Positions 1-64,000 of a DNA stretch of 64,000 bases are shown piece after piece; the stretch's first letter is position 1, and every line of letters starts with the position of its first letter. The stretch is from Clostridia bacterium. Its GTDB lineage: Bacteria; Bacillota; Clostridia; Oscillospirales; CAG-272. The notes beneath the pieces were generated by a model that saw nothing but the letters and a program-made list of their open reading frames with translations, searched no databases and was not told the origin of the DNA. Location of the stretch: positions 25,575 through 89,574 of the forward strand of contig JAFVXI010000030.1 in assembly GCA_017501245.1 (NCBI GenBank). Reading direction: 5' to 3'. A program made the translations under genes and the position numbers.

Positions 1-3000
1 AGCGTGGAGGATCTCGGTCCTCTCCTGGGAAATGGGGTCTTGAAGGTGAGCGTTTATCACCTCGTTAAGGTCGGTCCTCGTTGTCGTGCGCTTGACCGCT
101 CTGCCGTTGTCAAGAGCGTTATACCAGGTTTGAGTGTATACCCATCCGCCAAGCTCGTTGTAATACTGCTCGGACTCAACGTAGCTGTCGCAGAGGGTGC
201 AGGTCTCTCTCCAGTGGTATCTGCCGTTGCCGTCGGATTCGCTCGTGTGCTCCATTTCCTTATGGTAGACGTCGCGCTCGAGCTCGAAGGTTATCTCCTC
301 AATGCAGCTGCCGTCAGCCTCGTTATATCCGAGCTGGAGGGTCATATAGCGAACGACCGTGCAGTTGCCCTCGTAGACCCAATAGGTAGCATGTCTGTAT
401 GCGAAGCCGCATTTCTCGGGATCGGTAACCGCACAGACGCTCTTATAGAAGTAAGACCAATAGCCGTGGTAGCCGTCGGCATGCTCCTGCGAGGCGTTGA
501 TCGCATCATCTATCCACCAGACCTCGCCCTGCTCGTCAAACTCGCATCTCGCATCATATACGTTGCAGTTATAGGAGCGTCCGCAGGGGCAGAAGGCGAC
601 GACGAGCTTGCCGCCGCAGACCGAGCCGTATTTCTCGAGGTCATATTCGGTTTTGATAACCAGATTGTGCCAGTAGATCTGCTCCTCGTAGCACTCTCCG
701 CAGACCGAGCAGCTGTAATAGATGTTGATTCCGCTCTCACAGCCCGCATCGGGATCGTGGAGGTAATAGGAGACGTCATAATCGTGAGCAAGCTCGCTAT
801 TTTCGTACGAGTCCTCGCAGATAAGCTCGCCGCCAACCGAAACGTAGTAGTCGTTGTTATAGTATCTCGTGCAGCCATCGATGCGGTTGAGATAGCGTGT
901 GGTCTGATATCTGAAGCCGCACTCACAGCTGTAAGCCTCGACCATGTAGATCACGCCGTCCTCGACGTAGGTGTTGGAGCTGTGGCGAGCGTTGCCACAG
1001 ATATTTACGTTGTAGTGGGAGTTTGCGCCGCAGGGGCAGAACTCATGGTTTACCCAGCCTCCGCAAGCGCCGTAGCTCGTGAGGTCGATCTCCTCACGGA
1101 AGGTGTGGTGACCGTAGAGGGTCTCCTCCTCGGAGTGATCGCAGTTCCTACAGGTCCTCGAGATGATAAAGCCGTCGTCGCAGCTATCGCCGAGGAGCTT
1201 GTAGGTCACGTCGAAGTCGTGCTCGTAGTGGCTTCCGTTAGTCCATTCAAGATTCTCTACGACCGAGACGTCGCCGACCCTGACGTTGATAACGGTGTCT
1301 GTCTCGACCTTACAGCCGTAGTAGCTGCGCACGTCGTCAAACTCAATATAGAGTCCGCACCCTCTGCAGTGGTAGTAGTGGAGGTCGTGCTGGATTCCGT
1401 ACTCGTCGTGGTTGACCTCGTGCCACTCTTCAAGATCGCAGCCGGAATAGATGCCCTCAAGGCTCCTCCAGCCGTTCTCGCCGCAGGCACAGGAGTAGAG
1501 GTAGATGTAGCCGCCCGAGCAGGTGCCGTAGTCGGCAAGGCGGATGGTCTTCCTCAGCACGGTGTTGTGGCCGTAGCTCTCGTGGCTCGACGATTCGCCG
1601 CAGTCGGGGCAGTATCTATGCTCGGTATAGCCGTCGGTGCAGCTCTCGCCGTAAAGCTCGTAGGTGTATTCGAAGCTATGGTCGGTCAGATGATAGGACC
1701 AGGAGACGTCGAGCAGAAGCTCACCGTCACGGTAGTAGCGTCTGATCTCGTTAACGGGAATAGTGCAGCTTGCGTCCTTCTCTCCGTATTCGGAGCGGCA
1801 TTCTCTCGTAGCGCCGCAAATCATGCAGAACTGCTGGCCGCCCTTGCCCTCCTCATACTTGCCTTCCTCGTCGTAGCTCTCGGAGACCCACTGACAGCCG
1901 GGCTCGCCGTTCACGGAGGTGACGGTGCCGCAAATACGGCAAACGCCCTTCTCTCCCCATCCGGGGCAAAGACCGTACTCAGCGAAGTTGAACTCGACCC
2001 ACTCGGTGGAGTGTCCGGAGGACTCGTAAGAATAGCTGTTGCCGCAGGCGGAGCAGGTCGCAACCACGGTATAACCGTCATCGCAGCTATCTCCGTTGAG
2101 CGTGTACTCGTATACGTAGTTATGGCTGCTGTTGTGGCTGCTCTCGCTGCTCTCGGCTATAAGGGTGTCGCCGATGTAAACGTAGTAGAAGGTATATATA
2201 GTGCTTACGCAGGGGCTCACCGACTCAGCGTACATATCGCCGACGATGCGCAGACCGCACTTGGGGCAGTAAAGCTCCTGGTACATATGAGGTCTGCCGA
2301 ATTCGTCAACGAACTGATCCATCTTAGGCTCGAAGGGACAAACCTGAGTGACGTCGTTGAAGGAGGTGATCTTGCCGCATCTCGTGCAGGCTCTGACGTA
2401 GATCTCGGAGCCGCAGGTCATGTCGGCTATGCCGAGGGTGGTCTCGGCGGTGCTGTGGTTCTCGTTCCTCATCTCGCCGCCGGCTTCGAAGACGGTCTCG
2501 CCGTCCTCGGTGTAGAACCTGTAGTCAACGCTCATAACCTGTACACAGGGCGAGGGCTGAGACATGATCATATAAGCCTCAACGAGGATGCCGCAGTCAC
2601 GGCACTTGCCGAACATATGCTGATAGGGCATACCCTCGGGGGTCATGCCGGTCTCACCGGAGATGGTCTCGATGTCGCAAAGAATAGCGGAGGTCATCGG
2701 GTCAAAGGTCTTGACGAGTCCGCATTCGCAGGACATATAAGGAAGCTTGGATGCGCAGTAGCCGAGCTCGCCGAAGTCAAATACGAGATTGAGGGTAGGC
2801 TCGTGCGTGCAGGAGAGATCCTTGCCGCAGTCGGCGCAAGTGTTTCCAACCTTGTTATGCTCGATCCTCGTCTGCTCATCCTTGAAGGAGCAAAGAAGCT
2901 TACCGCCTACGTAGTAGCTCTCGGTGACAGTCGTGGTAAATGCGCAGTTTTCGTCCTTCTCACTGACAGAGACGGTGACGGTCCTTTCAGCGCCGCATAC

Positions 3001-6000
3001 CGAGCAGACGTATCTTTCGGCGTCCTCACCCTCGACAAGAACCCAGTCGCAGGTGGTCTTGATATCGGTGTAGACCTTCTCGTCGCAGAATGCGCAGCCC
3101 TCGTAGCGCACCTGTCCTGCGCACATTCCAAGGCTCTCGAGATCGGTGTATCCGCTGCCAAGATAGTGGCCGAGGATGGTGATGGTGGTAGTGAAGTCGC
3201 AATTCACACAGCGGGTAACCATAGAGTGGCCGTCCTCGCACTTGTCGCCAAGGCTGACAAGCTCCTCGGTCAGCTCGTGCTCGGAGCTGCTCACATCCGT
3301 GGTAACGGTGAAGAGCTCGTTGCCGTCTATGCTTACGGTAACGGTAGACGCCTTGATCACAAGGCAGAGCTCGCTGTAGACGAAGCTTTCTTCCTTAATG
3401 GTAAGGCCGCACTTCTCACAGCTCTTTACGGTAACGGTATAGGGATTGCCGTTGTCGTCGAGATACTCCTCGGTGACGACGTTGAAATCACACTTGGTTC
3501 TTACGTCATCAAGAGAGAGGATCTCGCCGCATTCCGTACAAGCGGTAACATAGATATCGCCGCCGCAGATCTTGCCCTTAAGTCCGTATGCGCCGCTGAT
3601 GACGTTGCTGTGGTTGTCGGAGCTTCCCATGGGGGTCTCGTTGAAGGTGGCGATAGCCTCGCCGTCCCTACCGATAATAGAAAGGCAGCCAAAGATGGGA
3701 GTGCTGCAGTCGGCGTATACCGACGAGCCCTCGTAGGTGGTCTCGATGGAAAGTCCGCACTTATCGCAGTGGCTCTTCGTCGAGGAGATGGCGGTGATAG
3801 GGTTCATATGCTCGTCGATGACGATCTCTGCGCTCGACTTGACTAAAGTGAAGTCGCAATTGACCGTGCTTTCCTCAAGGTTGAGCTGCTTATTCTCGCC
3901 GCACTTGCAGGACCAGTAAACGAGCATACCGTCGCAGTAGCCGAGCTCGCCGAGGTCGATAGCGTTCATCACTTCGGGGATGTGGTTGCAGGGTGCGTTT
4001 GCGGTGTTGCCGCAGTCGATGCAGACGCCGTCAACGTAGTAGTGATCGCCGGTAGGAGCGGTCTTTTCTACCATAACGTAGCCGCATACGCAGGTGTAAG
4101 CGATCTCGCCCTCGCTTGCGCAGGTCGGACGCTTGAGGATGGAAGAGCCCTCGAAGATATGCTCCTCCTCGGTTGCCTTGCCGCCACAGCCCGAGCATTC
4201 AAGCCAGTGGCCGTGCTTGTTGAACTTATATCCGTTATCAAACTTATGCTCAAGGAGCTTTCCGTTTTCGCTGATAGCGGAGGAATAGGTGATGCCGTTG
4301 TAGACGAGCTTAGCGGTGTACTCGGTCTTGCCCTCTTTCGTACAGGTCGCAACGTGCTCGCGCACGGATGCCACGACGGTCTCTACTATTCTCTCGCCGC
4401 AGCCGTTCTCACAGGTGAGGATGACGGTAGCGGAGAGCTTATCCTCAGCGAAGCTCCACTCGTCGGAGAAGACGTGGGAGAGAGGATCGGTGAAGCCGTC
4501 CTTGTAGCTGTATCCGCAAAGGACGCATTCGTGGAGTCTGTATCCGCCGGCGGCACAGGTGGGCTCTACCGTCGAATGCTCGTAGGAGTGGTTAAGTCTG
4601 GGGGTAGTAACCGTGATCTTAGAGCCGCACTCGCCGCAGACGCTGGTGACGGAGCCGACCGCCTCACAGGTAGCGTCGATGCTCTCGGTGATCTCGTAGT
4701 TATGTCCGAAGGCCGAAATTCTCTCGTAGTGGGAGTAGCCGCAGCCTCTCGTACACTCAACGAAGGAGTGGCCGTCCTCGGTGCAGCTTGCGGGAGTGGT
4801 AGTCGCAGAGAGGGAATGGCCGTAAGCCTTAACGACGTCGTTCTTCTCGTAGTAAGCGCATCTCGAGCAGCGATGAAGGGTATAGCCGTCGGTCGTGCAG
4901 GTCGCCTCTACGGTCTTGTCGAGCCAGATATGTCCGTAAAGCGCACAGCGCTCAGCGGGAGTAAGGCTCGTGACGGTGTAGTAGGAGAAGTGATTGGTCC
5001 TGAAGGTGACGTAGCCGCCCGCATAGGTCGCCTCGATGGAAACGGGAGTTCCGTCCGAAACGTACCAGATAGCGATGGAGTCAACGTCCTCGCCCTCAGC
5101 GGGAGTGTAGGGGATAGTTACGGTGACGTAGTTGTCGCCGAAGTCGGTGATGGCGTTGCCACCCTCGGTGATGGTAAAGTTGTAGATCGGGCTGTCGCCG
5201 AGCTGAGCCTTCTGCTCCTCGGTGAGGAGCTTCAGAGCCTTCTCGAGGTCCTCGCCCTCAAGCGTGCCTGCAGAGACGGTGACGTCCTTGTTGGCGATGG
5301 CGCCGCCCTCACCTGCGATCTCGCCGAGGTTAAGGCTTGCGTCCTTGAGTGCAACCTCTCCGGATGCGGAAAGGTCGGAGGAGCCGAGCGATGCGGAGGT
5401 GTCGGCAGAGGCGTCGATGACCTCCTTGGTTGCGCCGCATTCGTCATGCTGACAGGTGTAGGTCCTGACGTTTCCGACGAGGACGCCCTCGTCCCACTTA
5501 TGGTTGTCGTTTTTGGGGATGGTGGTTCTTGAGCCGTACTCGCAGAGCTGGCAGTCGTAGCGCTTGGAGCCCTCGGACGAGCAGGTCGCCTCGATCTCGA
5601 TGGTTGCGATCTCGGTGTGTCTTGTAATGGTCTGACCGTCTACGAGCTCGCCGCAGACGTTACACTTGAACTTCTGAATGAACGTACAGGTTCCGATAGC
5701 CTCCTCGATGGCCTCAACGCCCTTGATATCGTGGCCGAGGGCAGGTGCGGTCTCGTTCATATAGGAGCCGCCGCATCTCTCGCAGGCGTAGGTCTCGCTT
5801 GCGGGTGCGGAGCAGGTTGCGTCCTCGGACTTAATGAGGACGTAGCTATGGCCGAGCTTTTCCTCGCTCTCGCCGCATCTCTCGCAAGTGTGGCCACTCT
5901 CACAGGTCAGATCCCCGTCCCAGCTGTGGCCGAGGGGGTCGGTCTCGTCAGCGGTGTAGGTCTCGCCGCAGACCGAGCAGCCGTAGGTGGTGTAGCCGCC

Positions 6001-9000
6001 CTCGGTGCAGGAGGGCTCGGTGATCTCGGTGTACTGGCTGTGTCCGATGGGAGCGATAGCCTCGGTCATCTCGCCGCCGCACTTCGAGCAGGAATAGGTG
6101 AGAACACCCGCCTCGGTGCAGCCGGGCTGCTTCGTGATGATGCCATCAGACCATGCGTGGCCGGGCTCCTCGCCGTAGTCGCCGCCGCAGACCGAGCAGA
6201 TAGCCCTGTCGGTGCAGGTGGTCTCGCCGCCTGAGCAGCTCTCGCTCTCGGTGTGGTTGCGCTCTGTGTCGTTGATGCAGTATCTGACGTGGATTCCGTC
6301 CTGCGACTGCCATTCGGTCCATACGTGGCCGAGCAGAGTTCCCTCTGCCTCAAAGCTCTCGTCGCTTCTGTCGCCACAGTTAGCGCAGGAGTAGTAGTAA
6401 TATGCGTTAGTCTCGCAGGTCGCCGCCGAAGCAAGATATTTTGCATCGGTGCTCATACTGTCGAAGCTGTGCTTCAGGGTCTGTCCGTAGGTGCTTCCGC
6501 AAACCTCGCAAACTGCCTTATCTGCGCAGGTTGCCTCGCCGCCCACGTGGCCGAGAGCCTCGCCCTCGGTGTAGTCACATTTTGCGCAGCGGACGGGCTC
6601 GGTGCAGTTTGCCTCGAGCAGCTCGTGGCCGAGCGCCTCGGTCTCCTCAGCGGTATAGCTGTCGCCGCAGACGGAGCAGACGTAGGTGGTGTAGCCGCCC
6701 TTATCGCAGGTGGGCTCGGTAACGACAGCCTCGTAATTATGTCCTGCCGCCTCGGTCTCCTCAGCGATATAGCTGTCGCCGCAGGCGGAGCAGACGTAGG
6801 TGGTGTAGCCGCCCTTATCGCAGGTGGGCTCGGTAACGACAGCCTCGTACTTATGTCCTGCCGCCTCACCCTCGGTAGCGCCGCACTTCTCGCAGGTCAT
6901 AGGCTCGGTGCAGGTCGCATCCTTCCAGCTATGATCGAGCAAGCTGCCGTACTTAGCGCCGCAGGCCTCGCAGACTGCCTGCTCTGTGCAGGACGCCTCG
7001 CCGCCGTAGCAAACGCCGCTCTCGGTGTGGGAGTTATTTCTTACGCAATATCTGATGTGCTTTCCGTCGCCGATGGGCTGCCATTCGCCAAACTTACAGC
7101 CGACGGGGTCGGTCTCATCGGAGGTGAAGGAATGTGCGCACACAGCGCAGGTGTAGGTGGTATATCCGCCCTCGAAGCAGGAGGGCTCGGTAACGATCGC
7201 CTCGTAGTCATGGTCTGCAAGCTCGCCGTACTTAGCGCCGCAAGCCTCGCAGACTGCCTGCTCGGTGCAGGATGCCTCGCCGCCGGCGCAGGGTGCGGTC
7301 TCGTTATGAGAGGCGTCTCTCTCGCAGTATCTTACGTGCTGGTCGCCGCCGATGGGCTGCCACTTGCCAAACTCACAGCCGAGTGCATCGGTCTCATCGG
7401 CAGTGTAGCTGTCGCCACAAACGGAACAGGTATAAGTGGTGTAGCCACCCTCGAAGCAGGTGGGATCGGTAACGACAGCCTCGTAGCTATGTCCCTTAGG
7501 CGGTGTGTAAACGACGCCACAGACCTCGCAGGCAGCGCCGACCTTACAGGTTGCCTCGCCGCCGGAGTGACCGAGCGCAGCTACCTCGTCAGCGGTGTAG
7601 CTGTCGGAGCAGACGGAGCAGGTATAGGTGGTATAGCCACCCTCAGTACAGGTAGGCTTGGTTACGACAGCCTCGTAGCTGTGTCCTGCCGCCTCGGTCG
7701 CATCAGCAGTGTAGCTGTCGGAGCAGACGGAACAGGTATAGGTGGTATAGCCACCCTCAGTACAGGTAGGCTTAGTTACGACAGCCTCGTAGCTGTGTCC
7801 TGCCGCTTCGGTCGCATCAGCAGTGTAGCTGTCGGAGCAGACGGAACAGGTATAGGTGGTATAGCCGCCCTCTGTGCAGGTGGGCTTGGTTACGACGGCA
7901 CCGTACTCATGATCTGCAACCTCACCGTAAGCAGTGCCGCAGTCAGTGCAGACGGCAGGCTTCGTGCATGTCGCCTTACCGCCCGAGCAGGGCTTGGTTT
8001 CGGTGTGGCTGTTGTTTCTGATACAGTATCTGATGTGGTTGCCGTCACCGAGCGACTGCCATTCGCCATATTCACAGCCGAGAGCCGCAACCTCGTCGCC
8101 CTTATAGCTGTCGCCACAAACGGAGCAGACGTAGGTGGTGTAGCCGCCCTCGGTACAGGTAGGCTTGGTAACCGTCGACTTGTAGCTGTGTCCTGCCGCC
8201 TCGGTCTCCTCGGCGGTGTAGCTGTCGCCGCAGGCGGAGCAAACGTAGGTGGTGTAGCCGCCCTTATCGCAGGTAGGCTTGGTAACCGTCGCCACGTATG
8301 CGTGCTTGAGGGGCTCGCCCTCGGTAGCGCCGCAAACTGTACAGGTCTTGGGTGCGGAGCAGGTAGCGTCAGCGAAGCTATGCTTCAAGAGCTCGCCGTA
8401 CTTGCCGCCGCAAACGATACAGGATCCCTGCTCGGTGCAGCTGGGTGTGCCGCCAAGGCAGAAGGATGCCTGAGTGTGAGAGGGATCGTTTTTGCAGACC
8501 CTTGAGTGAGTGCCGTCGCCGACGGGCGTCCAGTCACCCCACTCGCATTCAAGCTTGTTGCCCTCGGTCTCGCCGCAGACCGTGCAGGTCTTGGGTGCGG
8601 AGCAGGTAGCGTCAGCGAAGCTATGCCCGCCGAGCTCGCCGTAGGGCTCGCCGCAAAGCGAGCAAACAGCCTTATCTTTACAGTTAGCGGTGCCGCCGGT
8701 GTGCTTAAGGGGCTCACCCTCGGTCTCGCCGCAGACCGTACAGGTCTTGGGGGTGGTGCAGGTAGCGTCAGCGAAGCTATGCTCGCCGAGCTCGCCGTAG
8801 GGCTCGCCGCAAAGCGAGCAAACAGCCTTATCCTTGCAGTTTGCGGTTCCGCCGGTGTGCTTAAGGGGCTCACCCTCGGTCTCGCCGCAGTCCTTACAGG
8901 TCTTGGGAGTGGTGCAGGTAGCGTCGGCAAACGAATGTGCCGAATAGTCGCCGTACTCCTCTCCACATCTGTCACAAACGGCCTTCTCGGAGCAACTTGC

Positions 9001-9195
9001 CTTGCCGCCCACGTGTCCGAGAGCCTCGCCCTCGGTCTTGCCGCAGATCTCACAGTGCTTAGGCTCGGTGCAGGTTGCATCGGCCCACTCATGCTCACAG
9101 CCAAGCAGGCCCGCAAGCACGTCGCAGCCCGTCAAGCTACATAAAGCAGCAAGGATTACGAGCAGCACGAGAAGAAGTGTCAATGATCTCTTCAT
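1..9195 (-). CDS. Giant CxxC-repeat surface lipoprotein, 3' end outside window
   Basis: One uninterrupted frame starts at the ATG at 9195 (AGGAGG 10 nt upstream) and is still open at base 1, so at least 3,065 residues are present and the C-terminus is missing. Residues 1-24 form a lipoprotein signal peptide ending in the lipobox LTGC, so the mature protein should be anchored outside the membrane. Residues about 25-1250 are near-identical 30-40 residue repeats of the type PTCTEGGYTTYTCSVCGDSY, each with CxxC pairs. Residues about 1250-1405 form a cysteine-poor, beta-rich segment ending in an HFSYY motif. The remainder is a more diverged CxxC repeat region (CGKC, CTRCG, CPDCG). It resembles the 1,580-residue protein at 34425-39167 in order and sequence. 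Such repeat proteins occur in gut Clostridia without a known function. Metal binding or a structural role is only an inference. Confident as a gene, not as a function. Confidence 0.93.
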   Translation of the reverse strand, partial: MKRSLTLLLVLLVILAALCSLTGCDVLAGLLGCEHEWADATCTEPKHCEICGKTEGEALGHVGGKASCSEKAVCDRCGEEYGDYSAHSFADATCTTPKTCKDCGETEGEPLKHTGGTANCKDKAVCSLCGEPYGELGEHSFADATCTTPKTCTVCGETEGEPLKHTGGTANCKDKAVCSLCGEPYGELGGHSFADATCSAPKTCTVCGETEGNKLECEWGDWTPVGDGTHSRVCKNDPSHTQASFCLGGTPSCTEQGSCIVCGGKYGELLKHSFADATCSAPKTCTVCGATEGEPLKHAYVATVTKPTCDKGGYTTYVCSACGDSYTAEETEAAGHSYKSTVTKPTCTEGGYTTYVCSVCGDSYKGDEVAALGCEYGEWQSLGDGNHIRYCIRNNSHTETKPCSGGKATCTKPAVCTDCGTAYGEVADHEYGAVVTKPTCTEGGYTTYTCSVCSDSYTADATEAAGHSYEAVVTKPTCTEGGYTTYTCSVCSDSYTADATEAAGHSYEAVVTKPTCTEGGYTTYTCSVCSDSYTADEVAALGHSGGEATCKVGAACEVCGVVYTPPKGHSYEAVVTDPTCFEGGYTTYTCSVCGDSYTADETDALGCEFGKWQPIGGDQHVRYCERDASHNETAPCAGGEASCTEQAVCEACGAKYGELADHDYEAIVTEPSCFEGGYTTYTCAVCAHSFTSDETDPVGCKFGEWQPIGDGKHIRYCVRNNSHTESGVCYGGEASCTEQAVCEACGAKYGSLLDHSWKDATCTEPMTCEKCGATEGEAAGHKYEAVVTEPTCDKGGYTTYVCSACGDSYIAEETEAAGHNYEAVVTEPTCDKGGYTTYVCSVCGDSYTAEETEALGHELLEANCTEPVRCAKCDYTEGEALGHVGGEATCADKAVCEVCGSTYGQTLKHSFDSMSTDAKYLASAATCETNAYYYYSCANCGDRSDESFEAEGTLLGHVWTEWQSQDGIHVRYCINDTERNHTESESCSGGETTCTDRAICSVCGGDYGEEPGHAWSDGIITKQPGCTEAGVLTYSCSKCGGEMTEAIAPIGHSQYTEITEPSCTEGGYTTYGCSVCGETYTADETDPLGHSWDGDLTCESGHTCERCGESEEKLGHSYVLIKSEDATCSAPASETYACERCGGSYMNETAPALGHDIKGVEAIEEAIGTCTFIQKFKCNVCGELVDGQTITRHTEIATIEIEATCSSEGSKRYDCQLCEYGSRTTIPKNDNHKWDEGVLVGNVRTYTCQHDECGATKEVIDASADTSASLGSSDLSASGEVALKDASLNLGEIAGEGGAIANKDVTVSAGTLEGEDLEKALKLLTEEQKAQLGDSPIYNFTITEGGNAITDFGDNYVTVTIPYTPAEGEDVDSIAIWYVSDGTPVSIEATYAGGYVTFRTNHFSYYTVTSLTPAERCALYGHIWLDKTVEATCTTDGYTLHRCSRCAYYEKNDVVKAYGHSLSATTTPASCTEDGHSFVECTRGCGYSHYERISAFGHNYEITESIDATCEAVGSVTSVCGECGSKITVTTPRLNHSYEHSTVEPTCAAGGYRLHECVLCGYSYKDGFTDPLSHVFSDEWSFAEDKLSATVILTCENGCGERIVETVVASVREHVATCTKEGKTEYTAKLVYNGITYSSAISENGKLLEHKFDNGYKFNKHGHWLECSGCGGKATEEEHIFEGSSILKRPTCASEGEIAYTCVCGYVMVEKTAPTGDHYYVDGVCIDCGNTANAPCNHIPEVMNAIDLGELGYCDGMLVYWSCKCGENKQLNLEESTVNCDFTLVKSSAEIVIDEHMNPITAISSTKSHCDKCGLSIETTYEGSSVYADCSTPIFGCLSIIGRDGEAIATFNETPMGSSDNHSNVISGAYGLKGKICGGDIYVTACTECGEILSLDDVRTKCDFNVVTEEYLDDNGNPYTVTVKSCEKCGLTIKEESFVYSELCLVIKASTVTVSIDGNELFTVTTDVSSSEHELTEELVSLGDKCEDGHSMVTRCVNCDFTTTITILGHYLGSGYTDLESLGMCAGQVRYEGCAFCDEKVYTDIKTTCDWVLVEGEDAERYVCSVCGAERTVTVSVSEKDENCAFTTTVTESYYVGGKLLCSFKDEQTRIEHNKVGNTCADCGKDLSCTHEPTLNLVFDFGELGYCASKLPYMSCECGLVKTFDPMTSAILCDIETISGETGMTPEGMPYQHMFGKCRDCGILVEAYMIMSQPSPCVQVMSVDYRFYTEDGETVFEAGGEMRNENHSTAETTLGIADMTCGSEIYVRACTRCGKITSFNDVTQVCPFEPKMDQFVDEFGRPHMYQELYCPKCGLRIVGDMYAESVSPCVSTIYTFYYVYIGDTLIAESSESSHNSSHNYVYEYTLNGDSCDDGYTVVATCSACGNSYSYESSGHSTEWVEFNFAEYGLCPGWGEKGVCRICGTVTSVNGEPGCQWVSESYDEEGKYEEGKGGQQFCMICGATRECRSEYGEKDASCTIPVNEIRRYYRDGELLLDVSWSYHLTDHSFEYTYELYGESCTDGYTEHRYCPDCGESSSHESYGHNTVLRKTIRLADYGTCSGGYIYLYSCACGENGWRSLEGIYSGCDLEEWHEVNHDEYGIQHDLHYYHCRGCGLYIEFDDVRSYYGCKVETDTVINVRVGDVSVVENLEWTNGSHYEHDFDVTYKLLGDSCDDGFIISRTCRNCDHSEEETLYGHHTFREEIDLTSYGACGGWVNHEFCPCGANSHYNVNICGNARHSSNTYVEDGVIYMVEAYSCECGFRYQTTRYLNRIDGCTRYYNNDYYVSVGGELICEDSYENSELAHDYDVSYYLHDPDAGCESGINIYYSCSVCGECYEEQIYWHNLVIKTEYDLEKYGSVCGGKLVVAFCPCGRSYNCNVYDARCEFDEQGEVWWIDDAINASQEHADGYHGYWSYFYKSVCAVTDPEKCGFAYRHATYWVYEGNCTVVRYMTLQLGYNEADGSCIEEITFELERDVYHKEMEHTSESDGNGRYHWRETCTLCDSYVESEQYYNELGGWVYTQTWYNALDNGRAVKRTTTRTDLNEVINAHLQDPISQERTEILHA

Positions 9196-9237
9196 ACGAA
9201 AGAAACCTCCTAAAATAATATAAATAAGGATGACACA

Positions 9238-9266
9238 ACTTTACTCCTCCACCGCCGAAAAGTCAA
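9238..9266 (-). promoter_or_regulatory. Sigma-A-type promoter of the giant lipoprotein
   Basis: Read on the minus strand, TTGACT (9266-9261) is followed after exactly 17 bp by TAAAGT (9243-9238). It lies about 45 nt upstream of the lipoprotein start codon. Confidence 0.55.
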
Positions 9267-9457
9267 TCGAAAAAACCGAAAAAACTAAAAGAAAATCCCA
9301 AACCGCAGAAATAATCACCAAAAGCCAAAACCACCCTTTGTATATATCTCACATAATGCAAAATATCTAAAAGAAATACTTTTAAATTAGTAAAATTGCT
9401 AAAAACCCAGCCTTTTCCGGTGTCATCCGCCCTTAAAAACGCTGCTCTTACGTCGGC
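9267..9457. other. Non-coding AT-rich spacer
   Basis: This stretch is A-rich on the plus strand and holds no credible gene. A short minus-strand frame here lacks a ribosome site and overlaps the tandem repeat that follows, so I treat it as spurious. Confidence 0.5.
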
Positions 9458-9648
9458 TGATCCGCCCACCATCTGCGCTTCGCCTCTTGCCGATCCGCCC
9501 CCATCTGCGCTTCGCCTCTTGCCGATCCGCCCCCATCTGCGCTTCGCCTCTTACTGATCCGCCCCCATCTGTGCTTCTCCTCTTGCTGATCCGCCCCATC
9601 TGCGCTTCGCCTCTTGCTGATCCGCCCCACCTGCGCTTCGCCTCTTGC
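9458..9648. repeat. Six-copy 31-33 bp tandem repeat
   Basis: Six head-to-tail copies begin at 9458, 9491, 9523, 9555, 9587 and 9618. Each contains GATCCGCC, a CATCTGCGCTTCGCCTC core and a CTTGC end. Copies differ by single substitutions or one-base length changes. An imperfect inverted repeat with GATGC arms follows at about 9662-9701. The array lies between the promoter of the giant lipoprotein and the 3' end of dapA, so it may affect dapA transcript ends. No function is evident. Confidence 0.85.
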
Positions 9649-9795
9649 TTAGCGATCGTCGGCAGAGGTATGCATCGGATTTTTGATGCGTATGACCTGC
9701 GGCGGATCTCGGGCGCTGTGCCAAAGCGCTAAGCGAGCAGAGAGGCTCTTCTGCCGTCGTTGAGTGTTCCCCCGTCTTTCGCTTCGCCCGCAGGC

Positions 9796-10677
9796 TTAGA
9801 TTATATCCGAAAGCCCGAGGAGCATCTCCTCGATCACGCCTGCGCTCGCCGCCTCCACCTCCGCCATCGGCAGGCGCATCTCTTCCTTACATAGTCCCAC
9901 GTATGCGAGTGCGTGCTTTATGGGTGCGGGGTTCGTCTCGATAAACATAGCGTCGATAAGAGGCGTTATCCTCCTCATCATCTCCTCTGCCTCCCCGAGC
10001 CTGCCAGAGGCGCAAAGCTCGGTCATCCTTGTCATATATGCAGGGCAGAGGTTTGAGATGACGGAGATCGTGCCGTCGCCACCCATTTTCAGCACCTCGA
10101 CGCTCTCTTGGTCGCACCCCGTGTAAAGTTTTAGGCCGTTTATCCTCTTTAACTGCCTGAGGCGCTCGGGGTCTTGTGCTGCCTCCTTGATCCCGACGAT
10201 ATTTTCTATCTCTGCGAGCCTTCTCACCGTCGCAATAGGCATATTTACCCCCGTTCTTGACGGCACATTGTAAAGTATTATTGGCAAATCCGTGCTATTT
10301 GCTATAGTTTTATAGTGCTGATAGACACCTTCCACCGTTCCTTTGTTGTAATACGGCGTAACGATAAGAACGCCGTCGCAGCCTATCCTCTCGGCCTCCC
10401 TCGTGCGCTCTGTCGCCTCCCTCGTCGAGTTTGAGCCCGTGCCGAGTATGAGCTTGGTGCGCCCGCCTATAATATCCCCGGCACGCTTGTATAGCTCGCC
10501 CCTCTCGCTTCTATGTAGCGTCGCCGCCTCGCCCGTCGTTCCTCCTATAACTATCGCCCCTACCTTCGCCTCGATCTGCCGCTCTATCAGCCTCTCAAGC
10601 GCCACGTAGTCGATCTCTCCGTCCGAAAACGGCGTAACCAGCGCAGTTCCAACACCGTAAAACAGCTCTCCCTTCAT
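9796..10677 (-). CDS. dapA: 4-hydroxy-tetrahydrodipicolinate synthase
   Basis: The protein (293 residues) is a class I aldolase-fold enzyme that condenses pyruvate with aspartate semialdehyde, the first committed step to diaminopimelate, lysine and spore dipicolinate. GGTTGE at residues 45-50 binds the pyruvate carboxylate, YNVPSRTG supplies the catalytic tyrosine region, and the lysine in VGIKEA forms the Schiff base. I chose the ATG at 10677, which has AGGAGG seven bases upstream. An in-frame ATG at 10710 has no ribosome site. The gene stands alone, divergent from queA. N-acetylneuraminate lyase or KDG aldolase share the fold, but the motif set and length fit DapA best. Confidence 0.93.
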   Translation of the reverse strand: MKGELFYGVGTALVTPFSDGEIDYVALERLIERQIEAKVGAIVIGGTTGEAATLHRSERGELYKRAGDIIGGRTKLILGTGSNSTREATERTREAERIGCDGVLIVTPYYNKGTVEGVYQHYKTIANSTDLPIILYNVPSRTGVNMPIATVRRLAEIENIVGIKEAAQDPERLRQLKRINGLKLYTGCDQESVEVLKMGGDGTISVISNLCPAYMTRMTELCASGRLGEAEEMMRRITPLIDAMFIETNPAPIKHALAYVGLCKEEMRLPMAEVEAASAGVIEEMLLGLSDII

Positions 10678-10704
10678 AATCAACCCTCCTTTTGTGATTG
10701 CTAC

Positions 10705-10733
10705 TTGCAAAAATATTTAAAGTATAGTATAAT
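10705..10733 (+). promoter_or_regulatory. Promoter of queA
   Basis: TTGCAA (10705-10710) is followed after 17 bp by TATAAT (10728-10733). A CACCCC/GGGGTG hairpin lies in the untranslated leader at about 10752-10776. Confidence 0.6.
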
Positions 10734-10810
10734 AGATTAGTTAAACTGCCCTCACCCCTATGCTATGCTCCGGGGTGCCGTGCCGTTAATCGATAAATGA
10801 GGCAAAAATA

Positions 10811-11893
10811 ATGCAGGAAAATTCTAAGAACATAACCAACGAGCGTATTCCAACCGCTCTTTCAACCTCTGATTTCTATTACGATCTGCCCGAGGAGCTT
10901 ATTGCTCAGTCGCCCTGCGAGGAGCGTGACGGCTGCCGTATGATGGTCCTTGACCGTAAGAGCGGCAAGCTCGAGGATAGGATTTTCAGAGATATAATAG
11001 ACTACCTTAACCCCGAGGACGTCATCGTTGTTAACTCCTCGAAGGTCATCCCCGCGCGCCTCCTCGGCAAAACCGACAAGACGGGCGCGGACATCGAGCT
11101 TCTCCTTCTCCGCACCACCGAAACGGGTGAGTGGGAGACCCTCGTTCGCCCGGGCAAGCGTGCTAAGGTCGGCGCCTCATTTACGTTTGGGGGCATCCTC
11201 TCTGCTGTGGTCACCGACGTCGTCGAGGGGGGGAACAGGCTCGTCAGATTTGACTACGATAAAGAAAAATATAAGAGCATCTACGAGGTCCTCGACGTCG
11301 TAGGAAATATGCCCCTCCCCCCCTACATCACCAAAAAGCTCGAGCGCCGTGAGGACTATCAGACCGTCTACGCTCGCACCGAGGGCTCTGCCGCCGCTCC
11401 GACCGCAGGCCTCCATCTCACGACCGAGCTTCTCGAGCGCATCAAGGCAAAGGGCGTCGGCTACGTTGAGGTGACACTCCACGTCGGTCTCGGCACCTTC
11501 CGCCCCGTCAAGGTGGACAAGATCGAGGAGCATCTGATGCACTCCGAGCATATAGAGGTGGACGAGGCGTCCGCCGCCGAGCTTAACCGTCGCCGCAAGG
11601 CGGGAGGCAGGATCATCGCCGTCGGCACGACCTCCTGCCGTGTTCTCGAAAGCGTCTCGGACGAAAATGGCATCATCCACCCGACAAGCGCAGAAACAGC
11701 CATCTTCATCTACCCGGGCTACACCTTCAAAGCCACAGACGCTCTCATAACCAACTTCCACCTCCCCGAATCCACCCTCATAATGCTCGTCAGCGCCCTC
11801 GCCACCAAAGACCTCACCATGAAGGCGTATAAGGAAGCGGTAGAGAAGAGGTATAGGTTCTTTTCCTTCGGCGACTCCATGTTCATTCAATAA
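10811..11893 (+). CDS. queA: tRNA preQ1(34) S-adenosylmethionine ribosyltransferase-isomerase
   Basis: QueA transfers and isomerises the ribosyl part of S-adenosylmethionine onto preQ1-modified tRNA to make epoxyqueuosine. The 360-residue length is normal. Family landmarks are [12 protein letters not shown] near the start, [31 protein letters not shown] and the C-terminal THFHLPES-type segment (here [12 protein letters not shown]). About 20 residues precede the conserved FDYDLP-like start, and the ribosome site (GAGGC) is weak, so the true start might lie slightly downstream. No tgt or queG neighbour is present. The stop codon sits in the left arm of a palindromic element. Confidence 0.95.
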
Positions 11894-12066
11894 ATCACCG
11901 ATAGCTTCGTTGTCGGGCGACGCCCTCGGCTCGGAGTAGGTTTCTACACCGTCGCCTCGCTTGCGCCCTTACGCCTTGCTCTAGGCGATTTATTGTAATG
12001 AACAGCTGATTGTATAAATCGCCGTATACTTCGTTAAAGCGTCGACTTGTCGCCCTCAGAGCAGGG
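11891..12066. repeat. GTAGGTTTCTAC-centred palindromic element plus a partial copy
   Basis: From 11891 to 11992 an imperfect palindrome has outer arms TAAATCACC / GGCGATTTA and the centre GTAGGTTTCTAC at 11936-11947. A partial copy of the related 125-bp repeat (CTTCGTTAAAGC then CGACTTGTCGCCCT) follows at about 12015-12066. Both resemble the repeats at 17922-18220. The remainder of this 310-nt gap (to 12203) is AT-rich and holds no gene. Confidence 0.7.
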
Positions 12067-12203
12067 AAGAGTGGTCCGATTATTCGCTTAATCCGACTAC
12101 TATTATTTACATATTTATGCGTTTTGTACGCTGATCATCGTTTTTTAAGGCTCATCAAGTGAGCTTTGCATATTAAAAAAAGAAATGCAAAAGAGGAGGC
12201 TGG

Positions 12204-13475
12204 ATGAAAAGACTGACAGATCTTAAATATATAGCCGCTCTTCTTTTTGCGTTATCTATGCTCCTTATGCTTTCGGGCTGTGATTTTGGCGGCACGGGTG
12301 ACGAAAAGGGCATAAATGCCACCCTTCACGGCGTAGGGGTTGCTAATTCCCCCGAGGAAAACACGAGAGCCCTGCAGGCGCTCGTCGATAGCCTTGCTGC
12401 GGATGGCGGTGGCACCGTGTATATCCCAAGCGGAGTTTATCGCTTCGCCGCAGGCGGCAGCCAGACCATAGGTCAGCACGCCATCAAGCTGCGCTCGGGC
12501 GTTTCCTTCGTCGGTGACGGAGAGTCCACCGTGCTTATGCCCGTCGGTGAATCATACTACGGGCTCGATATGTTTTACTTCAACGATCTCTTGGACGTCG
12601 GTGAGCCGATCTATCTTGAAGGCTGTTCCTTCGAGGGCTTTGTGATCGACGGAGCCGAAACCTCCTCCGAGGTCTACACCTCGGCAGGCAAGGGCTTTAT
12701 GATAAATCTGTTTTCAGATTGCCACCTCAAGGACGTAACGATCAAAAACACCGATGCCACGGGCTTCGGCATTGACTGTCCCATAAACAGCAGCATTCGG
12801 GGCTGTACGGCGATAGCCTGCGGCAAGGCTGCAACCGAGGATCAGCCCGGCGCATCAGGCTTCGGCATCGGCTACGGCTACTCCCCGGACGAGAGCCTGA
12901 CCATCTCCGATTGCTCCGCCTACGATAGCAGGCGCTTCGGCTTCTTCTTCGAGCATCAGGGCAGGTTTAACAGCTCGCTCTATTCGGCTCTGCCCGGACA
13001 GGGCGCCTTCACAGTGACCTCGTCAAGCTCCTCGGGCGATCTCTATGGCTTCGGCGGTATTGCCGCCGCTTCGGTTTCGTATATAGGCTGTAATTCCATA
13101 GCCGCCCGTCGCTCTGGCTTCTATTTCGAGGATTCCGTCGGCTGCTCCGTCAGCTCATCAGCCACAAGCGGCGCAGGTCAATGCGGGCTTTCGATCCTTG
13201 CTACCGGGCGTGAAGCATACCTCGGCGAGCCCTCCCTAAGCGTGGTCGGACTAGATATAAAGGCATCTCCTACGGCGGTCTCCATACTCTCCGAGGGCGA
13301 GGCAAGGCTCGCTTCTATCTCCCTTTCATCCGTTGACGTAAACGGCGCCACCGTGGGAGTATTCTCACGGGCAAGCATCTGCCGCCTCGTCATCGACCCC
13401 ACACTGTACACATCGCAGAAAAACGATATTGACACCTCACGCATCGGCGAGCTGACTACCGACCAAGCGGCTTGA
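12204..13475 (+). CDS. Lipoprotein with right-handed beta-helix (pectate-lyase-3-like) fold
   Basis: The protein has 423 residues. A signal peptide ends in the lipobox LSGC (cysteine at residue 26). Residues about 36-75 (NATLHGVGVANSPEENTRAL, then GGGTVYIPSGVYRF) match the N-terminal strand of pectate-lyase-3/GH28-like beta-helix proteins. The remainder is glycine- and serine-rich short repeats (DVTIKNTDATGFGIDC and similar) typical of parallel beta-helix coils. GAGGAGG lies just upstream of the ATG. I see no assignable catalytic residues, so polysaccharide lyase or epimerase activity is possible but not shown. It may act on cell-surface or dietary polysaccharides together with the uronate genes 12 kb downstream. 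Confidence 0.75.
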   Translation: MKRLTDLKYIAALLFALSMLLMLSGCDFGGTGDEKGINATLHGVGVANSPEENTRALQALVDSLAADGGGTVYIPSGVYRFAAGGSQTIGQHAIKLRSGVSFVGDGESTVLMPVGESYYGLDMFYFNDLLDVGEPIYLEGCSFEGFVIDGAETSSEVYTSAGKGFMINLFSDCHLKDVTIKNTDATGFGIDCPINSSIRGCTAIACGKAATEDQPGASGFGIGYGYSPDESLTISDCSAYDSRRFGFFFEHQGRFNSSLYSALPGQGAFTVTSSSSSGDLYGFGGIAAASVSYIGCNSIAARRSGFYFEDSVGCSVSSSATSGAGQCGLSILATGREAYLGEPSLSVVGLDIKASPTAVSILSEGEARLASISLSSVDVNGATVGVFSRASICRLVIDPTLYTSQKNDIDTSRIGELTTDQAA

Positions 13476-13564
13476 CAGTCACGACGCAAATATAGCAAAA
13501 ACGACAACAACTATTGTCATTTATACACCTAAACGCATCTAAATCCGGATAAAGAGAGGTAGCT

Positions 13565-14605
13565 ATGGCTTCATCTATTAAAAACAGAAACGGAAACAAC
13601 AAGGTTTTGATAATTTACACGGGTGGCACCATAGGCATGAAAAGGACGCCCCACGGCTACACCCCCTCGCCCGGCTTTTTTGCCGAGGCTGTTGCCGCCA
13701 TTCCGGATATGACGAGGGAGGATTTCCCGGATTTTGAGCTGGTGGAGCTTTCCCCCTTGCTCGACTCCTCGGATATGGCGCTCTCGGATTGGAACAAGAT
13801 AGCCTCCGTCATCTACGAGGGCTACGACAGATATGCGGGCTTCGTCGTCCTGCACGGCACCGACACTATGGCATACACGGCTTCGGCTCTCTCCTTCATC
13901 CTCGACGGACTCGACAAGCCTGTTATCCTCACGGGCTCGCAGATCCCCCTCTCCGAGCTTCGCTCCGACGGGCGTGACAACCTTATTACCTCGGTTATGA
14001 TCGCCGCTGATGGCGTCGTCAGAGAGGTTGCGCTCTATTTCTCGGGCAGGCTTCTACGTGGAAACCGTGCGATGAAGATGAGCGCCGACGGTCTTATAGC
14101 CTTCGACTCGCCGAACTATCCGCACCTCGCCGAGGTCGGCATATCTATTCGCTATAACTATCCTGCCCTGAGGCAGGGCGGCACAAAGCCGCTGACATTC
14201 CGCCCCTTCTCCGAGCTTCCGATCGGCGTTCTCAAGGTTTTCCCCGGTATTCAGTTTGGGCTCTTTGAGGATATAATGGCGGACAAGCTCTCGGGCATCG
14301 TCCTTGAGACCTTCGGCGCAGGAAATATCCCCGGCGGTGGCGACAGGCTCCTGCCCATCATCAAAAAGGCGTTCAACAACGGCGCAGTGGTCGTCGTCTG
14401 CTCTCAATGCCCCTCCGGCACGGTCACCCTCGGTGCCTACGAAAGCTCCTCGGCTCTTAAAAATGCCGGAGCCGTCAGCGGCAGAGATATGACAACCGAG
14501 GCAGCCGTAGCAAAGCTCTATCATCTCTTCAGCCTCGGCATCCCAAAGGATGAGATCAAGCGCCTCATCGAAAGAGATCTCGCAGGCGAGCTGTCCGAGC
14601 TTTGA
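13565..14605 (+). CDS. ansA: L-asparaginase, type I (cytoplasmic)
   Basis: The protein (346 residues) hydrolyses asparagine to aspartate and ammonia. The first catalytic threonine lies in IYTGGTIGMKR (residue about 19) and the second triad in LHGTDTMAYTASAL (residue about 100). TGSQIPL and RSDGRDNL are also family-typical. It has no signal peptide, which fits the cytoplasmic AnsA type. GAGAGG lies six bases before the ATG. A GACAA/TTGTC inverted repeat at about 13528-13543 in the upstream gap could be regulatory. A glutaminase side activity cannot be judged. Confidence 0.92.
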   Translation: MASSIKNRNGNNKVLIIYTGGTIGMKRTPHGYTPSPGFFAEAVAAIPDMTREDFPDFELVELSPLLDSSDMALSDWNKIASVIYEGYDRYAGFVVLHGTDTMAYTASALSFILDGLDKPVILTGSQIPLSELRSDGRDNLITSVMIAADGVVREVALYFSGRLLRGNRAMKMSADGLIAFDSPNYPHLAEVGISIRYNYPALRQGGTKPLTFRPFSELPIGVLKVFPGIQFGLFEDIMADKLSGIVLETFGAGNIPGGGDRLLPIIKKAFNNGAVVVVCSQCPSGTVTLGAYESSSALKNAGAVSGRDMTTEAAVAKLYHLFSLGIPKDEIKRLIERDLAGELSEL

Positions 14606-14833
14606 TCGCCGCATCTATATTTTGCTTACGGCTGTGCATCTGCAAGCCATCATCACGGCTTACGCTCTGTATCTCCGAGCCTTGACATAGGACTTATGTC
14701 TCTCAAGGCTCACGTCTTTTCGGCACCTATAAAAACAGTTCCTTAAAGCTCGCGGTTTTTTGGTGTCTACGAGCAACCCTCTAAGCGACGATCGCCAATA
14801 TAGCGGGCTATAACGAGCGATATATTAAAAAAG

Positions 14834-14862
14834 TAAACAAAACATGACATTATAAGTATAAT
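14834..14862 (+). promoter_or_regulatory. Possible promoter of the rlmA-like gene
   Basis: TAAACA (14834-14839), 17 bp, TATAAT (14857-14862) lies 14 bp before the start codon, so the leader would be very short. The rest of the 14606-14876 gap contains a GAGCCTTGA/TCAAGGCTC hairpin (about 14672-14706) that could terminate the asparaginase transcript, although it lacks a U-run. Confidence 0.35.
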
Positions 14863-14876
14863 AGAAGGGAAGCACA

Positions 14877-15692
14877 ATGGATTTTTGCTGTCCGATATGC
14901 CGCCTTCCTCTCATCGAGGAGGAAGGAAGAATAAAAAAATGTGCCGTCGGCCATTCCTTTGACCGAGCTAAGGCAGGCTACTATAACCTCCTTATCGGGC
15001 AGGGCTCCGGCACCCACGGCGACAACCGTGAAATGGTTGAAGCAAGGCGCGATTTTCTCACCCGTGGTCACTATTTGCCCCTTGCTGAGCATATCTCGAG
15101 GCTCATCTCGATCCATCTTGCGCCCGAAGGCTCGCTCATCGACCTCGGAGCAGGCGAGGGCTATTATACCGATCTCGTTGAGCGCACGGTTTTCGATAGA
15201 GACGGCTCCTCAAACGTCCTTGCGTTAGATATATCAAAGGATGCTATCAAGCACCTAGCTAAAAGAAATCAGAGGATCAGCACGGCGGTTGCCTCCTCCT
15301 ACGACATACCCGTAGCCGATGCGTCGGTGGATCTCGCCCTCCTCGTTTTTTCACCCCTCGCCCTCTCGGAGATACGCCGTATACTGAGGCCCCGTGCTAA
15401 GTTTATTATGGTTTTCCCGGATGAGATGCACCTCTTTGGGCTTAAGTCTGCTATCTACAAGACCCCGTATAAAAACAAGCCCGAGCCGACCGACATCGAG
15501 GGCTTCACCCTCCTCACCGACGACAAGCTATCCTATGAGATCACGCTCAGGGGCAGAGAAGAGATCGAGAGCCTCTTTATGATGACCCCTTACGCCTACC
15601 GCACCTCAAAGGAGGACAAGGAGCGCCTCTATTCAAACGACGTAATAACCACCGAGGTCGCCTTCCGCATCCTCGTTTATCAGAAGTCGTGA
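14877..15692 (+). CDS. rlmA: RlmA-type 23S rRNA (guanine-N1) methyltransferase
   Basis: The protein has 271 residues. It begins with a zinc finger (CCPIC at 4-8, then C and H in KKCAVGHSFD), followed by GYYNLL and GDNREMVEARRDFLTRGHY, both typical of RlmA/TlrB proteins that methylate G745/G748 of 23S rRNA. A Rossmann SAM-binding motif follows (LIDLGAGEGYYT) and then FSPLALSEIRRILRP. GAAGGGA precedes the ATG. In Gram-positives the target is usually G748, and some homologs confer tylosin tolerance. Substrate position is inferred from the family. Confidence 0.88.
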   Translation: MDFCCPICRLPLIEEEGRIKKCAVGHSFDRAKAGYYNLLIGQGSGTHGDNREMVEARRDFLTRGHYLPLAEHISRLISIHLAPEGSLIDLGAGEGYYTDLVERTVFDRDGSSNVLALDISKDAIKHLAKRNQRISTAVASSYDIPVADASVDLALLVFSPLALSEIRRILRPRAKFIMVFPDEMHLFGLKSAIYKTPYKNKPEPTDIEGFTLLTDDKLSYEITLRGREEIESLFMMTPYAYRTSKEDKERLYSNDVITTEVAFRILVYQKS

Positions 15693-15851
15693 GCGACAGC
15701 CGATAGCTTCTTTTATCGGCTCTCAATTCCCCACGCCCCCTTCGGCTCAGCCCCACCCGAGCACCTTAGCTCGCCTGTCGGCTCTATCCGACACGCACCG
15801 GGTGCCAAGGAGGCATTCCCTCAAAACACCCTAAAAAAGGAGACACGGGTT

Positions 15852-16289
15852 ATGAATTTATCCCATGGAAAATACCTCGCCGTTGACTATGGCGACAAGC
15901 GCACGGGCCTTGCGGACTGCGACCCCTCGGGCATGCTTGCCAGCGGCATCGGCACCATCTCGGAGAGCGGAATGACAAAGACCGCCGAGCGAGTTGCCCT
16001 CGAGGCGAAAAACCGCAGCTGCAAGAGGATCATCGTCGGCCTGCCTAAGAATATGGATGGCACCGAGGGTGAGCGTGCGGGAGTTATCCGCCTCTTTGCG
16101 GATATGCTGAGGGGCATGACGGATATCCCCGTTGAGCTATACGACGAGAGGATGACTACTATGGTCGCCTATCGCTATCTCGATGCCTCCGGCACCTTCG
16201 GCAAAAAGCGTAAGGGCGTCGTAGACACCCTCTCCGCCGAAATAATCCTTCAAAACTATCTCGATAGAGAAAGAGCCTTAAATAAGTAA
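15852..16289 (+). CDS. ruvX: Putative pre-16S rRNA nuclease / RuvX (YqgF)
   Basis: This 145-residue RNase H-fold protein carries the family motifs LAVDYGDKRTGLA (first acidic residue), IIVGLPKNMDGTEGERA and YDERMTT, with the closing VDTLSAEIILQNYL containing the last catalytic aspartate region. YqgF proteins trim the 5' end of pre-16S rRNA, and the older Holliday-junction resolvase label comes from the fold. AAGGAG lies about nine bases before the ATG. The stop is 30 nt before thiI, so the two are probably cotranscribed. The usual alaS neighbour is absent. Confidence 0.93.
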   Translation: MNLSHGKYLAVDYGDKRTGLADCDPSGMLASGIGTISESGMTKTAERVALEAKNRSCKRIIVGLPKNMDGTEGERAGVIRLFADMLRGMTDIPVELYDERMTTMVAYRYLDASGTFGKKRKGVVDTLSAEIILQNYLDRERALNK

Positions 16290-16319
16290 ACTAAACTTGA
16301 CATAATGGAGAAAAACACA

Positions 16320-17549
16320 ATGGATTTCCTTAGCTTTGTTGAGAAAAAGGAAGAGAAAAAATATGAGGAGGTCATTCTCTGCAAGTTCGGAGAGGTCATC
16401 CTCAAGGGCGCAAACAGAATGAACTTTGAGTCCATGCTCGTAAAGGAGCTGCGCCGCAGAGCCTGCCCCTTTGGAGCCTTTAAGATATACGTAAAGCAGT
16501 CGACGATCTACGTCGAGCCCCTCTCGCCCGACTGCGATATGGACGGTATGTATAACGTCGCTAAGCGTGTGTTCGGCATCATCGCCGTAAACCGTGCCGC
16601 CGTTTGCGAAAAGAATATCGACGCTATCCGCGAGATGGCGGCTATCTACCTGCCCGACAAGCTCTCGGGCAAGCGCTCCTTCAAGGTTGAGGCAAAGCGC
16701 TCGGATAAGAAGTTTCCCCTCACCTCGCCCGAGATCTCAAGGGAGATCGGCGGCGTCATCCTCTCCAAGGTCAGAGGCATTAAGGTAAACGTCAAGGAGC
16801 CCGACGTCGTCGTTACCGTCGAGGTGAGAGACGAGCATGCATACATCCGTGCAGGCCAGGAGCCGGGTGCCGGAGGTCTGCCCCTTCGCTCGGCAGGCAG
16901 GGGACTTCTTCTGCTCTCGGGCGGCATCGATTCACCCGTCGCGGGCTGTATGATGGCGAAAAGAGGTATGGAGATCGAGGCTCTGCACTTCGAGTCCTTC
17001 CCCTACACCTCTGAGCGTGCGCACGAAAAGGTGATGAAGCTCGCAGAGGAGATGTGCGAGTTCTGCGCCAGGATCCACGTCCACGTCATCTCTCTTACTC
17101 ACGTGCAGGAGGAGATCCGCGACAGATGCAACGAGGACTACTTCACCCTCATCCTGCGTGTCTTTATGATGCGTCTTGCAGAGAGGTGCGCAAGAGAATA
17201 TAAGTGCGGCGCACTCATCACGGGTGAGTCGCTCGGTCAGGTCGCCTCACAGACGCTCGCCGCCATCGGCGTAACCGACTCCGTGGTGGATATCCCCGTT
17301 TTCCGCCCCTGCATCGGCATGGATAAAAACGAGATCGTCATCGAGGCAAGGCGCTACGGCACCTTTGAGACCTCTATCCTCCCCTTTGAGGATTGCTGCA
17401 CCGTTTTCACCCCTCGCCATCCAAAGACGCAGCCTAAGCGTGAGGACGTTATGCACGAGATAGAAAAGCTCGACTTCGACGCTCTTATGGAGGAGGCTTA
17501 TTCCTCTATGACGACCGAAACCAAGCTCGTTTTCCCCGAGTATAAGTAA
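16320..17549 (+). CDS. thiI: tRNA 4-thiouridine synthetase
   Basis: ThiI adenylates U8 of tRNA and transfers sulfur to it, and can also feed thiazole synthesis. The protein (409 residues) has an N-terminal ferredoxin-like/THUMP region (residues about 60-165) and an ATP pyrophosphatase P-loop, LLLLSGGIDSPVAG, at about residue 200. The catalytic cysteine pair of the ThiI fold lies near CGALITGESLGQVASQT and the FEDCCTVFTPRHP segment. No C-terminal rhodanese domain is present, as in most Firmicutes. I use the ATG at 16320 because GGAG lies nine bases upstream. The in-frame ATG at 16305 has no ribosome site. No nifS/iscS partner is next to it. Confidence 0.94.
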   Translation: MDFLSFVEKKEEKKYEEVILCKFGEVILKGANRMNFESMLVKELRRRACPFGAFKIYVKQSTIYVEPLSPDCDMDGMYNVAKRVFGIIAVNRAAVCEKNIDAIREMAAIYLPDKLSGKRSFKVEAKRSDKKFPLTSPEISREIGGVILSKVRGIKVNVKEPDVVVTVEVRDEHAYIRAGQEPGAGGLPLRSAGRGLLLLSGGIDSPVAGCMMAKRGMEIEALHFESFPYTSERAHEKVMKLAEEMCEFCARIHVHVISLTHVQEEIRDRCNEDYFTLILRVFMMRLAERCAREYKCGALITGESLGQVASQTLAAIGVTDSVVDIPVFRPCIGMDKNEIVIEARRYGTFETSILPFEDCCTVFTPRHPKTQPKREDVMHEIEKLDFDALMEEAYSSMTTETKLVFPEYK

Positions 17550-17620
17550 AAACTCCCCATCTCAGCCGCCCGTCCGCACCTGCCCGAAGCCGCAAACCTG
17601 AACTTCCTCGAAGAATGTTC

Positions 17621-17649
17621 TTGACAAGCTTCTTATAATATGCTAAAAT
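17621..17649 (+). promoter_or_regulatory. Promoter of the valS T-box leader
   Basis: TTGACA (17621-17626), 17 bp, TAAAAT (17644-17649) immediately precedes the T-box stem I. Confidence 0.75.
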
Positions 17650-17654
17650 ATATC

Positions 17655-17920
17655 GACCCCGAGGAGGAGTAATATATAGGAACGCTAAAGAGAGAGCGCG
17701 GTCGGTGTGAGCGCTTGCGTGCCGTGTATGAAGGTAGCCTCGCTGTATCCGAGAAGAACGGTGGCATATAGCCGCTCACTAGACCTCGGCGTCCGCCGCG
17801 CCCGGCGAGAAATAAGGGAAGCCAAGCTTCCGAACCTTGGGTGGTACCGCGTTACTAACGCCCCGAGAGATCAGGTATGGATGATATCTCATGCCGTGAT
17901 TTTCTCGGGGCTTTCTTTTT
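17655..17920 (+). promoter_or_regulatory. T-box riboswitch (tRNA-Val) upstream of valS
   Basis: The conserved T-box GGGTGGTACCGCG is at 17839-17851. Its UGGU is complementary to the ACCA end expected for uncharged tRNA-Val. Stem I is closed by CGAGG (17660-17664) pairing with CCTCG (17738-17742). AGTA of the specifier loop is at 17668-17671, and the codon position just before the closing strand reads GTA (17734-17736), a valine codon. The apical part has the typical AGAGAG and GGTGTGA elements. A terminator hairpin (GCCCCGAGA about 17859-17867 with TCTCGGGGC about 17903-17911, then a T-run) competes with the antiterminator. Low charging of tRNA-Val should therefore allow readthrough into valS. 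Confidence 0.93.
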
Positions 17921-17921
17921 G

Positions 17922-18220
17922 GGATAAACCGTCCACAGCTTCGTTAAAGCTTCGGCTCGTCGCCCTCGGAGTAGGTATCTACACCGTCGGGCTTCTCGCT
18001 CGCTTTGCCTTGCTGTAAACACTTTCTCCTGCAAAACGAGTTTTTTGGATAAGCTGTCTACGGCTTCGTTAAAGCTTCGGCTTGTCGCCCTAGGAGTAGG
18101 TATCTACACCGTCGGGCTTCTCGCTCGCTTTGCCTTGCTGTAAACACTTTCTCCTGCAAAACGAGTTTTTTGGATAAGCTGTCTACGGCTTCGTTAAAGC
18201 TTCGACTTGTCGCCCTAGGA
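17922..18220. repeat. 125-bp tandem repeat, two and a half copies, in the valS leader
   Basis: Copies start at 17922, 18047 and 18172 with an exact 125-bp period. The first two are complete and the third stops after about 48 bp at CGCCCTAGGA, just before its GTAGGTATCTAC centre. Centres are at 17971-17982 and 18096-18107, flanked by partly complementary arms (ACAGC/GCTGT, AAAGC/GCTTT). The copies lie downstream of the T-box terminator, so they are transcribed only when valS is induced. Confidence 0.88.
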
Positions 18221-18228
18221 GCTTGCAT

Positions 18229-18345
18229 ACAGCGACAACTGTCGCTGATGATATACACGACTAAGGTCGTGATGATATGCACTCACAAAGTGAGTGATGA
18301 TATACAGCGACGGACGTCGCTGTATATCAGGCTGAAGCGCCTATG
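18229..18345. repeat. Hairpin array A (linker ATGATATA)
   Basis: Successive short hairpins are CAGCGACA/TGTCGCTG, CACGAC/GTCGTG, CACTCAC/GTGAGTG and CAGCGAC/GTCGCTG, with 2-4 nt loops. They are separated by ATGATATA, ATGATATG and ATGATATA. An inverted TATATCA then leads into an AGGC/GCCT hairpin. The stems differ while the linkers are nearly constant. The array begins where the third 125-bp copy breaks off. No gene lies between it and valS. Confidence 0.8.
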
Positions 18346-18439
18346 AGATGCTGCGTGCCTGTCCGCTCGGGATAGCACGCACCCCATACCCCCGTAAGAT
18401 TATTTAATTTGCCGGAAAACGGCGAAAGGATATAGAAAA

Positions 18440-21076
18440 ATGAGAAAAGAACTTGCTAAAAACTACGATCCTAAGGAGTTTGAGGAAAGGGTCTATTCAG
18501 AGTGGTGCGAGAAGAACTATTTCGCTCCCGATCCCGACCCCAAAAAGCCCGCCTTCTCCATCGTTATCCCCCCTCCAAACGTAACCGGTCAGCTTCATAT
18601 GGGTCACGCTCTTGACCAGACCCTCCAGGATATCCTCGTGCGCACCAAGCGTATGCAGGGCTTCTCGACCCTTTGGGTCCCCGGCACCGATCACGCCGGC
18701 ATCGCAACGCAGATCAAGGTTGAGGAAAATCTCCGTGTCAACGAGGGCCTCACCAGATACGACCTCGGCAGAGAGAAGTTCCTTGAGCGTGTCTGGGCAT
18801 GGAAGGAGCAGTACGGCAACCGTATCATCAGCCAGCTCAAGAAGCTCGGCTCCTCCTGCGACTGGTCCCGTGAGCGCTTCACGATGGACGAGGGCTGCTC
18901 GAGAGCCGTCCGCGAGGTGTTCGTAAACCTCTATAACAAGGGCCTCATCTACCGTGGCTACCGTATCATCAACTGGTGCCCCCATTGTCTTACCGCACTT
19001 TCCGACGCCGAGGTCGAGTATAGCGAGCAGGCAGGCTCCTTCTGGCATATCCGCTATCCCGTCGTAGGCTCCGACGAGTACGTGACCATAGCGACCACAA
19101 GACCCGAGACCATGCTCGGAGACACCGCCGTTGCAGTTCATCCCGAGGACGAGAGATACACCCACCTCGTGGGCAAGAAGCTCCTCCTCCCCCTCGTAAA
19201 CAGAGAGATCCCCGTCATCGCCGACGAGTACGTTGAGCGCGATTTCGGAACCGGATGCGTCAAGATCACCCCCGCCCACGACCCCAACGACTTCGAGGTC
19301 GGCGGTCGCCACGATCTCCCCGTCATCAAGGTGATGAACGATGATGCCACCATCAGCGAGGAGTTTGGCGGCAAATATGCGGGCATGGACAGATACGAGG
19401 CACGCCGTGCCATCGTAAAGGATCTCGAGGAGGGCGGCTTCCTCGTCAAGATCGAGCCCTGCTCGCACAACGTCGGCACCTGCTATCGCTGCAAGACCAC
19501 CGTTGAGCCCCTCACCTCCGATCAGTGGTTCGTAAAGATGGCTCCCCTCGCTAAGCCCGCTCTCGAGGCCGTAGTCAGTGGCGACATCAAGTTCGAGCCC
19601 GAAAGGTTCTCTAAGACCTATATTAATTGGATGGAAAACTGCCACGACTGGTGCATCTCCCGTCAGCTCTGGTGGGGCCACAGGATCCCCGCCTTCTATT
19701 GCGAGGAGTGCGGCCATATGGAGGTTTCCAAGACCGACATAACCGAGTGTCCCAAGTGTGGCGGCAAGGTAACGCAGGAGTCCGACGTGCTTGACACCTG
19801 GTTCTCCTCGGCTCTCTGGCCCTTCTCGACGATGGGCTGGCCGGATAAGGATGCTCCCGACCTCGCAAGATATTTCCCAACCGACGTCCTCGTCACGGGC
19901 TATGACATCATCTTCTTCTGGGTTGCGAGAATGATCTTCTCCGCCCTTGAGCACACGGGCAAGAAGCCCTTCAGCACCGTATTCATCCACGGCCTTGTGC
20001 GTGATGCGCAGGGCAGAAAGATGTCCAAGTCGCTCGGCAACGGCATCGACCCCCTCGAGATCATCGACAAGTACGGCGCAGACGCTCTCCGCTTCGCCCT
20101 CGCTACGGGCAACGCACCCGGAAACGATATGCGCTTCTCCGACGAGAAGATCGAGGCGGCGCGAAACTTCGCAAACAAGCTCTGGAACGCATCGAGATTC
20201 GTGCTTATGAACCTCACCGAGCCCGACGAGGAGCTGCTGGAGATGCCCGAGGAGAGCGAGCTTGAGCTTGAGGACAAGTGGATCCTCGAGCGCCTCAACG
20301 GAGTAGTCAAGTCGGTCAGAGCAAACGTAGATAACTACGAGCTTGGTATAGCCCTTGCGGAGATCTATTCCTTCACCTGGGATCAGTTCTGCGACTGGTA
20401 TATCGAGATGGTCAAGGGACGCATCTTCGAGGGCGGCAAGAAGGCTCTTAACGCTAAGCGCATCCTCCTCAAGGTCCTCACTGACATCCTTAAGCTCCTC
20501 CACCCCTATATGCCCTTCATCACCGAGGAGATATATTCCGCAATTCCTCACTCCACCGAGAGCATCATGATCTCTAAGTATCCGGAATTTGACACGGGTA
20601 TGGACTATAAGTGTGAGGAGGCAGACGTAGACAGGATAATCACTGCCATCGTTGCCATCCGTGCGCGCCGTGCGGAGATGAACGTTCCTCCCTCGAAGCG
20701 TGCTAAGCTCTTCGTAGTAACCAAGTATCAGGAGAGCTTCAAGAGCGCAGAGAAGATCCTTATGAAGCTTGCCTCCGCAAGCGAGGTAGAGCTTGTAGAC
20801 GAGTATACCGCTGACGACGCCGTAATGATCGCGACCGATGCGGGCAATATGTATATTCCTCTCGCCGAGGTCATCGACTTCGAGAAGGAGCGCGCAAGAC
20901 TCACCGCCGAGATGAAGAAGAATGAGGGCGAGATCGAGCGCATCGAGAAGAAGCTTTCTAACGAGGGCTTCGTTTCCAAGGCTCCCGCCGCTGTCATCGA
21001 GGGCGAGAGAGCAAAGCTCCGCAAGTATCTCGACACCCGTGAGTCGCTCGCTCAGGCGCTCGCAAAGCTCGGCTGA
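18440..21076 (+). CDS. valS: Valyl-tRNA synthetase
   Basis: ValS charges tRNA-Val and edits misactivated threonine. The 878-residue length is typical. The class I HIGH motif is QLHMGH (residue about 52), the editing domain spans roughly residues 190-350, and KMSKS is near residue 526 ([11 protein letters not shown]). A cysteine cluster ([18 protein letters not shown]) around residue 415-440 resembles the zinc finger of related synthetases. The C-terminal about 65 residues are the charged coiled coil that binds tRNA. AAAGGA lies nine bases before the ATG. Expression should be controlled by the T-box upstream. Confidence 0.98.
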
Positions 21077-21202
21077 TAGCTATATCACCACCCTCAAAGA
21101 CTGATTTATCCCTGTGTATTGACATTAATAGTTGTCAAAAGCCTTCTTGCAAGCGCTAGTCAGGTCGCATTGGATAATATCTCTTTGATCGCAAAATAAC
21201 AT

Positions 21203-21235
21203 AAAAACGGCTCGGAGCAAAAAAGCTCCGAGCCG
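21203..21235 (-). terminator. Intrinsic terminator, minus-strand polarity
   Basis: The arms CGGCTCGGAGC (21208-21218) and GCTCCGAGCCG (21225-21235) enclose an A6 loop. The T-run follows on the minus strand only (AAAAA at 21203-21207 on plus), yet no minus-strand gene ends here. Confidence 0.6.
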
Positions 21236-21275
21236 CATCCACCTCTTTGGGGCATCGCCCCGAGAAAGGGAAAAT

Positions 21276-22178
21276 ATGGAAACAAAGAAAAAGGACGAAA
21301 TAACCGTCATTCATTCGGACAGCTACCCCGACACCGAGGAAAACAGAATAATTCACATCCCCGAGGGCATAGTGGAGATAGCCGAAAACGCCTTCAGAGA
21401 AAACGCAAGCCTTGAGGAGATCTACCTCCCGAGGAGCCTGAGACTCATCTCGGCTTCGGCGTTTGCCGGCTGTGCGAGGCTTCGCCGCGTCGTCTTTTCG
21501 GATGGGCTTCGTGAGATAGGTGACGAGGCGTTTTCCTCCTGCCCGTCCATAACCGGCATATCTCTGCCCGACACGGTCTCGAGGATAGGTGAGGGTGCCT
21601 TTGAGGCATGTGCCTCGCTCACCTCGCTTAAGCTCTCCGAGTCGCTCTATATGGTCGGCTCAAACGCCTTTGCCTTCTGCTTTAACCTCACTCACGTCAC
21701 CGTGCCCGACAGCTGCGTGCTGGTCGAGTTCTCCGCCTTTGCAAATTGCTTCAGCCTTGAGTCTGTCAAGCTCTCTTCAAATATGACGCTTATCGACGAC
21801 TCTACATTTGAAGGCTGCAGATCGCTAAAGGATGTCGATATGCCAACAAAGCTTGTCAAAATCGGGCGTAAAGCCTTTGAGGGCTGCTCCTCTTTAGCCT
21901 CGCTTATTCTCCCCGTTGGAGTAAGGAGCATAGGCTATGACGCCTTCGTCGGCTGCTCCTCTCTTGTGCGCATAGCCCTGCCGAGGGCGCTCTCCGAGCC
22001 GCTTGACCCCGACGTCTTTCGTGGCTGCGAGTCACTCACCGACATCTCCTTCGGCGGCAGTGAGGACGAATGGGCGCACCTTGGCGGCAGCATCGGCGTA
22101 ACGCACGACGATATGACCATACATTACCCGAGGGTAACAGCCCTCGACCTTGATCTTAAAGGAGGCTCACTCTCTTGA
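21276..22178 (+). CDS. Leucine-rich repeat (BspA/LRR_5-type) protein without signal peptide
   Basis: The 300-residue protein is built of about ten 23-residue BspA-type repeats, such as IGEGAFEACASLTSLKLSES and IGRKAFEGCSSLASLILP. These form a solenoid usually found in secreted adhesins of gut and oral anaerobes. Here there is no signal peptide, lipobox or anchor, so it is probably cytoplasmic or exported by another route. AAAGGG precedes the ATG. The stop codon overlaps the TTG start of the next gene, which implies translational coupling to the HAD hydrolase. Function unknown. Confidence 0.85.
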   Translation: METKKKDEITVIHSDSYPDTEENRIIHIPEGIVEIAENAFRENASLEEIYLPRSLRLISASAFAGCARLRRVVFSDGLREIGDEAFSSCPSITGISLPDTVSRIGEGAFEACASLTSLKLSESLYMVGSNAFAFCFNLTHVTVPDSCVLVEFSAFANCFSLESVKLSSNMTLIDDSTFEGCRSLKDVDMPTKLVKIGRKAFEGCSSLASLILPVGVRSIGYDAFVGCSSLVRIALPRALSEPLDPDVFRGCESLTDISFGGSEDEWAHLGGSIGVTHDDMTIHYPRVTALDLDLKGGSLS

Positions 22179-22834
22179 AATACAAGTGTCTTCTCTTAGA
22201 CCATGACGACACCGTCGTCGCAAGCACCGAGGCGATACATTATCCCTCGCTGATAGCCTATTTTGAGGACTATAAGCCGCATTTTTTAGGAAAGTATTCC
22301 TTCGAGGAATTCATCCTCAAAAACTTTGATCCCGGCGTCCTCGAGTTCTTCCACGGAGAGCTTGGGATGAGCGACGAGGAGATGGCTCTTGAGGATAAAT
22401 ATTGGAAGGATTTCGTTGCCACGCGCATACCCACGGCGTACGAAGGAATAGCCGGGATAATCTCCGAGTTCCGCACCCGTGGCGGCATTATCGGCGTCGC
22501 ATCGCATTCCTACGAGGAGTATATAAGGCGAGACTACGAGCATAATTCTCTCCCCCTGCCCGACTGCATCTACGGCTGGGATCTGCCGCGTGAGCATCGC
22601 AAGCCCTCACCTTTCACCGTGCTTGACATCTGCCGCCGCTATTCGATAGAGCCCTCCGAGGTCCTCGTCGTCGACGATCTCAAGCCGGGCTACGACATGG
22701 CGCGTGCCGCAGGAGCGGACTTTGCCGCCGCAGGCTGGGCTTATAACGTGCCCCGCATCGAGGAGTTTATGCGCAAAAACTGCGACTACTACCTCACCTC
22801 CGTCGCCGAGCTTTCCGACCTCCTCTTCGGCTGA
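22175..22834 (+). CDS. HAD-family hydrolase (phosphatase-like)
   Basis: The 219-residue protein has the HAD motifs in order: motif I LLDHDDTVV near residue 8, motif II VASHS near residue 110, the lysine in HRKPSP, and motif IV VVDDLKPGYDMA. It is probably a small-molecule phosphatase of the phosphoglycolate phosphatase/beta-phosphoglucomutase type. The substrate cannot be read from sequence. It starts with TTG, preceded by AAAGGAGG, and overlaps the end of the LRR gene by four bases. A bidirectional terminator follows. Confidence 0.86.
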   Translation: MKYKCLLLDHDDTVVASTEAIHYPSLIAYFEDYKPHFLGKYSFEEFILKNFDPGVLEFFHGELGMSDEEMALEDKYWKDFVATRIPTAYEGIAGIISEFRTRGGIIGVASHSYEEYIRRDYEHNSLPLPDCIYGWDLPREHRKPSPFTVLDICRRYSIEPSEVLVVDDLKPGYDMARAAGADFAAAGWAYNVPRIEEFMRKNCDYYLTSVAELSDLLFG

Positions 22835-22856
22835 TGTTACCGACGTTTTCCACCAA

Positions 22857-22885
22857 AAAAGCCTCATCCGGATAGGGTGAGGCTT
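22857..22885. terminator. Bidirectional intrinsic terminator
   Basis: The arms AAGCCTCATCC and GGGTGAGGCTT (about 22859-22884) have an A-run on one side and a T-run on the other, between the HAD gene and the convergent minus-strand pair. Confidence 0.8.
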
Positions 22886-22899
22886 TTCTGGTTATAAAA

Positions 22900-22970
22900 A
22901 ACTCGTCTGAGTTATGATTTTTCACTACTTATGATTATTCACTACTTATGATCTTGTCTGAGTTGCGATC
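22900..22970. repeat. Short repeat cluster E (linker TTATGAT)
   Basis: ACTC/GAGT (22901-22912) is followed by three TTATGAT units alternating with CACTACT and GTCTGAG segments, ending in TTGCGATC. Only the first unit clearly folds. It resembles the linker-plus-variable-segment arrays elsewhere in the window but is the weakest member. Confidence 0.45.
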
Positions 22971-23621
22971 TCACCCGAAGAAGTAGTCGTATTCGCCGCG
23001 AGCCTCTCTGAGGAGGCGCTGCTCCTCACGCATCATACGCTCGGCGTAGCGCTCGAAGGTAGACGCCGTAAACACCTTGATGCCGTATAATTCGTCACCC
23101 GTGAAGGCGATCTTGATCGAGGTCTTCTCCTCCGTAACGTAGGAGAGCATACCCGGAGCGGGATTTAGTATCAGCGCTCTGACGATATGCTTTTCGCTCT
23201 CACTGTATTCCTCGGGGATAGGGAAGGGCGGTGTGTAAACGACCTTGGCATAGAGGTTTATGCCGGAGGACATAGCAAGTGACGAGCGCCCCATCCCCCT
23301 CACGCCGCGAAGGCCCTTCAGGCGCATATAAATGCAGGAATAGCTCTCGTTTGCAAAGTGGACGCTCTTGGATATGCCGCCGCCCGAATAGAAGCGGATG
23401 AGGTATACCGTGTTCATTATCTCTACTCTTGCGTCAGCCCCCTCACGCACGAGCCACATAGGTCTGTATGGGAAAGAAAGTAAACTAACCTTTGCATTAC
23501 AGCTCTTTTTCAGCCCGAGGAGCTTGAAGATCAGCGCCGTGCGCTTGATAAACCAGGTTAAGAAATTAAAGCCTATCCATACGATTATGACGGTTAAAAT
23601 CAGCTTGATAATATCGTTCAT
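22971..23621 (-). CDS. Unknown protein with one N-terminal membrane segment
   Basis: I do not recognise this 216-residue protein. Residues about 4-24 form a hydrophobic helix (LILTVIIVWIGFNFLTW) followed by basic residues, so the larger C-terminal part should be cytoplasmic. It includes RFYSGGG and a basic C-terminal tail rich in E and R (ERMMREEQRLLREARGEYDY). The ATG at 23621 is chosen because AGGAGGGG lies two bases upstream. An in-frame upstream extension to 23774 overlaps the previous gene and lacks a ribosome site. The start is nine bases from the stop of the membrane protein at 23630-24220, so they form a two-gene operon. Confidence 0.7.
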   Translation of the reverse strand: MNDIIKLILTVIIVWIGFNFLTWFIKRTALIFKLLGLKKSCNAKVSLLSFPYRPMWLVREGADARVEIMNTVYLIRFYSGGGISKSVHFANESYSCIYMRLKGLRGVRGMGRSSLAMSSGINLYAKVVYTPPFPIPEEYSESEKHIVRALILNPAPGMLSYVTEEKTSIKIAFTGDELYGIKVFTASTFERYAERMMREEQRLLREARGEYDYFFG

Positions 23622-23629
23622 AGCCCCTC

Positions 23630-24220
23630 CTAACCGACGTCGCCTGAGATCCAGGCTGCACGCCACGCCGACAGCGTCGAGGGGATGAGAATAAGCCTCG
23701 CCACAACCGAGATCAGCACCGTTATCGCCAAAGCGGGGAAAAGCTCGGCATATCCGTAGAGTGCGCCGCCGCACCAGATGAGGGGAAAGACGGGCGCCAC
23801 GTATTCGTATGGCACGAGATAAGCCACCAAAACCATCACCACGGGTGCAAAAACGGCACTGATAAGATCCGTGATCCAGAACTCCTTGAGATACCAGACT
23901 GTCCTCTCGGGGATCCGGTATAGCCCCTCGGTCAGCCTCGTCAGATATTCAAAGCGCTTGTTGTCAAGTCGCATAGCAAAGACGGTCACGACGAGGGTGA
24001 TGAGCGCAACGGTCACTATCCGCAGCCCCCTCTCCATAGCGAGGTAGGCCTCCGGCTCCGAGATCGGGCTCGGCCTCGTAAAGAGGGCGGGGAAGTTTAA
24101 GACAAGATAGTCGAACACGATTAAGACGAGTGGCTCGGCGATGGGATAGATCGCCGCACCGAAAAGGAAGCATAAAAGCCCGAGCAGGGGCGGCAGAACG
24201 TATTTGTGCAGTATTTTCAT
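23630..24220 (-). CDS. Unknown multi-spanning membrane protein
   Basis: The 196-residue protein has about four hydrophobic segments, at residues about 8-42, 65-85, 115-137 and 150-177. A charged loop between the second and third reads RLDNKRFEYLTRLTEGLYRIPE. No motif identifies a family. GAGGAGGGG precedes the ATG. It is the first gene of an operon with the single-pass protein at 22971-23621, and the two may form a membrane complex, which is inference from gene order only. The stop is TAG. Confidence 0.72.
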   Translation of the reverse strand: MKILHKYVLPPLLGLLCFLFGAAIYPIAEPLVLIVFDYLVLNFPALFTRPSPISEPEAYLAMERGLRIVTVALITLVVTVFAMRLDNKRFEYLTRLTEGLYRIPERTVWYLKEFWITDLISAVFAPVVMVLVAYLVPYEYVAPVFPLIWCGGALYGYAELFPALAITVLISVVARLILIPSTLSAWRAAWISGDVG

Positions 24221-24396
24221 CCTTGTCCCCTCCTCTCAAAAACGGCTCGCCGACAGAGCCTCTACCTTCATTATATTGAAGAATGCCCGTCTTGTCAAGC
24301 CTTGCCGCCCCGATAGCTCCCCCTCTTTATTTACATTTTGGAAATCCCCCGCCCTCCGTTTTATCACGCACGCATAATACTTTTTCTTTTTAAGTA

Positions 24397-24425
24397 TTGA
24401 TTTATTTAGGAAAATATGGTATCAT
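24397..24425 (+). promoter_or_regulatory. Promoter of the kdu genes
   Basis: TTGATT (24397-24402), 17 bp, TATCAT (24420-24425). Transcription would begin around 24432, directly at the sequence AAAAGGGGTGATC that resembles a ribosome binding site. Confidence 0.55.
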
Positions 24426-24437
24426 ACAGGAAAAGGG

Positions 24438-26084
24438 GTGATCATCATAATTAATTTAAAGCTTTTACGTGAAAACGGCGACGTTAAGTTTAAAGCGTAC
24501 GGCACCGACATCGACGAGCACTACCTCGGAGAATACGAGGCAGGAGATAAATATCGTATCGAGCTCTGCGACGGTGAGTTTGTTAAGCTGAGGCTTGATC
24601 CTACGCTCGCCGAAAGTATAGTCTACGTGCCGGACGGCGTGTTCGAGTATCTCATACCCTTCGACAAGGAAAGACGTGCGGGCTATCATCCCGACGCCTT
24701 CTCGGGTGAGGACCATCGTATACAGGTCAGTGAGCCCTCCGAGGCAGAGATCTACGCCGAGCGTCTCATCTCGCTCAATTCGCACGACAGGCACAATATC
24801 CCGAAGTACTTCCCCCACGCTGTTGCGAATTTCGTGACCCGTGAGGACCCAAGCTTCTTTGAGCGAAACGCCATCGACGGCGTCATCGACAATTCGAGCC
24901 ACGGCGTATTCCCCTATCATTCCTGGGGCGGCGGCCTGCGTGAGGATCTTGAGTTTGAGGTCCATTTCGGAACGGAGGTTCTCGTCAGCTCGGTAGTCCT
25001 CTTCCTGCGTGCCGATTTCCCGCACGACACCTATTGGCGTGAGCTGGACGTCGAGTTCTCCGACGGAACGAAGGCGCACGCACAGCTCGAGGGCGTTGCC
25101 GAGGGGCAGAAGGTCAGCTTTGAAGCCAAGACCACCGAGTATATCAAGCTGACGGGCTTCCGCCAGCAGAGAGTAGAGGGAGATAAGCTCTCCTTCGCAG
25201 CACTTACACAGATCGAAATTTACGGTAATTATATCAAAAAGGAGAATAAAGGAATGGAAGTCAGAGACGCAGCTAACGCAAAGGACGTCAAGTATTATAC
25301 AACGGATAGACTCAGAGAGGAGTTCCATATTGCGAACCTCTTCACCAAGGACAACATCAGGATGGTTTACAGCCATATCGACCGTATCATCGTTATCGGC
25401 ATGATGCCCGTAAAGGCGGTGCTTCGCCTCCAGGCAGGCAAGGAGCTCGCAGCAGACTACTTCCTCCAGCGCCGTGAGCTCGGATGCATCAACATCGGCG
25501 GTAAGGGTGTCATCACCATCGACGGCGTCGAGTATGAGATGAACCCCCGCGACGGTATCTACGTCGGTATGGGCAACAAGGAGCTCACCTTCAAGTCCGT
25601 CGATGAAAACGATCCCGCTAAGTTCTATATGACCTCCTGCCCCGCGCACACCTCATATCCCATCGTCAAGATAGATATCACAAAGGCGAGAAAGGTTCCC
25701 TGCGGCTCCGTCGAGGACTGCAACAAGAGAGTCATCAACCAGTACATACATCCCGAGGTTATGAAGTCCTGTCAGCTCGCTATGGGTCTCACTCAGCTTG
25801 AGGTCGGCTCTAACTGGAACACCATGCCCAGCCACACCCACGACAGACGTATGGAGGTCTATCTCTATCTCGATATGGGTAGAAACGACGCAGTCTTCCA
25901 TATGATGGGCGAGCCTAAGGAGACGAGGCACATCGTCATGCACAACGAGGAGGCTGTCATCTCTCCCTCCTGGTCGATCCACTCCGGTGTAGGAACCAAG
26001 AATTATTCCTTCATCTGGGCTATGTGCGGCGAGAACCAGGAGTTCACCGATATGGACCATATCGAAACCAAGGAACTCAGATAA
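24438..26084 (+). CDS. kduI: 5-keto-4-deoxyuronate isomerase with extra N-terminal discoidin-like domain
   Basis: The frame encodes 548 residues, about twice the usual KduI. Residues 273-548 are a complete KduI. KduI isomerises 5-keto-4-deoxyuronate (from unsaturated uronides) to 3-deoxy-D-glycero-2,5-hexodiulosonate. Metal ligands are in PSHTHDRRMEVYLYLD and the later histidine is in WSIHSGVGTKNYSF. Residues about 90-265 resemble a discoidin/carbohydrate-binding fold (NAIDGVIDNSSHG, HSWGGG, YWRELDVEFSDG, YIKLTGF). The junction carries a good ribosome site and ATG at 25254, so KduI alone may also be made. The start is uncertain: GTG at 24438 lies inside an SD-like sequence, and ATA 24447 or ATT 24450 are alternatives. 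kduD follows after 43 nt. Confidence 0.85.
   Translation: MIIIINLKLLRENGDVKFKAYGTDIDEHYLGEYEAGDKYRIELCDGEFVKLRLDPTLAESIVYVPDGVFEYLIPFDKERRAGYHPDAFSGEDHRIQVSEPSEAEIYAERLISLNSHDRHNIPKYFPHAVANFVTREDPSFFERNAIDGVIDNSSHGVFPYHSWGGGLREDLEFEVHFGTEVLVSSVVLFLRADFPHDTYWRELDVEFSDGTKAHAQLEGVAEGQKVSFEAKTTEYIKLTGFRQQRVEGDKLSFAALTQIEIYGNYIKKENKGMEVRDAANAKDVKYYTTDRLREEFHIANLFTKDNIRMVYSHIDRIIVIGMMPVKAVLRLQAGKELAADYFLQRRELGCINIGGKGVITIDGVEYEMNPRDGIYVGMGNKELTFKSVDENDPAKFYMTSCPAHTSYPIVKIDITKARKVPCGSVEDCNKRVINQYIHPEVMKSCQLAMGLTQLEVGSNWNTMPSHTHDRRMEVYLYLDMGRNDAVFHMMGEPKETRHIVMHNEEAVISPSWSIHSGVGTKNYSFIWAMCGENQEFTDMDHIETKELR
25236..25256 (+). promoter_or_regulatory. Internal ribosome binding site at the kduI domain junction
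   Basis: AAAAAGGAG (25236-25244) is followed nine bases later by ATG (25254-25256), which begins MEVRDAANAK, the normal KduI N-terminus. It lies in frame inside the longer reading frame, with no stop codon between the two parts. Confidence 0.75.
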
Positions 26085-26127
26085 TCACAAGAAAAGTAAA
26101 TTTAAGTTAACATAAGGAGAATAAAAA

Positions 26128-26931
26128 ATGGCAAACGAAAAGAACTTTGACCTCACCGGTAAGGTCGCTCTTATAACCGGCGCATCCTACGGCATCGGCT
26201 ATGCTATCGCAAAGGGACTTGCTGCCGCAGGCGCAACCATCGTCTTCAACGATATCAAGGCTGAGTTCGTCGAGCGTGGACTTAAGTCCTACGAGGCAGA
26301 CGGCATCAAGGCTCACGGCTACGTCTGCGACGTCACCGACGAGGATGCTGTAAACGCATTCGTCGCCCAGGTTGAAAAGGAGGTTGGCGTTATCGACATC
26401 CTCGTAAACAACGCAGGTATCATCAAGAGGATCCCCATGATCGAGATGACCGCCGCAGAGTTCAGACAGGTTATCGACGTTGACCTTAACGCTCCCTTCA
26501 TCGTATCTAAGGCTGTTATCCCCTCCATGATCAAGAAGGGCGCAGGCAAGATCATCAACATCTGCTCCATGATGTCCGAGTTCGGCCGTGAGACCGTCTC
26601 TGCTTACGCTTCCGCAAAGGGCGGACTTAAGATGCTCACCAGAAACATCGCTTCCGAGTACGGCCAGTATAACATCCAGTGCAACGGCATCGGTCCCGGC
26701 TATATCGCAACTCCTCAGACTGCTCCCCTTCGTGAGCGTCAGCCCGATGGCTCCAAGCACCCCTTCGACAGCTTCATCACCGACAGCAAAACTCCCGCCG
26801 GTCGCTGGGGCGATCCCTCCGACCTCGCCGGCCCCGCCGTATTCCTCGCCAGCACCGCCTCCGACTTTGTCAACGGTCAGATCCTCTATGTAGATGGAGG
26901 AATTCAGGCATACTTCGGCAAGCAGCCCTAA
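26128..26931 (+). CDS. kduD: 2-deoxy-D-gluconate 3-dehydrogenase / KduD-type SDR oxidoreductase
   Basis: The 267-residue short-chain dehydrogenase has the cofactor motif TGASYGIGYAIA, NNAG, a serine in ICSMMSE and the catalytic YASAKGG. In this position after kduI it should reduce 3-deoxy-2,5-hexodiulosonate to 2-keto-3-deoxygluconate with NAD(P)H. The sequence is also close to gluconate 5-dehydrogenase, so the assignment rests partly on context. AAGGAG lies eight bases before the ATG. It is cotranscribed with kduI. Confidence 0.88.
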   Translation: MANEKNFDLTGKVALITGASYGIGYAIAKGLAAAGATIVFNDIKAEFVERGLKSYEADGIKAHGYVCDVTDEDAVNAFVAQVEKEVGVIDILVNNAGIIKRIPMIEMTAAEFRQVIDVDLNAPFIVSKAVIPSMIKKGAGKIINICSMMSEFGRETVSAYASAKGGLKMLTRNIASEYGQYNIQCNGIGPGYIATPQTAPLRERQPDGSKHPFDSFITDSKTPAGRWGDPSDLAGPAVFLASTASDFVNGQILYVDGGIQAYFGKQP

Positions 26932-27153
26932 TTTTTAGCGGTTGTTTTTGCCGTAAATCTCCGCCCGCCCGCCTTGCCGTAGGTTTCTACGGCTGGCGGC
27001 AGCCGTGGCGAGATTTCCAATCAAAAACACCTCGCTAAAAATACTCTTTTGATGCTTGGGCGCATATCGCGCGACCCTCGCCAAGCTCGCCGTAGGTAAC
27101 TACGGCTTCGGGCAGGACTCCCACAATCTGCATCAAAAACACCTCGCTAAAAA
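26932..27153. repeat. Two palindromic elements centred on GCCGTAG-N4-CTACGGC
   Basis: Element 1 (26932-27041) has nested arms TTTTTAGCG/CGCTAAAAA, AAATCTC/GAGATTT and the centre GCCGTAG-GTTT-CTACGGC. Element 2 (27047-27138) has TTTTGATGC/GCATCAAAA outer arms and the centre GCCGTAG-GTAA-CTACGGC. A second copy of CAAAAACACCTCGCTAAAAAT closes the block. The rest of this 406-nt gap (27154-27337) holds no gene. The elements may be processed or act as terminators between kduD and the GH88 gene. Confidence 0.82.
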
Positions 27154-27337
27154 TGCCCGATAAAGGCTTTTTTACGAATAATCTTACTATTATCTCTTGT
27201 GGCTTATGCCTTTGCTTTCAGCATGTGGCGTGCATATGATATATTGCCAAGAGATATATCCGCCTTCGGTCACTGCGAAGGCTCCTGCGGCTATGTCGCA
27301 AACTATCGACGTTTTAGAAAAAAGAAAGGCTTCAATA

Positions 27338-28498
27338 ATGAAGAATTGTAAAGAGCTTCTCGCTGAAAACAAGCAGTGGCTTGAGGATCTGTTCGCTAAG
27401 ATAGATGCGAAGATGTCTCGTGTCACCCTCCGCTCTGCTGACATGCTCGTTGACGGAGTTAACGCACAGGGCAGACACAATAAGATCGGCCCCACCGCTT
27501 GGACCTCCGGCTTCTGGGGCGGCCTTAACTACATGCTCTATAACTACACCAAAAACGAGGATTACCTCACCACGGCTAAAAACTGCGAGGTCCTTATGGA
27601 CGCCGCATTCTCGCCCGAGGGCTATCCCCGTCTGCATCACGACGTTGGCTTCCAGTGGCATATCTGCTCCGGAGCAGGCTATCGCATCACGGGCGACGAG
27701 CAGTCTAAATACCGTGCGCTCATCGCATCAAATATGCTCGCTTCCCGCTATATCCCCTCCGCTAAGCTCATCCGCTCTTGGAACGGCTCCTGGCGTGGCC
27801 TCGACACCACCGGCCTCACCATCATCGACTGCCTTATGAATCTCCCCCTCCTCTATTGGGCAAGCGAGACTCTCGGCGACGATAGATTTAAGCAGGTCGC
27901 TATGGATCACGCCGACATGGCTATGCGTGATCACCTCCGTCCCGACGGCTCTATCAATCACATCGTTGAGCACGACAGATCCACCGGCGAGATGATCAGA
28001 ACCTACGGCGGTCAGGGCTATTGCGAGGGCTCCTCCTGGTCCCGCGGTCAGTCCTGGGGCGTTTACGGCTTCGTCCTCTCCTACATTCACACCGGAGAGC
28101 AGAGATATCTCGACGCCGCTAAGCGTGTAGCTCACTACTTCATAGCAAACTGCTGCGACGATTGGCTCCCCCGTGTCGACTTCCGTGCGCCCTCCGAGCC
28201 CGTCTACTACGATGCGACGGCAGGTGCTTGCACCGCTTGCGGCCTCATCGAGATCGCTAAGGCTGTCGGTGAGCACGAGGGCGGAATGTATATGCATGCA
28301 GCTATAAGGATCCTCAAGGCAATGGCGGAAAAGTTCCTCGATCTCGACCCCGAGACCGACGGCCTGCTCGGCTTCGGCACCTCCTCCTATCCCGTGGACG
28401 GCCCCGTCGCTAAGCTCCACACCAACATCACCTACGGCGACTTCTTCTACATCGAGGCGATCCTTAAGCTCTTAGGCTCGGATTTCCTCCCCTGGTAA
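27338..28498 (+). CDS. GH88-family unsaturated glucuronyl hydrolase
   Basis: The 386-residue protein is an alpha/alpha-barrel hydrolase of the GH88 type. It removes the 4,5-unsaturated uronic acid from oligosaccharides left by polysaccharide lyases. Family landmarks are WTSGFWGGLNYMLYNYT, HDVGFQWHICSG (acidic residue), DTTGLTIIDCLMNLPLLYWAS (second acidic residue) and SSWSRGQSWGVYGF. No signal peptide is present, so imported oligosaccharides are the substrate. I start at 27338, where AAAGG lies eight bases upstream. An in-frame extension to 27197 runs through non-conserved sequence. The product becomes 5-keto-4-deoxyuronate, the substrate of KduI encoded just upstream. Confidence 0.9.
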   Translation: MKNCKELLAENKQWLEDLFAKIDAKMSRVTLRSADMLVDGVNAQGRHNKIGPTAWTSGFWGGLNYMLYNYTKNEDYLTTAKNCEVLMDAAFSPEGYPRLHHDVGFQWHICSGAGYRITGDEQSKYRALIASNMLASRYIPSAKLIRSWNGSWRGLDTTGLTIIDCLMNLPLLYWASETLGDDRFKQVAMDHADMAMRDHLRPDGSINHIVEHDRSTGEMIRTYGGQGYCEGSSWSRGQSWGVYGFVLSYIHTGEQRYLDAAKRVAHYFIANCCDDWLPRVDFRAPSEPVYYDATAGACTACGLIEIAKAVGEHEGGMYMHAAIRILKAMAEKFLDLDPETDGLLGFGTSSYPVDGPVAKLHTNITYGDFFYIEAILKLLGSDFLPW

Positions 28499-28561
28499 AA
28501 ATATACCCCGTCGTGTGCGGCGCCTCACTACTGTGGTGGTCGTGCGTCACGCTCGGTAGAC

Positions 28562-28600
28562 AAAAAGCCCTGACCTATCCTAAAGGACGGGGCTTTTTAT
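28562..28600. terminator. Intrinsic terminator after the GH88 gene
   Basis: AAAAAGCCC pairs with GGGGCTTTTT around a bulged stem and is followed by a T-rich run. Confidence 0.75.
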
Positions 28601-28627
28601 TTTTTGAAAAACAAATATCAAACGAAA

Positions 28628-28665
28628 AAGATCCGAAGGGCAGAGCCGATCGGATCTTTTTTCTA
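28628..28665. terminator. Terminator of groESL (bidirectional)
   Basis: GATCCGA and TCGGATC (about 28630-28659) are flanked by A-runs and T-runs. On the minus strand it lies just after groEL. Confidence 0.78.
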
Positions 28666-28706
28666 TTAAAAGCAAACTAATATTTACTTATCTTTGCATT
28701 TCGGGA

Positions 28707-30362
<1,656 letters not shown>

Positions 30363-30650
30363 TTAGTCCTCGACAACTGCGAGGATGTCAGCCTGGCTGA
30401 CGATAGTGTAGTCAACGCCGTCGAGCTTGACCTCCGTGCCGGTGTACTTACCGGTGATGACCTTCTCGCCGACCTTAAGAGTCATAACGACCTCCTTGCC
30501 GTCAACGAGTCCGCCGGGGCCGACCGCAACGATCTCGGAGACCTGGGGCTTCTCCTGAGCGGAGCCGGGGAGGAGAATACCAGCCTTGGTAACCTCAACC
30601 GCCTCGACCTTCTTTAAAACGACCTTATCAAGTAAGGGCTTAAGCTTCAT
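30363..30650 (-). CDS. groES: Co-chaperonin GroES
   Basis: This 95-residue protein forms the heptameric lid of GroEL. It shows the conserved [12 protein letters not shown] start, the mobile-loop region ([12 protein letters not shown]) and the [23 protein letters not shown] end. GGAGG lies eight bases before the ATG. It is the first gene of the groESL operon. Confidence 0.98.
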
Positions 30651-30674
30651 TATTAGTTCCTCCGTTTTTCTAAT

Positions 30675-30701
30675 TTAGCACTCTTGTGCCGTGAGTGCTA
30701 A
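30675..30701. promoter_or_regulatory. CIRCE element (HrcA operator)
   Basis: The consensus inverted repeat TTAGCACTC-N9-GAGTGCTAA is matched perfectly. It lies in the groES leader between promoter and start codon, where HrcA represses transcription at normal temperature. hrcA itself is not in the window. Confidence 0.97.
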
Positions 30702-30715
30702 TCTTCACACGCTAT

Positions 30716-30744
30716 ATTCTATAACAACATAGCCCGAAAATCAA
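30716..30744 (-). promoter_or_regulatory. Promoter of groESL
   Basis: On the minus strand TTGATT (30744-30739), 17 bp, TAGAAT (30721-30716) places the start of transcription just upstream of CIRCE. Confidence 0.75.
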
Positions 30745-30800
30745 TAGCTTTCATTAATGTTCACAATTTATTAACACTTGGGCGTTTCAAATCCCCAAAA

Positions 30801-31051
30801 CGCCCCGAAGGGGCATATCGCTTGTCTGGGGCAAATATCGCATTTTGGACGTGAGTGGCCAAAATATATCGCAGATCACCCTATGTGATCTATATCGCTG
30901 CGCACCTGCGCACAGATACTCTTTGTCTGTTAAACGCCCCGAAGGGGCATATCGCTTGCCCACAGGGCAAATATCGCATTTTGGACGTGAGCGATCAAAA
31001 TATATCGCAGATCATCCTATGTGATCTATATCGCTGCGCACCTGCGCACAT
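30801..31051. repeat. Hairpin array B, duplicated (linker ATATCGC)
   Basis: Two copies of a five-hairpin array start at 30801 and 30935 (period 134 bp). Stems in order are GCCCC/GGGGC, TTGCCC/GGGCAA, ATTTTG/CAAAAT, AGATCA/TGATCT and TGCGCA/TGCGCA, each separated by ATATCGC. Differences between copies mostly keep pairing, using G-U pairs in hairpins 2, 3 and 4. The array fills the gap between the sigF 3' end and the groES promoter. It contains no gene. Confidence 0.85.
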
Positions 31052-31067
31052 ACGGTAGCACCCACCT

Positions 31068-31805
31068 CTATTCCATCTCATGCCTCAGCTTTTCGATGAT
31101 CTTTTTTTCCTCTCTTGACACCTTGACCTGCGATAGCCCGAGCAGCCTTGCCACCTCGCACTGGGACAGGTCCTTGAAGTATCTGAGGATGATTATCCTG
31201 CGCTCGGTTTCCCCGAGCCTCTCTATGGCGAGGCGCAGGGCGAGGCGGTCGAAGCAGCGCTCCTCCTCCCCCTCCTCGGCAACCGTCGAGCCCAGTGTAG
31301 CTCCCTCGTCGCCCTCGTAGATGCATTCCTCAAGCGACCTGACCGGCGACTCGGAAAAGAGTGCGGAGGCGGCATCCTCCATCGAGACGCCGAGCGCCGC
31401 CGCCAGCGATGAAACGTCGCACCGCTCACCGAGGTTCAGCCGCCTCTCTCTTTCCTTATTTAAGAGGGCAGAGAGCCGCTTTTCCGCTCTTGACACCTTG
31501 ATTATCCCGTCGTCGCGCAGGAAGCGGCGTATCTCACCGAATATCAGCGGCACCGCATAGGTAGAGAAGGCGCAGCCCCTCTCGGTGTCAAAGGTGTTTA
31601 TCGCCTTGACCAGCCCGACCGTCCCGCAGTCGACCAGCTCGCCCATGTCCGCTCCTCTATCCTTAAATCTCGCCGAGATGGAGTAAACGAGCGGTATATT
31701 CAGCCGCACCAGCTCCTCTCCCGCCTCCTTGTCGCCGCCTCTGTAGCTTTTTATCAGCTCGGGGTTTTTGTCGTAGCCTGCCCCTCTTTTTAACCCTTGT
31801 GGCAC
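31068..31805 (-). CDS. sigF: RNA polymerase sporulation sigma factor SigF
   Basis: SigF is the first forespore-specific sigma factor. The 245-residue protein has region 2 (ELVRLNIPLVYSISARF, DLVDCGTVGL-type segment, FSTYAVPLIFGEIRRFLRDDG), region 3, and region 4 with the helix-turn-helix QCEVARLLGLSQVKVSREEKK. It starts with GTG at 31805, inside the end of spoIIAB (16-nt overlap), with GAGGAG five bases upstream. This implies translational coupling, as expected for a sigma factor and its antagonist. Its activity should be held in check by SpoIIAB until asymmetric division. Confidence 0.96.
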   Translation of the reverse strand: MPQGLKRGAGYDKNPELIKSYRGGDKEAGEELVRLNIPLVYSISARFKDRGADMGELVDCGTVGLVKAINTFDTERGCAFSTYAVPLIFGEIRRFLRDDGIIKVSRAEKRLSALLNKERERRLNLGERCDVSSLAAALGVSMEDAASALFSESPVRSLEECIYEGDEGATLGSTVAEEGEEERCFDRLALRLAIERLGETERRIIILRYFKDLSQCEVARLLGLSQVKVSREEKKIIEKLRHEME

Positions 31806-32263
31806 GTCTTCTCCTCGGCGTAGGGCTTTAGATTTTTCCGCAAAAGAACCGTCGTCCCCCTCCCGAGCTTAGACTTTACGCTCATCGAGTCGGTGAAGCT
31901 CTCCATAACGAGAAATCCCATGCCGCATCTCTGCCCGGGGTCGCCCGTCGTAAAGCTCGGGGTCCTCGCACGGTCGATATCCTCGATGCCACAGCCGGTG
32001 TCTGCGATCTCGACGGTTACCTCCCTGTTATCGTATATCCTGGCAGATATGTAAATAAAAGTAGGGATATTTTGGCTATAACCCTTATATCCATGCACAA
32101 TGGAGTTCGTCACCGCCTCGCTTATAGCGCATCTAAGGTCGCAAAGCTCCTCGACCGTCGGGTCAAGCTCTGCGATAAATGCGGAGATGCAGGCTCTGGC
32201 AACCGCCTCGTTTTCTCCTATCGCTCTTAAGCGCAGCTTCATCTCATTTATTATCCTTTTCAT
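31790..32263 (-). CDS. spoIIAB: Anti-sigma F factor / serine kinase SpoIIAB
   Basis: The 157-residue GHKL-type kinase binds SigF and phosphorylates SpoIIAA. The N box is in CAISEAVTNSIVHGY, the G1 box is ADTGCGIEDI and the G2 region is GMGFLVMESFTD. GGAGG lies four bases before the ATG, nine bases after the spoIIAA stop. It overlaps sigF. The protein is a little longer than average at its C-terminus. Confidence 0.96.
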   Translation of the reverse strand: MKRIINEMKLRLRAIGENEAVARACISAFIAELDPTVEELCDLRCAISEAVTNSIVHGYKGYSQNIPTFIYISARIYDNREVTVEIADTGCGIEDIDRARTPSFTTGDPGQRCGMGFLVMESFTDSMSVKSKLGRGTTVLLRKNLKPYAEEKTCHKG

Positions 32264-32272
32264 TTGTCCTCC

Positions 32273-32599
32273 TCATCTCTCGCAGGGTGCGACGGTCAGA
32301 TTATCTATCCTCTCGACGCCCGAGAGGCGAATGAGCTTTGATAGCTGTGCGGACAGCCCCACGAGGCGCACCGTCGCCCCCATAGAGCGTGCGACCTCGC
32401 ATCTGCCTATTATCAAGGCTATGCCCGACGAGTCCATAAACCCGACCGACCCGAGGTCGAGCGTCAGCCTCCTTGGCCGCCTATAAAACATCCGCCTGTC
32501 TATCTCCTCTCTTATCCCCACGACGGTGTGATGGTCTATCTCGGCGGATATCCCCGCTATCAGCTCGTCCTGCCTCTCGATAAAATCAACGTGCGTCAT
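32273..32599 (-). CDS. spoIIAA: Anti-anti-sigma F factor SpoIIAA
   Basis: The 108-residue STAS-domain protein has the phosphorylatable serine in FMDSSGIALIIGR (about residue 57). Dephosphorylated SpoIIAA displaces SigF from SpoIIAB in the forespore. GGGAGG precedes the ATG. It is the first gene of the spoIIA operon. A TATAAT-like hexamer lies at 32668-32663 on the minus strand, but I find no convincing sigma-H sequence. Confidence 0.95.
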   Translation of the reverse strand: MTHVDFIERQDELIAGISAEIDHHTVVGIREEIDRRMFYRRPRRLTLDLGSVGFMDSSGIALIIGRCEVARSMGATVRLVGLSAQLSKLIRLSGVERIDNLTVAPCER

Positions 32600-32777
32600 C
32601 CTTTGCCTCCCAAGTCCTTCCTCGGCGTATAGCCTCGGCTCTTTTTTTATTCCTTCCTATCAATTATATCCCCCCCTCAGTGTGAATTTTGTCGCACCGT
32701 GGCACATCGAAAAATATATTTATCCCGAAAAAAACGAGTGCGCCTGCCGTCCTCTCGCTCCGAGTGGTCATATCGGA

Positions 32778-33110
32778 TCAAAAGAGATGCAGCTTTTTTG
32801 CGATGTTCATCTTCACAGCCTGCTTTGAGAGCTTGTAGGTGTTTTCATCGACGGCGGGATGCTCGGTCTTAGCGTAGCCTATTCTCCTTCCTATTTCATT
32901 GATATATAGTTCGGCGTACCTCTCCCCGACGACCTCTGCCGCCCCCTCGAGCATCAGATAGTTTATGTATTTATACTCCATGGCGCAGCGCTTGTTGACC
33001 GAGCCGAGCGTCATGGCGTCCTTCCTCCGCTCATAATCTGCGCAGAGCGCACCCACGAGGGCGTCGAGCGTGTCCTTGTAGCCGTGGTTGGTCAGTCCTC
33101 TAAAGCCCAT
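32778..33110 (-). CDS. Unknown small protein, second gene of a repressor-flanked pair
   Basis: I do not recognise this 110-residue, mostly helical, basic protein. It contains the segments DALVGALCADYERRK, KYINYLMLEGAAEVVGERYAEL and a lysine-rich end (NIAKKLHLF). It has no signal peptide or membrane helix. Its start overlaps the end of the preceding gene by 19 nt, so translation is coupled. The pair is divergent from a LexA/CI-like repressor, which suggests a regulated accessory or phage-derived function. Confidence 0.6.
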   Translation of the reverse strand: MGFRGLTNHGYKDTLDALVGALCADYERRKDAMTLGSVNKRCAMEYKYINYLMLEGAAEVVGERYAELYINEIGRRIGYAKTEHPAVDENTYKLSKQAVKMNIAKKLHLF

Positions 33111-33412
33111 TTTGCATCCTCTAATTCCGCCTTAAGTATATCGAGGCTCCCACGCAGATCAAACAGGGCGCTGAGCGTGCTGTCCGCATCCTCGACGAGC
33201 GCCCTCAGCCTGGGGATCCAGCTCTCGGGCTCGCTGCCTGCGTAGGCGTTCATCGCCCCCTCAAGCATGCGCCTTACGTTCAGCATCTCGTAGACCTCGC
33301 ATATGCGTGCTCTTATCCTGCCGATATCTCTGCCGATCTCCTCGGTCGAGCGATAGAGGGTCGGCGGATCCCCCTCGTATCCGTTATAGCCTTGGTAAAA
33401 AATTGATGGCAA
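33092..33412 (-). CDS. Unknown small acidic helical protein
   Basis: This 106-residue protein begins MPSIFYQGYNGYEGDPPTLY and continues with amphipathic helices (IGRDIGRIRARICEVYEML, LDILKAELEDAKWALED), so a coiled-coil or helical-bundle partner protein is likely. There is no recognisable family. AAGGAAGG lies upstream of the ATG. It is the first gene after the divergent operator region, and a promoter with TTGACA inside the operator reads into it. Confidence 0.6.
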   Translation of the reverse strand: MPSIFYQGYNGYEGDPPTLYRSTEEIGRDIGRIRARICEVYEMLNVRRMLEGAMNAYAGSEPESWIPRLRALVEDADSTLSALFDLRGSLDILKAELEDAKWALED

Positions 33413-33518
33413 CGTTATCCTTCCTTTCCTTTATTATTTCTCACCGCCCGGTAGGACAGGGCTGCCCCGAGCCGACGTGAGATAGGGCGCGGTAAAGCTG
33501 ACGCCCTCCTTTGCAACT

Positions 33519-33557
33519 ATCTTATCACGGCAAAAAGTCACCTGTCAAGTGACTTTT
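33519..33557 (-). promoter_or_regulatory. Operator 1 overlapping a minus-strand promoter
   Basis: The perfect inverted repeat AAAAGTCAC-N7-GTGACTTTT occupies 33533-33557. On the minus strand its spacer contains TTGACA (33548-33543), with TAAGAT 18 bp further, so binding would block the two-gene unit at 33412-32778. Confidence 0.7.
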
Positions 33558-33590
33558 CAGGGCAATTTCGGTTAATATTTCGCATCCTTG

Positions 33591-33619
33591 TTGCAAATCA
33601 CGTGACTTTATGCTAAACT
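33591..33619 (+). promoter_or_regulatory. Operator 2 inside the repressor's own promoter
   Basis: TTGCAA (33591-33596), 17 bp, TAAACT (33614-33619) forms the promoter. The second site, AAATCACGTGACTTT (33595-33609), shares the GTGACTTT half-site with operator 1 and lies between the two hexamers. This suggests autorepression by the product of 33715-34287. Before the coding start, a GTCCGG/CCGGAC hairpin lies in the leader at about 33660-33690. Confidence 0.65.
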
Positions 33620-33714
33620 AAACTTAACCCGTGGCAGAAATAAAAAAAGCTCTGCCTACGTCCGGCGGGGCGACGCACGCCCCCGGACACCAAGCTAAAG
33701 GAGCAATATAGAAA

Positions 33715-34287
33715 ATGGAAGCTTTACCGATAAAAAAACTGAGAAAAGAAAGAGGTCTGACCCTCGCCGCCCTCGCAAGGCTGGTCGGCACGAGCAAGCA
33801 GACGATACACAGATACGAATGCGGCGTGATAACAAACGTCCCGAGGGAAAAGCTCGAGCGCCTCGCCGACGCCCTCGGAGTTACCCCCAGCGAGCTGCTG
33901 GGCTGGTCGGGCGGCGAGCGCCTGCCCGTGCTTGGGCGCATCTCCTGCGGCGTGCCGAGCTTCGCCCTTGAGGAGAGGGAGGAGCTGTCCTTTGGCGGTG
34001 CTGATTTCTGCCTTATTGCCAAGGGCGACTCAATGACGGGGGCAAGGATCCTCGACGGCGACGCCGTGTATATCAGGAGCCAGCCCACCGTCGGCCGGGG
34101 CGACATCGCCGCAGTCATCATAGGCGACGAGGCAACGCTCAAGAGGGTGTATTATTATCCGGAGGAGGAAAGGCTCATCCTCTCGGCAGAAAACCCCGCC
34201 TATCCCCCGATAGTCCTCTCGGGCAGCGAGCTTGCCTCGGTCAGGATCCTCGGCAAGGCCGTCGCCTTCAAAAGCCGCCTGGGTTAG
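33715..34287 (+). CDS. XRE-family / S24 peptidase-like repressor (LexA/CI-like)
   Basis: The 190-residue protein has an N-terminal helix-turn-helix (LTLAALARLVGTSKQTIHRYE, residues about 15-36) and a C-terminal S24 domain. The catalytic serine is in GDSMTGARILDGD and the lysine in EATLKRVYYY. The expected self-cleavage region (ISCGVPSF, about residue 81) has Cys-Gly where Ala-Gly is usual. It should repress the divergent pair and itself through the GTGACTTT operators, and be inactivated by RecA-stimulated cleavage in the manner of LexA or phage repressors. AAAGGAG lies upstream of the ATG. It is probably of phage or accessory-element origin, though no other phage gene is nearby. Confidence 0.88.
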   Translation: MEALPIKKLRKERGLTLAALARLVGTSKQTIHRYECGVITNVPREKLERLADALGVTPSELLGWSGGERLPVLGRISCGVPSFALEEREELSFGGADFCLIAKGDSMTGARILDGDAVYIRSQPTVGRGDIAAVIIGDEATLKRVYYYPEEERLILSAENPAYPPIVLSGSELASVRILGKAVAFKSRLG

Positions 34288-34296
34288 ACAGCCGTG

Positions 34297-34325
34297 TTGA
34301 CAAGTGGAGGGAATGGTGCTATAAT
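34297..34325 (+). promoter_or_regulatory. Consensus promoter of the second CxxC lipoprotein
   Basis: TTGACA (34297-34302), exactly 17 bp, TATAAT (34320-34325): both hexamers are perfect matches to the vegetative consensus. Confidence 0.85.
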
Positions 34326-34424
34326 GAGGTTAAAATTTAAATATTTAAAAATAATTCGGGGCTTCCGTGGCTGACGCCGACGGGCTCCGAGACCGGCAAA
34401 AATAACAAAGAAAAGGGAAGAAAG

Positions 34425-37400
34425 ATGAAAAAAAGCATTTTGAGAATTCTGATAGCGGCCCTTATACTGTCCTTAGCGCTGATTGCGCTCTCGTCCTGCG
34501 ATATACTGTCCTCCATTCTTGGTGGCGGTCCGGACGACGGCGTGCACGAGCATAGCTTTGGCGAGTGGGAGATCACGAGAGAGCCGAGCTGCACCGAGGT
34601 GGGCGAAAAGACCCGCACCTGCTCGGGCTGTGAGGAGACCGAGACGATGAAGATCCCCGTGATCGATCACACCCTTGGCGAATATATCTCCGACGGCAAC
34701 GCAACCTGCACCTCCGACGGCACCAAGACCGCCCACTGCACGCAAAAGAACTGCCCATACGAGGAAACCGTCCTAGACGAGGGCTCTAAGCTTCCGCACA
34801 GCGGCGGCATCGTCACCTGCGTAACCAAGGCAAACTGTGACGTCTGCGGCGAGCCCTACGGCGAGCTCGATCCCGACGCTCACGCCTCCAACGGAACAAA
34901 GCTCGTTTCCACGGGTGCGGAAAAGCACGAGGAGAGATATCTCTGCTGCGGCGCAGTAAAGGCTGAGGCGGCGCACGAGTGGGGCGAGCCCACTCTCGAC
35001 GAGGCCGAGAGCGTTAACGTCTATAAGTGCGAGTGCGGAGAGGAAAAGAAGGTAGCTCTTGAGGGCCACCGCCACTCCGTCAGCTTCACCGCCGCAAAGG
35101 CGGCAACCTGCACCGAGGCAGGAAACATCGCATACTACCTCTGCTCGAGCTGTGGCAAGGCGTACACCGACGAGGCACTCACCGCTGAGGTCGCCCTCGC
35201 TGACACGGTCATAGCTGCGGCACACAGCTCCGTCAGCTTCATCGCCGCAAAGGCGGCAACCTGCACCGAGGCAGGAAACATAGCATACTACCTCTGCTCG
35301 GGCTGTGGCAAGGCGTACACCGACGAGGCACTAACCGCCGAGGTTGCCCTCGCCGAAACGGTCATAGCTGCGGCACACAGCTCCGTCAGCTTCATCGCCG
35401 CAAAGGCGGCAACCTGCACCGAGGCAGGAAACATAGCATACTATCTCTGCTCGGGCTGTGGCAAGGCGTACACCGACGAGGCTCTCACCGCTGAGGTCGC
35501 CCTCACCGACACGGTCATAGCTGCGGCACACAGCTCCGTCAGCTTCATCGCCGCAAAGGCGGCAACCTGCACCGAGGCAGGAAACATAGCATACTACCTC
35601 TGCTCGGGCTGTGGCAAGGCGTACACCGACGAGGCTCTCACCGCTGAGGTTGCCCTCGCTGACACGGTCATAGCTGCGGCACATAGCGGAGAGGCTAACG
35701 TCTACGCCCCCGTTGACAGCGACCCCGATCATCACGAGGTCAGATACAGCTGCTGCGGCACCCTTTATAAGACCGAGGCGCATAACTACGTCGCAACCTC
35801 GGCAAGCGCCGCAGATTGCGATAGCCCCACCGTCGTCACCTTCGAGTGCTCAGGCTGTAAGAAGTCCGTTTCCGAGACCGACGGCGATCCCCTCGGCCAT
35901 AGAGTCGTCGTCTGGAGAGCAAACGGCGAGGCTCCGATTTCGGGCGAGACCTGTAAATTCACCGTAACCTACGTCGGCAGCTGCTCCGTCTGCGGCGAGA
36001 TCGACACCAAGGAGGAGACGGTAGTAAGGCATAAGACCTCCGCCGTTATCTCCACTCCCGCAACCTGCACGACCCCCGGCGTTAAGTCCTACACCTGCGC
36101 CTTTGGCTGTGACCTCGGTGAGGCGGCGAGAGTCAGCTACACTAACGCATCCGCCCACGCATGGGGCGAGCCCACCGAGGAAAATGGCGCCCTCGTCTAC
36201 ACCTGCACGCTCTGCTCCGAGACTAAGAGAACGGTCGTCTTTGAGGAGAATTCCGCAAGCGTTGGCGTCGGCACTCTGGATGGCACCGAGATCGCCCTTG
36301 GCGACATCTCCCTCAGCCTTGACTCCGCCCTCGTCGGCAAGCTTGATTCGGCATCCGAGGTCGCTCTCGGAGCAAGAGCTCTTACCGACAGCGAGCTTGA
36401 GGCGGCGCTCAGCGGCCTCTCCGAAGCCGAGCGTGCGGCAGTCGTCGGCGCAGTCTATTCCTTCACTATGACTCAGGGCGGCGCGGGCGTCGTCTTTGAC
36501 GGTGGCAAGGTTACCGTAACCGTACCCTACACCCTCACGGGTGACGTCGACGCCGACAGGCTCGCCGTCTGGTATCTCACCTCCGACGGCGCTATTGAGT
36601 CCGTCAAGGCTTATTATCACGACAACACCCTCAGCTTCACGGTCAGCCACTTCTCGGATTACGCTCCCGTAGTGCTTCCCGAGGCTGACGCCTGCGAGAT
36701 CTACGGTCACAACTTCTCCCGCACGGAATACGGCGCAACCTGCACCGAGCCCGGCTACACCGTCCTCACCTGCGCACGCTGCGGCGCCGTGGATATGGGC
36801 GAGATCATCCTTCCCCTCGGTCATATGCTCTCTGCGGGCGTTGGCACCGCTCCCACCTGCTCCGCCCCCGGCAGCTACACCTACTCCTGCGAGAGAGGCG
36901 AATGTAAGCACGTCGTCACTATGGAGGTCGCAAGGCTTGAGCATAGCTACACTACCATAAGCTACGTGGAGGCAACCTGCGAGACCGAAGGCACAACCAC
37001 CGAAAAATGCTCGGTCTGCGGCTATACGAGAACCAGAACGATCGCTCCCCACGGCCACTACTTCGGCTCCGCGACCGCCGAATTGAAGCCCGGCGCCACC
37101 TCCTGCCTTGACGGCGTTATCATCTACCAGCTCTGCGGCAACTACGGCTGTAACGCAAAGATCTTCAAGGAGGAGCTTCACGAGCACGTATCCTTTGATA
37201 AGTACGTCACCTCCGAGGGCAACTACTTCGAGGGAGAGCGCAAAAAGATCTATCTTAAGGATTATCTCGACTTCAGCTCTCATCCCTTCTTTGATCCGAA
37301 TGCCGAGGGCCCCTATTTTGAGGTCCAGGACGGATGTATGTGCGGCGCCTTCGTCAGCAACGTATACTTCGCTCCCGACTATTCTATTTTCCAGATGGGC

Positions 37401-39167
37401 GGCGAGCTTTACGCCTCCAGCCATAGCATGCCTAACCCCGGCGATGATTATTTCTACACGGCAAACAGTGAGTACGCCGAGATGGGTCCGATGATGCCAT
37501 CTCAGATCTATACCGTTGCCCTCAGGGCATACTCGGTCAAGGACAGCGATTGCACCGTCCGCGGCTACGCCGAGATCTGCATTGGCTACGACCCCTCCAC
37601 CGGCACGTCGGTGAAGACATTTACCTATCAGCTCGGCGAGAGTAAGTGGCATTCGAACATCAAAACTACTGCTACCCTCGTCGAGGAGGGTCTCACCTGC
37701 TACGAGGCTAGCCTTAAGTATAACTTCGAGGGCATCAAGGTCGTTGAGACCTGCCTTGACTGCGGCCAGGTCACAAGTGAGAGGTTCGAGTCCGTCAGCT
37801 CCTCCGGCTCGCACTACTGGGTCGCAACCGACGAGAAGTATCAGTATAACCCCACCTCCACAAGAGGCGGAAATCACACCATAACCTTCACCAAGAGGGT
37901 CTGTCCCTGCGGCGAGAGCGACTATTATATCTATAAGCCCAGCTGCTATTGGGGCAGGATCTACGACGCCACCCTCCCCGACGGAACTGCGGTAAAGATC
38001 TATGCCTGCACCTGGGGCTGTAACTTCGCTTACGCCGTCCACGAGCAGCAGATAACCGCTAACTGCCGCGACACCAAAACCGTCACCTACTACATCAATA
38101 TTAACGAGGAGACCCTCGAATACGACAAGGCTCTGACCTTTAACGCATTTGATTACGATTATCACAGAAAGAGCGAAAGGGTAGAGACCAAGACCCCGAC
38201 GGGCAACCCCTGCGAATATCTCGTCGAGTATAAGGATATCTGCGTCGAGTGCGGCGAGGTCTCCCGCTCCGGTAGCTATAAGACCACCTACCACGATATG
38301 GAGGAGCTCGTCGTTATCTCCCCCTCGGGCATCACTACTCTTACTAGCTCCTGCAAAAACGAGGGCTGCTTCACAAGGAGCGAGGAGATCCGTGATGCAA
38401 ACGGAAGGATATTAAGAGAGTACGGCTCTTACTTCGATTATGCTAACGGCGTCGTCGTAACCACCCTTTCGGTCTACGGCTTCGTCACACCCGAGATGTA
38501 CGAGTGCCTCTTTGAGCGCACCGAGCGCCGCGATCCCGAGAGCGGTGAGCTTATCAGCTTCTACCAGACCGAAACGAGCATCGTATTCGGCGGTCCCGAA
38601 GGCTGCGTCCGCATTCAGAAATCGGTAGGTTCTAACGGCGAGCGCAGCGAGTATCAGCAGAATATCTGCCGCGAGGGCGAGAGCGTTCACAGCTCCGGAA
38701 GCTGCACTCAGCCCGGATTCGACGGCTATCGCTGCACGGTGTGCGACCAGATCAGATATTATTGGTTCGATTATCCCTACGGTCACGATCTTCAGTGCTC
38801 GGAGATGGACGAATACGGTACTCCCATCGGATATAGCTGTATGAGATGCGGCTACTATTCGACCACCGAATGGACGTACACAGACATCGAGGTGCTTTAT
38901 TCCGAGAATAACTACGTCATCGGCTACTTCAACAAGGGCTATGAGGGCGGCCTGAAGGGCGAGACCTCGCTTTACGCCTTCATCGACGGCGAGGAGCCCG
39001 TCACCCTCTCTGTGGCTCTCACCGACGACGGCAGGTCCAAGCTCTACGTCAGCAAGGCTGATGTCGAGGAGGCATTGATCGCCGCTTTGGGCGACGCCTG
39101 GCAGAATTACAGCGTATTCTTCTCGCTCACCGTCAACGGCAGTACCCAGACCCTGAAGCTGGCGTGA
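34425..39167 (+). CDS. Large CxxC-repeat surface lipoprotein
   Basis: The 1,580-residue protein has a signal peptide ending in the lipobox LSSC (cysteine at residue 25). CxxC repeats follow at residues about 40-600, including four nearly identical 51-residue copies (residues about 219-422). A cysteine-poor beta-rich domain at about 604-750 begins VVFEENSASVGVGTLDG and ends VSHFSDYAPV. A second, more diverged CxxC region runs to about residue 1490. The cysteine-poor C-terminus of about 70 residues (TSLYAFIDGEEPV, FSLTVNGSTQTLKLA) is a beta-rich tail. It shares this architecture with the partial protein at 1-9195, and here the natural C-terminus is visible. The ribosome site is AAGGGAAG. Function unknown, with extracellular metal binding as one possibility. 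A bidirectional terminator follows. Confidence 0.93.
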   Translation: MKKSILRILIAALILSLALIALSSCDILSSILGGGPDDGVHEHSFGEWEITREPSCTEVGEKTRTCSGCEETETMKIPVIDHTLGEYISDGNATCTSDGTKTAHCTQKNCPYEETVLDEGSKLPHSGGIVTCVTKANCDVCGEPYGELDPDAHASNGTKLVSTGAEKHEERYLCCGAVKAEAAHEWGEPTLDEAESVNVYKCECGEEKKVALEGHRHSVSFTAAKAATCTEAGNIAYYLCSSCGKAYTDEALTAEVALADTVIAAAHSSVSFIAAKAATCTEAGNIAYYLCSGCGKAYTDEALTAEVALAETVIAAAHSSVSFIAAKAATCTEAGNIAYYLCSGCGKAYTDEALTAEVALTDTVIAAAHSSVSFIAAKAATCTEAGNIAYYLCSGCGKAYTDEALTAEVALADTVIAAAHSGEANVYAPVDSDPDHHEVRYSCCGTLYKTEAHNYVATSASAADCDSPTVVTFECSGCKKSVSETDGDPLGHRVVVWRANGEAPISGETCKFTVTYVGSCSVCGEIDTKEETVVRHKTSAVISTPATCTTPGVKSYTCAFGCDLGEAARVSYTNASAHAWGEPTEENGALVYTCTLCSETKRTVVFEENSASVGVGTLDGTEIALGDISLSLDSALVGKLDSASEVALGARALTDSELEAALSGLSEAERAAVVGAVYSFTMTQGGAGVVFDGGKVTVTVPYTLTGDVDADRLAVWYLTSDGAIESVKAYYHDNTLSFTVSHFSDYAPVVLPEADACEIYGHNFSRTEYGATCTEPGYTVLTCARCGAVDMGEIILPLGHMLSAGVGTAPTCSAPGSYTYSCERGECKHVVTMEVARLEHSYTTISYVEATCETEGTTTEKCSVCGYTRTRTIAPHGHYFGSATAELKPGATSCLDGVIIYQLCGNYGCNAKIFKEELHEHVSFDKYVTSEGNYFEGERKKIYLKDYLDFSSHPFFDPNAEGPYFEVQDGCMCGAFVSNVYFAPDYSIFQMGGELYASSHSMPNPGDDYFYTANSEYAEMGPMMPSQIYTVALRAYSVKDSDCTVRGYAEICIGYDPSTGTSVKTFTYQLGESKWHSNIKTTATLVEEGLTCYEASLKYNFEGIKVVETCLDCGQVTSERFESVSSSGSHYWVATDEKYQYNPTSTRGGNHTITFTKRVCPCGESDYYIYKPSCYWGRIYDATLPDGTAVKIYACTWGCNFAYAVHEQQITANCRDTKTVTYYININEETLEYDKALTFNAFDYDYHRKSERVETKTPTGNPCEYLVEYKDICVECGEVSRSGSYKTTYHDMEELVVISPSGITTLTSSCKNEGCFTRSEEIRDANGRILREYGSYFDYANGVVVTTLSVYGFVTPEMYECLFERTERRDPESGELISFYQTETSIVFGGPEGCVRIQKSVGSNGERSEYQQNICREGESVHSSGSCTQPGFDGYRCTVCDQIRYYWFDYPYGHDLQCSEMDEYGTPIGYSCMRCGYYSTTEWTYTDIEVLYSENNYVIGYFNKGYEGGLKGETSLYAFIDGEEPVTLSVALTDDGRSKLYVSKADVEEALIAALGDAWQNYSVFFSLTVNGSTQTLKLA
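35079..35690 (+). repeat. Four 153-bp direct repeats within the lipoprotein gene
   Basis: Copies start at 35079, 35232, 35385 and 35538 and encode 51-residue units (ATCTEAGNIAYYLC, SGCGKAYTDEALTAEVAL). They are almost identical at the DNA level, which indicates recent amplification or ongoing gene conversion. Confidence 0.93.
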
Positions 39168-39250
39168 GCGGCGCTGTTCTGTAAAAAAATCTAAAAGCCC
39201 TCAGGCGCTAAGCTCGTTTAAGATATCTTTACCGATATCTGCGATTTAAG

Positions 39251-39288
39251 AAAAAAGGTGCATACGGACGCTTCCGTATGCACCTTTT
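39251..39288. terminator. Strong bidirectional terminator
   Basis: GGTGCATACGGA (39257-39268) and TCCGTATGCACC (39273-39284) flank a 4-nt loop, with A6 before and T4 after. It serves both the lipoprotein gene and the convergent addB. Confidence 0.9.
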
Positions 39289-39297
39289 ATATTTAAA

Positions 39298-42200
39298 CTA
39301 ATTAAAATCATTCTTGATGACGGCGCTGCGGCAGATCTCCTTGTATCTGCACCACTTGCAGTTTCTGCCGCCCTTGGTCGCAGGGGTCGCACGCAGGTCG
39401 CCCGAGGTCATATCGTCGGCGACGCTTCTCGTGACCTCGATCAGGGTCCTTTCTATCTCGGCCCAGCCCTCGGAGGTGTATCTTAAGGATTCCTTGCGCT
39501 TTTCCTCCTTGGGGATGTAGTCGGGGTTCATAGCCGAGAGGCTAACCTCGTCGTCAAGCAGCATTCCCTCACGCTGATATAGCTCCTTGACTGCGCCTAT
39601 CGCCTCCTCGTCAGAGGGGTGTCTGACGGTCGTGTCGTTCACCTTCGTCTTGACGTATATAACTCCCGCAGGAATGACCCTGCCGCCCTCTCCGACTCCG
39701 AGCGCATCAAGGAAGCCCTCTCGCCTCGTGTCGCTGACGGCCTTAAGGTATAGGAACATCTGGAGGTTTTCGCCTGCCTTCAGCTTGCTCGGCAGGAAGT
39801 CTATCGAGCCCGTCTTGTAGTCGACTATACGCACGTAAACGTCCTCGCCCGACTTAAAGGTGTCAACCCTGTCGATCGTGCCTCGCAGGATTATCCTGCC
39901 GCCGCCATCTCTCTTTATCACGAGATGCTCGGGCGCATTCGGGTCTGCTCCGTCGGTTTTAAGCTCGAAGAATGTCGGCTTGTAGCCGCAGCCCGCCAGC
40001 TCCTCGCAGAGCCCGTCGACCACGGGTCTTGTTGCACGTGCGAGCCTTGAGATGGCAATCCTCGTTCTTGCGCCTGCATCGGAGCCGCCGAGCAGAGCCT
40101 TGGCGTAGCTCTCTGCCGCTCTTTCGGTTATCTCACCTCTGTCGCTCTCGGACAGCAGGGCGGCGTCCGCCCCCCTTCTCTCAAGCTCACGGAAGAACCC
40201 TTCGATGACTCCGTGGACGAACGAGCCGATAACGTTCGAGCCAAGCTCGGCAGGCTCGTTCTCGCCGAGGTGGAGATTATATTTGCAGAAGTAGCTCATC
40301 GGGCAGCCGAGGAACTTGGAGATCTTCGTCTCTGAGAGATAAAGGTCGTTTTTGTATAGCATAGCGAGCGAGTCGCCGTCGAGGGTCAGCTTGTCGTTTC
40401 TGATGCTTCCGTCACTCACCGCAACCAGCTCGCCGTAGCCGGCATCTAGTAGCGCCTGCCTTGCCGCCTCGCCGTCAGCCTCGCCAAGCTCGCCGAGCTT
40501 GTCCAGCGTTGCCATCGGACTATACAGCATATCGGTGAGAGGGAGCGACGAGGCTCTCACGGGCAGAACGCGCTCTCTCGTTATCTCGCCTATCCTGCCT
40601 ATTACCTCGGAGGGATTTAGGGGGGATAGCATCGGCGTTTTCTCGGCGTAGAGTATGGTGACGCTCTCTCTTCCGATGCTGAACGCCCTCGAGAAGGAGT
40701 AAAGCTCTCTTGCGCTCCTCATCTCAAGCTCGGGCGTAAAGGGCAGCCCGAGCATAGAGAGCATAGTGCGCTCTCCCTCGCCAAAATAGGAGGAGTCGTC
40801 GACCGAGGCGGGGAATTTACCCGCATTCACCCCGAGGAGGTAAACGTGCTTCTTATCCCTCACCCTCAGCATATCCGCGCATCCGACGGTGATAGCGTCT
40901 GAAAAGCTGGGGATCCTTCCGACAGCCGACTCGGCAAGCACGGCGTTCAGCTGATCGAGGAAGCCCTCGGGGCTGGCTGCCATATCTCCGACCACCTCTA
41001 CAAGCACGTCAAGCGCATCGCAAAGGATGCCCCACGCTCTTGCGGTCAGGTCTGCACTCTCTCCGTCACCCGACGCCCTCTCTGCCTCGGCTCTCTTTGC
41101 CATCCTCTCCTCAAGCTCAAAGGAGGTGAGGAAGTCGAGCAGGGCTATCGCATGCTCCTTTACCGTCGAGGCATCCTTAAGCTTCAGCTCAAGCTCGCAT
41201 AAGGGCGAGATCAGCCTCTCTCTGACGTCGGCTATCCTGATGAGAAGCTCGGCGTCCTCGGCATTCGGCTGCTCGTAGCCTCGGGGGTTCATATTCCAGT
41301 CTATCCCGTCGGTGAAGCGGCGTCTGTCGATCCCCCACTTCTCGACGTAAAGCTCAAAGACGTCGGCGTCGTCACGCCCAATGCCCGAGAGACCGCACTT
41401 CAGATAGGTCAGAACGTCCTCGCGGCGATAACCCGTCGCAACGATCTTGTAGGCCGTGGATATCATCTTCATCAGCGGAATGGAGGAGAGGTCCTGCACC
41501 CTCGATATAAAGTGTGGGATCCCCGCCTCGTCGAGCGCAACCTCAAGTATGCCGGCGTAGTCCTCCGCTCGCCTCATAACTATCGCAAGGTCGGAATATC
41601 TTTCGCCCGCCATTATCCTGCGCTTGACGTCAGCCGCAACCAGCGCACACTCCTCATAGACCGTCTCAGCGCTGAAAATGCGCAGCCTTCCGCCGTTATC
41701 ATCTAAATATTGTAAACTATCATTGTCAATACAGCCATCGGAATGCCAAAGCAAGTCACGAACCTCGGATAGCACCGACTCTCTCGTGCCTCTCACCTCG
41801 GCAAATTTCTTCAACTTTTTTTCTACCCCGGCGCCGTCTGCCGACTGCATCAGCCTCGACCTCGTCCTCGCCGTCTCGGAAAACTCAAAGCCGCCGTGCG
41901 TCCTGTCGTGGGTGAGCGCCACCGTCAGCGGTATCTTCTCCATTATGAGCGAGATGAGTGCGTGCTGCGGCTCGGTAAAGGAGGTAAAGCCCTCGATGAA
42001 GATCTCGGTGTCAAGGAGGAAGGAGGCGTCCTCCCTCAGCATCCTCGCCAGCGCCTCGGCGTCGCCCTCGTTGTTCTTGTAGCCGCCGCCGATTAGCTCG
42101 GTAAAGAGGGTATATATGAGCGACAGATCGGATAGCTTTTCCTTTAATCGGTTGTCACCGATCTGTGCTCCTGCCGCCTCGGCGAGCATCTCGGGTGAGA

Positions 42201-42594
42201 TGCCGAGCGCGCCAAGCTCGCTGAGTGCCGCCATAGCACGGCGCACGGCGCCGACTCGCACGCTCCGTCTGCCCCTCATCATATGCAGCTTCGGAGCAAG
42301 CTCTGCCAGCGTTCGCCACATAAAGAGCGTCTTTGCCGCACCTCGGCAGTATTCGCCCGAGATGCCTCCGATCGCGCGGAAGGCGGTGTTTGTAAAGCGC
42401 GTGAAGTTCGTAACCTCAAAGCTTAGCGGTGCGGACGGCGGCAAAAGCTCGCTCATCTCGACCTCGGCTCTGACGGTGTCCTGCTCGGGCACGATGAGGT
42501 AGACCTGCCCCGAGCGCTCCATAGCCGCCCTGATCTCCTTGATCACCTCGTCGTGCATAGGGGAGGTGAAGCCGCCTTCAAATATCCTTAGCAT
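39298..42594 (-). CDS. addB: AddB-like ATP-dependent helicase/nuclease subunit B
   Basis: The 1,098-residue protein matches the AddB/RexB type, which with AddA resects double-strand breaks for recombination. The N-terminal region (FTSPMHDEVIKEIRAAM, VYLIVPEQDT) is the inactivated helicase part. The RecB-type PD-(D/E)XK nuclease motif is VRIVDYKTGS at about residue 924. The iron-sulfur cluster cysteines are in FLGCPMSYFC (about 763) and in CKWCRYKEIC near the end (about 1078-1087). The ATG overlaps the stop of the winged-helix gene upstream (TAATG), so the two are coupled. addA, usually next to addB, is not present here: the next gene is the convergent lipoprotein. Confidence 0.9.
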   Translation of the reverse strand: MLRIFEGGFTSPMHDEVIKEIRAAMERSGQVYLIVPEQDTVRAEVEMSELLPPSAPLSFEVTNFTRFTNTAFRAIGGISGEYCRGAAKTLFMWRTLAELAPKLHMMRGRRSVRVGAVRRAMAALSELGALGISPEMLAEAAGAQIGDNRLKEKLSDLSLIYTLFTELIGGGYKNNEGDAEALARMLREDASFLLDTEIFIEGFTSFTEPQHALISLIMEKIPLTVALTHDRTHGGFEFSETARTRSRLMQSADGAGVEKKLKKFAEVRGTRESVLSEVRDLLWHSDGCIDNDSLQYLDDNGGRLRIFSAETVYEECALVAADVKRRIMAGERYSDLAIVMRRAEDYAGILEVALDEAGIPHFISRVQDLSSIPLMKMISTAYKIVATGYRREDVLTYLKCGLSGIGRDDADVFELYVEKWGIDRRRFTDGIDWNMNPRGYEQPNAEDAELLIRIADVRERLISPLCELELKLKDASTVKEHAIALLDFLTSFELEERMAKRAEAERASGDGESADLTARAWGILCDALDVLVEVVGDMAASPEGFLDQLNAVLAESAVGRIPSFSDAITVGCADMLRVRDKKHVYLLGVNAGKFPASVDDSSYFGEGERTMLSMLGLPFTPELEMRSARELYSFSRAFSIGRESVTILYAEKTPMLSPLNPSEVIGRIGEITRERVLPVRASSLPLTDMLYSPMATLDKLGELGEADGEAARQALLDAGYGELVAVSDGSIRNDKLTLDGDSLAMLYKNDLYLSETKISKFLGCPMSYFCKYNLHLGENEPAELGSNVIGSFVHGVIEGFFRELERRGADAALLSESDRGEITERAAESYAKALLGGSDAGARTRIAISRLARATRPVVDGLCEELAGCGYKPTFFELKTDGADPNAPEHLVIKRDGGGRIILRGTIDRVDTFKSGEDVYVRIVDYKTGSIDFLPSKLKAGENLQMFLYLKAVSDTRREGFLDALGVGEGGRVIPAGVIYVKTKVNDTTVRHPSDEEAIGAVKELYQREGMLLDDEVSLSAMNPDYIPKEEKRKESLRYTSEGWAEIERTLIEVTRSVADDMTSGDLRATPATKGGRNCKWCRYKEICRSAVIKNDFN

Positions 42595-43232
42595 TACTTC
42601 TCACCTCCTAAAAATTTCGCATCGATCCTATATCCCAGCTTCCTTGAGGAGAGGATGACCTTCTCGCCGCCCCTCTCAAGCTTTTCTCTCAGATAATGTA
42701 TGTAAACGTTGAGGCTTCCGCCGTCGACCCCCTCGCCAAAGGTGCCGAGTGTCAGCTCCTCCCTCGTGGCAAATTTGCCGCCCTTCGCTATCAGCAAGGA
42801 CAGAAGCTTATATTCGCTCTCGGTCAGCCTTATGCGCTCGCCGTCAAGCCTTGCGTGTCTGCCCTCACCCTCAAGGAATAGGCGCTTTGCGCCCCCGTGG
42901 GCGTGACCCGTGTCAGATATAAGCGCAAAAAGCTCGGAAAACCTGAAGGGGTAGGGTAGAGCGTCGGGGCGCCCCGACGCCTCGTCCGACCTATTGAACA
43001 CGTAGAGCGTAAAGAGGTCTTTCGGCGTCACGCTCTCGCCATCATCCTTGGGGCTGCCCTCTCTTTTATCGACGATAAGGAGGTCGAGCCCGCCCATCGT
43101 GTCGTCCGATGGCGAGCTTATAGTCGTCGCCCTGCCAAGGAGCGCAAGCTCCAGCTTGCGGATTAGCCTCGTATCACTCGAGCGCAAGCCGATAACGGGC
43201 AGCTTTGCCTCTTTGTCGATCAGGTTTTTCAT
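42594..43232 (-). CDS. Winged-helix (OmpR/PhoB-type) regulator with degenerate receiver-like N-terminus
   Basis: The 212-residue protein ends in an OmpR-type DNA-binding domain (RLTESEYKLLSLLIAKGGKF, YIHYLREKLE, VILSSRKLGYRI, residues about 125-208). The N-terminal about 110 residues resemble a shortened receiver (LDLLIVDKREGS), but I see no complete set of acidic and lysine phosphorylation residues, so it is probably phosphorylation-independent. No histidine kinase is adjacent. Its stop overlaps the addB start. A consensus promoter and a perfect 16-bp palindrome lie upstream. Confidence 0.8.
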   Translation of the reverse strand: MKNLIDKEAKLPVIGLRSSDTRLIRKLELALLGRATTISSPSDDTMGGLDLLIVDKREGSPKDDGESVTPKDLFTLYVFNRSDEASGRPDALPYPFRFSELFALISDTGHAHGGAKRLFLEGEGRHARLDGERIRLTESEYKLLSLLIAKGGKFATREELTLGTFGEGVDGGSLNVYIHYLREKLERGGEKVILSSRKLGYRIDAKFLGGEK

Positions 43233-43315
43233 TCTCCCGTGCCTCCTTTTTTCTCCGATCTATCCCGTAAAGTGCTCCCTCGTCGCAACCAAGTGACGGG
43301 CTTATCAGGACGAGC

Positions 43316-43331
43316 TTCTAATTTATTAGAA
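43316..43331. promoter_or_regulatory. Palindromic operator TTCTAATTTATTAGAA
   Basis: This perfect 7+2+7 inverted repeat lies just downstream of the minus-strand -10 hexamer, in the initially transcribed region of the winged-helix/addB operon. Repression by an unknown regulator, possibly the operon's own product, is inferred. Confidence 0.65.
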
Positions 43332-43341
43332 TATCACTATT

Positions 43342-43370
43342 ATTATACACGATATATATAGCCTTGTCAA
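43342..43370 (-). promoter_or_regulatory. Consensus promoter of the winged-helix-addB operon
   Basis: On the minus strand TTGACA (43370-43365), 17 bp, TATAAT (43347-43342). Both hexamers are perfect. Confidence 0.85.
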
Positions 43371-43437
43371 TATGGCAGGCTTGGATGTTTAAGGCAAAAA
43401 TAGCAAGATTTACAATATCTAAGAGCAATATTTGCAA

Positions 43438-43466
43438 TTTTAATGACAATGCGTATGTAGTATAAT
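43438..43466 (+). promoter_or_regulatory. Promoter of the KDPG aldolase gene
   Basis: TATAAT at 43461-43466 has a weak TTTTAA at the proper 17-bp distance (43438-43443). AAGGAG follows in the leader. Confidence 0.5.
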
Positions 43467-43505
43467 AGACGTGTAAAAATATATATTTTTAAGGAGATTT
43501 TCATT

Positions 43506-44471
43506 ATGAATAAGATGATGTCCGAGCTTTATTCCATCGGTCTTATCCCCGTTATCAAGATCGAGAACCCCGATGACGCAGTTCCGCTTGCTAAGGCGCT
43601 TATCGACGGCGGACTTCCCGCAGCTGAGATCACCTTCAGGACCAAGTGTGCCGCTGAGGCTATCAAGAATATCACCGAGGCATATCCCGAGATGCTCGTA
43701 GGTGCGGGCACCGTGCTTACCACCGAGCAGGTTGACGCCGCTATCGCAGCGGGCTCCAAGTTCCTCGTTTCCCCCGGTCTTAACCCCAAGGTAACCGCAT
43801 ATGCGCTCTCCAAGGGCGTTCCCATGCTCCCCGGCTGCTCTAACCCCTCTGACATCGAGGCGGCTCTTGAGCTTGGTCTCTCCACCGTTAAGTTCTTCCC
43901 CGCAGAGGCTGCAGGCGGTCTTAAGATGCTTAAGGCTATGGCTGCTCCCTACGGTCAGCTCACCTTCATGCCTACCGGCGGCGTAAACGAGAACAACCTT
44001 CTCGACTATCTCAAGTTCAACAAGATCGTTGCTTGCGGCGGCTCCTTCATGGTTAAGGACGAGCTCGTAAAGGAGAAGAAGTGGGACGAGATCACCGCCC
44101 TCACCAAGAATGCCGTTAAGATCATGCTCGGCCTTGAGTTCACTCATATGGGCATCAATGCAGGCTCTCCCGAGGAGGCTGCAAAGGGCGCTAAGCTCTT
44201 CGACGCTATGTTCGGCATGGCAAACAGAGAGACCAGCAAGTCCATCTTCGCAGGCGATGCGTTTGAGTTTATGTGCAAGCCCGCACCCGGCGCACACGGC
44301 CACATCGGCATCAAGACTCATTTCGTAGACCGTGCGATGGCATACTTCAAGAGGCAGGGCTTCGCCTTCGACGAGGAGAGCATCACCTACGACGACAAGA
44401 CCGGAAAGCCCAAGTTCGTTTACTTCAAGGATGAGGTCTGCGGCTTCGCTATCCACCTCGTTCAGAAATAA
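43506..44471 (+). CDS. KHG/KDPG aldolase fused to a C-terminal VOC-like domain
   Basis: Residues 1-205 are a KDPG aldolase, which splits 2-keto-3-deoxy-6-phosphogluconate into pyruvate and glyceraldehyde 3-phosphate. The catalytic glutamate is in AAEITFRT, the Schiff-base lysine in LSTVKFFPAEAAGG, and LVGAGTVLT and MPTGGVNENN are family-typical. Residues about 210-321 (EFTHMGINAGSPEEAAKG, GHIGIKTHFVDRAMAYF, FAIHLVQK) resemble a glyoxalase/VOC domain. Similar two-domain aldolases occur in Clostridia. The role of the extra domain is not known to me. AAGGAG lies upstream of the ATG. It completes the route from KduI/KduD and UxuA products after phosphorylation. Confidence 0.9.
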   Translation: MNKMMSELYSIGLIPVIKIENPDDAVPLAKALIDGGLPAAEITFRTKCAAEAIKNITEAYPEMLVGAGTVLTTEQVDAAIAAGSKFLVSPGLNPKVTAYALSKGVPMLPGCSNPSDIEAALELGLSTVKFFPAEAAGGLKMLKAMAAPYGQLTFMPTGGVNENNLLDYLKFNKIVACGGSFMVKDELVKEKKWDEITALTKNAVKIMLGLEFTHMGINAGSPEEAAKGAKLFDAMFGMANRETSKSIFAGDAFEFMCKPAPGAHGHIGIKTHFVDRAMAYFKRQGFAFDEESITYDDKTGKPKFVYFKDEVCGFAIHLVQK

Positions 44472-44501
44472 TAGCTATTATCCCGTCGGCATCCCGACGA
44501 A

Positions 44502-44540
44502 AAAAGGCTCGGACAGAGATCTTCTGCCCGAGCCTTTTGC
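44502..44540. terminator. Terminator after the aldolase gene
   Basis: AAGGCTCGG and CCGAGCCTT (about 44505-44537) with a T-rich tail and an A-run before it. Confidence 0.85.
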
Positions 44541-44550
44541 TTTTTATTAT

Positions 44551-44718
44551 TCAAGCTCTATTCAAGTATGATCTTTGAAACGCTAAAGCCCGTTCTCGTT
44601 GTGCTTCATCGGTCGTGGCTTGTGCGTCGATGCACATCAGGGCGTCGGTCGTGGTGTGTGCCTCGTGGAGCTTCCGAGCGTCGGTCAGGAGAGCTATAAG
44701 GCTATAACGGCCGATCAT
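44551..44718 (-). CDS. Possible 55-residue ORF overlapping the Arc-like gene
   Basis: An ATG at 44718 overlaps the end of the ribbon-helix-helix gene by 17 nt and opens a 55-codon frame (MIGRYSLIALLTDARKLHEA, then mostly helical, charged sequence). It has no ribosome site of its own, so it would depend on coupling. Two imperfect copies of TCGGTCGTGG in the region suggest repeated DNA rather than a conserved gene. Doubtful. Confidence 0.25.
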   Translation of the reverse strand: MIGRYSLIALLTDARKLHEAHTTTDALMCIDAQATTDEAQRERALAFQRSYLNRA

Positions 44719-44911
44719 TTGCGTCGGTGTCGGCAGGGGGCGGCATCTCGATCTTTCCCTCCGCCTCCTCAAATGCACGGATCTCCTGACGGATGAGATA
44801 AAGAATCTCGCCGTTTGCCGACCTTCCGTAATACTTTGAAATATAGTGTAGCTTGTAGTGAAGCTCGGGGTCGATCTCTATGCCAAGATGCTTATTTTTC
44901 TTATTTCTCAT
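44702..44911 (-). CDS. Arc-type ribbon-helix-helix regulator
   Basis: The 69-residue protein has the Arc/MetJ pattern: a short strand (HLGIEIDPELHYKL), then two helices around HYISKYYGRSANGEILYLIRQ. Such dimers bind short direct repeats, often as antitoxins or autoregulators. I start at the ATG at 44911 with GGAG nine bases upstream. A TTG five codons earlier lies in the ribosome site. It is divergent from the broken SLOG gene and flanked by three AGTATACT-like boxes, its probable targets. Confidence 0.8.
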   Translation of the reverse strand: MRNKKNKHLGIEIDPELHYKLHYISKYYGRSANGEILYLIRQEIRAFEEAEGKIEMPPPADTDANDRPL

Positions 44912-44940
44912 AATAACAATCTCCAAATAAACTTAAATTA

Positions 44941-45000
44941 AGTATATTTTAAGATTATTTTGTGGTATAATGTTGTAAGTATACTTAAAATGAGTATACT
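44941..45000. promoter_or_regulatory. AGTATACT operator boxes and extended -10 promoter
   Basis: AGTATACT occurs at 44978-44985 and 44993-45000 (15 bp apart), and a variant AGTATATT at 44941-44948. Between them lies an extended -10, TGGTATAAT (44963-44971), reading rightward into the SLOG gene. Box spacing suits a ribbon-helix-helix repressor binding side by side. Confidence 0.65.
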
Positions 45001-45022
45001 AAAAATTGGGGGTGAGAGAATA

Positions 45023-45385
45023 GTGAGGATAGCGGTTATAGGGTCGAGATCAATAAAAGACATAGAGCTTGAGGGGTTATTACCGCCCTGTGAGGAGATT
45101 ATTACGGGCGGTGCCGTTGGCATAGATCGGATAGCAGAGCAGTATGCAAGGCATATGCGCATCCATCTCACGGTGATAACTCCCGATTATGCTCACTATG
45201 GTAGAGCGGCACCGCTGGTACGGGATAGGTAGATCGTTGATAGAGCGGATTATGTTTTCGCCTTATGGGACGGCTTTTCACGTGGTACTAAATACGTGAT
45301 AGATTATGCTGTTAAAACAGGCAAGCCTTGCGAGGTGAAGATTATAAGCACATCTGATAATCAATCGATTTCAGAAAGGAAATAA
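45023..45385 (+). pseudogene. SLOG/Rossmann-type nucleotide-binding protein broken by an in-frame TAG
   Basis: From the GTG at 45023 the frame reads RIAVIGSRSIKD, ITGGAVGIDRIAEQYA and VITPDYAHYGRAAPLVRDR, then meets TAG at 45230-45232. After it, the same frame continues with IVDRADYVFALWDGFSRGTK and YVIDYAVKTGKPCEV to TAA at 45383-45385. Together these make a normal small SLOG-fold protein (about 120 residues) of the kind that senses or processes nucleotides. A single C-to-T or G-to-T change from a sense codon would explain the stop. TAG is used as a normal stop elsewhere here (23630 and 52617), so recoding is unlikely. Confidence 0.75.
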
Positions 45386-45460
45386 GGAATTCCCCGGAGA
45401 TATAGATAAAGCATTTCTACCCATAATACATAAAAAATGTAAATAAAACCTTTCAAAAAT

Positions 45461-45497
45461 AAAGCAAGTCCCGAAACAATCTCAGGACTTGCTTTTT
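45461..45497. terminator. Bidirectional terminator
   Basis: AAAGCAAGTCC and GGACTTGCTTT (about 45461-45496) lie between the SLOG remnant and the convergent 925-residue gene. Confidence 0.85.
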
Positions 45498-45531
45498 CAT
45501 GCTATTGTATTATAGAAGTGTAAAGTCGGAT

Positions 45532-48309
45532 TTACTCAAGTATGATCTTCGTTACGCCGATGCGTGCGTTTCCGATCGCCTTAACGATGCTGACGAGCAG
45601 CTCGCCCTCGGATGCGGGCATCCTGAGGATGTCGAGGTTGATTACGTCTCTGTCCTCCTGATATGCCTTCATATGGATGCGCACGTTCTGCTTTCCGTTT
45701 GCGATGATGGTCTCTTCAACGATCTCTCTTATCCTGCTGATAATCAGCTGATCGGTGGGGCGGCGGAAGATGATCTTTGCACGCTTGGAGATGAAGCGAG
45801 CCTCCTCTGCGCGTCTTGCCTCCTCGGCAAGTCTCTCGGCTTCGAGTCTCTTTGCCTCTTCCTCCTCACGGCGGCGCTCCTCAGCGAGCCTCTCGGCCTC
45901 AAGTCTCTCGGCTTCAAGCCTTTCAGCCTCCAGCCTCTCACGCTCCAGGCGTATAGCCTCGTTGCGTGCGTCGAGCTCCTTTCTGCGTTGCTCCTCAACG
46001 GCGATCCTCGCCGCCTCGGCAAGCCTGTCACGCTCACGTGCCTCGGCTCTCTCCTTGGCCTCAAGCTCGGCTCTGAGCTGCTCCTCGGTAGCACGGGCAC
46101 GCTCTGAGGTTTCAAGATGGTCGCTGACCTCTCTTGCGTGCATCTCCTCGGCGCTCCTCGCCGCTCTCGCAAGCCTCTCGTTTTCTTCCTTCAGCGCACG
46201 GCTCTCGGCTAGGAGTCTCTCGATCTCGGCCTCTGCCTTCGCTCTTGCCATCGCCTCGTATTCAAGGCGGATCTTTGCCTCTATCTCTCGGCGCAGCTCC
46301 TCCTCGCGGCGCCTCTCAAGCTCCGCTCTGTCGGTGTACGCCGCACTGAATTCATCGTCTGTTGCCGCTCTATATGCCGTAGCCTCTTTTACGGGCTTCA
46401 CTTCCTCTGCCTCGTTTGTGGGCTCATCTGCCACCTCGGTGGGATAGGGCTCAAAGCCGTCGGTCGGCGCAAGCGAGATCTCGTCGGCGGGGATGATCTG
46501 CTCCTCGTCGTCAGCGCACTCCTCGGCATCGTCATTGACCTCGTGCATGATCTCGTCGGTTATAACGAGCTCCTCGGCGGGCATAGCCTCCTCATCGGGC
46601 TCGGCATCAATGGCTTCAGCTTCGGCAGCCTCCTCATCGGCCTCGGCGTCAATGGCTTCAGCTTCGATAGCATCCTCATTAATCTCCTCGACGATGGCTT
46701 CGCCTGCCGTCGGGATATCCTCTGCGTATTCGGCTTCATCCTCAGCTTCAACAGCCTCGGCCTCGACGTCCTCTTCTTCGATCTCCTCGTCAGCCTCCTC
46801 GACGACAGCCTCATCCTCGATGATGGGCTCGTCGTTTTCTTCCTCTACGGCGGGCTCGTCAGCCTCGTCTGTCGAAAGCTCCTTTTCAAGACGTGCGAAA
46901 AGCTCGTCCATCGTGATGCTCTCGGCATCCTCGTAGCTGTCCTCATTTGCGACGGTCTCGTCCTCAGCATCGGGTTCCTCAACATCGGGCTCCTCAGCCT
47001 CGATATCCTCGTCGGCTTCGTCAGCCGCCTCTTCGTCATCGAATACGGAGGGCTCGTCCTCAGCGGCATCTATATCCTCAGAGCTCTCGGCGTCGTCTAT
47101 CTCAAGGTCATCGGGGGCTATGCCTTCGTCGGCCGCCTCGTCAGCCTCTTCTGCTCCAAGTCCGAGGTCAAGCGAGATCATTCCGTCATCCGGGGCAAGC
47201 TCGGAGGGGAAGGAAAGTCCATCGCCTGCCATAGCGAGTGCGGGCTCCTTGTCCTCATCACCCGACGAGGCAATTCCCTCGCTGTTCTCGAGCGCACGTC
47301 TGACCATATCCATAAGGGAGTCAAAGCCCTCGTCGCTCTTTTCCTCCGTCTTAGGCTCGGTGTAGCCAAAGCGGTCAAGCACCTCGGCGAGCTTATCGTG
47401 TATCTCGCCCGAGCGCTCGGCAAGCACGAGCTCGCTCTCCACCTTGGTGATCTCTCCTCGGCGCACAGCCCTCTTTATGAGGTCTCTCCATTCGGTGACG
47501 GCCTTCTTTCCTAACGCCGCCTGGTAGGTGTTCGGGTTAGACGAGCAGAGGAAGCGATATTCCTTCTCTCGTATCTTGTGCGCAACGTCCTCGCCAAGCT
47601 CAAAGAGTATAGCATCGGCAGAAACGTCGTCCGCTAAGGTGTAAGCAACTCCTCCGCCTATCCTCGTCCACTTCACCCAGAAGTCTCTCGGGCGGGATGC
47701 ACCGTCCACCATAAGGAGGCGGCGGTAGGTCACGTTCTCGGAGGTGTGCTCCATATACGTGCCGGGCGCATAAACCAGCTCAAGCTCGATAGAGGACGCG
47801 CCAAGACCCTCGAGGGCAAGCACTCTCGACACCTCTCTCGTTATCTGAGAGGATAAAATGTCAACAAAGGTTTGCGAATATTTACCGGAAAGGAAGAGCG
47901 GATCGTCGCTGGCGGCACGCACGGTGATGCGCATAGCATCCTTGTCATAGTTGCGTGCCCTCGCAGAGATAGCCTCCTCAAAGCACTCGGGCACGGAGGG
48001 TGAGAGCGAGATCTCGAGCGGCTCCTCGCCTATATAGGAGTAGGGCGAGGGGGAGGAAAATTTCTCCTTATCATAAGGCCACGAGATCCAGACGGTAGAG
48101 TCGCCGCTTCTGCGCTCGACCGTCAGAGGATAGTAGCACACGCCCCCGTCGATAAATCCGTCGGCGATATAGTCCTCGTACATAAGGATGCCGACGGCAT
48201 CGTCAAAGAGCTCTTCGATCTTTGGTGCGAGCCCGTTTGTCACGCTTGCAACGAAGCTCTCGCTCGCCGTATCCTTTATTATTTTGTTATGAAAAAGGTC
48301 GATCCTCAT
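45532..48309 (-). CDS. Unknown 925-residue protein: globular head, acidic linker, coiled coil, small C-terminal domain
   Basis: I do not recognise this protein. Residues 1-340 look globular (WISWPYDKEKFSSPSPYSYI, YRFLCSSNPNTYQAALGKK, AVTEWRDLIKRAVRRGEI). Residues about 355-620 are an extremely acidic low-complexity stretch of E, D and A. Residues about 650-850 form a highly charged coiled coil with ERLEAERLEAERL-type repeats. The last about 75 residues (RPTDQLIISRIREIVEETII, then VINLDILRMPASEGELLVSI) form a compact alpha/beta domain. No signal peptide or membrane helix is present, so it is cytoplasmic. GAGGAGG precedes the ATG, and a TTGCAA-17-TACAAT promoter reads into it. The layout suggests a scaffold linking two binding domains, which is inference. 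Confidence 0.8.
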   Translation of the reverse strand: MRIDLFHNKIIKDTASESFVASVTNGLAPKIEELFDDAVGILMYEDYIADGFIDGGVCYYPLTVERRSGDSTVWISWPYDKEKFSSPSPYSYIGEEPLEISLSPSVPECFEEAISARARNYDKDAMRITVRAASDDPLFLSGKYSQTFVDILSSQITREVSRVLALEGLGASSIELELVYAPGTYMEHTSENVTYRRLLMVDGASRPRDFWVKWTRIGGGVAYTLADDVSADAILFELGEDVAHKIREKEYRFLCSSNPNTYQAALGKKAVTEWRDLIKRAVRRGEITKVESELVLAERSGEIHDKLAEVLDRFGYTEPKTEEKSDEGFDSLMDMVRRALENSEGIASSGDEDKEPALAMAGDGLSFPSELAPDDGMISLDLGLGAEEADEAADEGIAPDDLEIDDAESSEDIDAAEDEPSVFDDEEAADEADEDIEAEEPDVEEPDAEDETVANEDSYEDAESITMDELFARLEKELSTDEADEPAVEEENDEPIIEDEAVVEEADEEIEEEDVEAEAVEAEDEAEYAEDIPTAGEAIVEEINEDAIEAEAIDAEADEEAAEAEAIDAEPDEEAMPAEELVITDEIMHEVNDDAEECADDEEQIIPADEISLAPTDGFEPYPTEVADEPTNEAEEVKPVKEATAYRAATDDEFSAAYTDRAELERRREEELRREIEAKIRLEYEAMARAKAEAEIERLLAESRALKEENERLARAARSAEEMHAREVSDHLETSERARATEEQLRAELEAKERAEARERDRLAEAARIAVEEQRRKELDARNEAIRLERERLEAERLEAERLEAERLAEERRREEEEAKRLEAERLAEEARRAEEARFISKRAKIIFRRPTDQLIISRIREIVEETIIANGKQNVRIHMKAYQEDRDVINLDILRMPASEGELLVSIVKAIGNARIGVTKIILE

Positions 48310-48342
48310 TCGTCGTGCCTCCTCTTGATTTCTTACTTTTTT

Positions 48343-48371
48343 ATTGTACCATATATTTTTATAAATTGCAA
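48343..48371 (-). promoter_or_regulatory. Promoter of the 925-residue protein gene
   Basis: On the minus strand TTGCAA (48371-48366), 17 bp, TACAAT (48348-48343). Confidence 0.65.
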
Positions 48372-48417
48372 TAATAATCTAATATCGGCGTGATAATTTA
48401 ACGCAGAAAATTCCCTC

Positions 48418-48446
48418 TTTACATACATCTCTATAAATGCTATAAT
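48418..48446 (+). promoter_or_regulatory. Promoter of the aldo/keto reductase gene
   Basis: TTTACA (48418-48423), 17 bp, TATAAT (48441-48446). Confidence 0.7.
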
Positions 48447-48482
48447 AGTCATGTACCCCCCATAATAAAAGGAGGCAACCCT

Positions 48483-49577
48483 ATGGAAAAGATCAAGGGC
48501 AGACTCGGCTTTGGCTGTATGCGCCTGCCGATGAAGGACGGAGAGGTAGACGTGGCAGAGTTTTCCTCGATGATAGATGCATTTATCGATGCGGGCTTTA
48601 ATTATTTTGACACGGCTCACGGCTATCTTGACACCAAGAGCGAGCTTGCCGTCGGCGAGTGCCTCTCGGCAAGGTATCCGAGAGACGCCTTTATCCTCAC
48701 GGATAAGCTCTCTGTCTGGTATATAAACGGCGAGGAAACGGTGAGGCCCTTCTTTGAGAGCCAGCTTGCCGCCTGCAAGGTCGATTATTTCGATTTCTAT
48801 CTCGTCCACGCACTTAACCGCGAGAGATATGCGAGCTTCAAGGCTCAGCGTGCCTTTGAAACGGTCTCTGACCTGAAGAAAGAGGGATATATCAGGCATA
48901 TAGGCATCTCCTTCCACGACACGGCAGAGGTGCTTGATATGATCCTCAACGAGCAGCCCTCGATAGAGGTCGTCCAGCTGCAGATAAATTATCTTGACTA
49001 CGACGATCCCGGCGTGCAGAGCAAGGCGTGCTACGACGTTGCGGTAAAGCACGGCAAGAGGGTCATCGTTATGGAGCCCGTAAAGGGCGGCGCACTTGCA
49101 AATCTGCCTCCCCGTGCGGCAGAGCTTTTCGATAGCCTCGGAGGAGGAAGCCACGCCTCCTACGCACTAAGATACGTAGCGGGCTACCCCGAGGTCTTTA
49201 TGATCCTCTCGGGTATGGGCAATATGGCTATGATGGAGGATAACATCCGCACCATGAGCCCGCCCCTGCCGCTCAGCCCCGAGGAGCTTCTCGCAACCGA
49301 CAGGGCAAGAGCCATCATCAGGGAGTCAAACACCATCCCCTGCACGGCATGCAATTACTGCGCCGAGGTATGCCCTAAGGATATACCCGTGTCGGGTATT
49401 TTCGCCGCTATGAACGACGTCGCTATGGCAAGGCTGACAAGAGGTGAGGCGGGAGCAAAGCTCCCCGAGAGCCCTAAGGCGTCCGACTGCATCGGCTGCG
49501 GCAGGTGCGAGCAGGTCTGCCCGCAGAAGATAGAGATCCGCGAGAGGCTAAAGACGGCGGCAAAGAAGCTCTATTGA
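48483..49577 (+). CDS. Aldo/keto reductase with C-terminal 2[4Fe-4S] ferredoxin domain
   Basis: The 364-residue protein combines an NAD(P)-type aldo/keto reductase barrel with two 4Fe-4S clusters. The barrel shows GFGCMRLPM, YFDTAHGYLDTKSE with the catalytic region, and VVQLQINYLDYDD. The clusters are CTACNYCAEVCPKDIP at about residue 282 and CIGCGRCEQVCPQKIEIRE at about residue 335. It is a predicted oxidoreductase common in anaerobes whose substrate is not established. The ferredoxin part suggests electron exchange with ferredoxin or a flavoprotein. AAAGGAGG precedes the ATG. It stands alone behind its own promoter. Confidence 0.9.
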   Translation: MEKIKGRLGFGCMRLPMKDGEVDVAEFSSMIDAFIDAGFNYFDTAHGYLDTKSELAVGECLSARYPRDAFILTDKLSVWYINGEETVRPFFESQLAACKVDYFDFYLVHALNRERYASFKAQRAFETVSDLKKEGYIRHIGISFHDTAEVLDMILNEQPSIEVVQLQINYLDYDDPGVQSKACYDVAVKHGKRVIVMEPVKGGALANLPPRAAELFDSLGGGSHASYALRYVAGYPEVFMILSGMGNMAMMEDNIRTMSPPLPLSPEELLATDRARAIIRESNTIPCTACNYCAEVCPKDIPVSGIFAAMNDVAMARLTRGEAGAKLPESPKASDCIGCGRCEQVCPQKIEIRERLKTAAKKLY

Positions 49578-49653
49578 TCGGCATCTGATAAAGCCGGCAG
49601 ACAGCCTCAAATATCAAATGCTCCGACCTTATAGATCGGAACAAAAGGCCAAA

Positions 49654-49690
49654 GAAAAAAGCTTTCGCTACCTGCGAAAGCTTTTTTTGT
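49654..49690. terminator. Bidirectional terminator
   Basis: AAAGCTTTCGC and GCGAAAGCTTT surround a 5-nt loop with A and T runs (about 49658-49688), between the reductase and the convergent Noc-like gene. Confidence 0.88.
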
Positions 49691-49781
49691 TGATACACCA
49701 AGTGGAGTATTTGTCACGGCATTACAGATAAATCGGCGATATATGTAAATTATAGCTTACAAAATCGACTAAAAATCCCTA

Positions 49782-50255
49782 TCAAACGCCCTTTACGACG
49801 ACGGTGATATACATATCCTCGCCGAGATAGCTCGTCCTCGCTCTCGCCTCTATCCCGTCCGAGCGCAGGACGTCACAGCCCTCTTTTATAGCCCTTGCAA
49901 AGCGGTCGATCTTGTCGATCGCATCGGCTCTGCCTATCTTCTCAGGCAGTGCCGCCATAACCTCTGCGTCAACTATCGCCTCGCACTCCCTGACCGTCAG
50001 ATTTCTTTCAAGCACTGCGTCAAGCACCTCTCCCACGTCCTCCTCGGATTCAAGGCGAAGGAGCGAGCGTGCGTGCCTCTCCGAGATGCCCGAGCGCTTT
50101 ATCTTTTCCTCAAGCTCGGGCGAAAACTTTAAGAGCCTCAGCTTGTTTGCCACGTAGGATTGGCTGACGCCGAGCTGCCTCGCAAGCTGGCTTTGCGTTA
50201 GTCTGCACAGCTCCATCGTGCTTTTTATCGCACGTGCTTCCTCAAACATATCCAT
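49782..50255 (-). CDS. Truncated Noc/ParB-like DNA-binding protein lacking the N-terminal CTPase domain
   Basis: The 157-residue protein starts (MDMFEEARAIKSTMEL) exactly where the central domain of ParB/Noc begins. It has the helix-turn-helix LTQSQLARQLGVSQSYVANK (residues about 19-38) and ISERHARSLLRL, followed by a C-terminal dimerisation-like region. The N-terminal ParB/sulfiredoxin fold, which binds CTP and forms the sliding clamp, is absent. The start at 50255 has GGGGGATCA just upstream. The in-frame extension to 50405 is not ParB-like. Downstream of rsmG is the normal place for noc in Firmicutes. An intrinsic terminator separates it from rsmG. It may be a remnant or a specialised short form. 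Confidence 0.78.
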   Translation of the reverse strand: MDMFEEARAIKSTMELCRLTQSQLARQLGVSQSYVANKLRLLKFSPELEEKIKRSGISERHARSLLRLESEEDVGEVLDAVLERNLTVRECEAIVDAEVMAALPEKIGRADAIDKIDRFARAIKEGCDVLRSDGIEARARTSYLGEDMYITVVVKGV

Positions 50256-50391
50256 CTCTCTGATCCCCCTTTTGCCTAAGTATATCACGGGGGCTATGGC
50301 GCTTTTTATCGTTATTTGGCGAGGGCGAGCCCTGCGATATATTATTTTCTCCCAGCTCACTCCGTGGCACAGCTTACGCCGCTGAAAATTG

Positions 50392-50421
50392 AAAAAAGTC
50401 GACACGGGGGTCGACTTTTTT
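50392..50421. terminator. Bidirectional intrinsic terminator between rsmG and the Noc-like gene
   Basis: AAAAAAGTCGAC (50392-50403) and GTCGACTTTTTT (50410-50421) are perfectly complementary with a 6-nt loop. Confidence 0.9.
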
Positions 50422-50480
50422 CTGTATATTCTGATATAGAGTCTTTTTTTGCTTTGCTTCTCTTTCGGCCTTATCGCACC

Positions 50481-51215
50481 TCAGAGCGGCTTTTTTGATA
50501 TCTTCGCAAAGGGGCGGGGATAGTCGGACGGGGTCTTAGACCTCTTAGGCACGATGATGAGAGGATGCGACAGCACCTCGCCGAAGCCCTTTAGCGTGAC
50601 CTCTTCTGCCTTAGCTCCCGAGCCGCCCATAATGGCGATAGCCTTCTTCGCTCCCAAAAGCTCAAACTCTGCGTTCTTTCCCTTCATGGCGATAAACTCG
50701 CCGCCAACCTTAACGTAGCCGAGGCAAAGCTCGCACAGCGTCCTCATCTCGGCAACCGCCCTTGCGCAGGCAACGTCAAACTTCTCACGGTATTCTGGCA
50801 TATGCGCCCCGTCCTCTGCACGCATCGCAACGGCTCTCACGTTCTTAAGCCCGAGCAGCTCCGCCGTCGTGTTAACGTAGTCGACTCTCTTTGACGTCGA
50901 GTCCATCGCAAGGATGCTGACGTCATCTCTCAGGATGGCGATAGGCAGGGTAGGGAAGCCCGCACCGCAGCCGACGTCGATTATCTTCGCTCCCTTTGGC
51001 AGCCTCGCCGCAAGAGTCGCACAGTCGAGATAATGGTTAAGTATGATCTTGTCGGGGTCGGTTATAGCCGTCAGATTATATTTCTCGTTCTCCTCGAGCA
51101 TCCTGTCAGTCAGGGCGAGAAACAGCTCCACACGCTTCTGGTTGAGCAGCTTTCCGAGCCCGTTGTCGCCAAACACCTTGGTTATCCCCGAGGTAAATTT
51201 TTTGCTGTCGGTCAT
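50481..51215 (-). CDS. rsmG: 16S rRNA (guanine527-N7) methyltransferase
   Basis: RsmG methylates G527 of 16S rRNA, and its loss gives low-level streptomycin resistance. The 244-residue protein has KYNLTAITDPDKIILNHYLD, the SAM motif IIDVGCGAGFPTLPIAI, LAMDSTSKRVDYV, and ACARAVAEMRTLCEL. GGGGGAT precedes the ATG. mnmG/mnmE, common neighbours, are not in the window upstream. Confidence 0.96.
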   Translation of the reverse strand: MTDSKKFTSGITKVFGDNGLGKLLNQKRVELFLALTDRMLEENEKYNLTAITDPDKIILNHYLDCATLAARLPKGAKIIDVGCGAGFPTLPIAILRDDVSILAMDSTSKRVDYVNTTAELLGLKNVRAVAMRAEDGAHMPEYREKFDVACARAVAEMRTLCELCLGYVKVGGEFIAMKGKNAEFELLGAKKAIAIMGGSGAKAEEVTLKGFGEVLSHPLIIVPKRSKTPSDYPRPFAKISKKPL

Positions 51216-51321
51216 TTTTTATCCCCCTTTAGCATTCTTCCTTTATATTTTATATGATGCGCGCCCGATTGTCAAGATGAAAGCGTCGGATATCATACTG
51301 TCCGACTCCCATATTCGGCTA

Positions 51322-51350
51322 TTGCAATAATCCTCGCAGTGTGTTAAAAT
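51322..51350 (+). promoter_or_regulatory. Promoter of the DUF362 ferredoxin gene
   Basis: TTGCAA (51322-51327), 17 bp, TAAAAT (51345-51350). Confidence 0.65.
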
Positions 51351-51416
51351 AAAGGAGTAATTAAAAAAAAGCGCACCGAAGGCGGCGCATATTCACAAAA
51401 CACCCAAGGAGGCAAT

Positions 51417-52619
51417 ATGCCAAACGAAGGCTACGCATCAAAATATTATAGCCCCACCGACCCCGTGTCAGTCCTCCCCCTCGGAGAATACGAGCTCTGC
51501 GAGGCAAAGGCGGCACTCACCGAGCTGCTCGCCCCCATCGGAGGGCTCGGCTTTGTCAAGACGGGCGACAGGATCATCATAAAGGCAAATCTCGTCTCGG
51601 CGATGAAGCCCGAGGAGGCGGCAACCACCCATCCCGTTCTGCTCTCTGCGCTCACCGAGCTGCTCCTTGAGGCGGGTGCGGGCGAGGTCATCGTCGGCGA
51701 CAGCCCGGGAGGTCTTTACAACACCGCCCACCTCACGAAGGTCTATAACGCAACGGGAATGCACGAGGTCGAGGCACACGGCGCCAAGCTGAATATGGAC
51801 TTCACCGAGAGCGAGGCTCGCCACCCCGACGCCAAGGTGTGCAATTCCTTCAGCTACACGAGCTATCTCGATGCCGCCGATCATATCATCAACTTCTGCA
51901 AGCTCAAGAGCCACGGCATGATGGGTATGTCCTGCGCGGCAAAGAATATCTTCGGCGTTATCCCGGGCGTAACGAAGCCCGAATACCATTATCGCTACCC
52001 CTCCTACGAGGACTTTGCGGATATGCTCCTCGATCTCGACGAGTATTTCCATCCCACTCTCTCGATCGTCGACGCCGTCGTAGGTATGGAGGGCAACGGA
52101 CCTACCGCAGGCACGCCCAAGAGGATGGGTGCGCTCTTAGCATCTCACTCCCCCCACACGCTCGATATGATCGCCGCAAGGCTGATCGGCTACGACCCCT
52201 TTGAGATACCCACTCTCGAGGCGGCGAGAAGGAGGGGAATGCTGCCCCAAACCGATGGGGAGATAATCCTCCACGGAGAGCTTGCTCCCCTTCTCGTGCC
52301 CGACTTCGAGCGTGTCACCGAGCGCCGCTCGCTCGGCTTCTGGGGCTCGTCGAAAAATCCCTTCAAGAGCTTCCTTGGAAGGATCGTTGAAAAGGTGCTC
52401 GAGACACGCCCCACCCTCAAGGCTGATATGTGCGTTGGCTGTGGCGTCTGCAAAAACATCTGCCCCGCAAAGGCGATAGTCATCAAGGATGGCAAGGCAG
52501 TCATCGACCGCAAGGCCTGCATCCGCTGCTTCTGCTGCCAGGAGTTCTGCCCCAAGAGTGCTATGAAGGTTAAAAAGACCTTTATCGCGTCTCTCTTCCA
52601 GGCGAAGAAAAAGAAGTAG
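51417..52619 (+). CDS. DUF362 protein with C-terminal 2[4Fe-4S] ferredoxin domain
   Basis: The 400-residue protein has the DUF362 core (ILIIKANLVSAMKPEEAATT-type N-terminus, IVGDSPGG, NFCKLKSHGMMGMSCAAKN, DAVVGMEGNGPTAG) and two cluster motifs at the end (CVGCGVCKNICPAKAI, CIRCFCCQEFCPKSAM). DUF362 proteins are widespread in anaerobes, but their reaction is not established. The clusters imply electron transfer. AAGGAGG lies five bases before the ATG. It ends with TAG. Array C follows. Confidence 0.9.
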   Translation: MPNEGYASKYYSPTDPVSVLPLGEYELCEAKAALTELLAPIGGLGFVKTGDRIIIKANLVSAMKPEEAATTHPVLLSALTELLLEAGAGEVIVGDSPGGLYNTAHLTKVYNATGMHEVEAHGAKLNMDFTESEARHPDAKVCNSFSYTSYLDAADHIINFCKLKSHGMMGMSCAAKNIFGVIPGVTKPEYHYRYPSYEDFADMLLDLDEYFHPTLSIVDAVVGMEGNGPTAGTPKRMGALLASHSPHTLDMIAARLIGYDPFEIPTLEAARRRGMLPQTDGEIILHGELAPLLVPDFERVTERRSLGFWGSSKNPFKSFLGRIVEKVLETRPTLKADMCVGCGVCKNICPAKAIVIKDGKAVIDRKACIRCFCCQEFCPKSAMKVKKTFIASLFQAKKKK

Positions 52620-52694
52620 AGGAAGTTGCGCTCGAAGGAGCGATCAACGCAGCTAAAACCGTCTTTTAAAACTATAATGATCCTCTTTTCATAC

Positions 52695-52840
52695 TGCTCC
52701 CATTAGGCGGATGAGATCCACCATAGGCGGATGAGATCGCTATTGCGATGATATCCTGCTTCGCAGGGTTATAGTTAGGTGGGGAGGATAAAAGCTATGA
52801 GATGCGCACATCGTTATGATCGCGCTGCGCCCAAGCTATA
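52695..52840. repeat. Hairpin array C (linker ATGAGATC / ATGATAT)
   Basis: AGGCGGATGAGATC occurs twice (ATGAGATC at 52711-52718 and 52731-52738). A GC/GC mini-hairpin, GATGATAT (52747-52754) and the hairpin CCTGC-TTC-GCAGG (52755-52767) follow, then further ATGAGATG and TTATGATCGC units with GCGC-rich stems. The 332-nt gap between the DUF362 gene and uxuA holds no gene. Confidence 0.68.
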
Positions 52841-52857
52841 GGTCGAAAAGTAAATAA

Positions 52858-52898
52858 AAACCCGAGGCTCGGCAAAAAGCTGCCAAGCCTCGGTTTTT
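52858..52898. terminator. Bidirectional terminator
   Basis: AAACCCGAGGCT and AGCCTCGGTTTT enclose a second inner GGCA/TGCC stem, between the DUF362 gene and convergent uxuA. Confidence 0.88.
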
Positions 52899-52951
52899 AT
52901 ATCTAGATAGGGTATTTGTCAATAAGAGTTGTCAAAATATGCCGACCGGGC

Positions 52952-54007
52952 TTACTTTGCAAGCTCCTTTTCAAGTGCCTCGAAAAGACCGTTGATATAG
53001 GTTGCGCCGAGCGCTCTGTCAAAGAGGCCGTAGCCGGGCTTGCCCGTCTCGCCCCAGATCATTCTGCCGTGGTCGGGTCTTACGTAGCCCTCGTAGCCGC
53101 ATTCAACGAGCGCACGGACGATCTCGTAGACGTCGAGCGAGCCACAGGAGGAGAGGTGCGCACGCTCCTCGAAGGAGCCGTCCTCCATGACCTTAACGTT
53201 TCTGATGTGCATAAAGGCGATGCGGTCCATAGCCGCATACTTCTTGACCATCTTGACGATGTCGTTCGAAGCGGCGCAGCCGAGCGAGCCGGTGCAGAGG
53301 CAGAGGCTGTTTGCGGGGCTGTCGTAGAGCTTAAGGAAGCGGTCGAGGTTCTCCTCGCAGGTGATGATGCGAGGCAGACCGAAGATGGGATAGGGCGGAT
53401 CGTCGGGATGGATCGCCATTCTTACTCCGCACTCCTCAGCGACGGGAATGACCTTCTTTAAGAACTTCTCAAGGTTTGCCCAGAGTCCCTCCTCGCCAAG
53501 CTCGCCGTAAGCGGTGATGAGCTCACGGACCTCAGCCTGCGTGTAGCTGGAATCCCAGCCGGGGAGGTGGATATCATCCTTGAGAGGGTCGAGGCCGCGC
53601 ATCTGATCCCAGTACATGACGAGGCTGGTGGAGCCGTCGGCAGCCTTCTTGTCAAGCTGGGTGCGTGTCCAGTCGAAAACGGGCATGAAATTATAGGTGA
53701 CGCACTTGATGCCCATCTCTGCGCATCTTCTCACGTTCTCGCAGTAGACCTCGAGCAGCTCGTCAACGTTTCCTCTGCCGAGCTTAATATCCTCGTGGAC
53801 GGGGATGGACTCAACGACGTCAAACACAAGGCCGTGCGCCTTGCATTCGTCAGCCATCTTTTTGATAGACTCCCTGCTCCAGACCTCGCCGGGCTTAACG
53901 TCGTAAACCGCCGAAACGATCGAGCGCATGCCGGGGATCTGGGAGATATACTCAAGGGAGATAGGGTCGCTGTCGCCATACCAGCGGAAGGAGAGCTTCA
54001 TCTTCAT
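52952..54007 (-). CDS. uxuA: Mannonate dehydratase
   Basis: UxuA dehydrates D-mannonate to 2-keto-3-deoxygluconate in glucuronate breakdown. The 351-residue protein has the family start LSFRWYGDSDPISLEYI, VTYNFMPVFDWTRT, MAIHPDDPPYPIFGLPRI, CTGSLG, IAFMHIRNVK and VRPDHGRMIWGE, with histidine, cysteine and aspartate metal ligands. AAAGGAG lies ten bases before the ATG at 54007. A second ATG lies two codons later. Its product joins that of KduD. uxuB and uxaC are not in the window. Confidence 0.96.
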   Translation of the reverse strand: MKMKLSFRWYGDSDPISLEYISQIPGMRSIVSAVYDVKPGEVWSRESIKKMADECKAHGLVFDVVESIPVHEDIKLGRGNVDELLEVYCENVRRCAEMGIKCVTYNFMPVFDWTRTQLDKKAADGSTSLVMYWDQMRGLDPLKDDIHLPGWDSSYTQAEVRELITAYGELGEEGLWANLEKFLKKVIPVAEECGVRMAIHPDDPPYPIFGLPRIITCEENLDRFLKLYDSPANSLCLCTGSLGCAASNDIVKMVKKYAAMDRIAFMHIRNVKVMEDGSFEERAHLSSCGSLDVYEIVRALVECGYEGYVRPDHGRMIWGETGKPGYGLFDRALGATYINGLFEALEKELAK

Positions 54008-54078
54008 AGGGGTATAACTCCTTTACTTTTTGTGTGTATTTGTATATTATTATTTGCTTTTTGATCCAAAATTATCCG

Positions 54079-54687
54079 TCAGAACCAGGATGTAATGAAT
54101 ATCTCAAGTCCGATCAGAATGAGTATCGAGCCGCCGAGGATGCCCGCCTTGTTTGATAGCTGCGAGCCGAATTTGCGCCCGATGAGGATGCCTCCGAGGC
54201 AGATAGGGAAGGTGACGAGGGCGATAACGCCTGCGCAGACCAGCGCCTCAAGCACTCCGTATTCCGCAATAGTGAAGCCGACGGAGAGCGCATCGATAGA
54301 TGTTGCGACACCCTGCACGGTAAGTGCGGCAAAGGTCAGGGGCTTCGTCATAGTGCATTCGCCCTTTTCCGCGCGCTCGTCGTCGCAGTCGGGGTGCAGG
54401 CTGTCTATAAGCATCTTAGCTCCGATGAAGCCGAGCAGTCCGAGAGCGCACCAGGGGATAAGCACCTCAATAAAGCCGAATGCCTCAACCACCGTCTTTA
54501 CAAGCACCCAGCCGATCATAGGCATCAGCGCCTGAAAGAAGGCGAAGATCCCGGCTATCCCAAGTATCTTTCTTCTTTTCATTCCCGGCTCGTTCAAGCC
54601 GTTAGCTAAGGAAACCGAGAAGGCGTCCATAGCCAAGCCGAAGCCGAGCAGTGCAGCCTCAATGAAAAATAAAAAGTCAAGCTTCAT
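54079..54687 (-). CDS. mntP: MntP-type manganese efflux membrane protein
   Basis: The protein of about 202 residues has six hydrophobic segments in two similar halves, each with the acidic signature of the family (FGLAMDAFSVSLANG and VATSIDALSVGFTI). MntP exports Mn(II). I start at the ATG at 54687 (GAGG nine bases upstream). A 26-residue upstream extension is hydrophilic and unconserved. The 65-nt leader contains a GTCGG/CCGAC hairpin but not the yybP-ykoY riboswitch that often controls mntP. Confidence 0.88.
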   Translation of the reverse strand: MKLDFLFFIEAALLGFGLAMDAFSVSLANGLNEPGMKRRKILGIAGIFAFFQALMPMIGWVLVKTVVEAFGFIEVLIPWCALGLLGFIGAKMLIDSLHPDCDDERAEKGECTMTKPLTFAALTVQGVATSIDALSVGFTIAEYGVLEALVCAGVIALVTFPICLGGILIGRKFGSQLSNKAGILGGSILILIGLEIFITSWF

Positions 54688-54751
54688 CAATAAAACCTCG
54701 TGAGGTCGGACGCAGATATTTATCATAAGCTGAAAACGCCGACCACGAAAT

Positions 54752-54781
54752 ATTTTATCATACAAGCCTCACTATTGTCAA
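54752..54781 (-). promoter_or_regulatory. Promoter of mntP
   Basis: On the minus strand TTGACA (54781-54776), 18 bp, TAAAAT (54757-54752). Confidence 0.65.
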
Positions 54782-54920
54782 GTATGCGCACGCATATGCG
54801 CAAAATTAACTCCGCTCCATTCGCCGCACTAAAACCCTGCGTAAGCTTTTTTGTTGTGCGTGCAGTAATGATCCCTACCGCCCCGACGTAGCCCTACTTG
54901 CCAAAAGAGGCAGAATGTTC

Positions 54921-54961
54921 TTGATTTGTCAGAGTGGATATGCTATACTTAACTCAGTTAA
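54921..54961 (+). promoter_or_regulatory. Promoter and palindromic operator of the flavodoxin-like gene
   Basis: TTGATT (54921-54926), 17 bp, TATACT (54944-54949) is followed immediately by the inverted repeat TTAACT-C-AGTTAA (54949-54961). This overlaps the -10 and the transcription start, a typical repressor position. Confidence 0.7.
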
Positions 54962-54981
54962 TTATCAACGGGGGGACGACT

Positions 54982-56349
54982 ATGAGGATAGCAGTCATAA
55001 ACGGCAGCCCAAAGGGCAAAAACAGCATCACGCTCCAAACGAGCATCTACCTGTCTAAAAAATTCACGGAGCATGAGTTCCGCATCCTGAACGCCGCACA
55101 GCTGATAAAGCTGTTGGAAAAGGATTTCTCGAGAGCTGAGGAGATACTTGAGTGGGCGGAAATTGTCGTATTTTCATACCCCGTATACACCTTCCTTGCC
55201 CCCTACGGGATGCATAAATTCATCGAGCTTCTGAAGGCTTCGGGGATCGACCTCTCGGGCAAGTGGGCAACGCAGATATCCACCTCGAAGCACTTCTACG
55301 ATATAACGGCGGCTGCCTATATCGAGGACAATATCGCCGATCTCGGCATGAGATACGTAAACGGCCTGCTCGCCGATATGGACGATCTGCTCACCGAGCG
55401 GGGCAGAGAGGAGGCTGTCGGCTTCTTCAAATATCTCGTCAGCATGGTTGAGAGTGGCGTCGAGGATAGGATAGTCCGCCACCGCTCGGGCGGCACGCAC
55501 ACGCCTAAGCTAGCCACTATACCCACCGAAGCAAAGCCGGGCTGTGAAAAGGATATCGTCATCATCACAGACGGCGATCAAACCGACACGAGCCTTGGAC
55601 GGATGATAGCAAGATTTCAGGCAAATATCGGCTATAAGACAAGAATAGTTGACATTTCCAAGCTTGGATTGCTCGGTGGATGCATAGGCTGCTTCGCCTG
55701 CGCAGTCAGCTCTAAGTGCGTCTATCCCGACGGCTTCGACAGCTATTTAAGAGAGAGTATCCAGACGGCGGATGCGATAGTATACGCCTTTTCGATCAAG
55801 GATCATTCGATGGGCCCGCTCTTCAAGATGTACGACGACAGAAACTTCTGCAACGGTCACCGCACCGTCACCGTCGGAATGCCGATCGGCTATCTCATCA
55901 GCGGAGACTATTCCGAGGAGGATAACCTCAGGACGGTAGTAGAGGCTCGTGCCTCCGTCGGACATAATTTCCTTGCAGGCGTTGCAACCGACGAGGATGA
56001 CCCCGACGGCACGGTCGATGCGCTCTGCGCACGCATCTCCTATGCCTTTTCCGAGGGCTACGTGCCTCCGCAGAGCTTCTACGGCGTCGGTGGCTTGAAG
56101 ATCTTCCGCGATCTCATCTACGAGATGAGGGGAATGATGCGTGCCGATCATAAGTTCTATAAGAAAAACGGCTTCTACGACTTCCCGCAGAAAAAGTGGG
56201 CGAGATCGTATATGATGTATCTCGTCGGCTTCTTACTCGGCAACGAAAAGCTCCGCCGCAAGATCAAGGGCAAGATGAACGAGGGCATGCTGATGCCTTA
56301 CGTAAAGCTCTTCCGCCGCGAGTTCGGAGAGGATAAAAAGCAGAAATAA
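54982..56349 (+). CDS. Double flavodoxin-like NAD(P)H/FMN oxidoreductase
   Basis: The 455-residue protein carries two flavodoxin-fold domains. The first starts IAVINGSPKGKNSI with FSYPVYTFLAPYGMHKFIEL. The second, from about residue 190, has IVIITDGDQTDTSLGRMIAR and GGCIGCFACAVSSKCVYPDGF, the cysteine motif seen in NADPH-dependent FMN reductases and iron-sulfur flavoproteins. The C-terminal part (KKNGFYDFPQKKWARSYMMY) is basic. The gene starts at the ATG at 54982 after GGGGGGAC. The substrate is unknown, and a role in quinone, nitro-compound or oxygen detoxification is a guess. Confidence 0.82.
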   Translation: MRIAVINGSPKGKNSITLQTSIYLSKKFTEHEFRILNAAQLIKLLEKDFSRAEEILEWAEIVVFSYPVYTFLAPYGMHKFIELLKASGIDLSGKWATQISTSKHFYDITAAAYIEDNIADLGMRYVNGLLADMDDLLTERGREEAVGFFKYLVSMVESGVEDRIVRHRSGGTHTPKLATIPTEAKPGCEKDIVIITDGDQTDTSLGRMIARFQANIGYKTRIVDISKLGLLGGCIGCFACAVSSKCVYPDGFDSYLRESIQTADAIVYAFSIKDHSMGPLFKMYDDRNFCNGHRTVTVGMPIGYLISGDYSEEDNLRTVVEARASVGHNFLAGVATDEDDPDGTVDALCARISYAFSEGYVPPQSFYGVGGLKIFRDLIYEMRGMMRADHKFYKKNGFYDFPQKKWARSYMMYLVGFLLGNEKLRRKIKGKMNEGMLMPYVKLFRREFGEDKKQK

Positions 56350-56429
56350 CCCACACGGGTTGAAAAAACAGTCATCGTCGGTATATCTACCTGATGAAAA
56401 GCATCGTCGGTATAGCGCACAAAATAAAT

Positions 56430-56490
56430 GGCATCGGCAATAGAACGGTACTCATAGCGAGCGTCGCCCTATCTGCCGATGCCTTTTTTT
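56430..56490 (+). terminator. Terminator after the flavodoxin-like gene
   Basis: GGCATCGGCA (56430-56439) and TGCCGATGCC (56474-56483) pair across a 34-nt loop, followed by T7. Confidence 0.8.
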
Positions 56491-56571
56491 CATTTTTTAA
56501 TTAACGGTTAAGGCGTTCTTAACTCCGATAATCTTCCGCCAGAGGGAAGGCTTACAGCTCGCCCCCAGAGC

Positions 56572-59256
56572 TCACGCCTCGAGAATATAAGAGGGCCTCA
56601 GAACCGCAAAATCCCTGCCGTAGTAGAGCAGCCTTTCGGCTAGCTGTCCGAAGTCGGCAACCTCCGAGATGCCCGAGGTGAGGTTATACAGCACGCCGTC
56701 GCCTCCCCATACGTAGACGTACTCGCTCGAGCTCGTTCTCGCAAGCAGGACGTCGCCCGCAACGAGATTATGCTCCCGTAAAAGCCTCGTTCTGTCGTGG
56801 AGCTTATCCGAGGAGTCAAAGCGCATGCCGCCGTAGAGATGGTCGACGAGCATCGAGGAGTAGTAGCTCTCGTCATATCTTAGCTTTGAGAGGCTTTTCT
56901 TGTTGTTCACCTTCTCCGATTCCGCAAAGACGCTCTCCTCACCATCACGCAAGACCGAGCTGACGGTGCCGTCACGGAAGATGTCGGCGACACCGAGAGC
57001 TCTTTTATATATCTCGTTTATAAGCTCAAGCCCCGTAAGCTCGGTGCCTTCATTCCTTAGCTGGGCGAGCGCACGAAGAATGGCGTCGCCCTCGCTCTTA
57101 TCAAGCGTTTTTTTAACACGGGTCGCCGCCGTGCGGTGTAAAACGCCCTCGACACGTCCGTCAACACCATCAATGAGCATACCGTCCTTGGCGTCCTCGT
57201 CTACCCTCACGGTATATGACACCGAGCCGACCTCGCCGCCATTAAGTGTAAGCTTGAAGTATAGAACACCGTCGCATACCTCGTCAGCGCCTGCGATGTA
57301 GCTCGTTCCAAGGGGCGCCCTGTCGGAAACGGTGATGGTTCTCGGCTCGTCACCGAGATTAGTTATAACGTACGTGTAGGTTATCTCGCCACCGGGCGAA
57401 ACGCTCACGGAGGAGGGATGGCTCGATAGCTTCTCCGCCTTTATGCCCTTCATGCCCTCCATGCGGTTTCTTGAGTTTTCGGGTATCTCACCCGAGAAGC
57501 CATTAAGAGGTCTGACAATGGTAATAACGTTATCCTCGTCGTTAAACATCGAGGTCTTGCCCGAGAAGAGGTAGTCGTGTACTCTGTGACCCCTGATCGT
57601 CGCCTCGTAGACCTCCTTGCCCACTCCGCCGGGAGCCGTGTAGCTTGCGCCGCTCGAATGGATGAATTTGCCGTTTCCTACGTAGAGCATAGCGTGGCCG
57701 GTCGTCTTGCCGGTGGTGGCGTTCTTGTGCCTCCTCACCATAATGTCGCCGACCTCGAGCGTCTCCATAAACTGCCTTTCGACCTCGAGCTGCTCCTCCG
57801 GGGAATAGACCTCCGAGCGTGAGCGCTCAAGGCTGAAAACGCGCATCCCATAGATGGCGGAGTTCTCGGTCAGCCTCTCGGTCGTATACATATTGCCGGG
57901 CAGGCGGAAGCCAAGTGCGGCAAGATAAACGTCGTAGGTAAAGACGGCACAGTTAACGTAGCCCCATTCGTCGCTCGTATATTCCTCGGGCAGCTTCTCT
58001 CCGTATGCCCAGCGATATTCTCCCGACGTGGACGAGAGGCCGAAATGCACGTCCTCGTATTGTAGAGCCTCGCCTCGGTAGAGGTAGCTCTCCGCCGCCG
58101 CTATTATCGCCCTTTGAGCGTCGCTTAGCTCCGGGGCCTCCTCATCGGGGTCGGAGGGGGTAAAGGCCGTCATATTAAGCGACGGGCGCACAGTGATAAA
58201 TGCATCCGAGGTGCCAAGTGACGCTAACACTCTTTCGGTGTCAACCTCCGCCGCCCTGTCCGTGATATCGGTCAAAATGCCGTTATTTGCTATGTAAAGT
58301 TTACATTCCTCGCTCGATTTCACTATCAGAAGGTCGCCTGAGATAAGGTCTCCTATGCCGATATCATCTCGGGCAGAGCCGCATAGATACGCCTTGCCGC
58401 CGCCAAGCAGCCTGCCTCCCCATAGCCCGGGCGCAACCGAGGAAAAGAGCCTCTCGTAGCCTCCGTAGCCATAGATCACCGCGTCGATAGCGTCGAGGGG
58501 ATCTCCCGGTATCAGCTCGCTCACCGCACCGCCCTGCGTAAAGGCGTGGGTATAAATTCTCGCAGCCAGGTCAATGCCGCCGAAGGATGACGGGGCAAGA
58601 ACTCTTACCGCAAGGTCGACGTATTTTCTGTCTATCTCGTTGAGCGTGCTGCCGATATAGAGGTCGCAAGAGGAGATCTCACAGCCGTTTACCGTCGTTC
58701 CTCCGCCCGAGATCACCTCGCCCGAGGCCTCTCGGCCTGCCGTCAGCTCAAGGGTGTATTCCACGGATTTTTCCTCGCCTGCCCCAAGAGCCAGCGTCCA
58801 GAGGAGCCTGTCGCCGTCGGTGCGTTCCGCCCCCGATAAATATTTCGTATACCGAGGCAGGGTCGTCTGTATCTCTGCCGTAGTGGCGCTCTCGCCCTCG
58901 TTTTTAACCGTGATGCGATAGCTGATGCGGCTTCCTCGGTAGGTCTCGCCCGACCAGCCAATCCCGTGCGTAGGGTAGAGCGTAACACCCTCGCTGACCG
59001 AGGCGCTCTTCTTCGCGCTTATCTCTCCCGTCATCATATCTCCTCCGCATCTGTCGCATTTTTTATCGCCGTCCGAATCCTCGTGCCGGATCTCTGTCTT
59101 ACCGCCGCACAGCTCGCATTCGCCGTCGCAGTTCATATCCGTATGACGGCATTCACTATCGCTCCCCGTATCACCGCAGGAGCATAAAAGCAAGCAGCCC
59201 ACCAGCACCAGTGTGAGAAACAGCGCTGCAGAGCGCATCACCCGTTTATTTTTCAT
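56572..59256 (-). CDS. NlpC/P60-type lipoprotein with DUF11-like domains
   Basis: The 894-residue protein has a signal peptide ending in the lipobox LCSC. A short cysteine/acidic segment follows (CDGECELCGG, DSDGDKKCDRCGGD) resembling the CxxC repeats of the two giant lipoproteins and calcium-binding loops. A DUF11-like domain lies at about 95-190 (SYRITVKNEGES). The NlpC/P60-like domain at about 440-560 has the cysteine in VNCAVFTYDVYLAALG and the histidine in GHAMLYVGNGKFIHSSG, which would cut peptidoglycan stem peptides. A second DUF11-like segment (YTYVITNLGDEPRTITVSD) and a related, probably inactive copy follow. It starts at 59256 with GGAGG five bases upstream. A wall-remodelling role is probable. 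Confidence 0.85.
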   Translation of the reverse strand: MKNKRVMRSAALFLTLVLVGCLLLCSCGDTGSDSECRHTDMNCDGECELCGGKTEIRHEDSDGDKKCDRCGGDMMTGEISAKKSASVSEGVTLYPTHGIGWSGETYRGSRISYRITVKNEGESATTAEIQTTLPRYTKYLSGAERTDGDRLLWTLALGAGEEKSVEYTLELTAGREASGEVISGGGTTVNGCEISSCDLYIGSTLNEIDRKYVDLAVRVLAPSSFGGIDLAARIYTHAFTQGGAVSELIPGDPLDAIDAVIYGYGGYERLFSSVAPGLWGGRLLGGGKAYLCGSARDDIGIGDLISGDLLIVKSSEECKLYIANNGILTDITDRAAEVDTERVLASLGTSDAFITVRPSLNMTAFTPSDPDEEAPELSDAQRAIIAAAESYLYRGEALQYEDVHFGLSSTSGEYRWAYGEKLPEEYTSDEWGYVNCAVFTYDVYLAALGFRLPGNMYTTERLTENSAIYGMRVFSLERSRSEVYSPEEQLEVERQFMETLEVGDIMVRRHKNATTGKTTGHAMLYVGNGKFIHSSGASYTAPGGVGKEVYEATIRGHRVHDYLFSGKTSMFNDEDNVITIVRPLNGFSGEIPENSRNRMEGMKGIKAEKLSSHPSSVSVSPGGEITYTYVITNLGDEPRTITVSDRAPLGTSYIAGADEVCDGVLYFKLTLNGGEVGSVSYTVRVDEDAKDGMLIDGVDGRVEGVLHRTAATRVKKTLDKSEGDAILRALAQLRNEGTELTGLELINEIYKRALGVADIFRDGTVSSVLRDGEESVFAESEKVNNKKSLSKLRYDESYYSSMLVDHLYGGMRFDSSDKLHDRTRLLREHNLVAGDVLLARTSSSEYVYVWGGDGVLYNLTSGISEVADFGQLAERLLYYGRDFAVLRPSYILEA

Positions 59257-59305
59257 AACAGCCTCCACCCGGGGCAAACATCGCCGCCGAACAATGTGCA
59301 ATATA

Positions 59306-59334
59306 TTGACATAATTAATGCCCTTTGCTATAAT
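59306..59334 (+). promoter_or_regulatory. Consensus promoter of the AraC gene
   Basis: TTGACA (59306-59311), 17 bp, TATAAT (59329-59334): perfect hexamers and spacing. Confidence 0.88.
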
Positions 59335-59410
59335 TATAGCATCAACTCAGGGCACAATCCTGCCGTTTGCGCTTTTTTATGTGCCATTTTTTGACCGGAG
59401 GGAATAATAT

Positions 59411-60202
59411 ATGCAGCATGCGAGATTTAATGCGGAAAGAGAGCGGGCGGCCAAGATATTCTGCAAAAGCTATAAAAACGACCGATGTATCTTTCAGTTT
59501 CATTCGCAGATAGAGATATATTTCATAAACGAGGGCGAGATGGAGATGCGTGTGGACGGCCGCACCGAGCTGCTTCGTGCGCCTGCCGTTTCGGTCGCGC
59601 TCAGCTATTCGACCCACGCATACAGGACGCCGACGTCCTCCGCATCATCGGTTTTGCTCATACCTCCCCACGTCTGCGAGGAGTTCATCGAGGCGGTAAA
59701 GGGAAAGAGCCTCGCCTCCCCCTTTATCACCGACCCCGAGGTCTGTGCCGAGCTTCGCTCCTGCTATGAGAGGATCGTCGCCGCAGAGGATAAGCCTATT
59801 CTACGCCTAGGCTATATCTACACCGCCCTCGGCATACTTCTCGATGCCCTGGCTCTCGTCGATAAGGGCGGAGACGCCGACAGCGACCTCACCTCACGCA
59901 TCCTCCTCTATATTGACGAGAACTATAAAAACGGCATCACCCCGAAGGACGTCTCTCGTCATTTCGGTTATAGCAACAGCTACGTCTCTCGCTATTTCTC
60001 CTCCGCCCTCGGGACGACGCTCTCGAAGTATATAACCTCCGTAAAGCTCCGAAGCGCAGTAATGCTTATGCGTGAGGGCAGGCACGACGTCACCTATTGC
60101 GCCTTCGAATCCGGCTTCTCCTCAATGCGCACCTTCTACCGTGCCTTCAGGGAGGAATTCGGCTCCTCGCCAAAGGACTTCATCAAAGCACAAAAGGAGT
60201 AA
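59411..60202 (+). CDS. AraC-family transcriptional regulator with cupin-like sensor domain
   Basis: The 263-residue protein has an N-terminal cupin-like ligand domain (FHSQIEIYFINEGEMEMRVDG) and the C-terminal double helix-turn-helix of AraC proteins (TPKDVSRHFGYSNSYVSRYF, then VTYCAFESGFSSMRTFYRAF and GSSPKDFI). Such regulators usually control carbohydrate use. CGGAGGG lies eight bases before the ATG. Its neighbours are the divergent NlpC lipoprotein and a downstream MATE transporter with its own promoter, so the target is unclear. Confidence 0.93.
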   Translation: MQHARFNAERERAAKIFCKSYKNDRCIFQFHSQIEIYFINEGEMEMRVDGRTELLRAPAVSVALSYSTHAYRTPTSSASSVLLIPPHVCEEFIEAVKGKSLASPFITDPEVCAELRSCYERIVAAEDKPILRLGYIYTALGILLDALALVDKGGDADSDLTSRILLYIDENYKNGITPKDVSRHFGYSNSYVSRYFSSALGTTLSKYITSVKLRSAVMLMREGRHDVTYCAFESGFSSMRTFYRAFREEFGSSPKDFIKAQKE

Positions 60203-60213
60203 CGCCTCCCCCA

Positions 60214-60330
60214 CCACTTTTGCCCTCGGGCAAAAGCTTCACTTCGTCCCCGTCGAAACTTCACTTGCCCAAAGCGGCAGACTTCACTTTGCCCTCAGCA
60301 AAAACTGCACTGCGGCAGAATGCCGCTCAA
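60214..60330. repeat. Hairpin array F (linker ACTTCACTT)
   Basis: Hairpins TTTTGCCC/GGGCAAAA (60218-60235), TTCG/CGAA, TGCC/GGCA, TTTGC/GCAAA and GCGGCA/TGCCGC are separated by CTTCACTTC, ACTTCACTT, ACTTCACTT and AACTGCACT. More hairpins with other linkers continue to about 60480 (GCAG/CTGC, CTACGAT/ATCGTAG), plus two copies of GCCAAGCTTTGC. The 363-nt gap holds no gene. Confidence 0.75.
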
Positions 60331-60506
60331 ACGCCCCAAGGCAATTCATAGCGTCAGCCAATCCATGACACCCCGTGTTGGTTCATGCAGCTCCGCTGCC
60401 ATTTCTCGTATCCGACCCCGCCAAGCTTTGCATCCACGCTACGATTTATCGTAGCCTACCCTGCCAAGCTTTGCCTCCTCGCCGCCATTCATCGGCTCCC
60501 TCCTCC

Positions 60507-60535
60507 TTGACATTTCTATACGCATATGATAGAAT
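60507..60535 (+). promoter_or_regulatory. Promoter of the MATE gene
   Basis: TTGACA (60507-60512), 17 bp, TAGAAT (60530-60535). Confidence 0.75.
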
Positions 60536-60565
60536 ATCCAAGGAAAAAACAAGTAAGGAATAATA

Positions 60566-61948
60566 ATGCAGATCCAGCTTTCAGACCATTTCGATTATAA
60601 GCGCATCCTGCGCTTTACTCTGCCGAGCGTGCTGATGCTCGTTTTCACGTCCATATACGGCGTTGTTGACGGCTTCTTCGTGTCTAACTTCGCAGACAAA
60701 ACGGCGTTTACCGCCATTAACTTCATATATCCGTATATCATGATCCTCGGCGCCCCGGGCTTTATGCTCGGCACAGGCGGCTCGGCTCTCATCTCTAAGA
60801 TCCTCGGCGAGGATGCGGGAAAGAGCTTCGACGGCCCCACAAGAGCAGACAAGACCTTCTCGATGCTGGTCTACACGTCGGTCGCTATCGGCGCCCTTCT
60901 CGCTATCCTCGGCGTCACCACGGTCGGCCCCGTTGCCGCCCTGCTCGGTGCTGAGGGCGATATGCTCGAGGATTGCATTCTCTACGGCAGGGTGCTGTCG
61001 ATCTCGATACCCGCCTTCATCCTCCAGAACCTCTTTCAGTCGCTCTGCGTAACGGCGGAAAAGCCGAAGCTCGGCCTCTATTTCACGGTGATGGCAGGCG
61101 TGACGAATATGGTTCTCGATGCGCTTTTAGTTGCTGTAATACCCCTCGGCCTCCTTGGTGCCGCCCTTGCTACGGCGCTCAGCCAGCTTATCGGCGGTGT
61201 CGTTCCCCTCTTCTTCTTCGGAAGGAGGGCAACGGGCCTTCTTCATCTCGTCCCCGCAAGGCCGAACTTCGGCAGCTTAGGCAGAATATGCTTTAACGGC
61301 TCCTCCGAGCTGCTCTCAAACATCTCGATGTCCGTCGTCGGCATGCTCTACAACGCACAGCTTATGTCCATAGCGGGAGAGGACGGTATAGCCGCCTACG
61401 GCGTGCTTATGTACGTCAACTTTATATTCATCTCCGCCTTCATCGGCTATGCGGTCGGCATAGCGCCGGTCATAGGCTTCCACTACGGAGCGGGCAACTC
61501 TGACGAGCTTAAGAGCTTAAGGAAGAAAAGCTCGGTAATTATACTCTTATCCTCTCTCATTATGTTCGCATCCTCCGAGCTTCTCGCCTATCCCCTGTCA
61601 TATATGTTCGTGGGCTACGACGAGGCGCTCCTCGCTATGACCCTCAGGGGCTTCCGCCTCTATTCCTTCTGCTTCCTCTTTGCAGGATTGTCCATCTTCA
61701 TCTCCTCCTTCTTCACTGCGCTGAACGATGGTCTCATCTCCGCCGTCCAGTCCTTTGCGAGGACGATCGTGTTCCAGGTCGGAGGCGTCCTGCTGCTGCC
61801 TATGCTCTTTGGCATCGAGGGCGGGCTTTTCTCCGGGCTCCTCACTGCGCTTGACGGCGTCTGGCTCTCGGTCGTGTTCTCGGATCTGTTCTCGCTTATC
61901 TTAGGACTGTGCCTGCTCGCCGCATTTAAGAAGAAGTATAAGTATTAA
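60566..61948 (+). CDS. MATE-family efflux transporter
   Basis: The 460-residue protein has about twelve hydrophobic segments in two homologous halves. It begins with the MATE pattern (LRFTLPSVLMLVFTSIYGVV, DGFFVSNF) and has GTGGSALISKILGE and YGAGNSDEL in the corresponding loops. It should export organic cations or drugs by sodium or proton antiport. The substrate is unknown. AAGGAAT lies upstream of the ATG. Confidence 0.92.
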   Translation: MQIQLSDHFDYKRILRFTLPSVLMLVFTSIYGVVDGFFVSNFADKTAFTAINFIYPYIMILGAPGFMLGTGGSALISKILGEDAGKSFDGPTRADKTFSMLVYTSVAIGALLAILGVTTVGPVAALLGAEGDMLEDCILYGRVLSISIPAFILQNLFQSLCVTAEKPKLGLYFTVMAGVTNMVLDALLVAVIPLGLLGAALATALSQLIGGVVPLFFFGRRATGLLHLVPARPNFGSLGRICFNGSSELLSNISMSVVGMLYNAQLMSIAGEDGIAAYGVLMYVNFIFISAFIGYAVGIAPVIGFHYGAGNSDELKSLRKKSSVIILLSSLIMFASSELLAYPLSYMFVGYDEALLAMTLRGFRLYSFCFLFAGLSIFISSFFTALNDGLISAVQSFARTIVFQVGGVLLLPMLFGIEGGLFSGLLTALDGVWLSVVFSDLFSLILGLCLLAAFKKKYKY

Positions 61949-62072
61949 GGATGGTGCGACGCTCGGATGCGATAAAAGAGCCGATAGTGGATCATGGCTT
62001 GATTTTTTATGATAGCCGCACCCCGTGTCAAGTTATCCGCTTTATCCTTTCATAACCCACTTGGCAACGCAA

Positions 62073-62114
62073 AAAAGCGCCTCCCATCGGCATTATAGCT
62101 GAGGAGGCGCTTAT
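62073..62114. terminator. Bidirectional terminator
   Basis: AAGCGCCTCC and GGAGGCGCTT (about 62075-62112) with an A6 run before, between the convergent MATE and MFS genes. Confidence 0.85.
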
Positions 62115-62141
62115 ATTATATCTTTCAGTCCCCAAATGGGG

Positions 62142-63395
62142 TTATTTGTCAAGTCTTATTTGCATATTTTGTCTGTATCTGCGATAGATAACGGCGTAAA
62201 CGCATGCGGCGAGTATAGGCAGCACACTGACCGCCAGCATTCCGACCCTCATGCCGACAGCCTCGGCAGAGCCCGTGAGGATGTCGCCGAGCCAGCCCGA
62301 AGCCGATGCGATATCAGCGACGGCACCGACCAGCTGAGGCCCGACTGACGCACCGAGATCACCTCCCGCCGCCATCATAGCGTAGACGAGAACTCCGCCC
62401 GAGGGGATCCTGTCAGCCGCATAGATGAGCGTTCCCGGCCAGAGCATAGATGCGCATAGACCGGTCATAGCGCAGGCTATAAGCGATATTATCGGTGAGG
62501 GCGAGAGCGCCGCAACGAGATAGCAGACCACCGAGCCGAGAGAGCCGAAGAAGAGGATGGGCTCGGGGCTCTTGCCGTATTTAGAGTAGAGCGTCCTGCC
62601 TATGCCGAGCATCACCGCAAAGAGCGTAACTCCGAAGATGTCGCCCCATATCTTGTCTATTCCGAGCGCCGCCTCTATGTATCCCGACGCCCACTGTGAC
62701 ATCGTGCATTCGGTCGCACCGCCGAGAAAGATCGCCAGAACGGAGAACCAAAGAGCAGGATTTTTAAACTGCTTTATAGCTCCTCCGATGCGCTCGGGTG
62801 TCTTAAGCTCGGGTAGCTCGGTTCCTAAGTAGAGTATAGCGCCGGTTATCGGGATGAGAGCGCAGATTAGAGTGAGTATCTGCCACGCCTCGCCGCCAAA
62901 GCCGAGGATAAATAAGGAGAGCAGGGGCAGTGAGGCAACGCAGCCCCACGCATAGCTCGAATGCAGCTTCGACACCTCTCTGTCGGGGTCGTCAGAGGGA
63001 ATAGCGGCAATAACCGGGCTTATCAGCACCTCAACGAGGCCGCCCGACGCCGCATAGATCACCGTTCCGATCACAAGACCTATAAAGGGCGAGGCGGGGA
63101 AGAGCAGCGGCGCCGCCGCAAACACGAGAAGCCCCACAGCCGTTATGACCGGCGTCAGCTTGACCGTCAGGCTCATATTCAGCTTGTGTGAGAAGAGCGA
63201 CAGAAGCAGGTCTACGATCAGCTGCGTCGTAAAGTTTATTGCCACGAGCAGCCCCAGCATCGCAAAGGAGATGCCGTAAAGCTCCTTAAAGCTGAGGAAG
63301 AGTATCGGCGCCAGGTTCGTCACCGCCGACATCGCTATATTGCTCGTGTAGCACGCCGCCTTTAAGCGACCGTATGATTTCGTTTTACTTTCCAT
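62142..63395 (-). CDS. Major facilitator superfamily transporter
   Basis: The 417-residue protein has about twelve membrane segments and resembles MFS sugar permeases of the fucose-permease type (YTSNIAMSAVTNLAPILFLS, IGTVIYAASGGLVEVLISP, LIYAADRIPSGG). A conserved charged loop (SDDPDREVSKLHSSYAWG) lies in the middle of the first half. The substrate cannot be told. The ribosome site is weak (AAAG). The leader from the promoter at 63649 is about 220 nt and contains repeats. Confidence 0.88.
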   Translation of the reverse strand: MESKTKSYGRLKAACYTSNIAMSAVTNLAPILFLSFKELYGISFAMLGLLVAINFTTQLIVDLLLSLFSHKLNMSLTVKLTPVITAVGLLVFAAAPLLFPASPFIGLVIGTVIYAASGGLVEVLISPVIAAIPSDDPDREVSKLHSSYAWGCVASLPLLSLFILGFGGEAWQILTLICALIPITGAILYLGTELPELKTPERIGGAIKQFKNPALWFSVLAIFLGGATECTMSQWASGYIEAALGIDKIWGDIFGVTLFAVMLGIGRTLYSKYGKSPEPILFFGSLGSVVCYLVAALSPSPIISLIACAMTGLCASMLWPGTLIYAADRIPSGGVLVYAMMAAGGDLGASVGPQLVGAVADIASASGWLGDILTGSAEAVGMRVGMLAVSVLPILAACVYAVIYRRYRQNMQIRLDK

Positions 63396-63455
63396 AATTT
63401 CTTTGTCCGTCCGTCTGTGTCTTGTCCTTATTTGCTGTGGCTTACTTTAGCTCTG

Positions 63456-63578
63456 CCAAAGAGATTCAGGATCTCTGTCGGAATAGGATTTGAAAAGCTC
63501 CGCTCCTGCCGACAGATGCCACCGCAGGCAACCGTGCTTCACTCCTCCCGCCAAAGGCGTTCAGGATCTCTGTCGACC
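63456..63578. repeat. Direct repeat TTCAGGATCTCTGTCG in the MFS leader
   Basis: The 16-mer occurs at about 63465-63480 and again at about 63560-63575. The first copy lies in a perfect hairpin (AGAGAT-TCAGG-ATCTCT). Confidence 0.6.
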
Positions 63579-63620
63579 AATCGGCGGCACATATGAGCCA
63601 TAAAGCTTTACGCCTTGACT

Positions 63621-63649
63621 ATTCTATCACACCTCGCCAAGGCTTTCAA
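63621..63649 (-). promoter_or_regulatory. Promoter reading toward the MFS gene
   Basis: On the minus strand TTGAAA (63649-63644), 17 bp, TAGAAT (63626-63621). Confidence 0.6.
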
Positions 63650-63707
63650 TACCGCAGCATTCTTTTATTTTAAAAAAGTTAATAAAAATGGGCTAAGCCC
63701 AAACCCA

Positions 63708-63795
63708 TATACGCGAACCCCCAAAGCTCATACTTCGCTTCGGGGAACCCCTATACGTGAACCCCCAAAGCTCATACTTCGCTTCGGGGAACCCC
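63708..63795. repeat. Two 44-bp tandem direct repeats
   Basis: Copies start at 63708 and 63752 (TATACGCG / TATACGTG, then AACCCCCAAAGCTCATACTT and CGCTTCGGGGAACCCC). They differ at one or two positions. A 207-nt plus-strand frame across them has no ribosome site and is not counted as a gene. Confidence 0.85.
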
Positions 63796-63804
63796 TACTC
63801 AAGC

Positions 63805-63854
63805 AGAAAGAGCAAGAGTAAAAGGATAAACTTCCTTCTATTCTTGCTCTTTCT
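63805..63854. terminator. Long stem-loop, possible terminator
   Basis: AGAAAGAGCAAGA (63805-63817) pairs perfectly with TCTTGCTCTTTCT (63842-63854) around a 24-nt loop. There is only a short T-run after it, so the terminator role is uncertain. Confidence 0.45.
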
Positions 63855-63863
63855 GTTTACTTA

Positions 63864-64000
63864 ATGAAATCGTGGTTACACCACGATGAAATCTTCGCTT
63901 TGCTCAGATGAAATCCAAGGTCGAGCCTTGGATGAAATCAAATCCGTCTTACAAAGCCCTGCGAAGCAGGATTTCATCGCGAAAGCGATTTCATCCACCG
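63864..64000. repeat. Hairpin array D (linker ATGAAATC), runs off window
   Basis: ATGAAAT occurs at 63864, 63886, 63908 and 63932, and inverted ATTTCATC at 63971 and 63988. Between them lie CGTGG/CCACG, a weak unit, CCAAGG/CCTTGG, CCTGC-GAA-GCAGG and CGC-GAAA-GCG. The linker turns to the opposite orientation around the CCTGC hairpin. The array may continue beyond the edge. Confidence 0.8.

Follow-up and report, generated by a model that had tools for sequence, protein, structure and literature searches.

The window, that is, the whole stretch of 64,000 nucleotides analysed here, reaches the end of its contig on the right (C24:25575-89574 of a contig of 89574 bp) and contains arrays of short hairpins in which a nearly constant linker separates stems that differ from each other. 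The preliminary description had listed five main arrays and a weak one at 22900-22970. We built a covariance model (R1) from 32 matches of the genus to the Rfam family Gut-1 (RF01706), and searched with it the window together with 400 kb of contig C4. The features discussed below are:

18229..18330, + strand: array with linker ATGATAT[AG] in the valS leader, identified by the 7-mer/hairpin count (no R1 match)
30801..31051, - strand: two near-identical tandem array copies with linker GCGATAT (ATATCGC on the + strand); R1 match at 30810-30900, E 4e-5
52669..52840, + strand: decayed array with linkers ATGAGATC/ATGATATC; R1 match at 52669-52759, E 0.0035
60212..60330, - strand: array whose linker on the Gut-1 strand is AAGTGAAGT, element ends not recognised; R1 match at 60231-60312, E 5.3e-5
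63690..63856, + strand: left module of a T2-type element (see below), the outer T2 end missing; related modules are found ahead of arrays in copies from the window's own genome and from the genus
63862..63943, + strand: forward half of an array with linker ATGAAATC; R1 match, 25.5 bits, E 1.5e-5
63966..64000, - strand: second, inverted half of that array (GATTTCAT), truncated where the contig ends; R1 match, 20.3 bits, E 0.001, 5' side cut off

The array at 18229 lies 3' of a T-box terminator and of three ~125-bp repeats, and an inverted linker (TATATCA) closes its last hairpin. Sigma-70-family and Cpn60 genes flank the tandem arrays at 30801, while the array at 52695, in which stems 1 and 2 are poor by eye, lies between DUF362 and uxuA genes and adjoins an intact terminator-like hairpin (52862-52893). 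The module at 63690 consists, in this order, of GGGCTAAGCCCAAACCCATATA, two nested 44-bp palindromic repeats and a bidirectional terminator-like hairpin (AGAAAGAGCAAGA..TCTTGCTCTTTCTG); its relatives precede arrays at loci L019, L022, L087, L116 and L198. R1 recovered four of the five main arrays, that at 52695 weakly. In the same search the array at 18229 gave no match, nor did 22900-22970. By eye, the latter segment is a direct repeat of 17 bp (TTATGATTWTTCACTAC) with non-pairing units, and it does not count among the arrays described here.

Identical 7-mers flank 11 hairpins in the window, as compared with 0-4 in each of ten dinucleotide shuffles; nine of these hairpins belong to the arrays at 18229, 30801 and 63864, and none to those at 52695 and 60214. 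In the window's own genome the patterns ACTTCACTT-N7-25-ACTTCACTT and ATGATATA-N7-25-ATGATATA occur 24 and 9 times, respectively, and the reversed pattern of either does not occur. That the linker is constant and the stem variable, as proposed earlier, was borne out by a survey of hairpins between identical linkers: 218 of the 286 distinct hairpins (kept from 320 distinct segments) are perfectly paired, with many different stem sequences, although linkers were sought only as RYGA[ATG]RT, so that the survey cannot show that every linker fits. Linkers outside this word are GTTATGA (C4:313397-313447) and GTGATGA (L144). In complete elements the second half bears the inverted linker of the first, as is visible at 63966-64000. 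The linker agrees between the halves of one element in 89 of 119 cases (permuted mean 30), counting RYGA[ATG]RT words in clusters that hold two or more copies in each orientation; since the copies are related, these agreements are not independent.

Each array had been described with a linker of its own. That they are independent families is not supported, as four of the five match relatives of one Rfam family; the linkers of all five are variants of a single word, RYGANRT. These four arrays are one family, relatives of Gut-1 through R1 and not Gut-1 members: the gathering score of RF01706 (50 bits) is reached by none of the window's own arrays, the segment 60212-60289 scoring 18.9 bits (E 0.2). 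The region 60212..60330 has eight further matches in its own genome. The array at 18229 is the least certain member; further arrays with its type of linker are present elsewhere in the same genome, and one beside a copy of this linker (L033) is matched by R1 (19.2 bits, E 0.0014). Gut-1 matches were found in 65 of 69 genomes of the genus, in 54 of them over the gathering cut-off, with up to at least 48 matches per genome, several at contig ends; these copy numbers are lower bounds, at most 57 candidates per genome having been scored in the genus scan and at most 15 in a second scan.

Gut-1 was published in 2010 as a 77-nt candidate RNA with no function assigned and, in the part of that paper available to us, is counted among the motifs most likely expressed as non-coding RNAs (Weinberg 2010, PMC2864571). 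It has the same three-hairpin unit and linkers as the arrays described here, and copies from the genus, the window's own genome and the order attain its gathering score. The Rfam consensus itself shows a near-constant GUGAAAU and variable stems; GTGAAGT, GTGATGT, GTGATAT and GCGATAT are linker variants beyond it. Unlike the 77-nt sRNA gene modelled in Rfam, the unit here accounts for one half of an inverted-symmetric element that has ends. The best reading is that the published 'RNA' is one half of the internal part of a dispersed, inverted-symmetric element. A literature search for Gut-1 by name or accession returned the original paper alone.

Two types of element carry these arrays. T1, found in relatives, is ~322 bp long and consists of an inverted terminal repeat, its own terminator-like hairpin, an origin of transfer (oriT) of the pMV158/MOBV type, an array of three or four variable hairpins parted by the constant linker, a mirror-image array with the inverted linker, and an inverted terminal repeat. 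Twenty copies from ten genomes were aligned with L122 from an eleventh; their flanks are unrelated, and left ends are missing or diverged in L253, L254 and L261. R1 matches all 21 T1 copies given, in both orientations in each (its training set included L122 and the place of L262). The RF01706 gathering score is reached inside T1 copies L122 (52.7 bits) and L262 (53.7 bits), while L243 and L258, scored together with them, fall under it, and inside T2 copies L198 (68.3 bits) and L022, from the window's own genome (54.6 bits). RYGA[ATG]RT words occur twice or more in each orientation in 29 of 30 T1 elements, which in the 1.7-kb L381 may be chance.

The flanks on the two sides of T1 complement each other. 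Scoring match +1 and mismatch -2, 15 of 26 own pairs reach 9 or more, against 36 of 650 mismatched pairs (p 1e-5), and the remaining 11 copies score below 9; 26 of the 38 named loci were used, 11 having no usable pair and one a duplicate flank. For a second set, 30 loci were taken out of 63 (those left aside had no end, ran off the locus, or were edge cases or duplicates); of the 30, 11 were, by their flanks, already in the first test; among the other 19 the score was reached by 13, against 16 of 342 mismatched pairs (p 2e-5). For T2, all five own pairs reach it, as compared with 3 of 20 mismatched pairs (p 0.008), and the own-genome copy L022 scores 17. A terminator-like pattern, which does not require pairing, is seen at 29 of 30 T1 copies. 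A 3-bp direct repeat, whose position was chosen by eye on the tested data, is exact in 12 of 30 T1 copies where 5.5% is expected, and in 6 of the 19 new copies (5.3% expected).

Common ends at unrelated loci, terminal inverted repeats and direct target repeats make T1 transposon-like, and both its mobility and its insertion in the apex of terminator-like palindromes are well supported by these comparisons. Both are also seen in five T2 copies, one of them of the window's own genome, where ends and flanks alone were examined. The copy at 63690-64000 is, from its module and array, a truncated T2-type element; the arrays at 30801, 52695 and 60214 are family members, and they and the array at 18229 have no recognisable element ends. 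T1 or T2 ends were likewise not recognised in the short G037 copies, in the G055 copies and in several copies following an intact terminator (L183, L194, L212). The window's genome has a single site resembling a T1 end.

The T1 module and the pMV158 oriT have in common GCACAC and GTATAGTGTGTTATAC, which contains the nick site TAGTGTG/TTA, so given in the part of the pMV158 literature available to us. An IR1 stem of at least 5 is found in 35 of 50 distinct T1 oriT modules, and IR2 in 39 of 52 (G-T or A-T outer pair allowed); an oriT was not recognised in T2. In genome G041, one contig (C49) joins an oriT, a Mob_Pre gene (E 2.1e-48), a large serine recombinase gene and then a T1 end with half a terminator. 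The 6 kb read there have no array (no R1 match) and the opposite, left end of the element is missing, so that the array may not be needed for transfer. Relaxase and recombinase genes are absent from the 322-bp T1 forms. Cargo forms L313, L314 and L315 have no array and L316 has one; L313 and L314 encode helix-turn-helix regulators, and L381 looks similar by eye. A MOBV relaxase was found in only 3 of the 69 genus genomes, and in the window's genome, a 73%-complete MAG, neither Mob_Pre nor a large serine recombinase nor a Y1 transposase was found.

Absence of an array at homologous loci of close relatives, and collapse into decayed copies of one known mobile element, had been named earlier as refuting conditions; in the relatives both checks point towards mobile elements. 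None of the eight relatives with readable leaders, among 11 loci, has an array at the position of the 18229 array upstream of valS, and an array downstream of valS in G041 is missing from the 20 other genomes read (G037 over 145 bases only; G003 has two linker-like words). No exact empty site was found among the 21 valS 3' regions, of which 5 passed a strict terminator scan. In relatives, the arrays resolve into mobile-element copies.

Three proposals had been made for the arrays: structured RNAs, protein-binding arrays or products of a palindrome-adding mechanism. The first corresponds to Gut-1 as published; in this view the array would be transcribed as a functional non-coding RNA, perhaps protein-bound via its linkers, and its presence in mobile elements would be incidental or the RNA element-encoded. 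Besides the ranking in the original paper, it draws on strong covariation (both sides changed in 12 of 18 pairs), on the folding of two elements far below shuffles (z -4.7 to -7.7) and on a module upstream of the T1 array that is promoter-like by eye. Strong covariation within a repeat need not mean RNA. The stems of the 286 hairpins contain 13 G-T and 21 A-C pairs beside 1535 Watson-Crick pairs, with no G-U preference and about one ninth of the G-T odds of tRNA (46 G-T among 651 pairs; A-C is forced to 0 there, the tRNA brackets marking standard pairs only). Terminator-like hairpins of the window's genome also show equal numbers, 6 G-T and 6 A-C, so that this test is not decisive. Further against an RNA gene, one element carries the array in both orientations, so that no strand is privileged, the matches are as numerous as given above, and the linker varies between elements while tending to be constant within one. 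Stem chemistry and the mobile-element context together argue for a structure at the DNA level, alongside which a transcript may exist, and we consider a functional RNA rather doubtful as the explanation.

Alternatively, a DDE transposase with a preference for hairpin loops, as in IS1397, could move a MITE-like element in which the oriT-like module is a passenger; this would also account for the terminal inverted repeats, the direct repeats of 3 bp and the insertion at a palindrome apex. This reading is unlikely, since the sole longer element found with a T1 end and mobility genes has a serine recombinase adjoining that end, and the forms read showed no transposase between their T1 ends, the cargo of L313 and L314 being regulators. 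Spread by a RAYT (Y1) transposase, as for REP/BIME-type repeats, is very improbable: RAYT-like genes are present in some relatives, one of them near a ATGATATA array (L144), but Y1_Tnp was detected in only 18 of 69 genomes (15 over the cut-off) and neither in the window's genome nor in the array-bearing G055, G019, G011 and G042 (these four 95-98% complete). By eye, the RAYT-like genes L144-L146 adjoin or hold ordinary GTAG-type REPs, and here it is the palindrome that varies between two copies of a constant tag; the main linkers have the form RYGANRT, unlike the GTAG/CGTC tag that goes with a cognate Y1 transposase in REP/RAYT systems. Growth in place by slippage and template switching at palindromes, with no mobility, would fit the tandem near-copies at 30801-31051 and the repeated units in L206, but an identical ordered set of different hairpins at unrelated loci in different genomes, with common ends, makes it extremely unlikely.

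We favour, as the probable explanation, array-bearing, mostly non-autonomous mini-elements derived from integrative mobilizable elements (IMEs) and targeting terminators. In these, the large serine recombinase of a related IME would excise and integrate the elements in trans, with attB at the terminator apex, att arms formed by the terminal repeats and a crossover core provided by the 3-bp repeat; the element's own terminator would take over for the host terminator it splits. On mobilisation, the oriT-nicked strand would enter the recipient array-first, its hairpins folded as single-stranded DNA. Stems could stay paired through selection on this fold or through palindrome-correcting template switching, and linkers could be retained as a recognition or pairing sequence. 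More tentatively, it is possible that Gut-1 is not an RNA gene at all but the ssDNA-folding array of ~0.3-kb mobilizable elements integrating genome-wide at terminator hairpin apices, in which the array, entering the recipient first, may start second-strand synthesis or early expression, the linkers may be a binding site and the stems would be kept paired at the DNA level. Such a genome-wide target would explain how the elements are numerous yet harmless. With Gut-1 assigned to mobile elements that have an oriT and insert at a structural target, its role becomes open to experiment.

DNA hairpins are insertion targets of other elements too. IS1397 inserts in the loops of E. coli palindromic units and group IIC introns insert beside terminators; their enzymes differ, and T1 and T2 go inside the terminator and not beside it. 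The double-hairpin elements of fungal mitochondria are mobile hairpins with compensatory stems, but are not bacterial and lack a constant-linker array. MITEs, REPINs and BIMEs are also short, non-autonomous, dispersed and palindrome-rich, but the elements here differ from them by their oriT, their inverted halves and the combination of constant linkers with variable stems. IMEs with a MOBV relaxase (IMESag-rpsI, in the part of PMC5090054 available to us) or a large serine recombinase share with our elements the MOBV-type oriT and the association of relaxase and recombinase seen in G041, whereas most T1 copies are ~322 bp, gene-free, many per genome and in terminator apices. The sso of rolling-circle plasmids and ICEBs1 (PMC4595007, in part) are multi-hairpin, act as ssDNA near mobilisation genes and are compared here by structure and not by sequence; by analogy, we hypothesize that the arrays may act in complementary-strand synthesis. 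Further background, again from parts of the papers, is in PMC3733652 and PMC5863519. Within the portions of the literature available on tandem-hairpin or variable-stem repeats, Gut-1, and serine recombinases with terminators, no description of such elements was found, and a search on the linker words found nothing.

The RTGA word in the linkers, which we took to be a possible HEARO target word, was also considered as a sign of a HEARO/IscB source; an Rfam scan of 14 loci (E up to 1) gave no HEARO match and the search no useful paper. CRISPR arrays differ in having a constant repeat of ~23-50 bp, unique non-palindromic spacers and cas genes, whereas here just 7-9 nt are constant and it is the palindromes that vary.

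We found the arrays of successive hairpins, with variable stems and a near-constant short linker, in the window (C24:25575-89574 of a 1.94 Mb genome in 37 contigs, 73% complete) as the preliminary description had placed them, and three of the main ones exceed shuffled sequence in a simple hairpin-plus-repeat scan. The stretch near 22900, proposed as a weak further array, does not belong to the family. More arrays were detected by scanning the window and 400 kb of contig C4 of the same genome; in the arrays of these two regions, one half has the linkers in forward orientation and the other half has them inverted. Two linker pairs were tested in this genome, giving 24 and 9 occurrences, and none for either reversed pattern; the first pair was present in 26/69 genomes of the genus and the control pattern in none. 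The main arrays, named by their start, are:

18229: array beyond the T-box terminator, within the valS leader; the weakest of the main arrays
30801, 52695 and 60214: arrays of the Gut-1-related family; element ends not recognised
63690-64000 (array 63864): both halves of an array truncated by the contig end, preceded by part of the left module of element type T2; the outer end of T2 is missing

The 18229 array is absent from the readable valS leaders of eight relatives. It adjoins repeats of ~125 bp, three by eye, that are also dispersed across the genus. These direct repeats occupy 17924-18230, with the T-box terminator on one side and the array on the other, and parts of them recur in many genus genomes, forming another dispersed repeat family. 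The T-box leader itself (17647-17868) matches RF00230 with 80.9 bits, under the gathering score of 93. Tandem repeats with a period of ~32 bp lie at 9424-9640. A 44-bp palindromic repeat (GAACCCCCAAAGCTCATACTTCGCTTCGGGGAACCCC) occurs twice at 63715-63800, nested in the T2 module, and its relatives interrupt a hairpin in genome G011 and arrays of the window's own genome.

With the exception of 18229, the main window arrays are one family, related to the known Gut-1 (Rfam RF01706). A 2010 study listed Gut-1 among candidate non-coding RNAs, with human gut samples as its only source (PMC2864571). RF01706 scores above its gathering cut-off of 50 bits in arrays of relatives, with a match in 65/69 genus genomes (54 over the cut-off, up to 48 matches per genome) and, in an order-wide sample, in 126/295 genomes from 69/148 genera (103 genomes over the cut-off); the sole match among 14 control genomes was in E. 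coli, below the cut-off. Within the window no match reaches gathering, the stretch 60212-60289 attaining 18.9 bits. We searched the window and the 400 kb of C4 with R1, a covariance model trained on 32 Gut-1 matches of the genus (two of these slightly below gathering), and obtained 16 matches with E up to 1. Five lie in the window and correspond to four of the five main arrays plus the inverted half of one, while 18229 has none; the 11 on C4 are all in arrays previously found. The five main linkers (ATGATAT, GCGATAT, ATGAGAT, GTGAAGT and ATGAAAT) all fit RYGANRT, and two more arrays have linkers outside this form (GTTATGA, GTGATGA). Among 119 distinct elements, compared for RYGANRT-form words only and made up of related copies, so that events are not independent, 89 carry the same linker variant in the left and right halves (permuted mean 30, maximum 48).

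In relatives, arrays form part of an element (T1, mostly ~322 bp), whose copies in 11 genomes share common ends and have differing flanks. The ends, compared in 21 copies (three without a clear left end), are the inverted repeats GGGYACCTACCGTAAAGCAG and GGCGACCTGCGATAAAGCAG. In the relatives searched they occur as inverted pairs, many ~305-345 bp apart, and the window's own genome has one lone site, with a mismatch. At the start of T1 is a hairpin of its own, flanked by A and T tracts (29/30 by a loose pattern), and after it an oriT-like module, GCACACGACCTTGCCTGCAAGGTATAGTGTGTTATACC. The oriT of pMV158 is GCACACACTTTATGAATATAAAGTATAGTGTG/TTATACTTTAC (PMC5863519), with the nick at TAGTGTG/TTA (PMC5090054), and the T1 module agrees with it over the nick block and the six bases at the start. 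The first inverted repeat is unlike pMV158 in sequence, yet paired in 35/50 distinct modules, and the arms around the nick are paired in 39/52. An exact-match scan with part of the module gave 63 stretches from named genomes, most of which are ruminant-gut Clostridia and Oscillospiraceae MAGs. Carriers include Angelakisella massiliensis, Candidatus Fournierella merdavium and Faecalibacterium sp. UBA1360; a large serine recombinase gene is close to the module in all three, none of which showed a recognisable left end of T1 there. The array comes after the module, with R1 matches in both orientations in each of the 21 T1 copies given; RF01706 gathering is passed by copies L122 and L262 and not by L243 and L258.

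The outer flanks of T1 are mutually complementary, with a score of at least 9 in 15/26 copies vs 36/650 mismatched combinations and, in the 19 further copies left after removing 11 repeats, in 13 vs 16/342. Copies with the highest scores (18-24) have A-tracts in one flank and T-tracts in the opposite flank, like a bidirectional intrinsic terminator. T2, which has different ends, shows the same complementarity in 5/5 copies vs 3/20 (p 0.008), one of the five being in the window's own genome (score 17). An exact 3-bp direct repeat, at a position picked by eye on the same data, is present in 12/30 T1 copies vs 5.5% expected, and in 6/19 of the further copies. In genome G041 a T1 element lies downstream of valS, where 20 other genomes read have no array. 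A strict scan found an uninterrupted terminator in 5/21 of these regions and none in G041; that of G046 has a matching AAAGCGG..CCGCTTT stem. Since the other genomes lack the array and some have an uninterrupted terminator there, the G041 element seems to have interrupted a terminator; an exact empty site was not found among the 21 regions. The hairpin at the start of T1 may restore the termination that insertion disrupts. By eye, an intact T-tract terminator directly precedes the Gut-1 arrays of loci L183, L194, L202, L205 and L212, and several of these arrays follow tRNA-like genes; this may be a third mode of insertion.

A possible parent of T1 is found on contig C49 of G041, which encodes a T1-type oriT, a MOBV relaxase and a large serine recombinase, followed by a T1 end and half a terminator; its other end lies beyond the contig, and within the 6 kb read it has no array. 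T1 also occurs in longer forms. L313 and L314 carry helix-turn-helix regulator genes between T1 ends and are cargo-bearing forms (L381 is alike by eye), L315 encodes a protein without Pfam match, and L316 has an array. The MOBV relaxase occurs in 3/69 genus genomes; neither it nor a large serine recombinase was found in the window's own genome (73% complete). Integration would be recombinase-mediated, in trans or in the past. A putative role of the array in transfer has a low probability, because the only relaxase-bearing parent found has no array. Separately, by eye, GTAG-type REPs adjoin or interrupt RAYT-like Y1 transposase genes in L144, L145 and L146.

Paired stems would result from selection acting on a single-stranded DNA fold during transfer, on a cruciform or on a transcript, and equally from correction of palindromes by template switching. 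In a 32-sequence alignment, 12/18 pairs changed on both sides, and pairing is perfect in 218/286 distinct hairpins flanked by identical linkers. The stem positions of these 286 hairpins comprise 1535 Watson-Crick pairs, 13 G-T, 21 A-C and 72 other mismatches. For comparison, 31 distinct tRNAs of the fetched loci have 46 G-T among 651 pairs, their A-C count being 0 by construction as the tRNA program marks standard pairs only. That G-T and A-C stand equal speaks against a one-stranded RNA requirement for the stems, and the comparison favours DNA-level palindromes. It is not proof of them, because isolated mismatches in terminator-like hairpins of the window's own genome are also 6 G-T and 6 A-C. 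Triloops predominate (114) when loops are scored on the strand opposite to Gut-1, with a closing C-G in 108, a purine first in 99 and an A last in 96; GNNA accounts for 32 of the 65 tetraloops. The two elements folded gave z-scores of -4.7 to -7.7.
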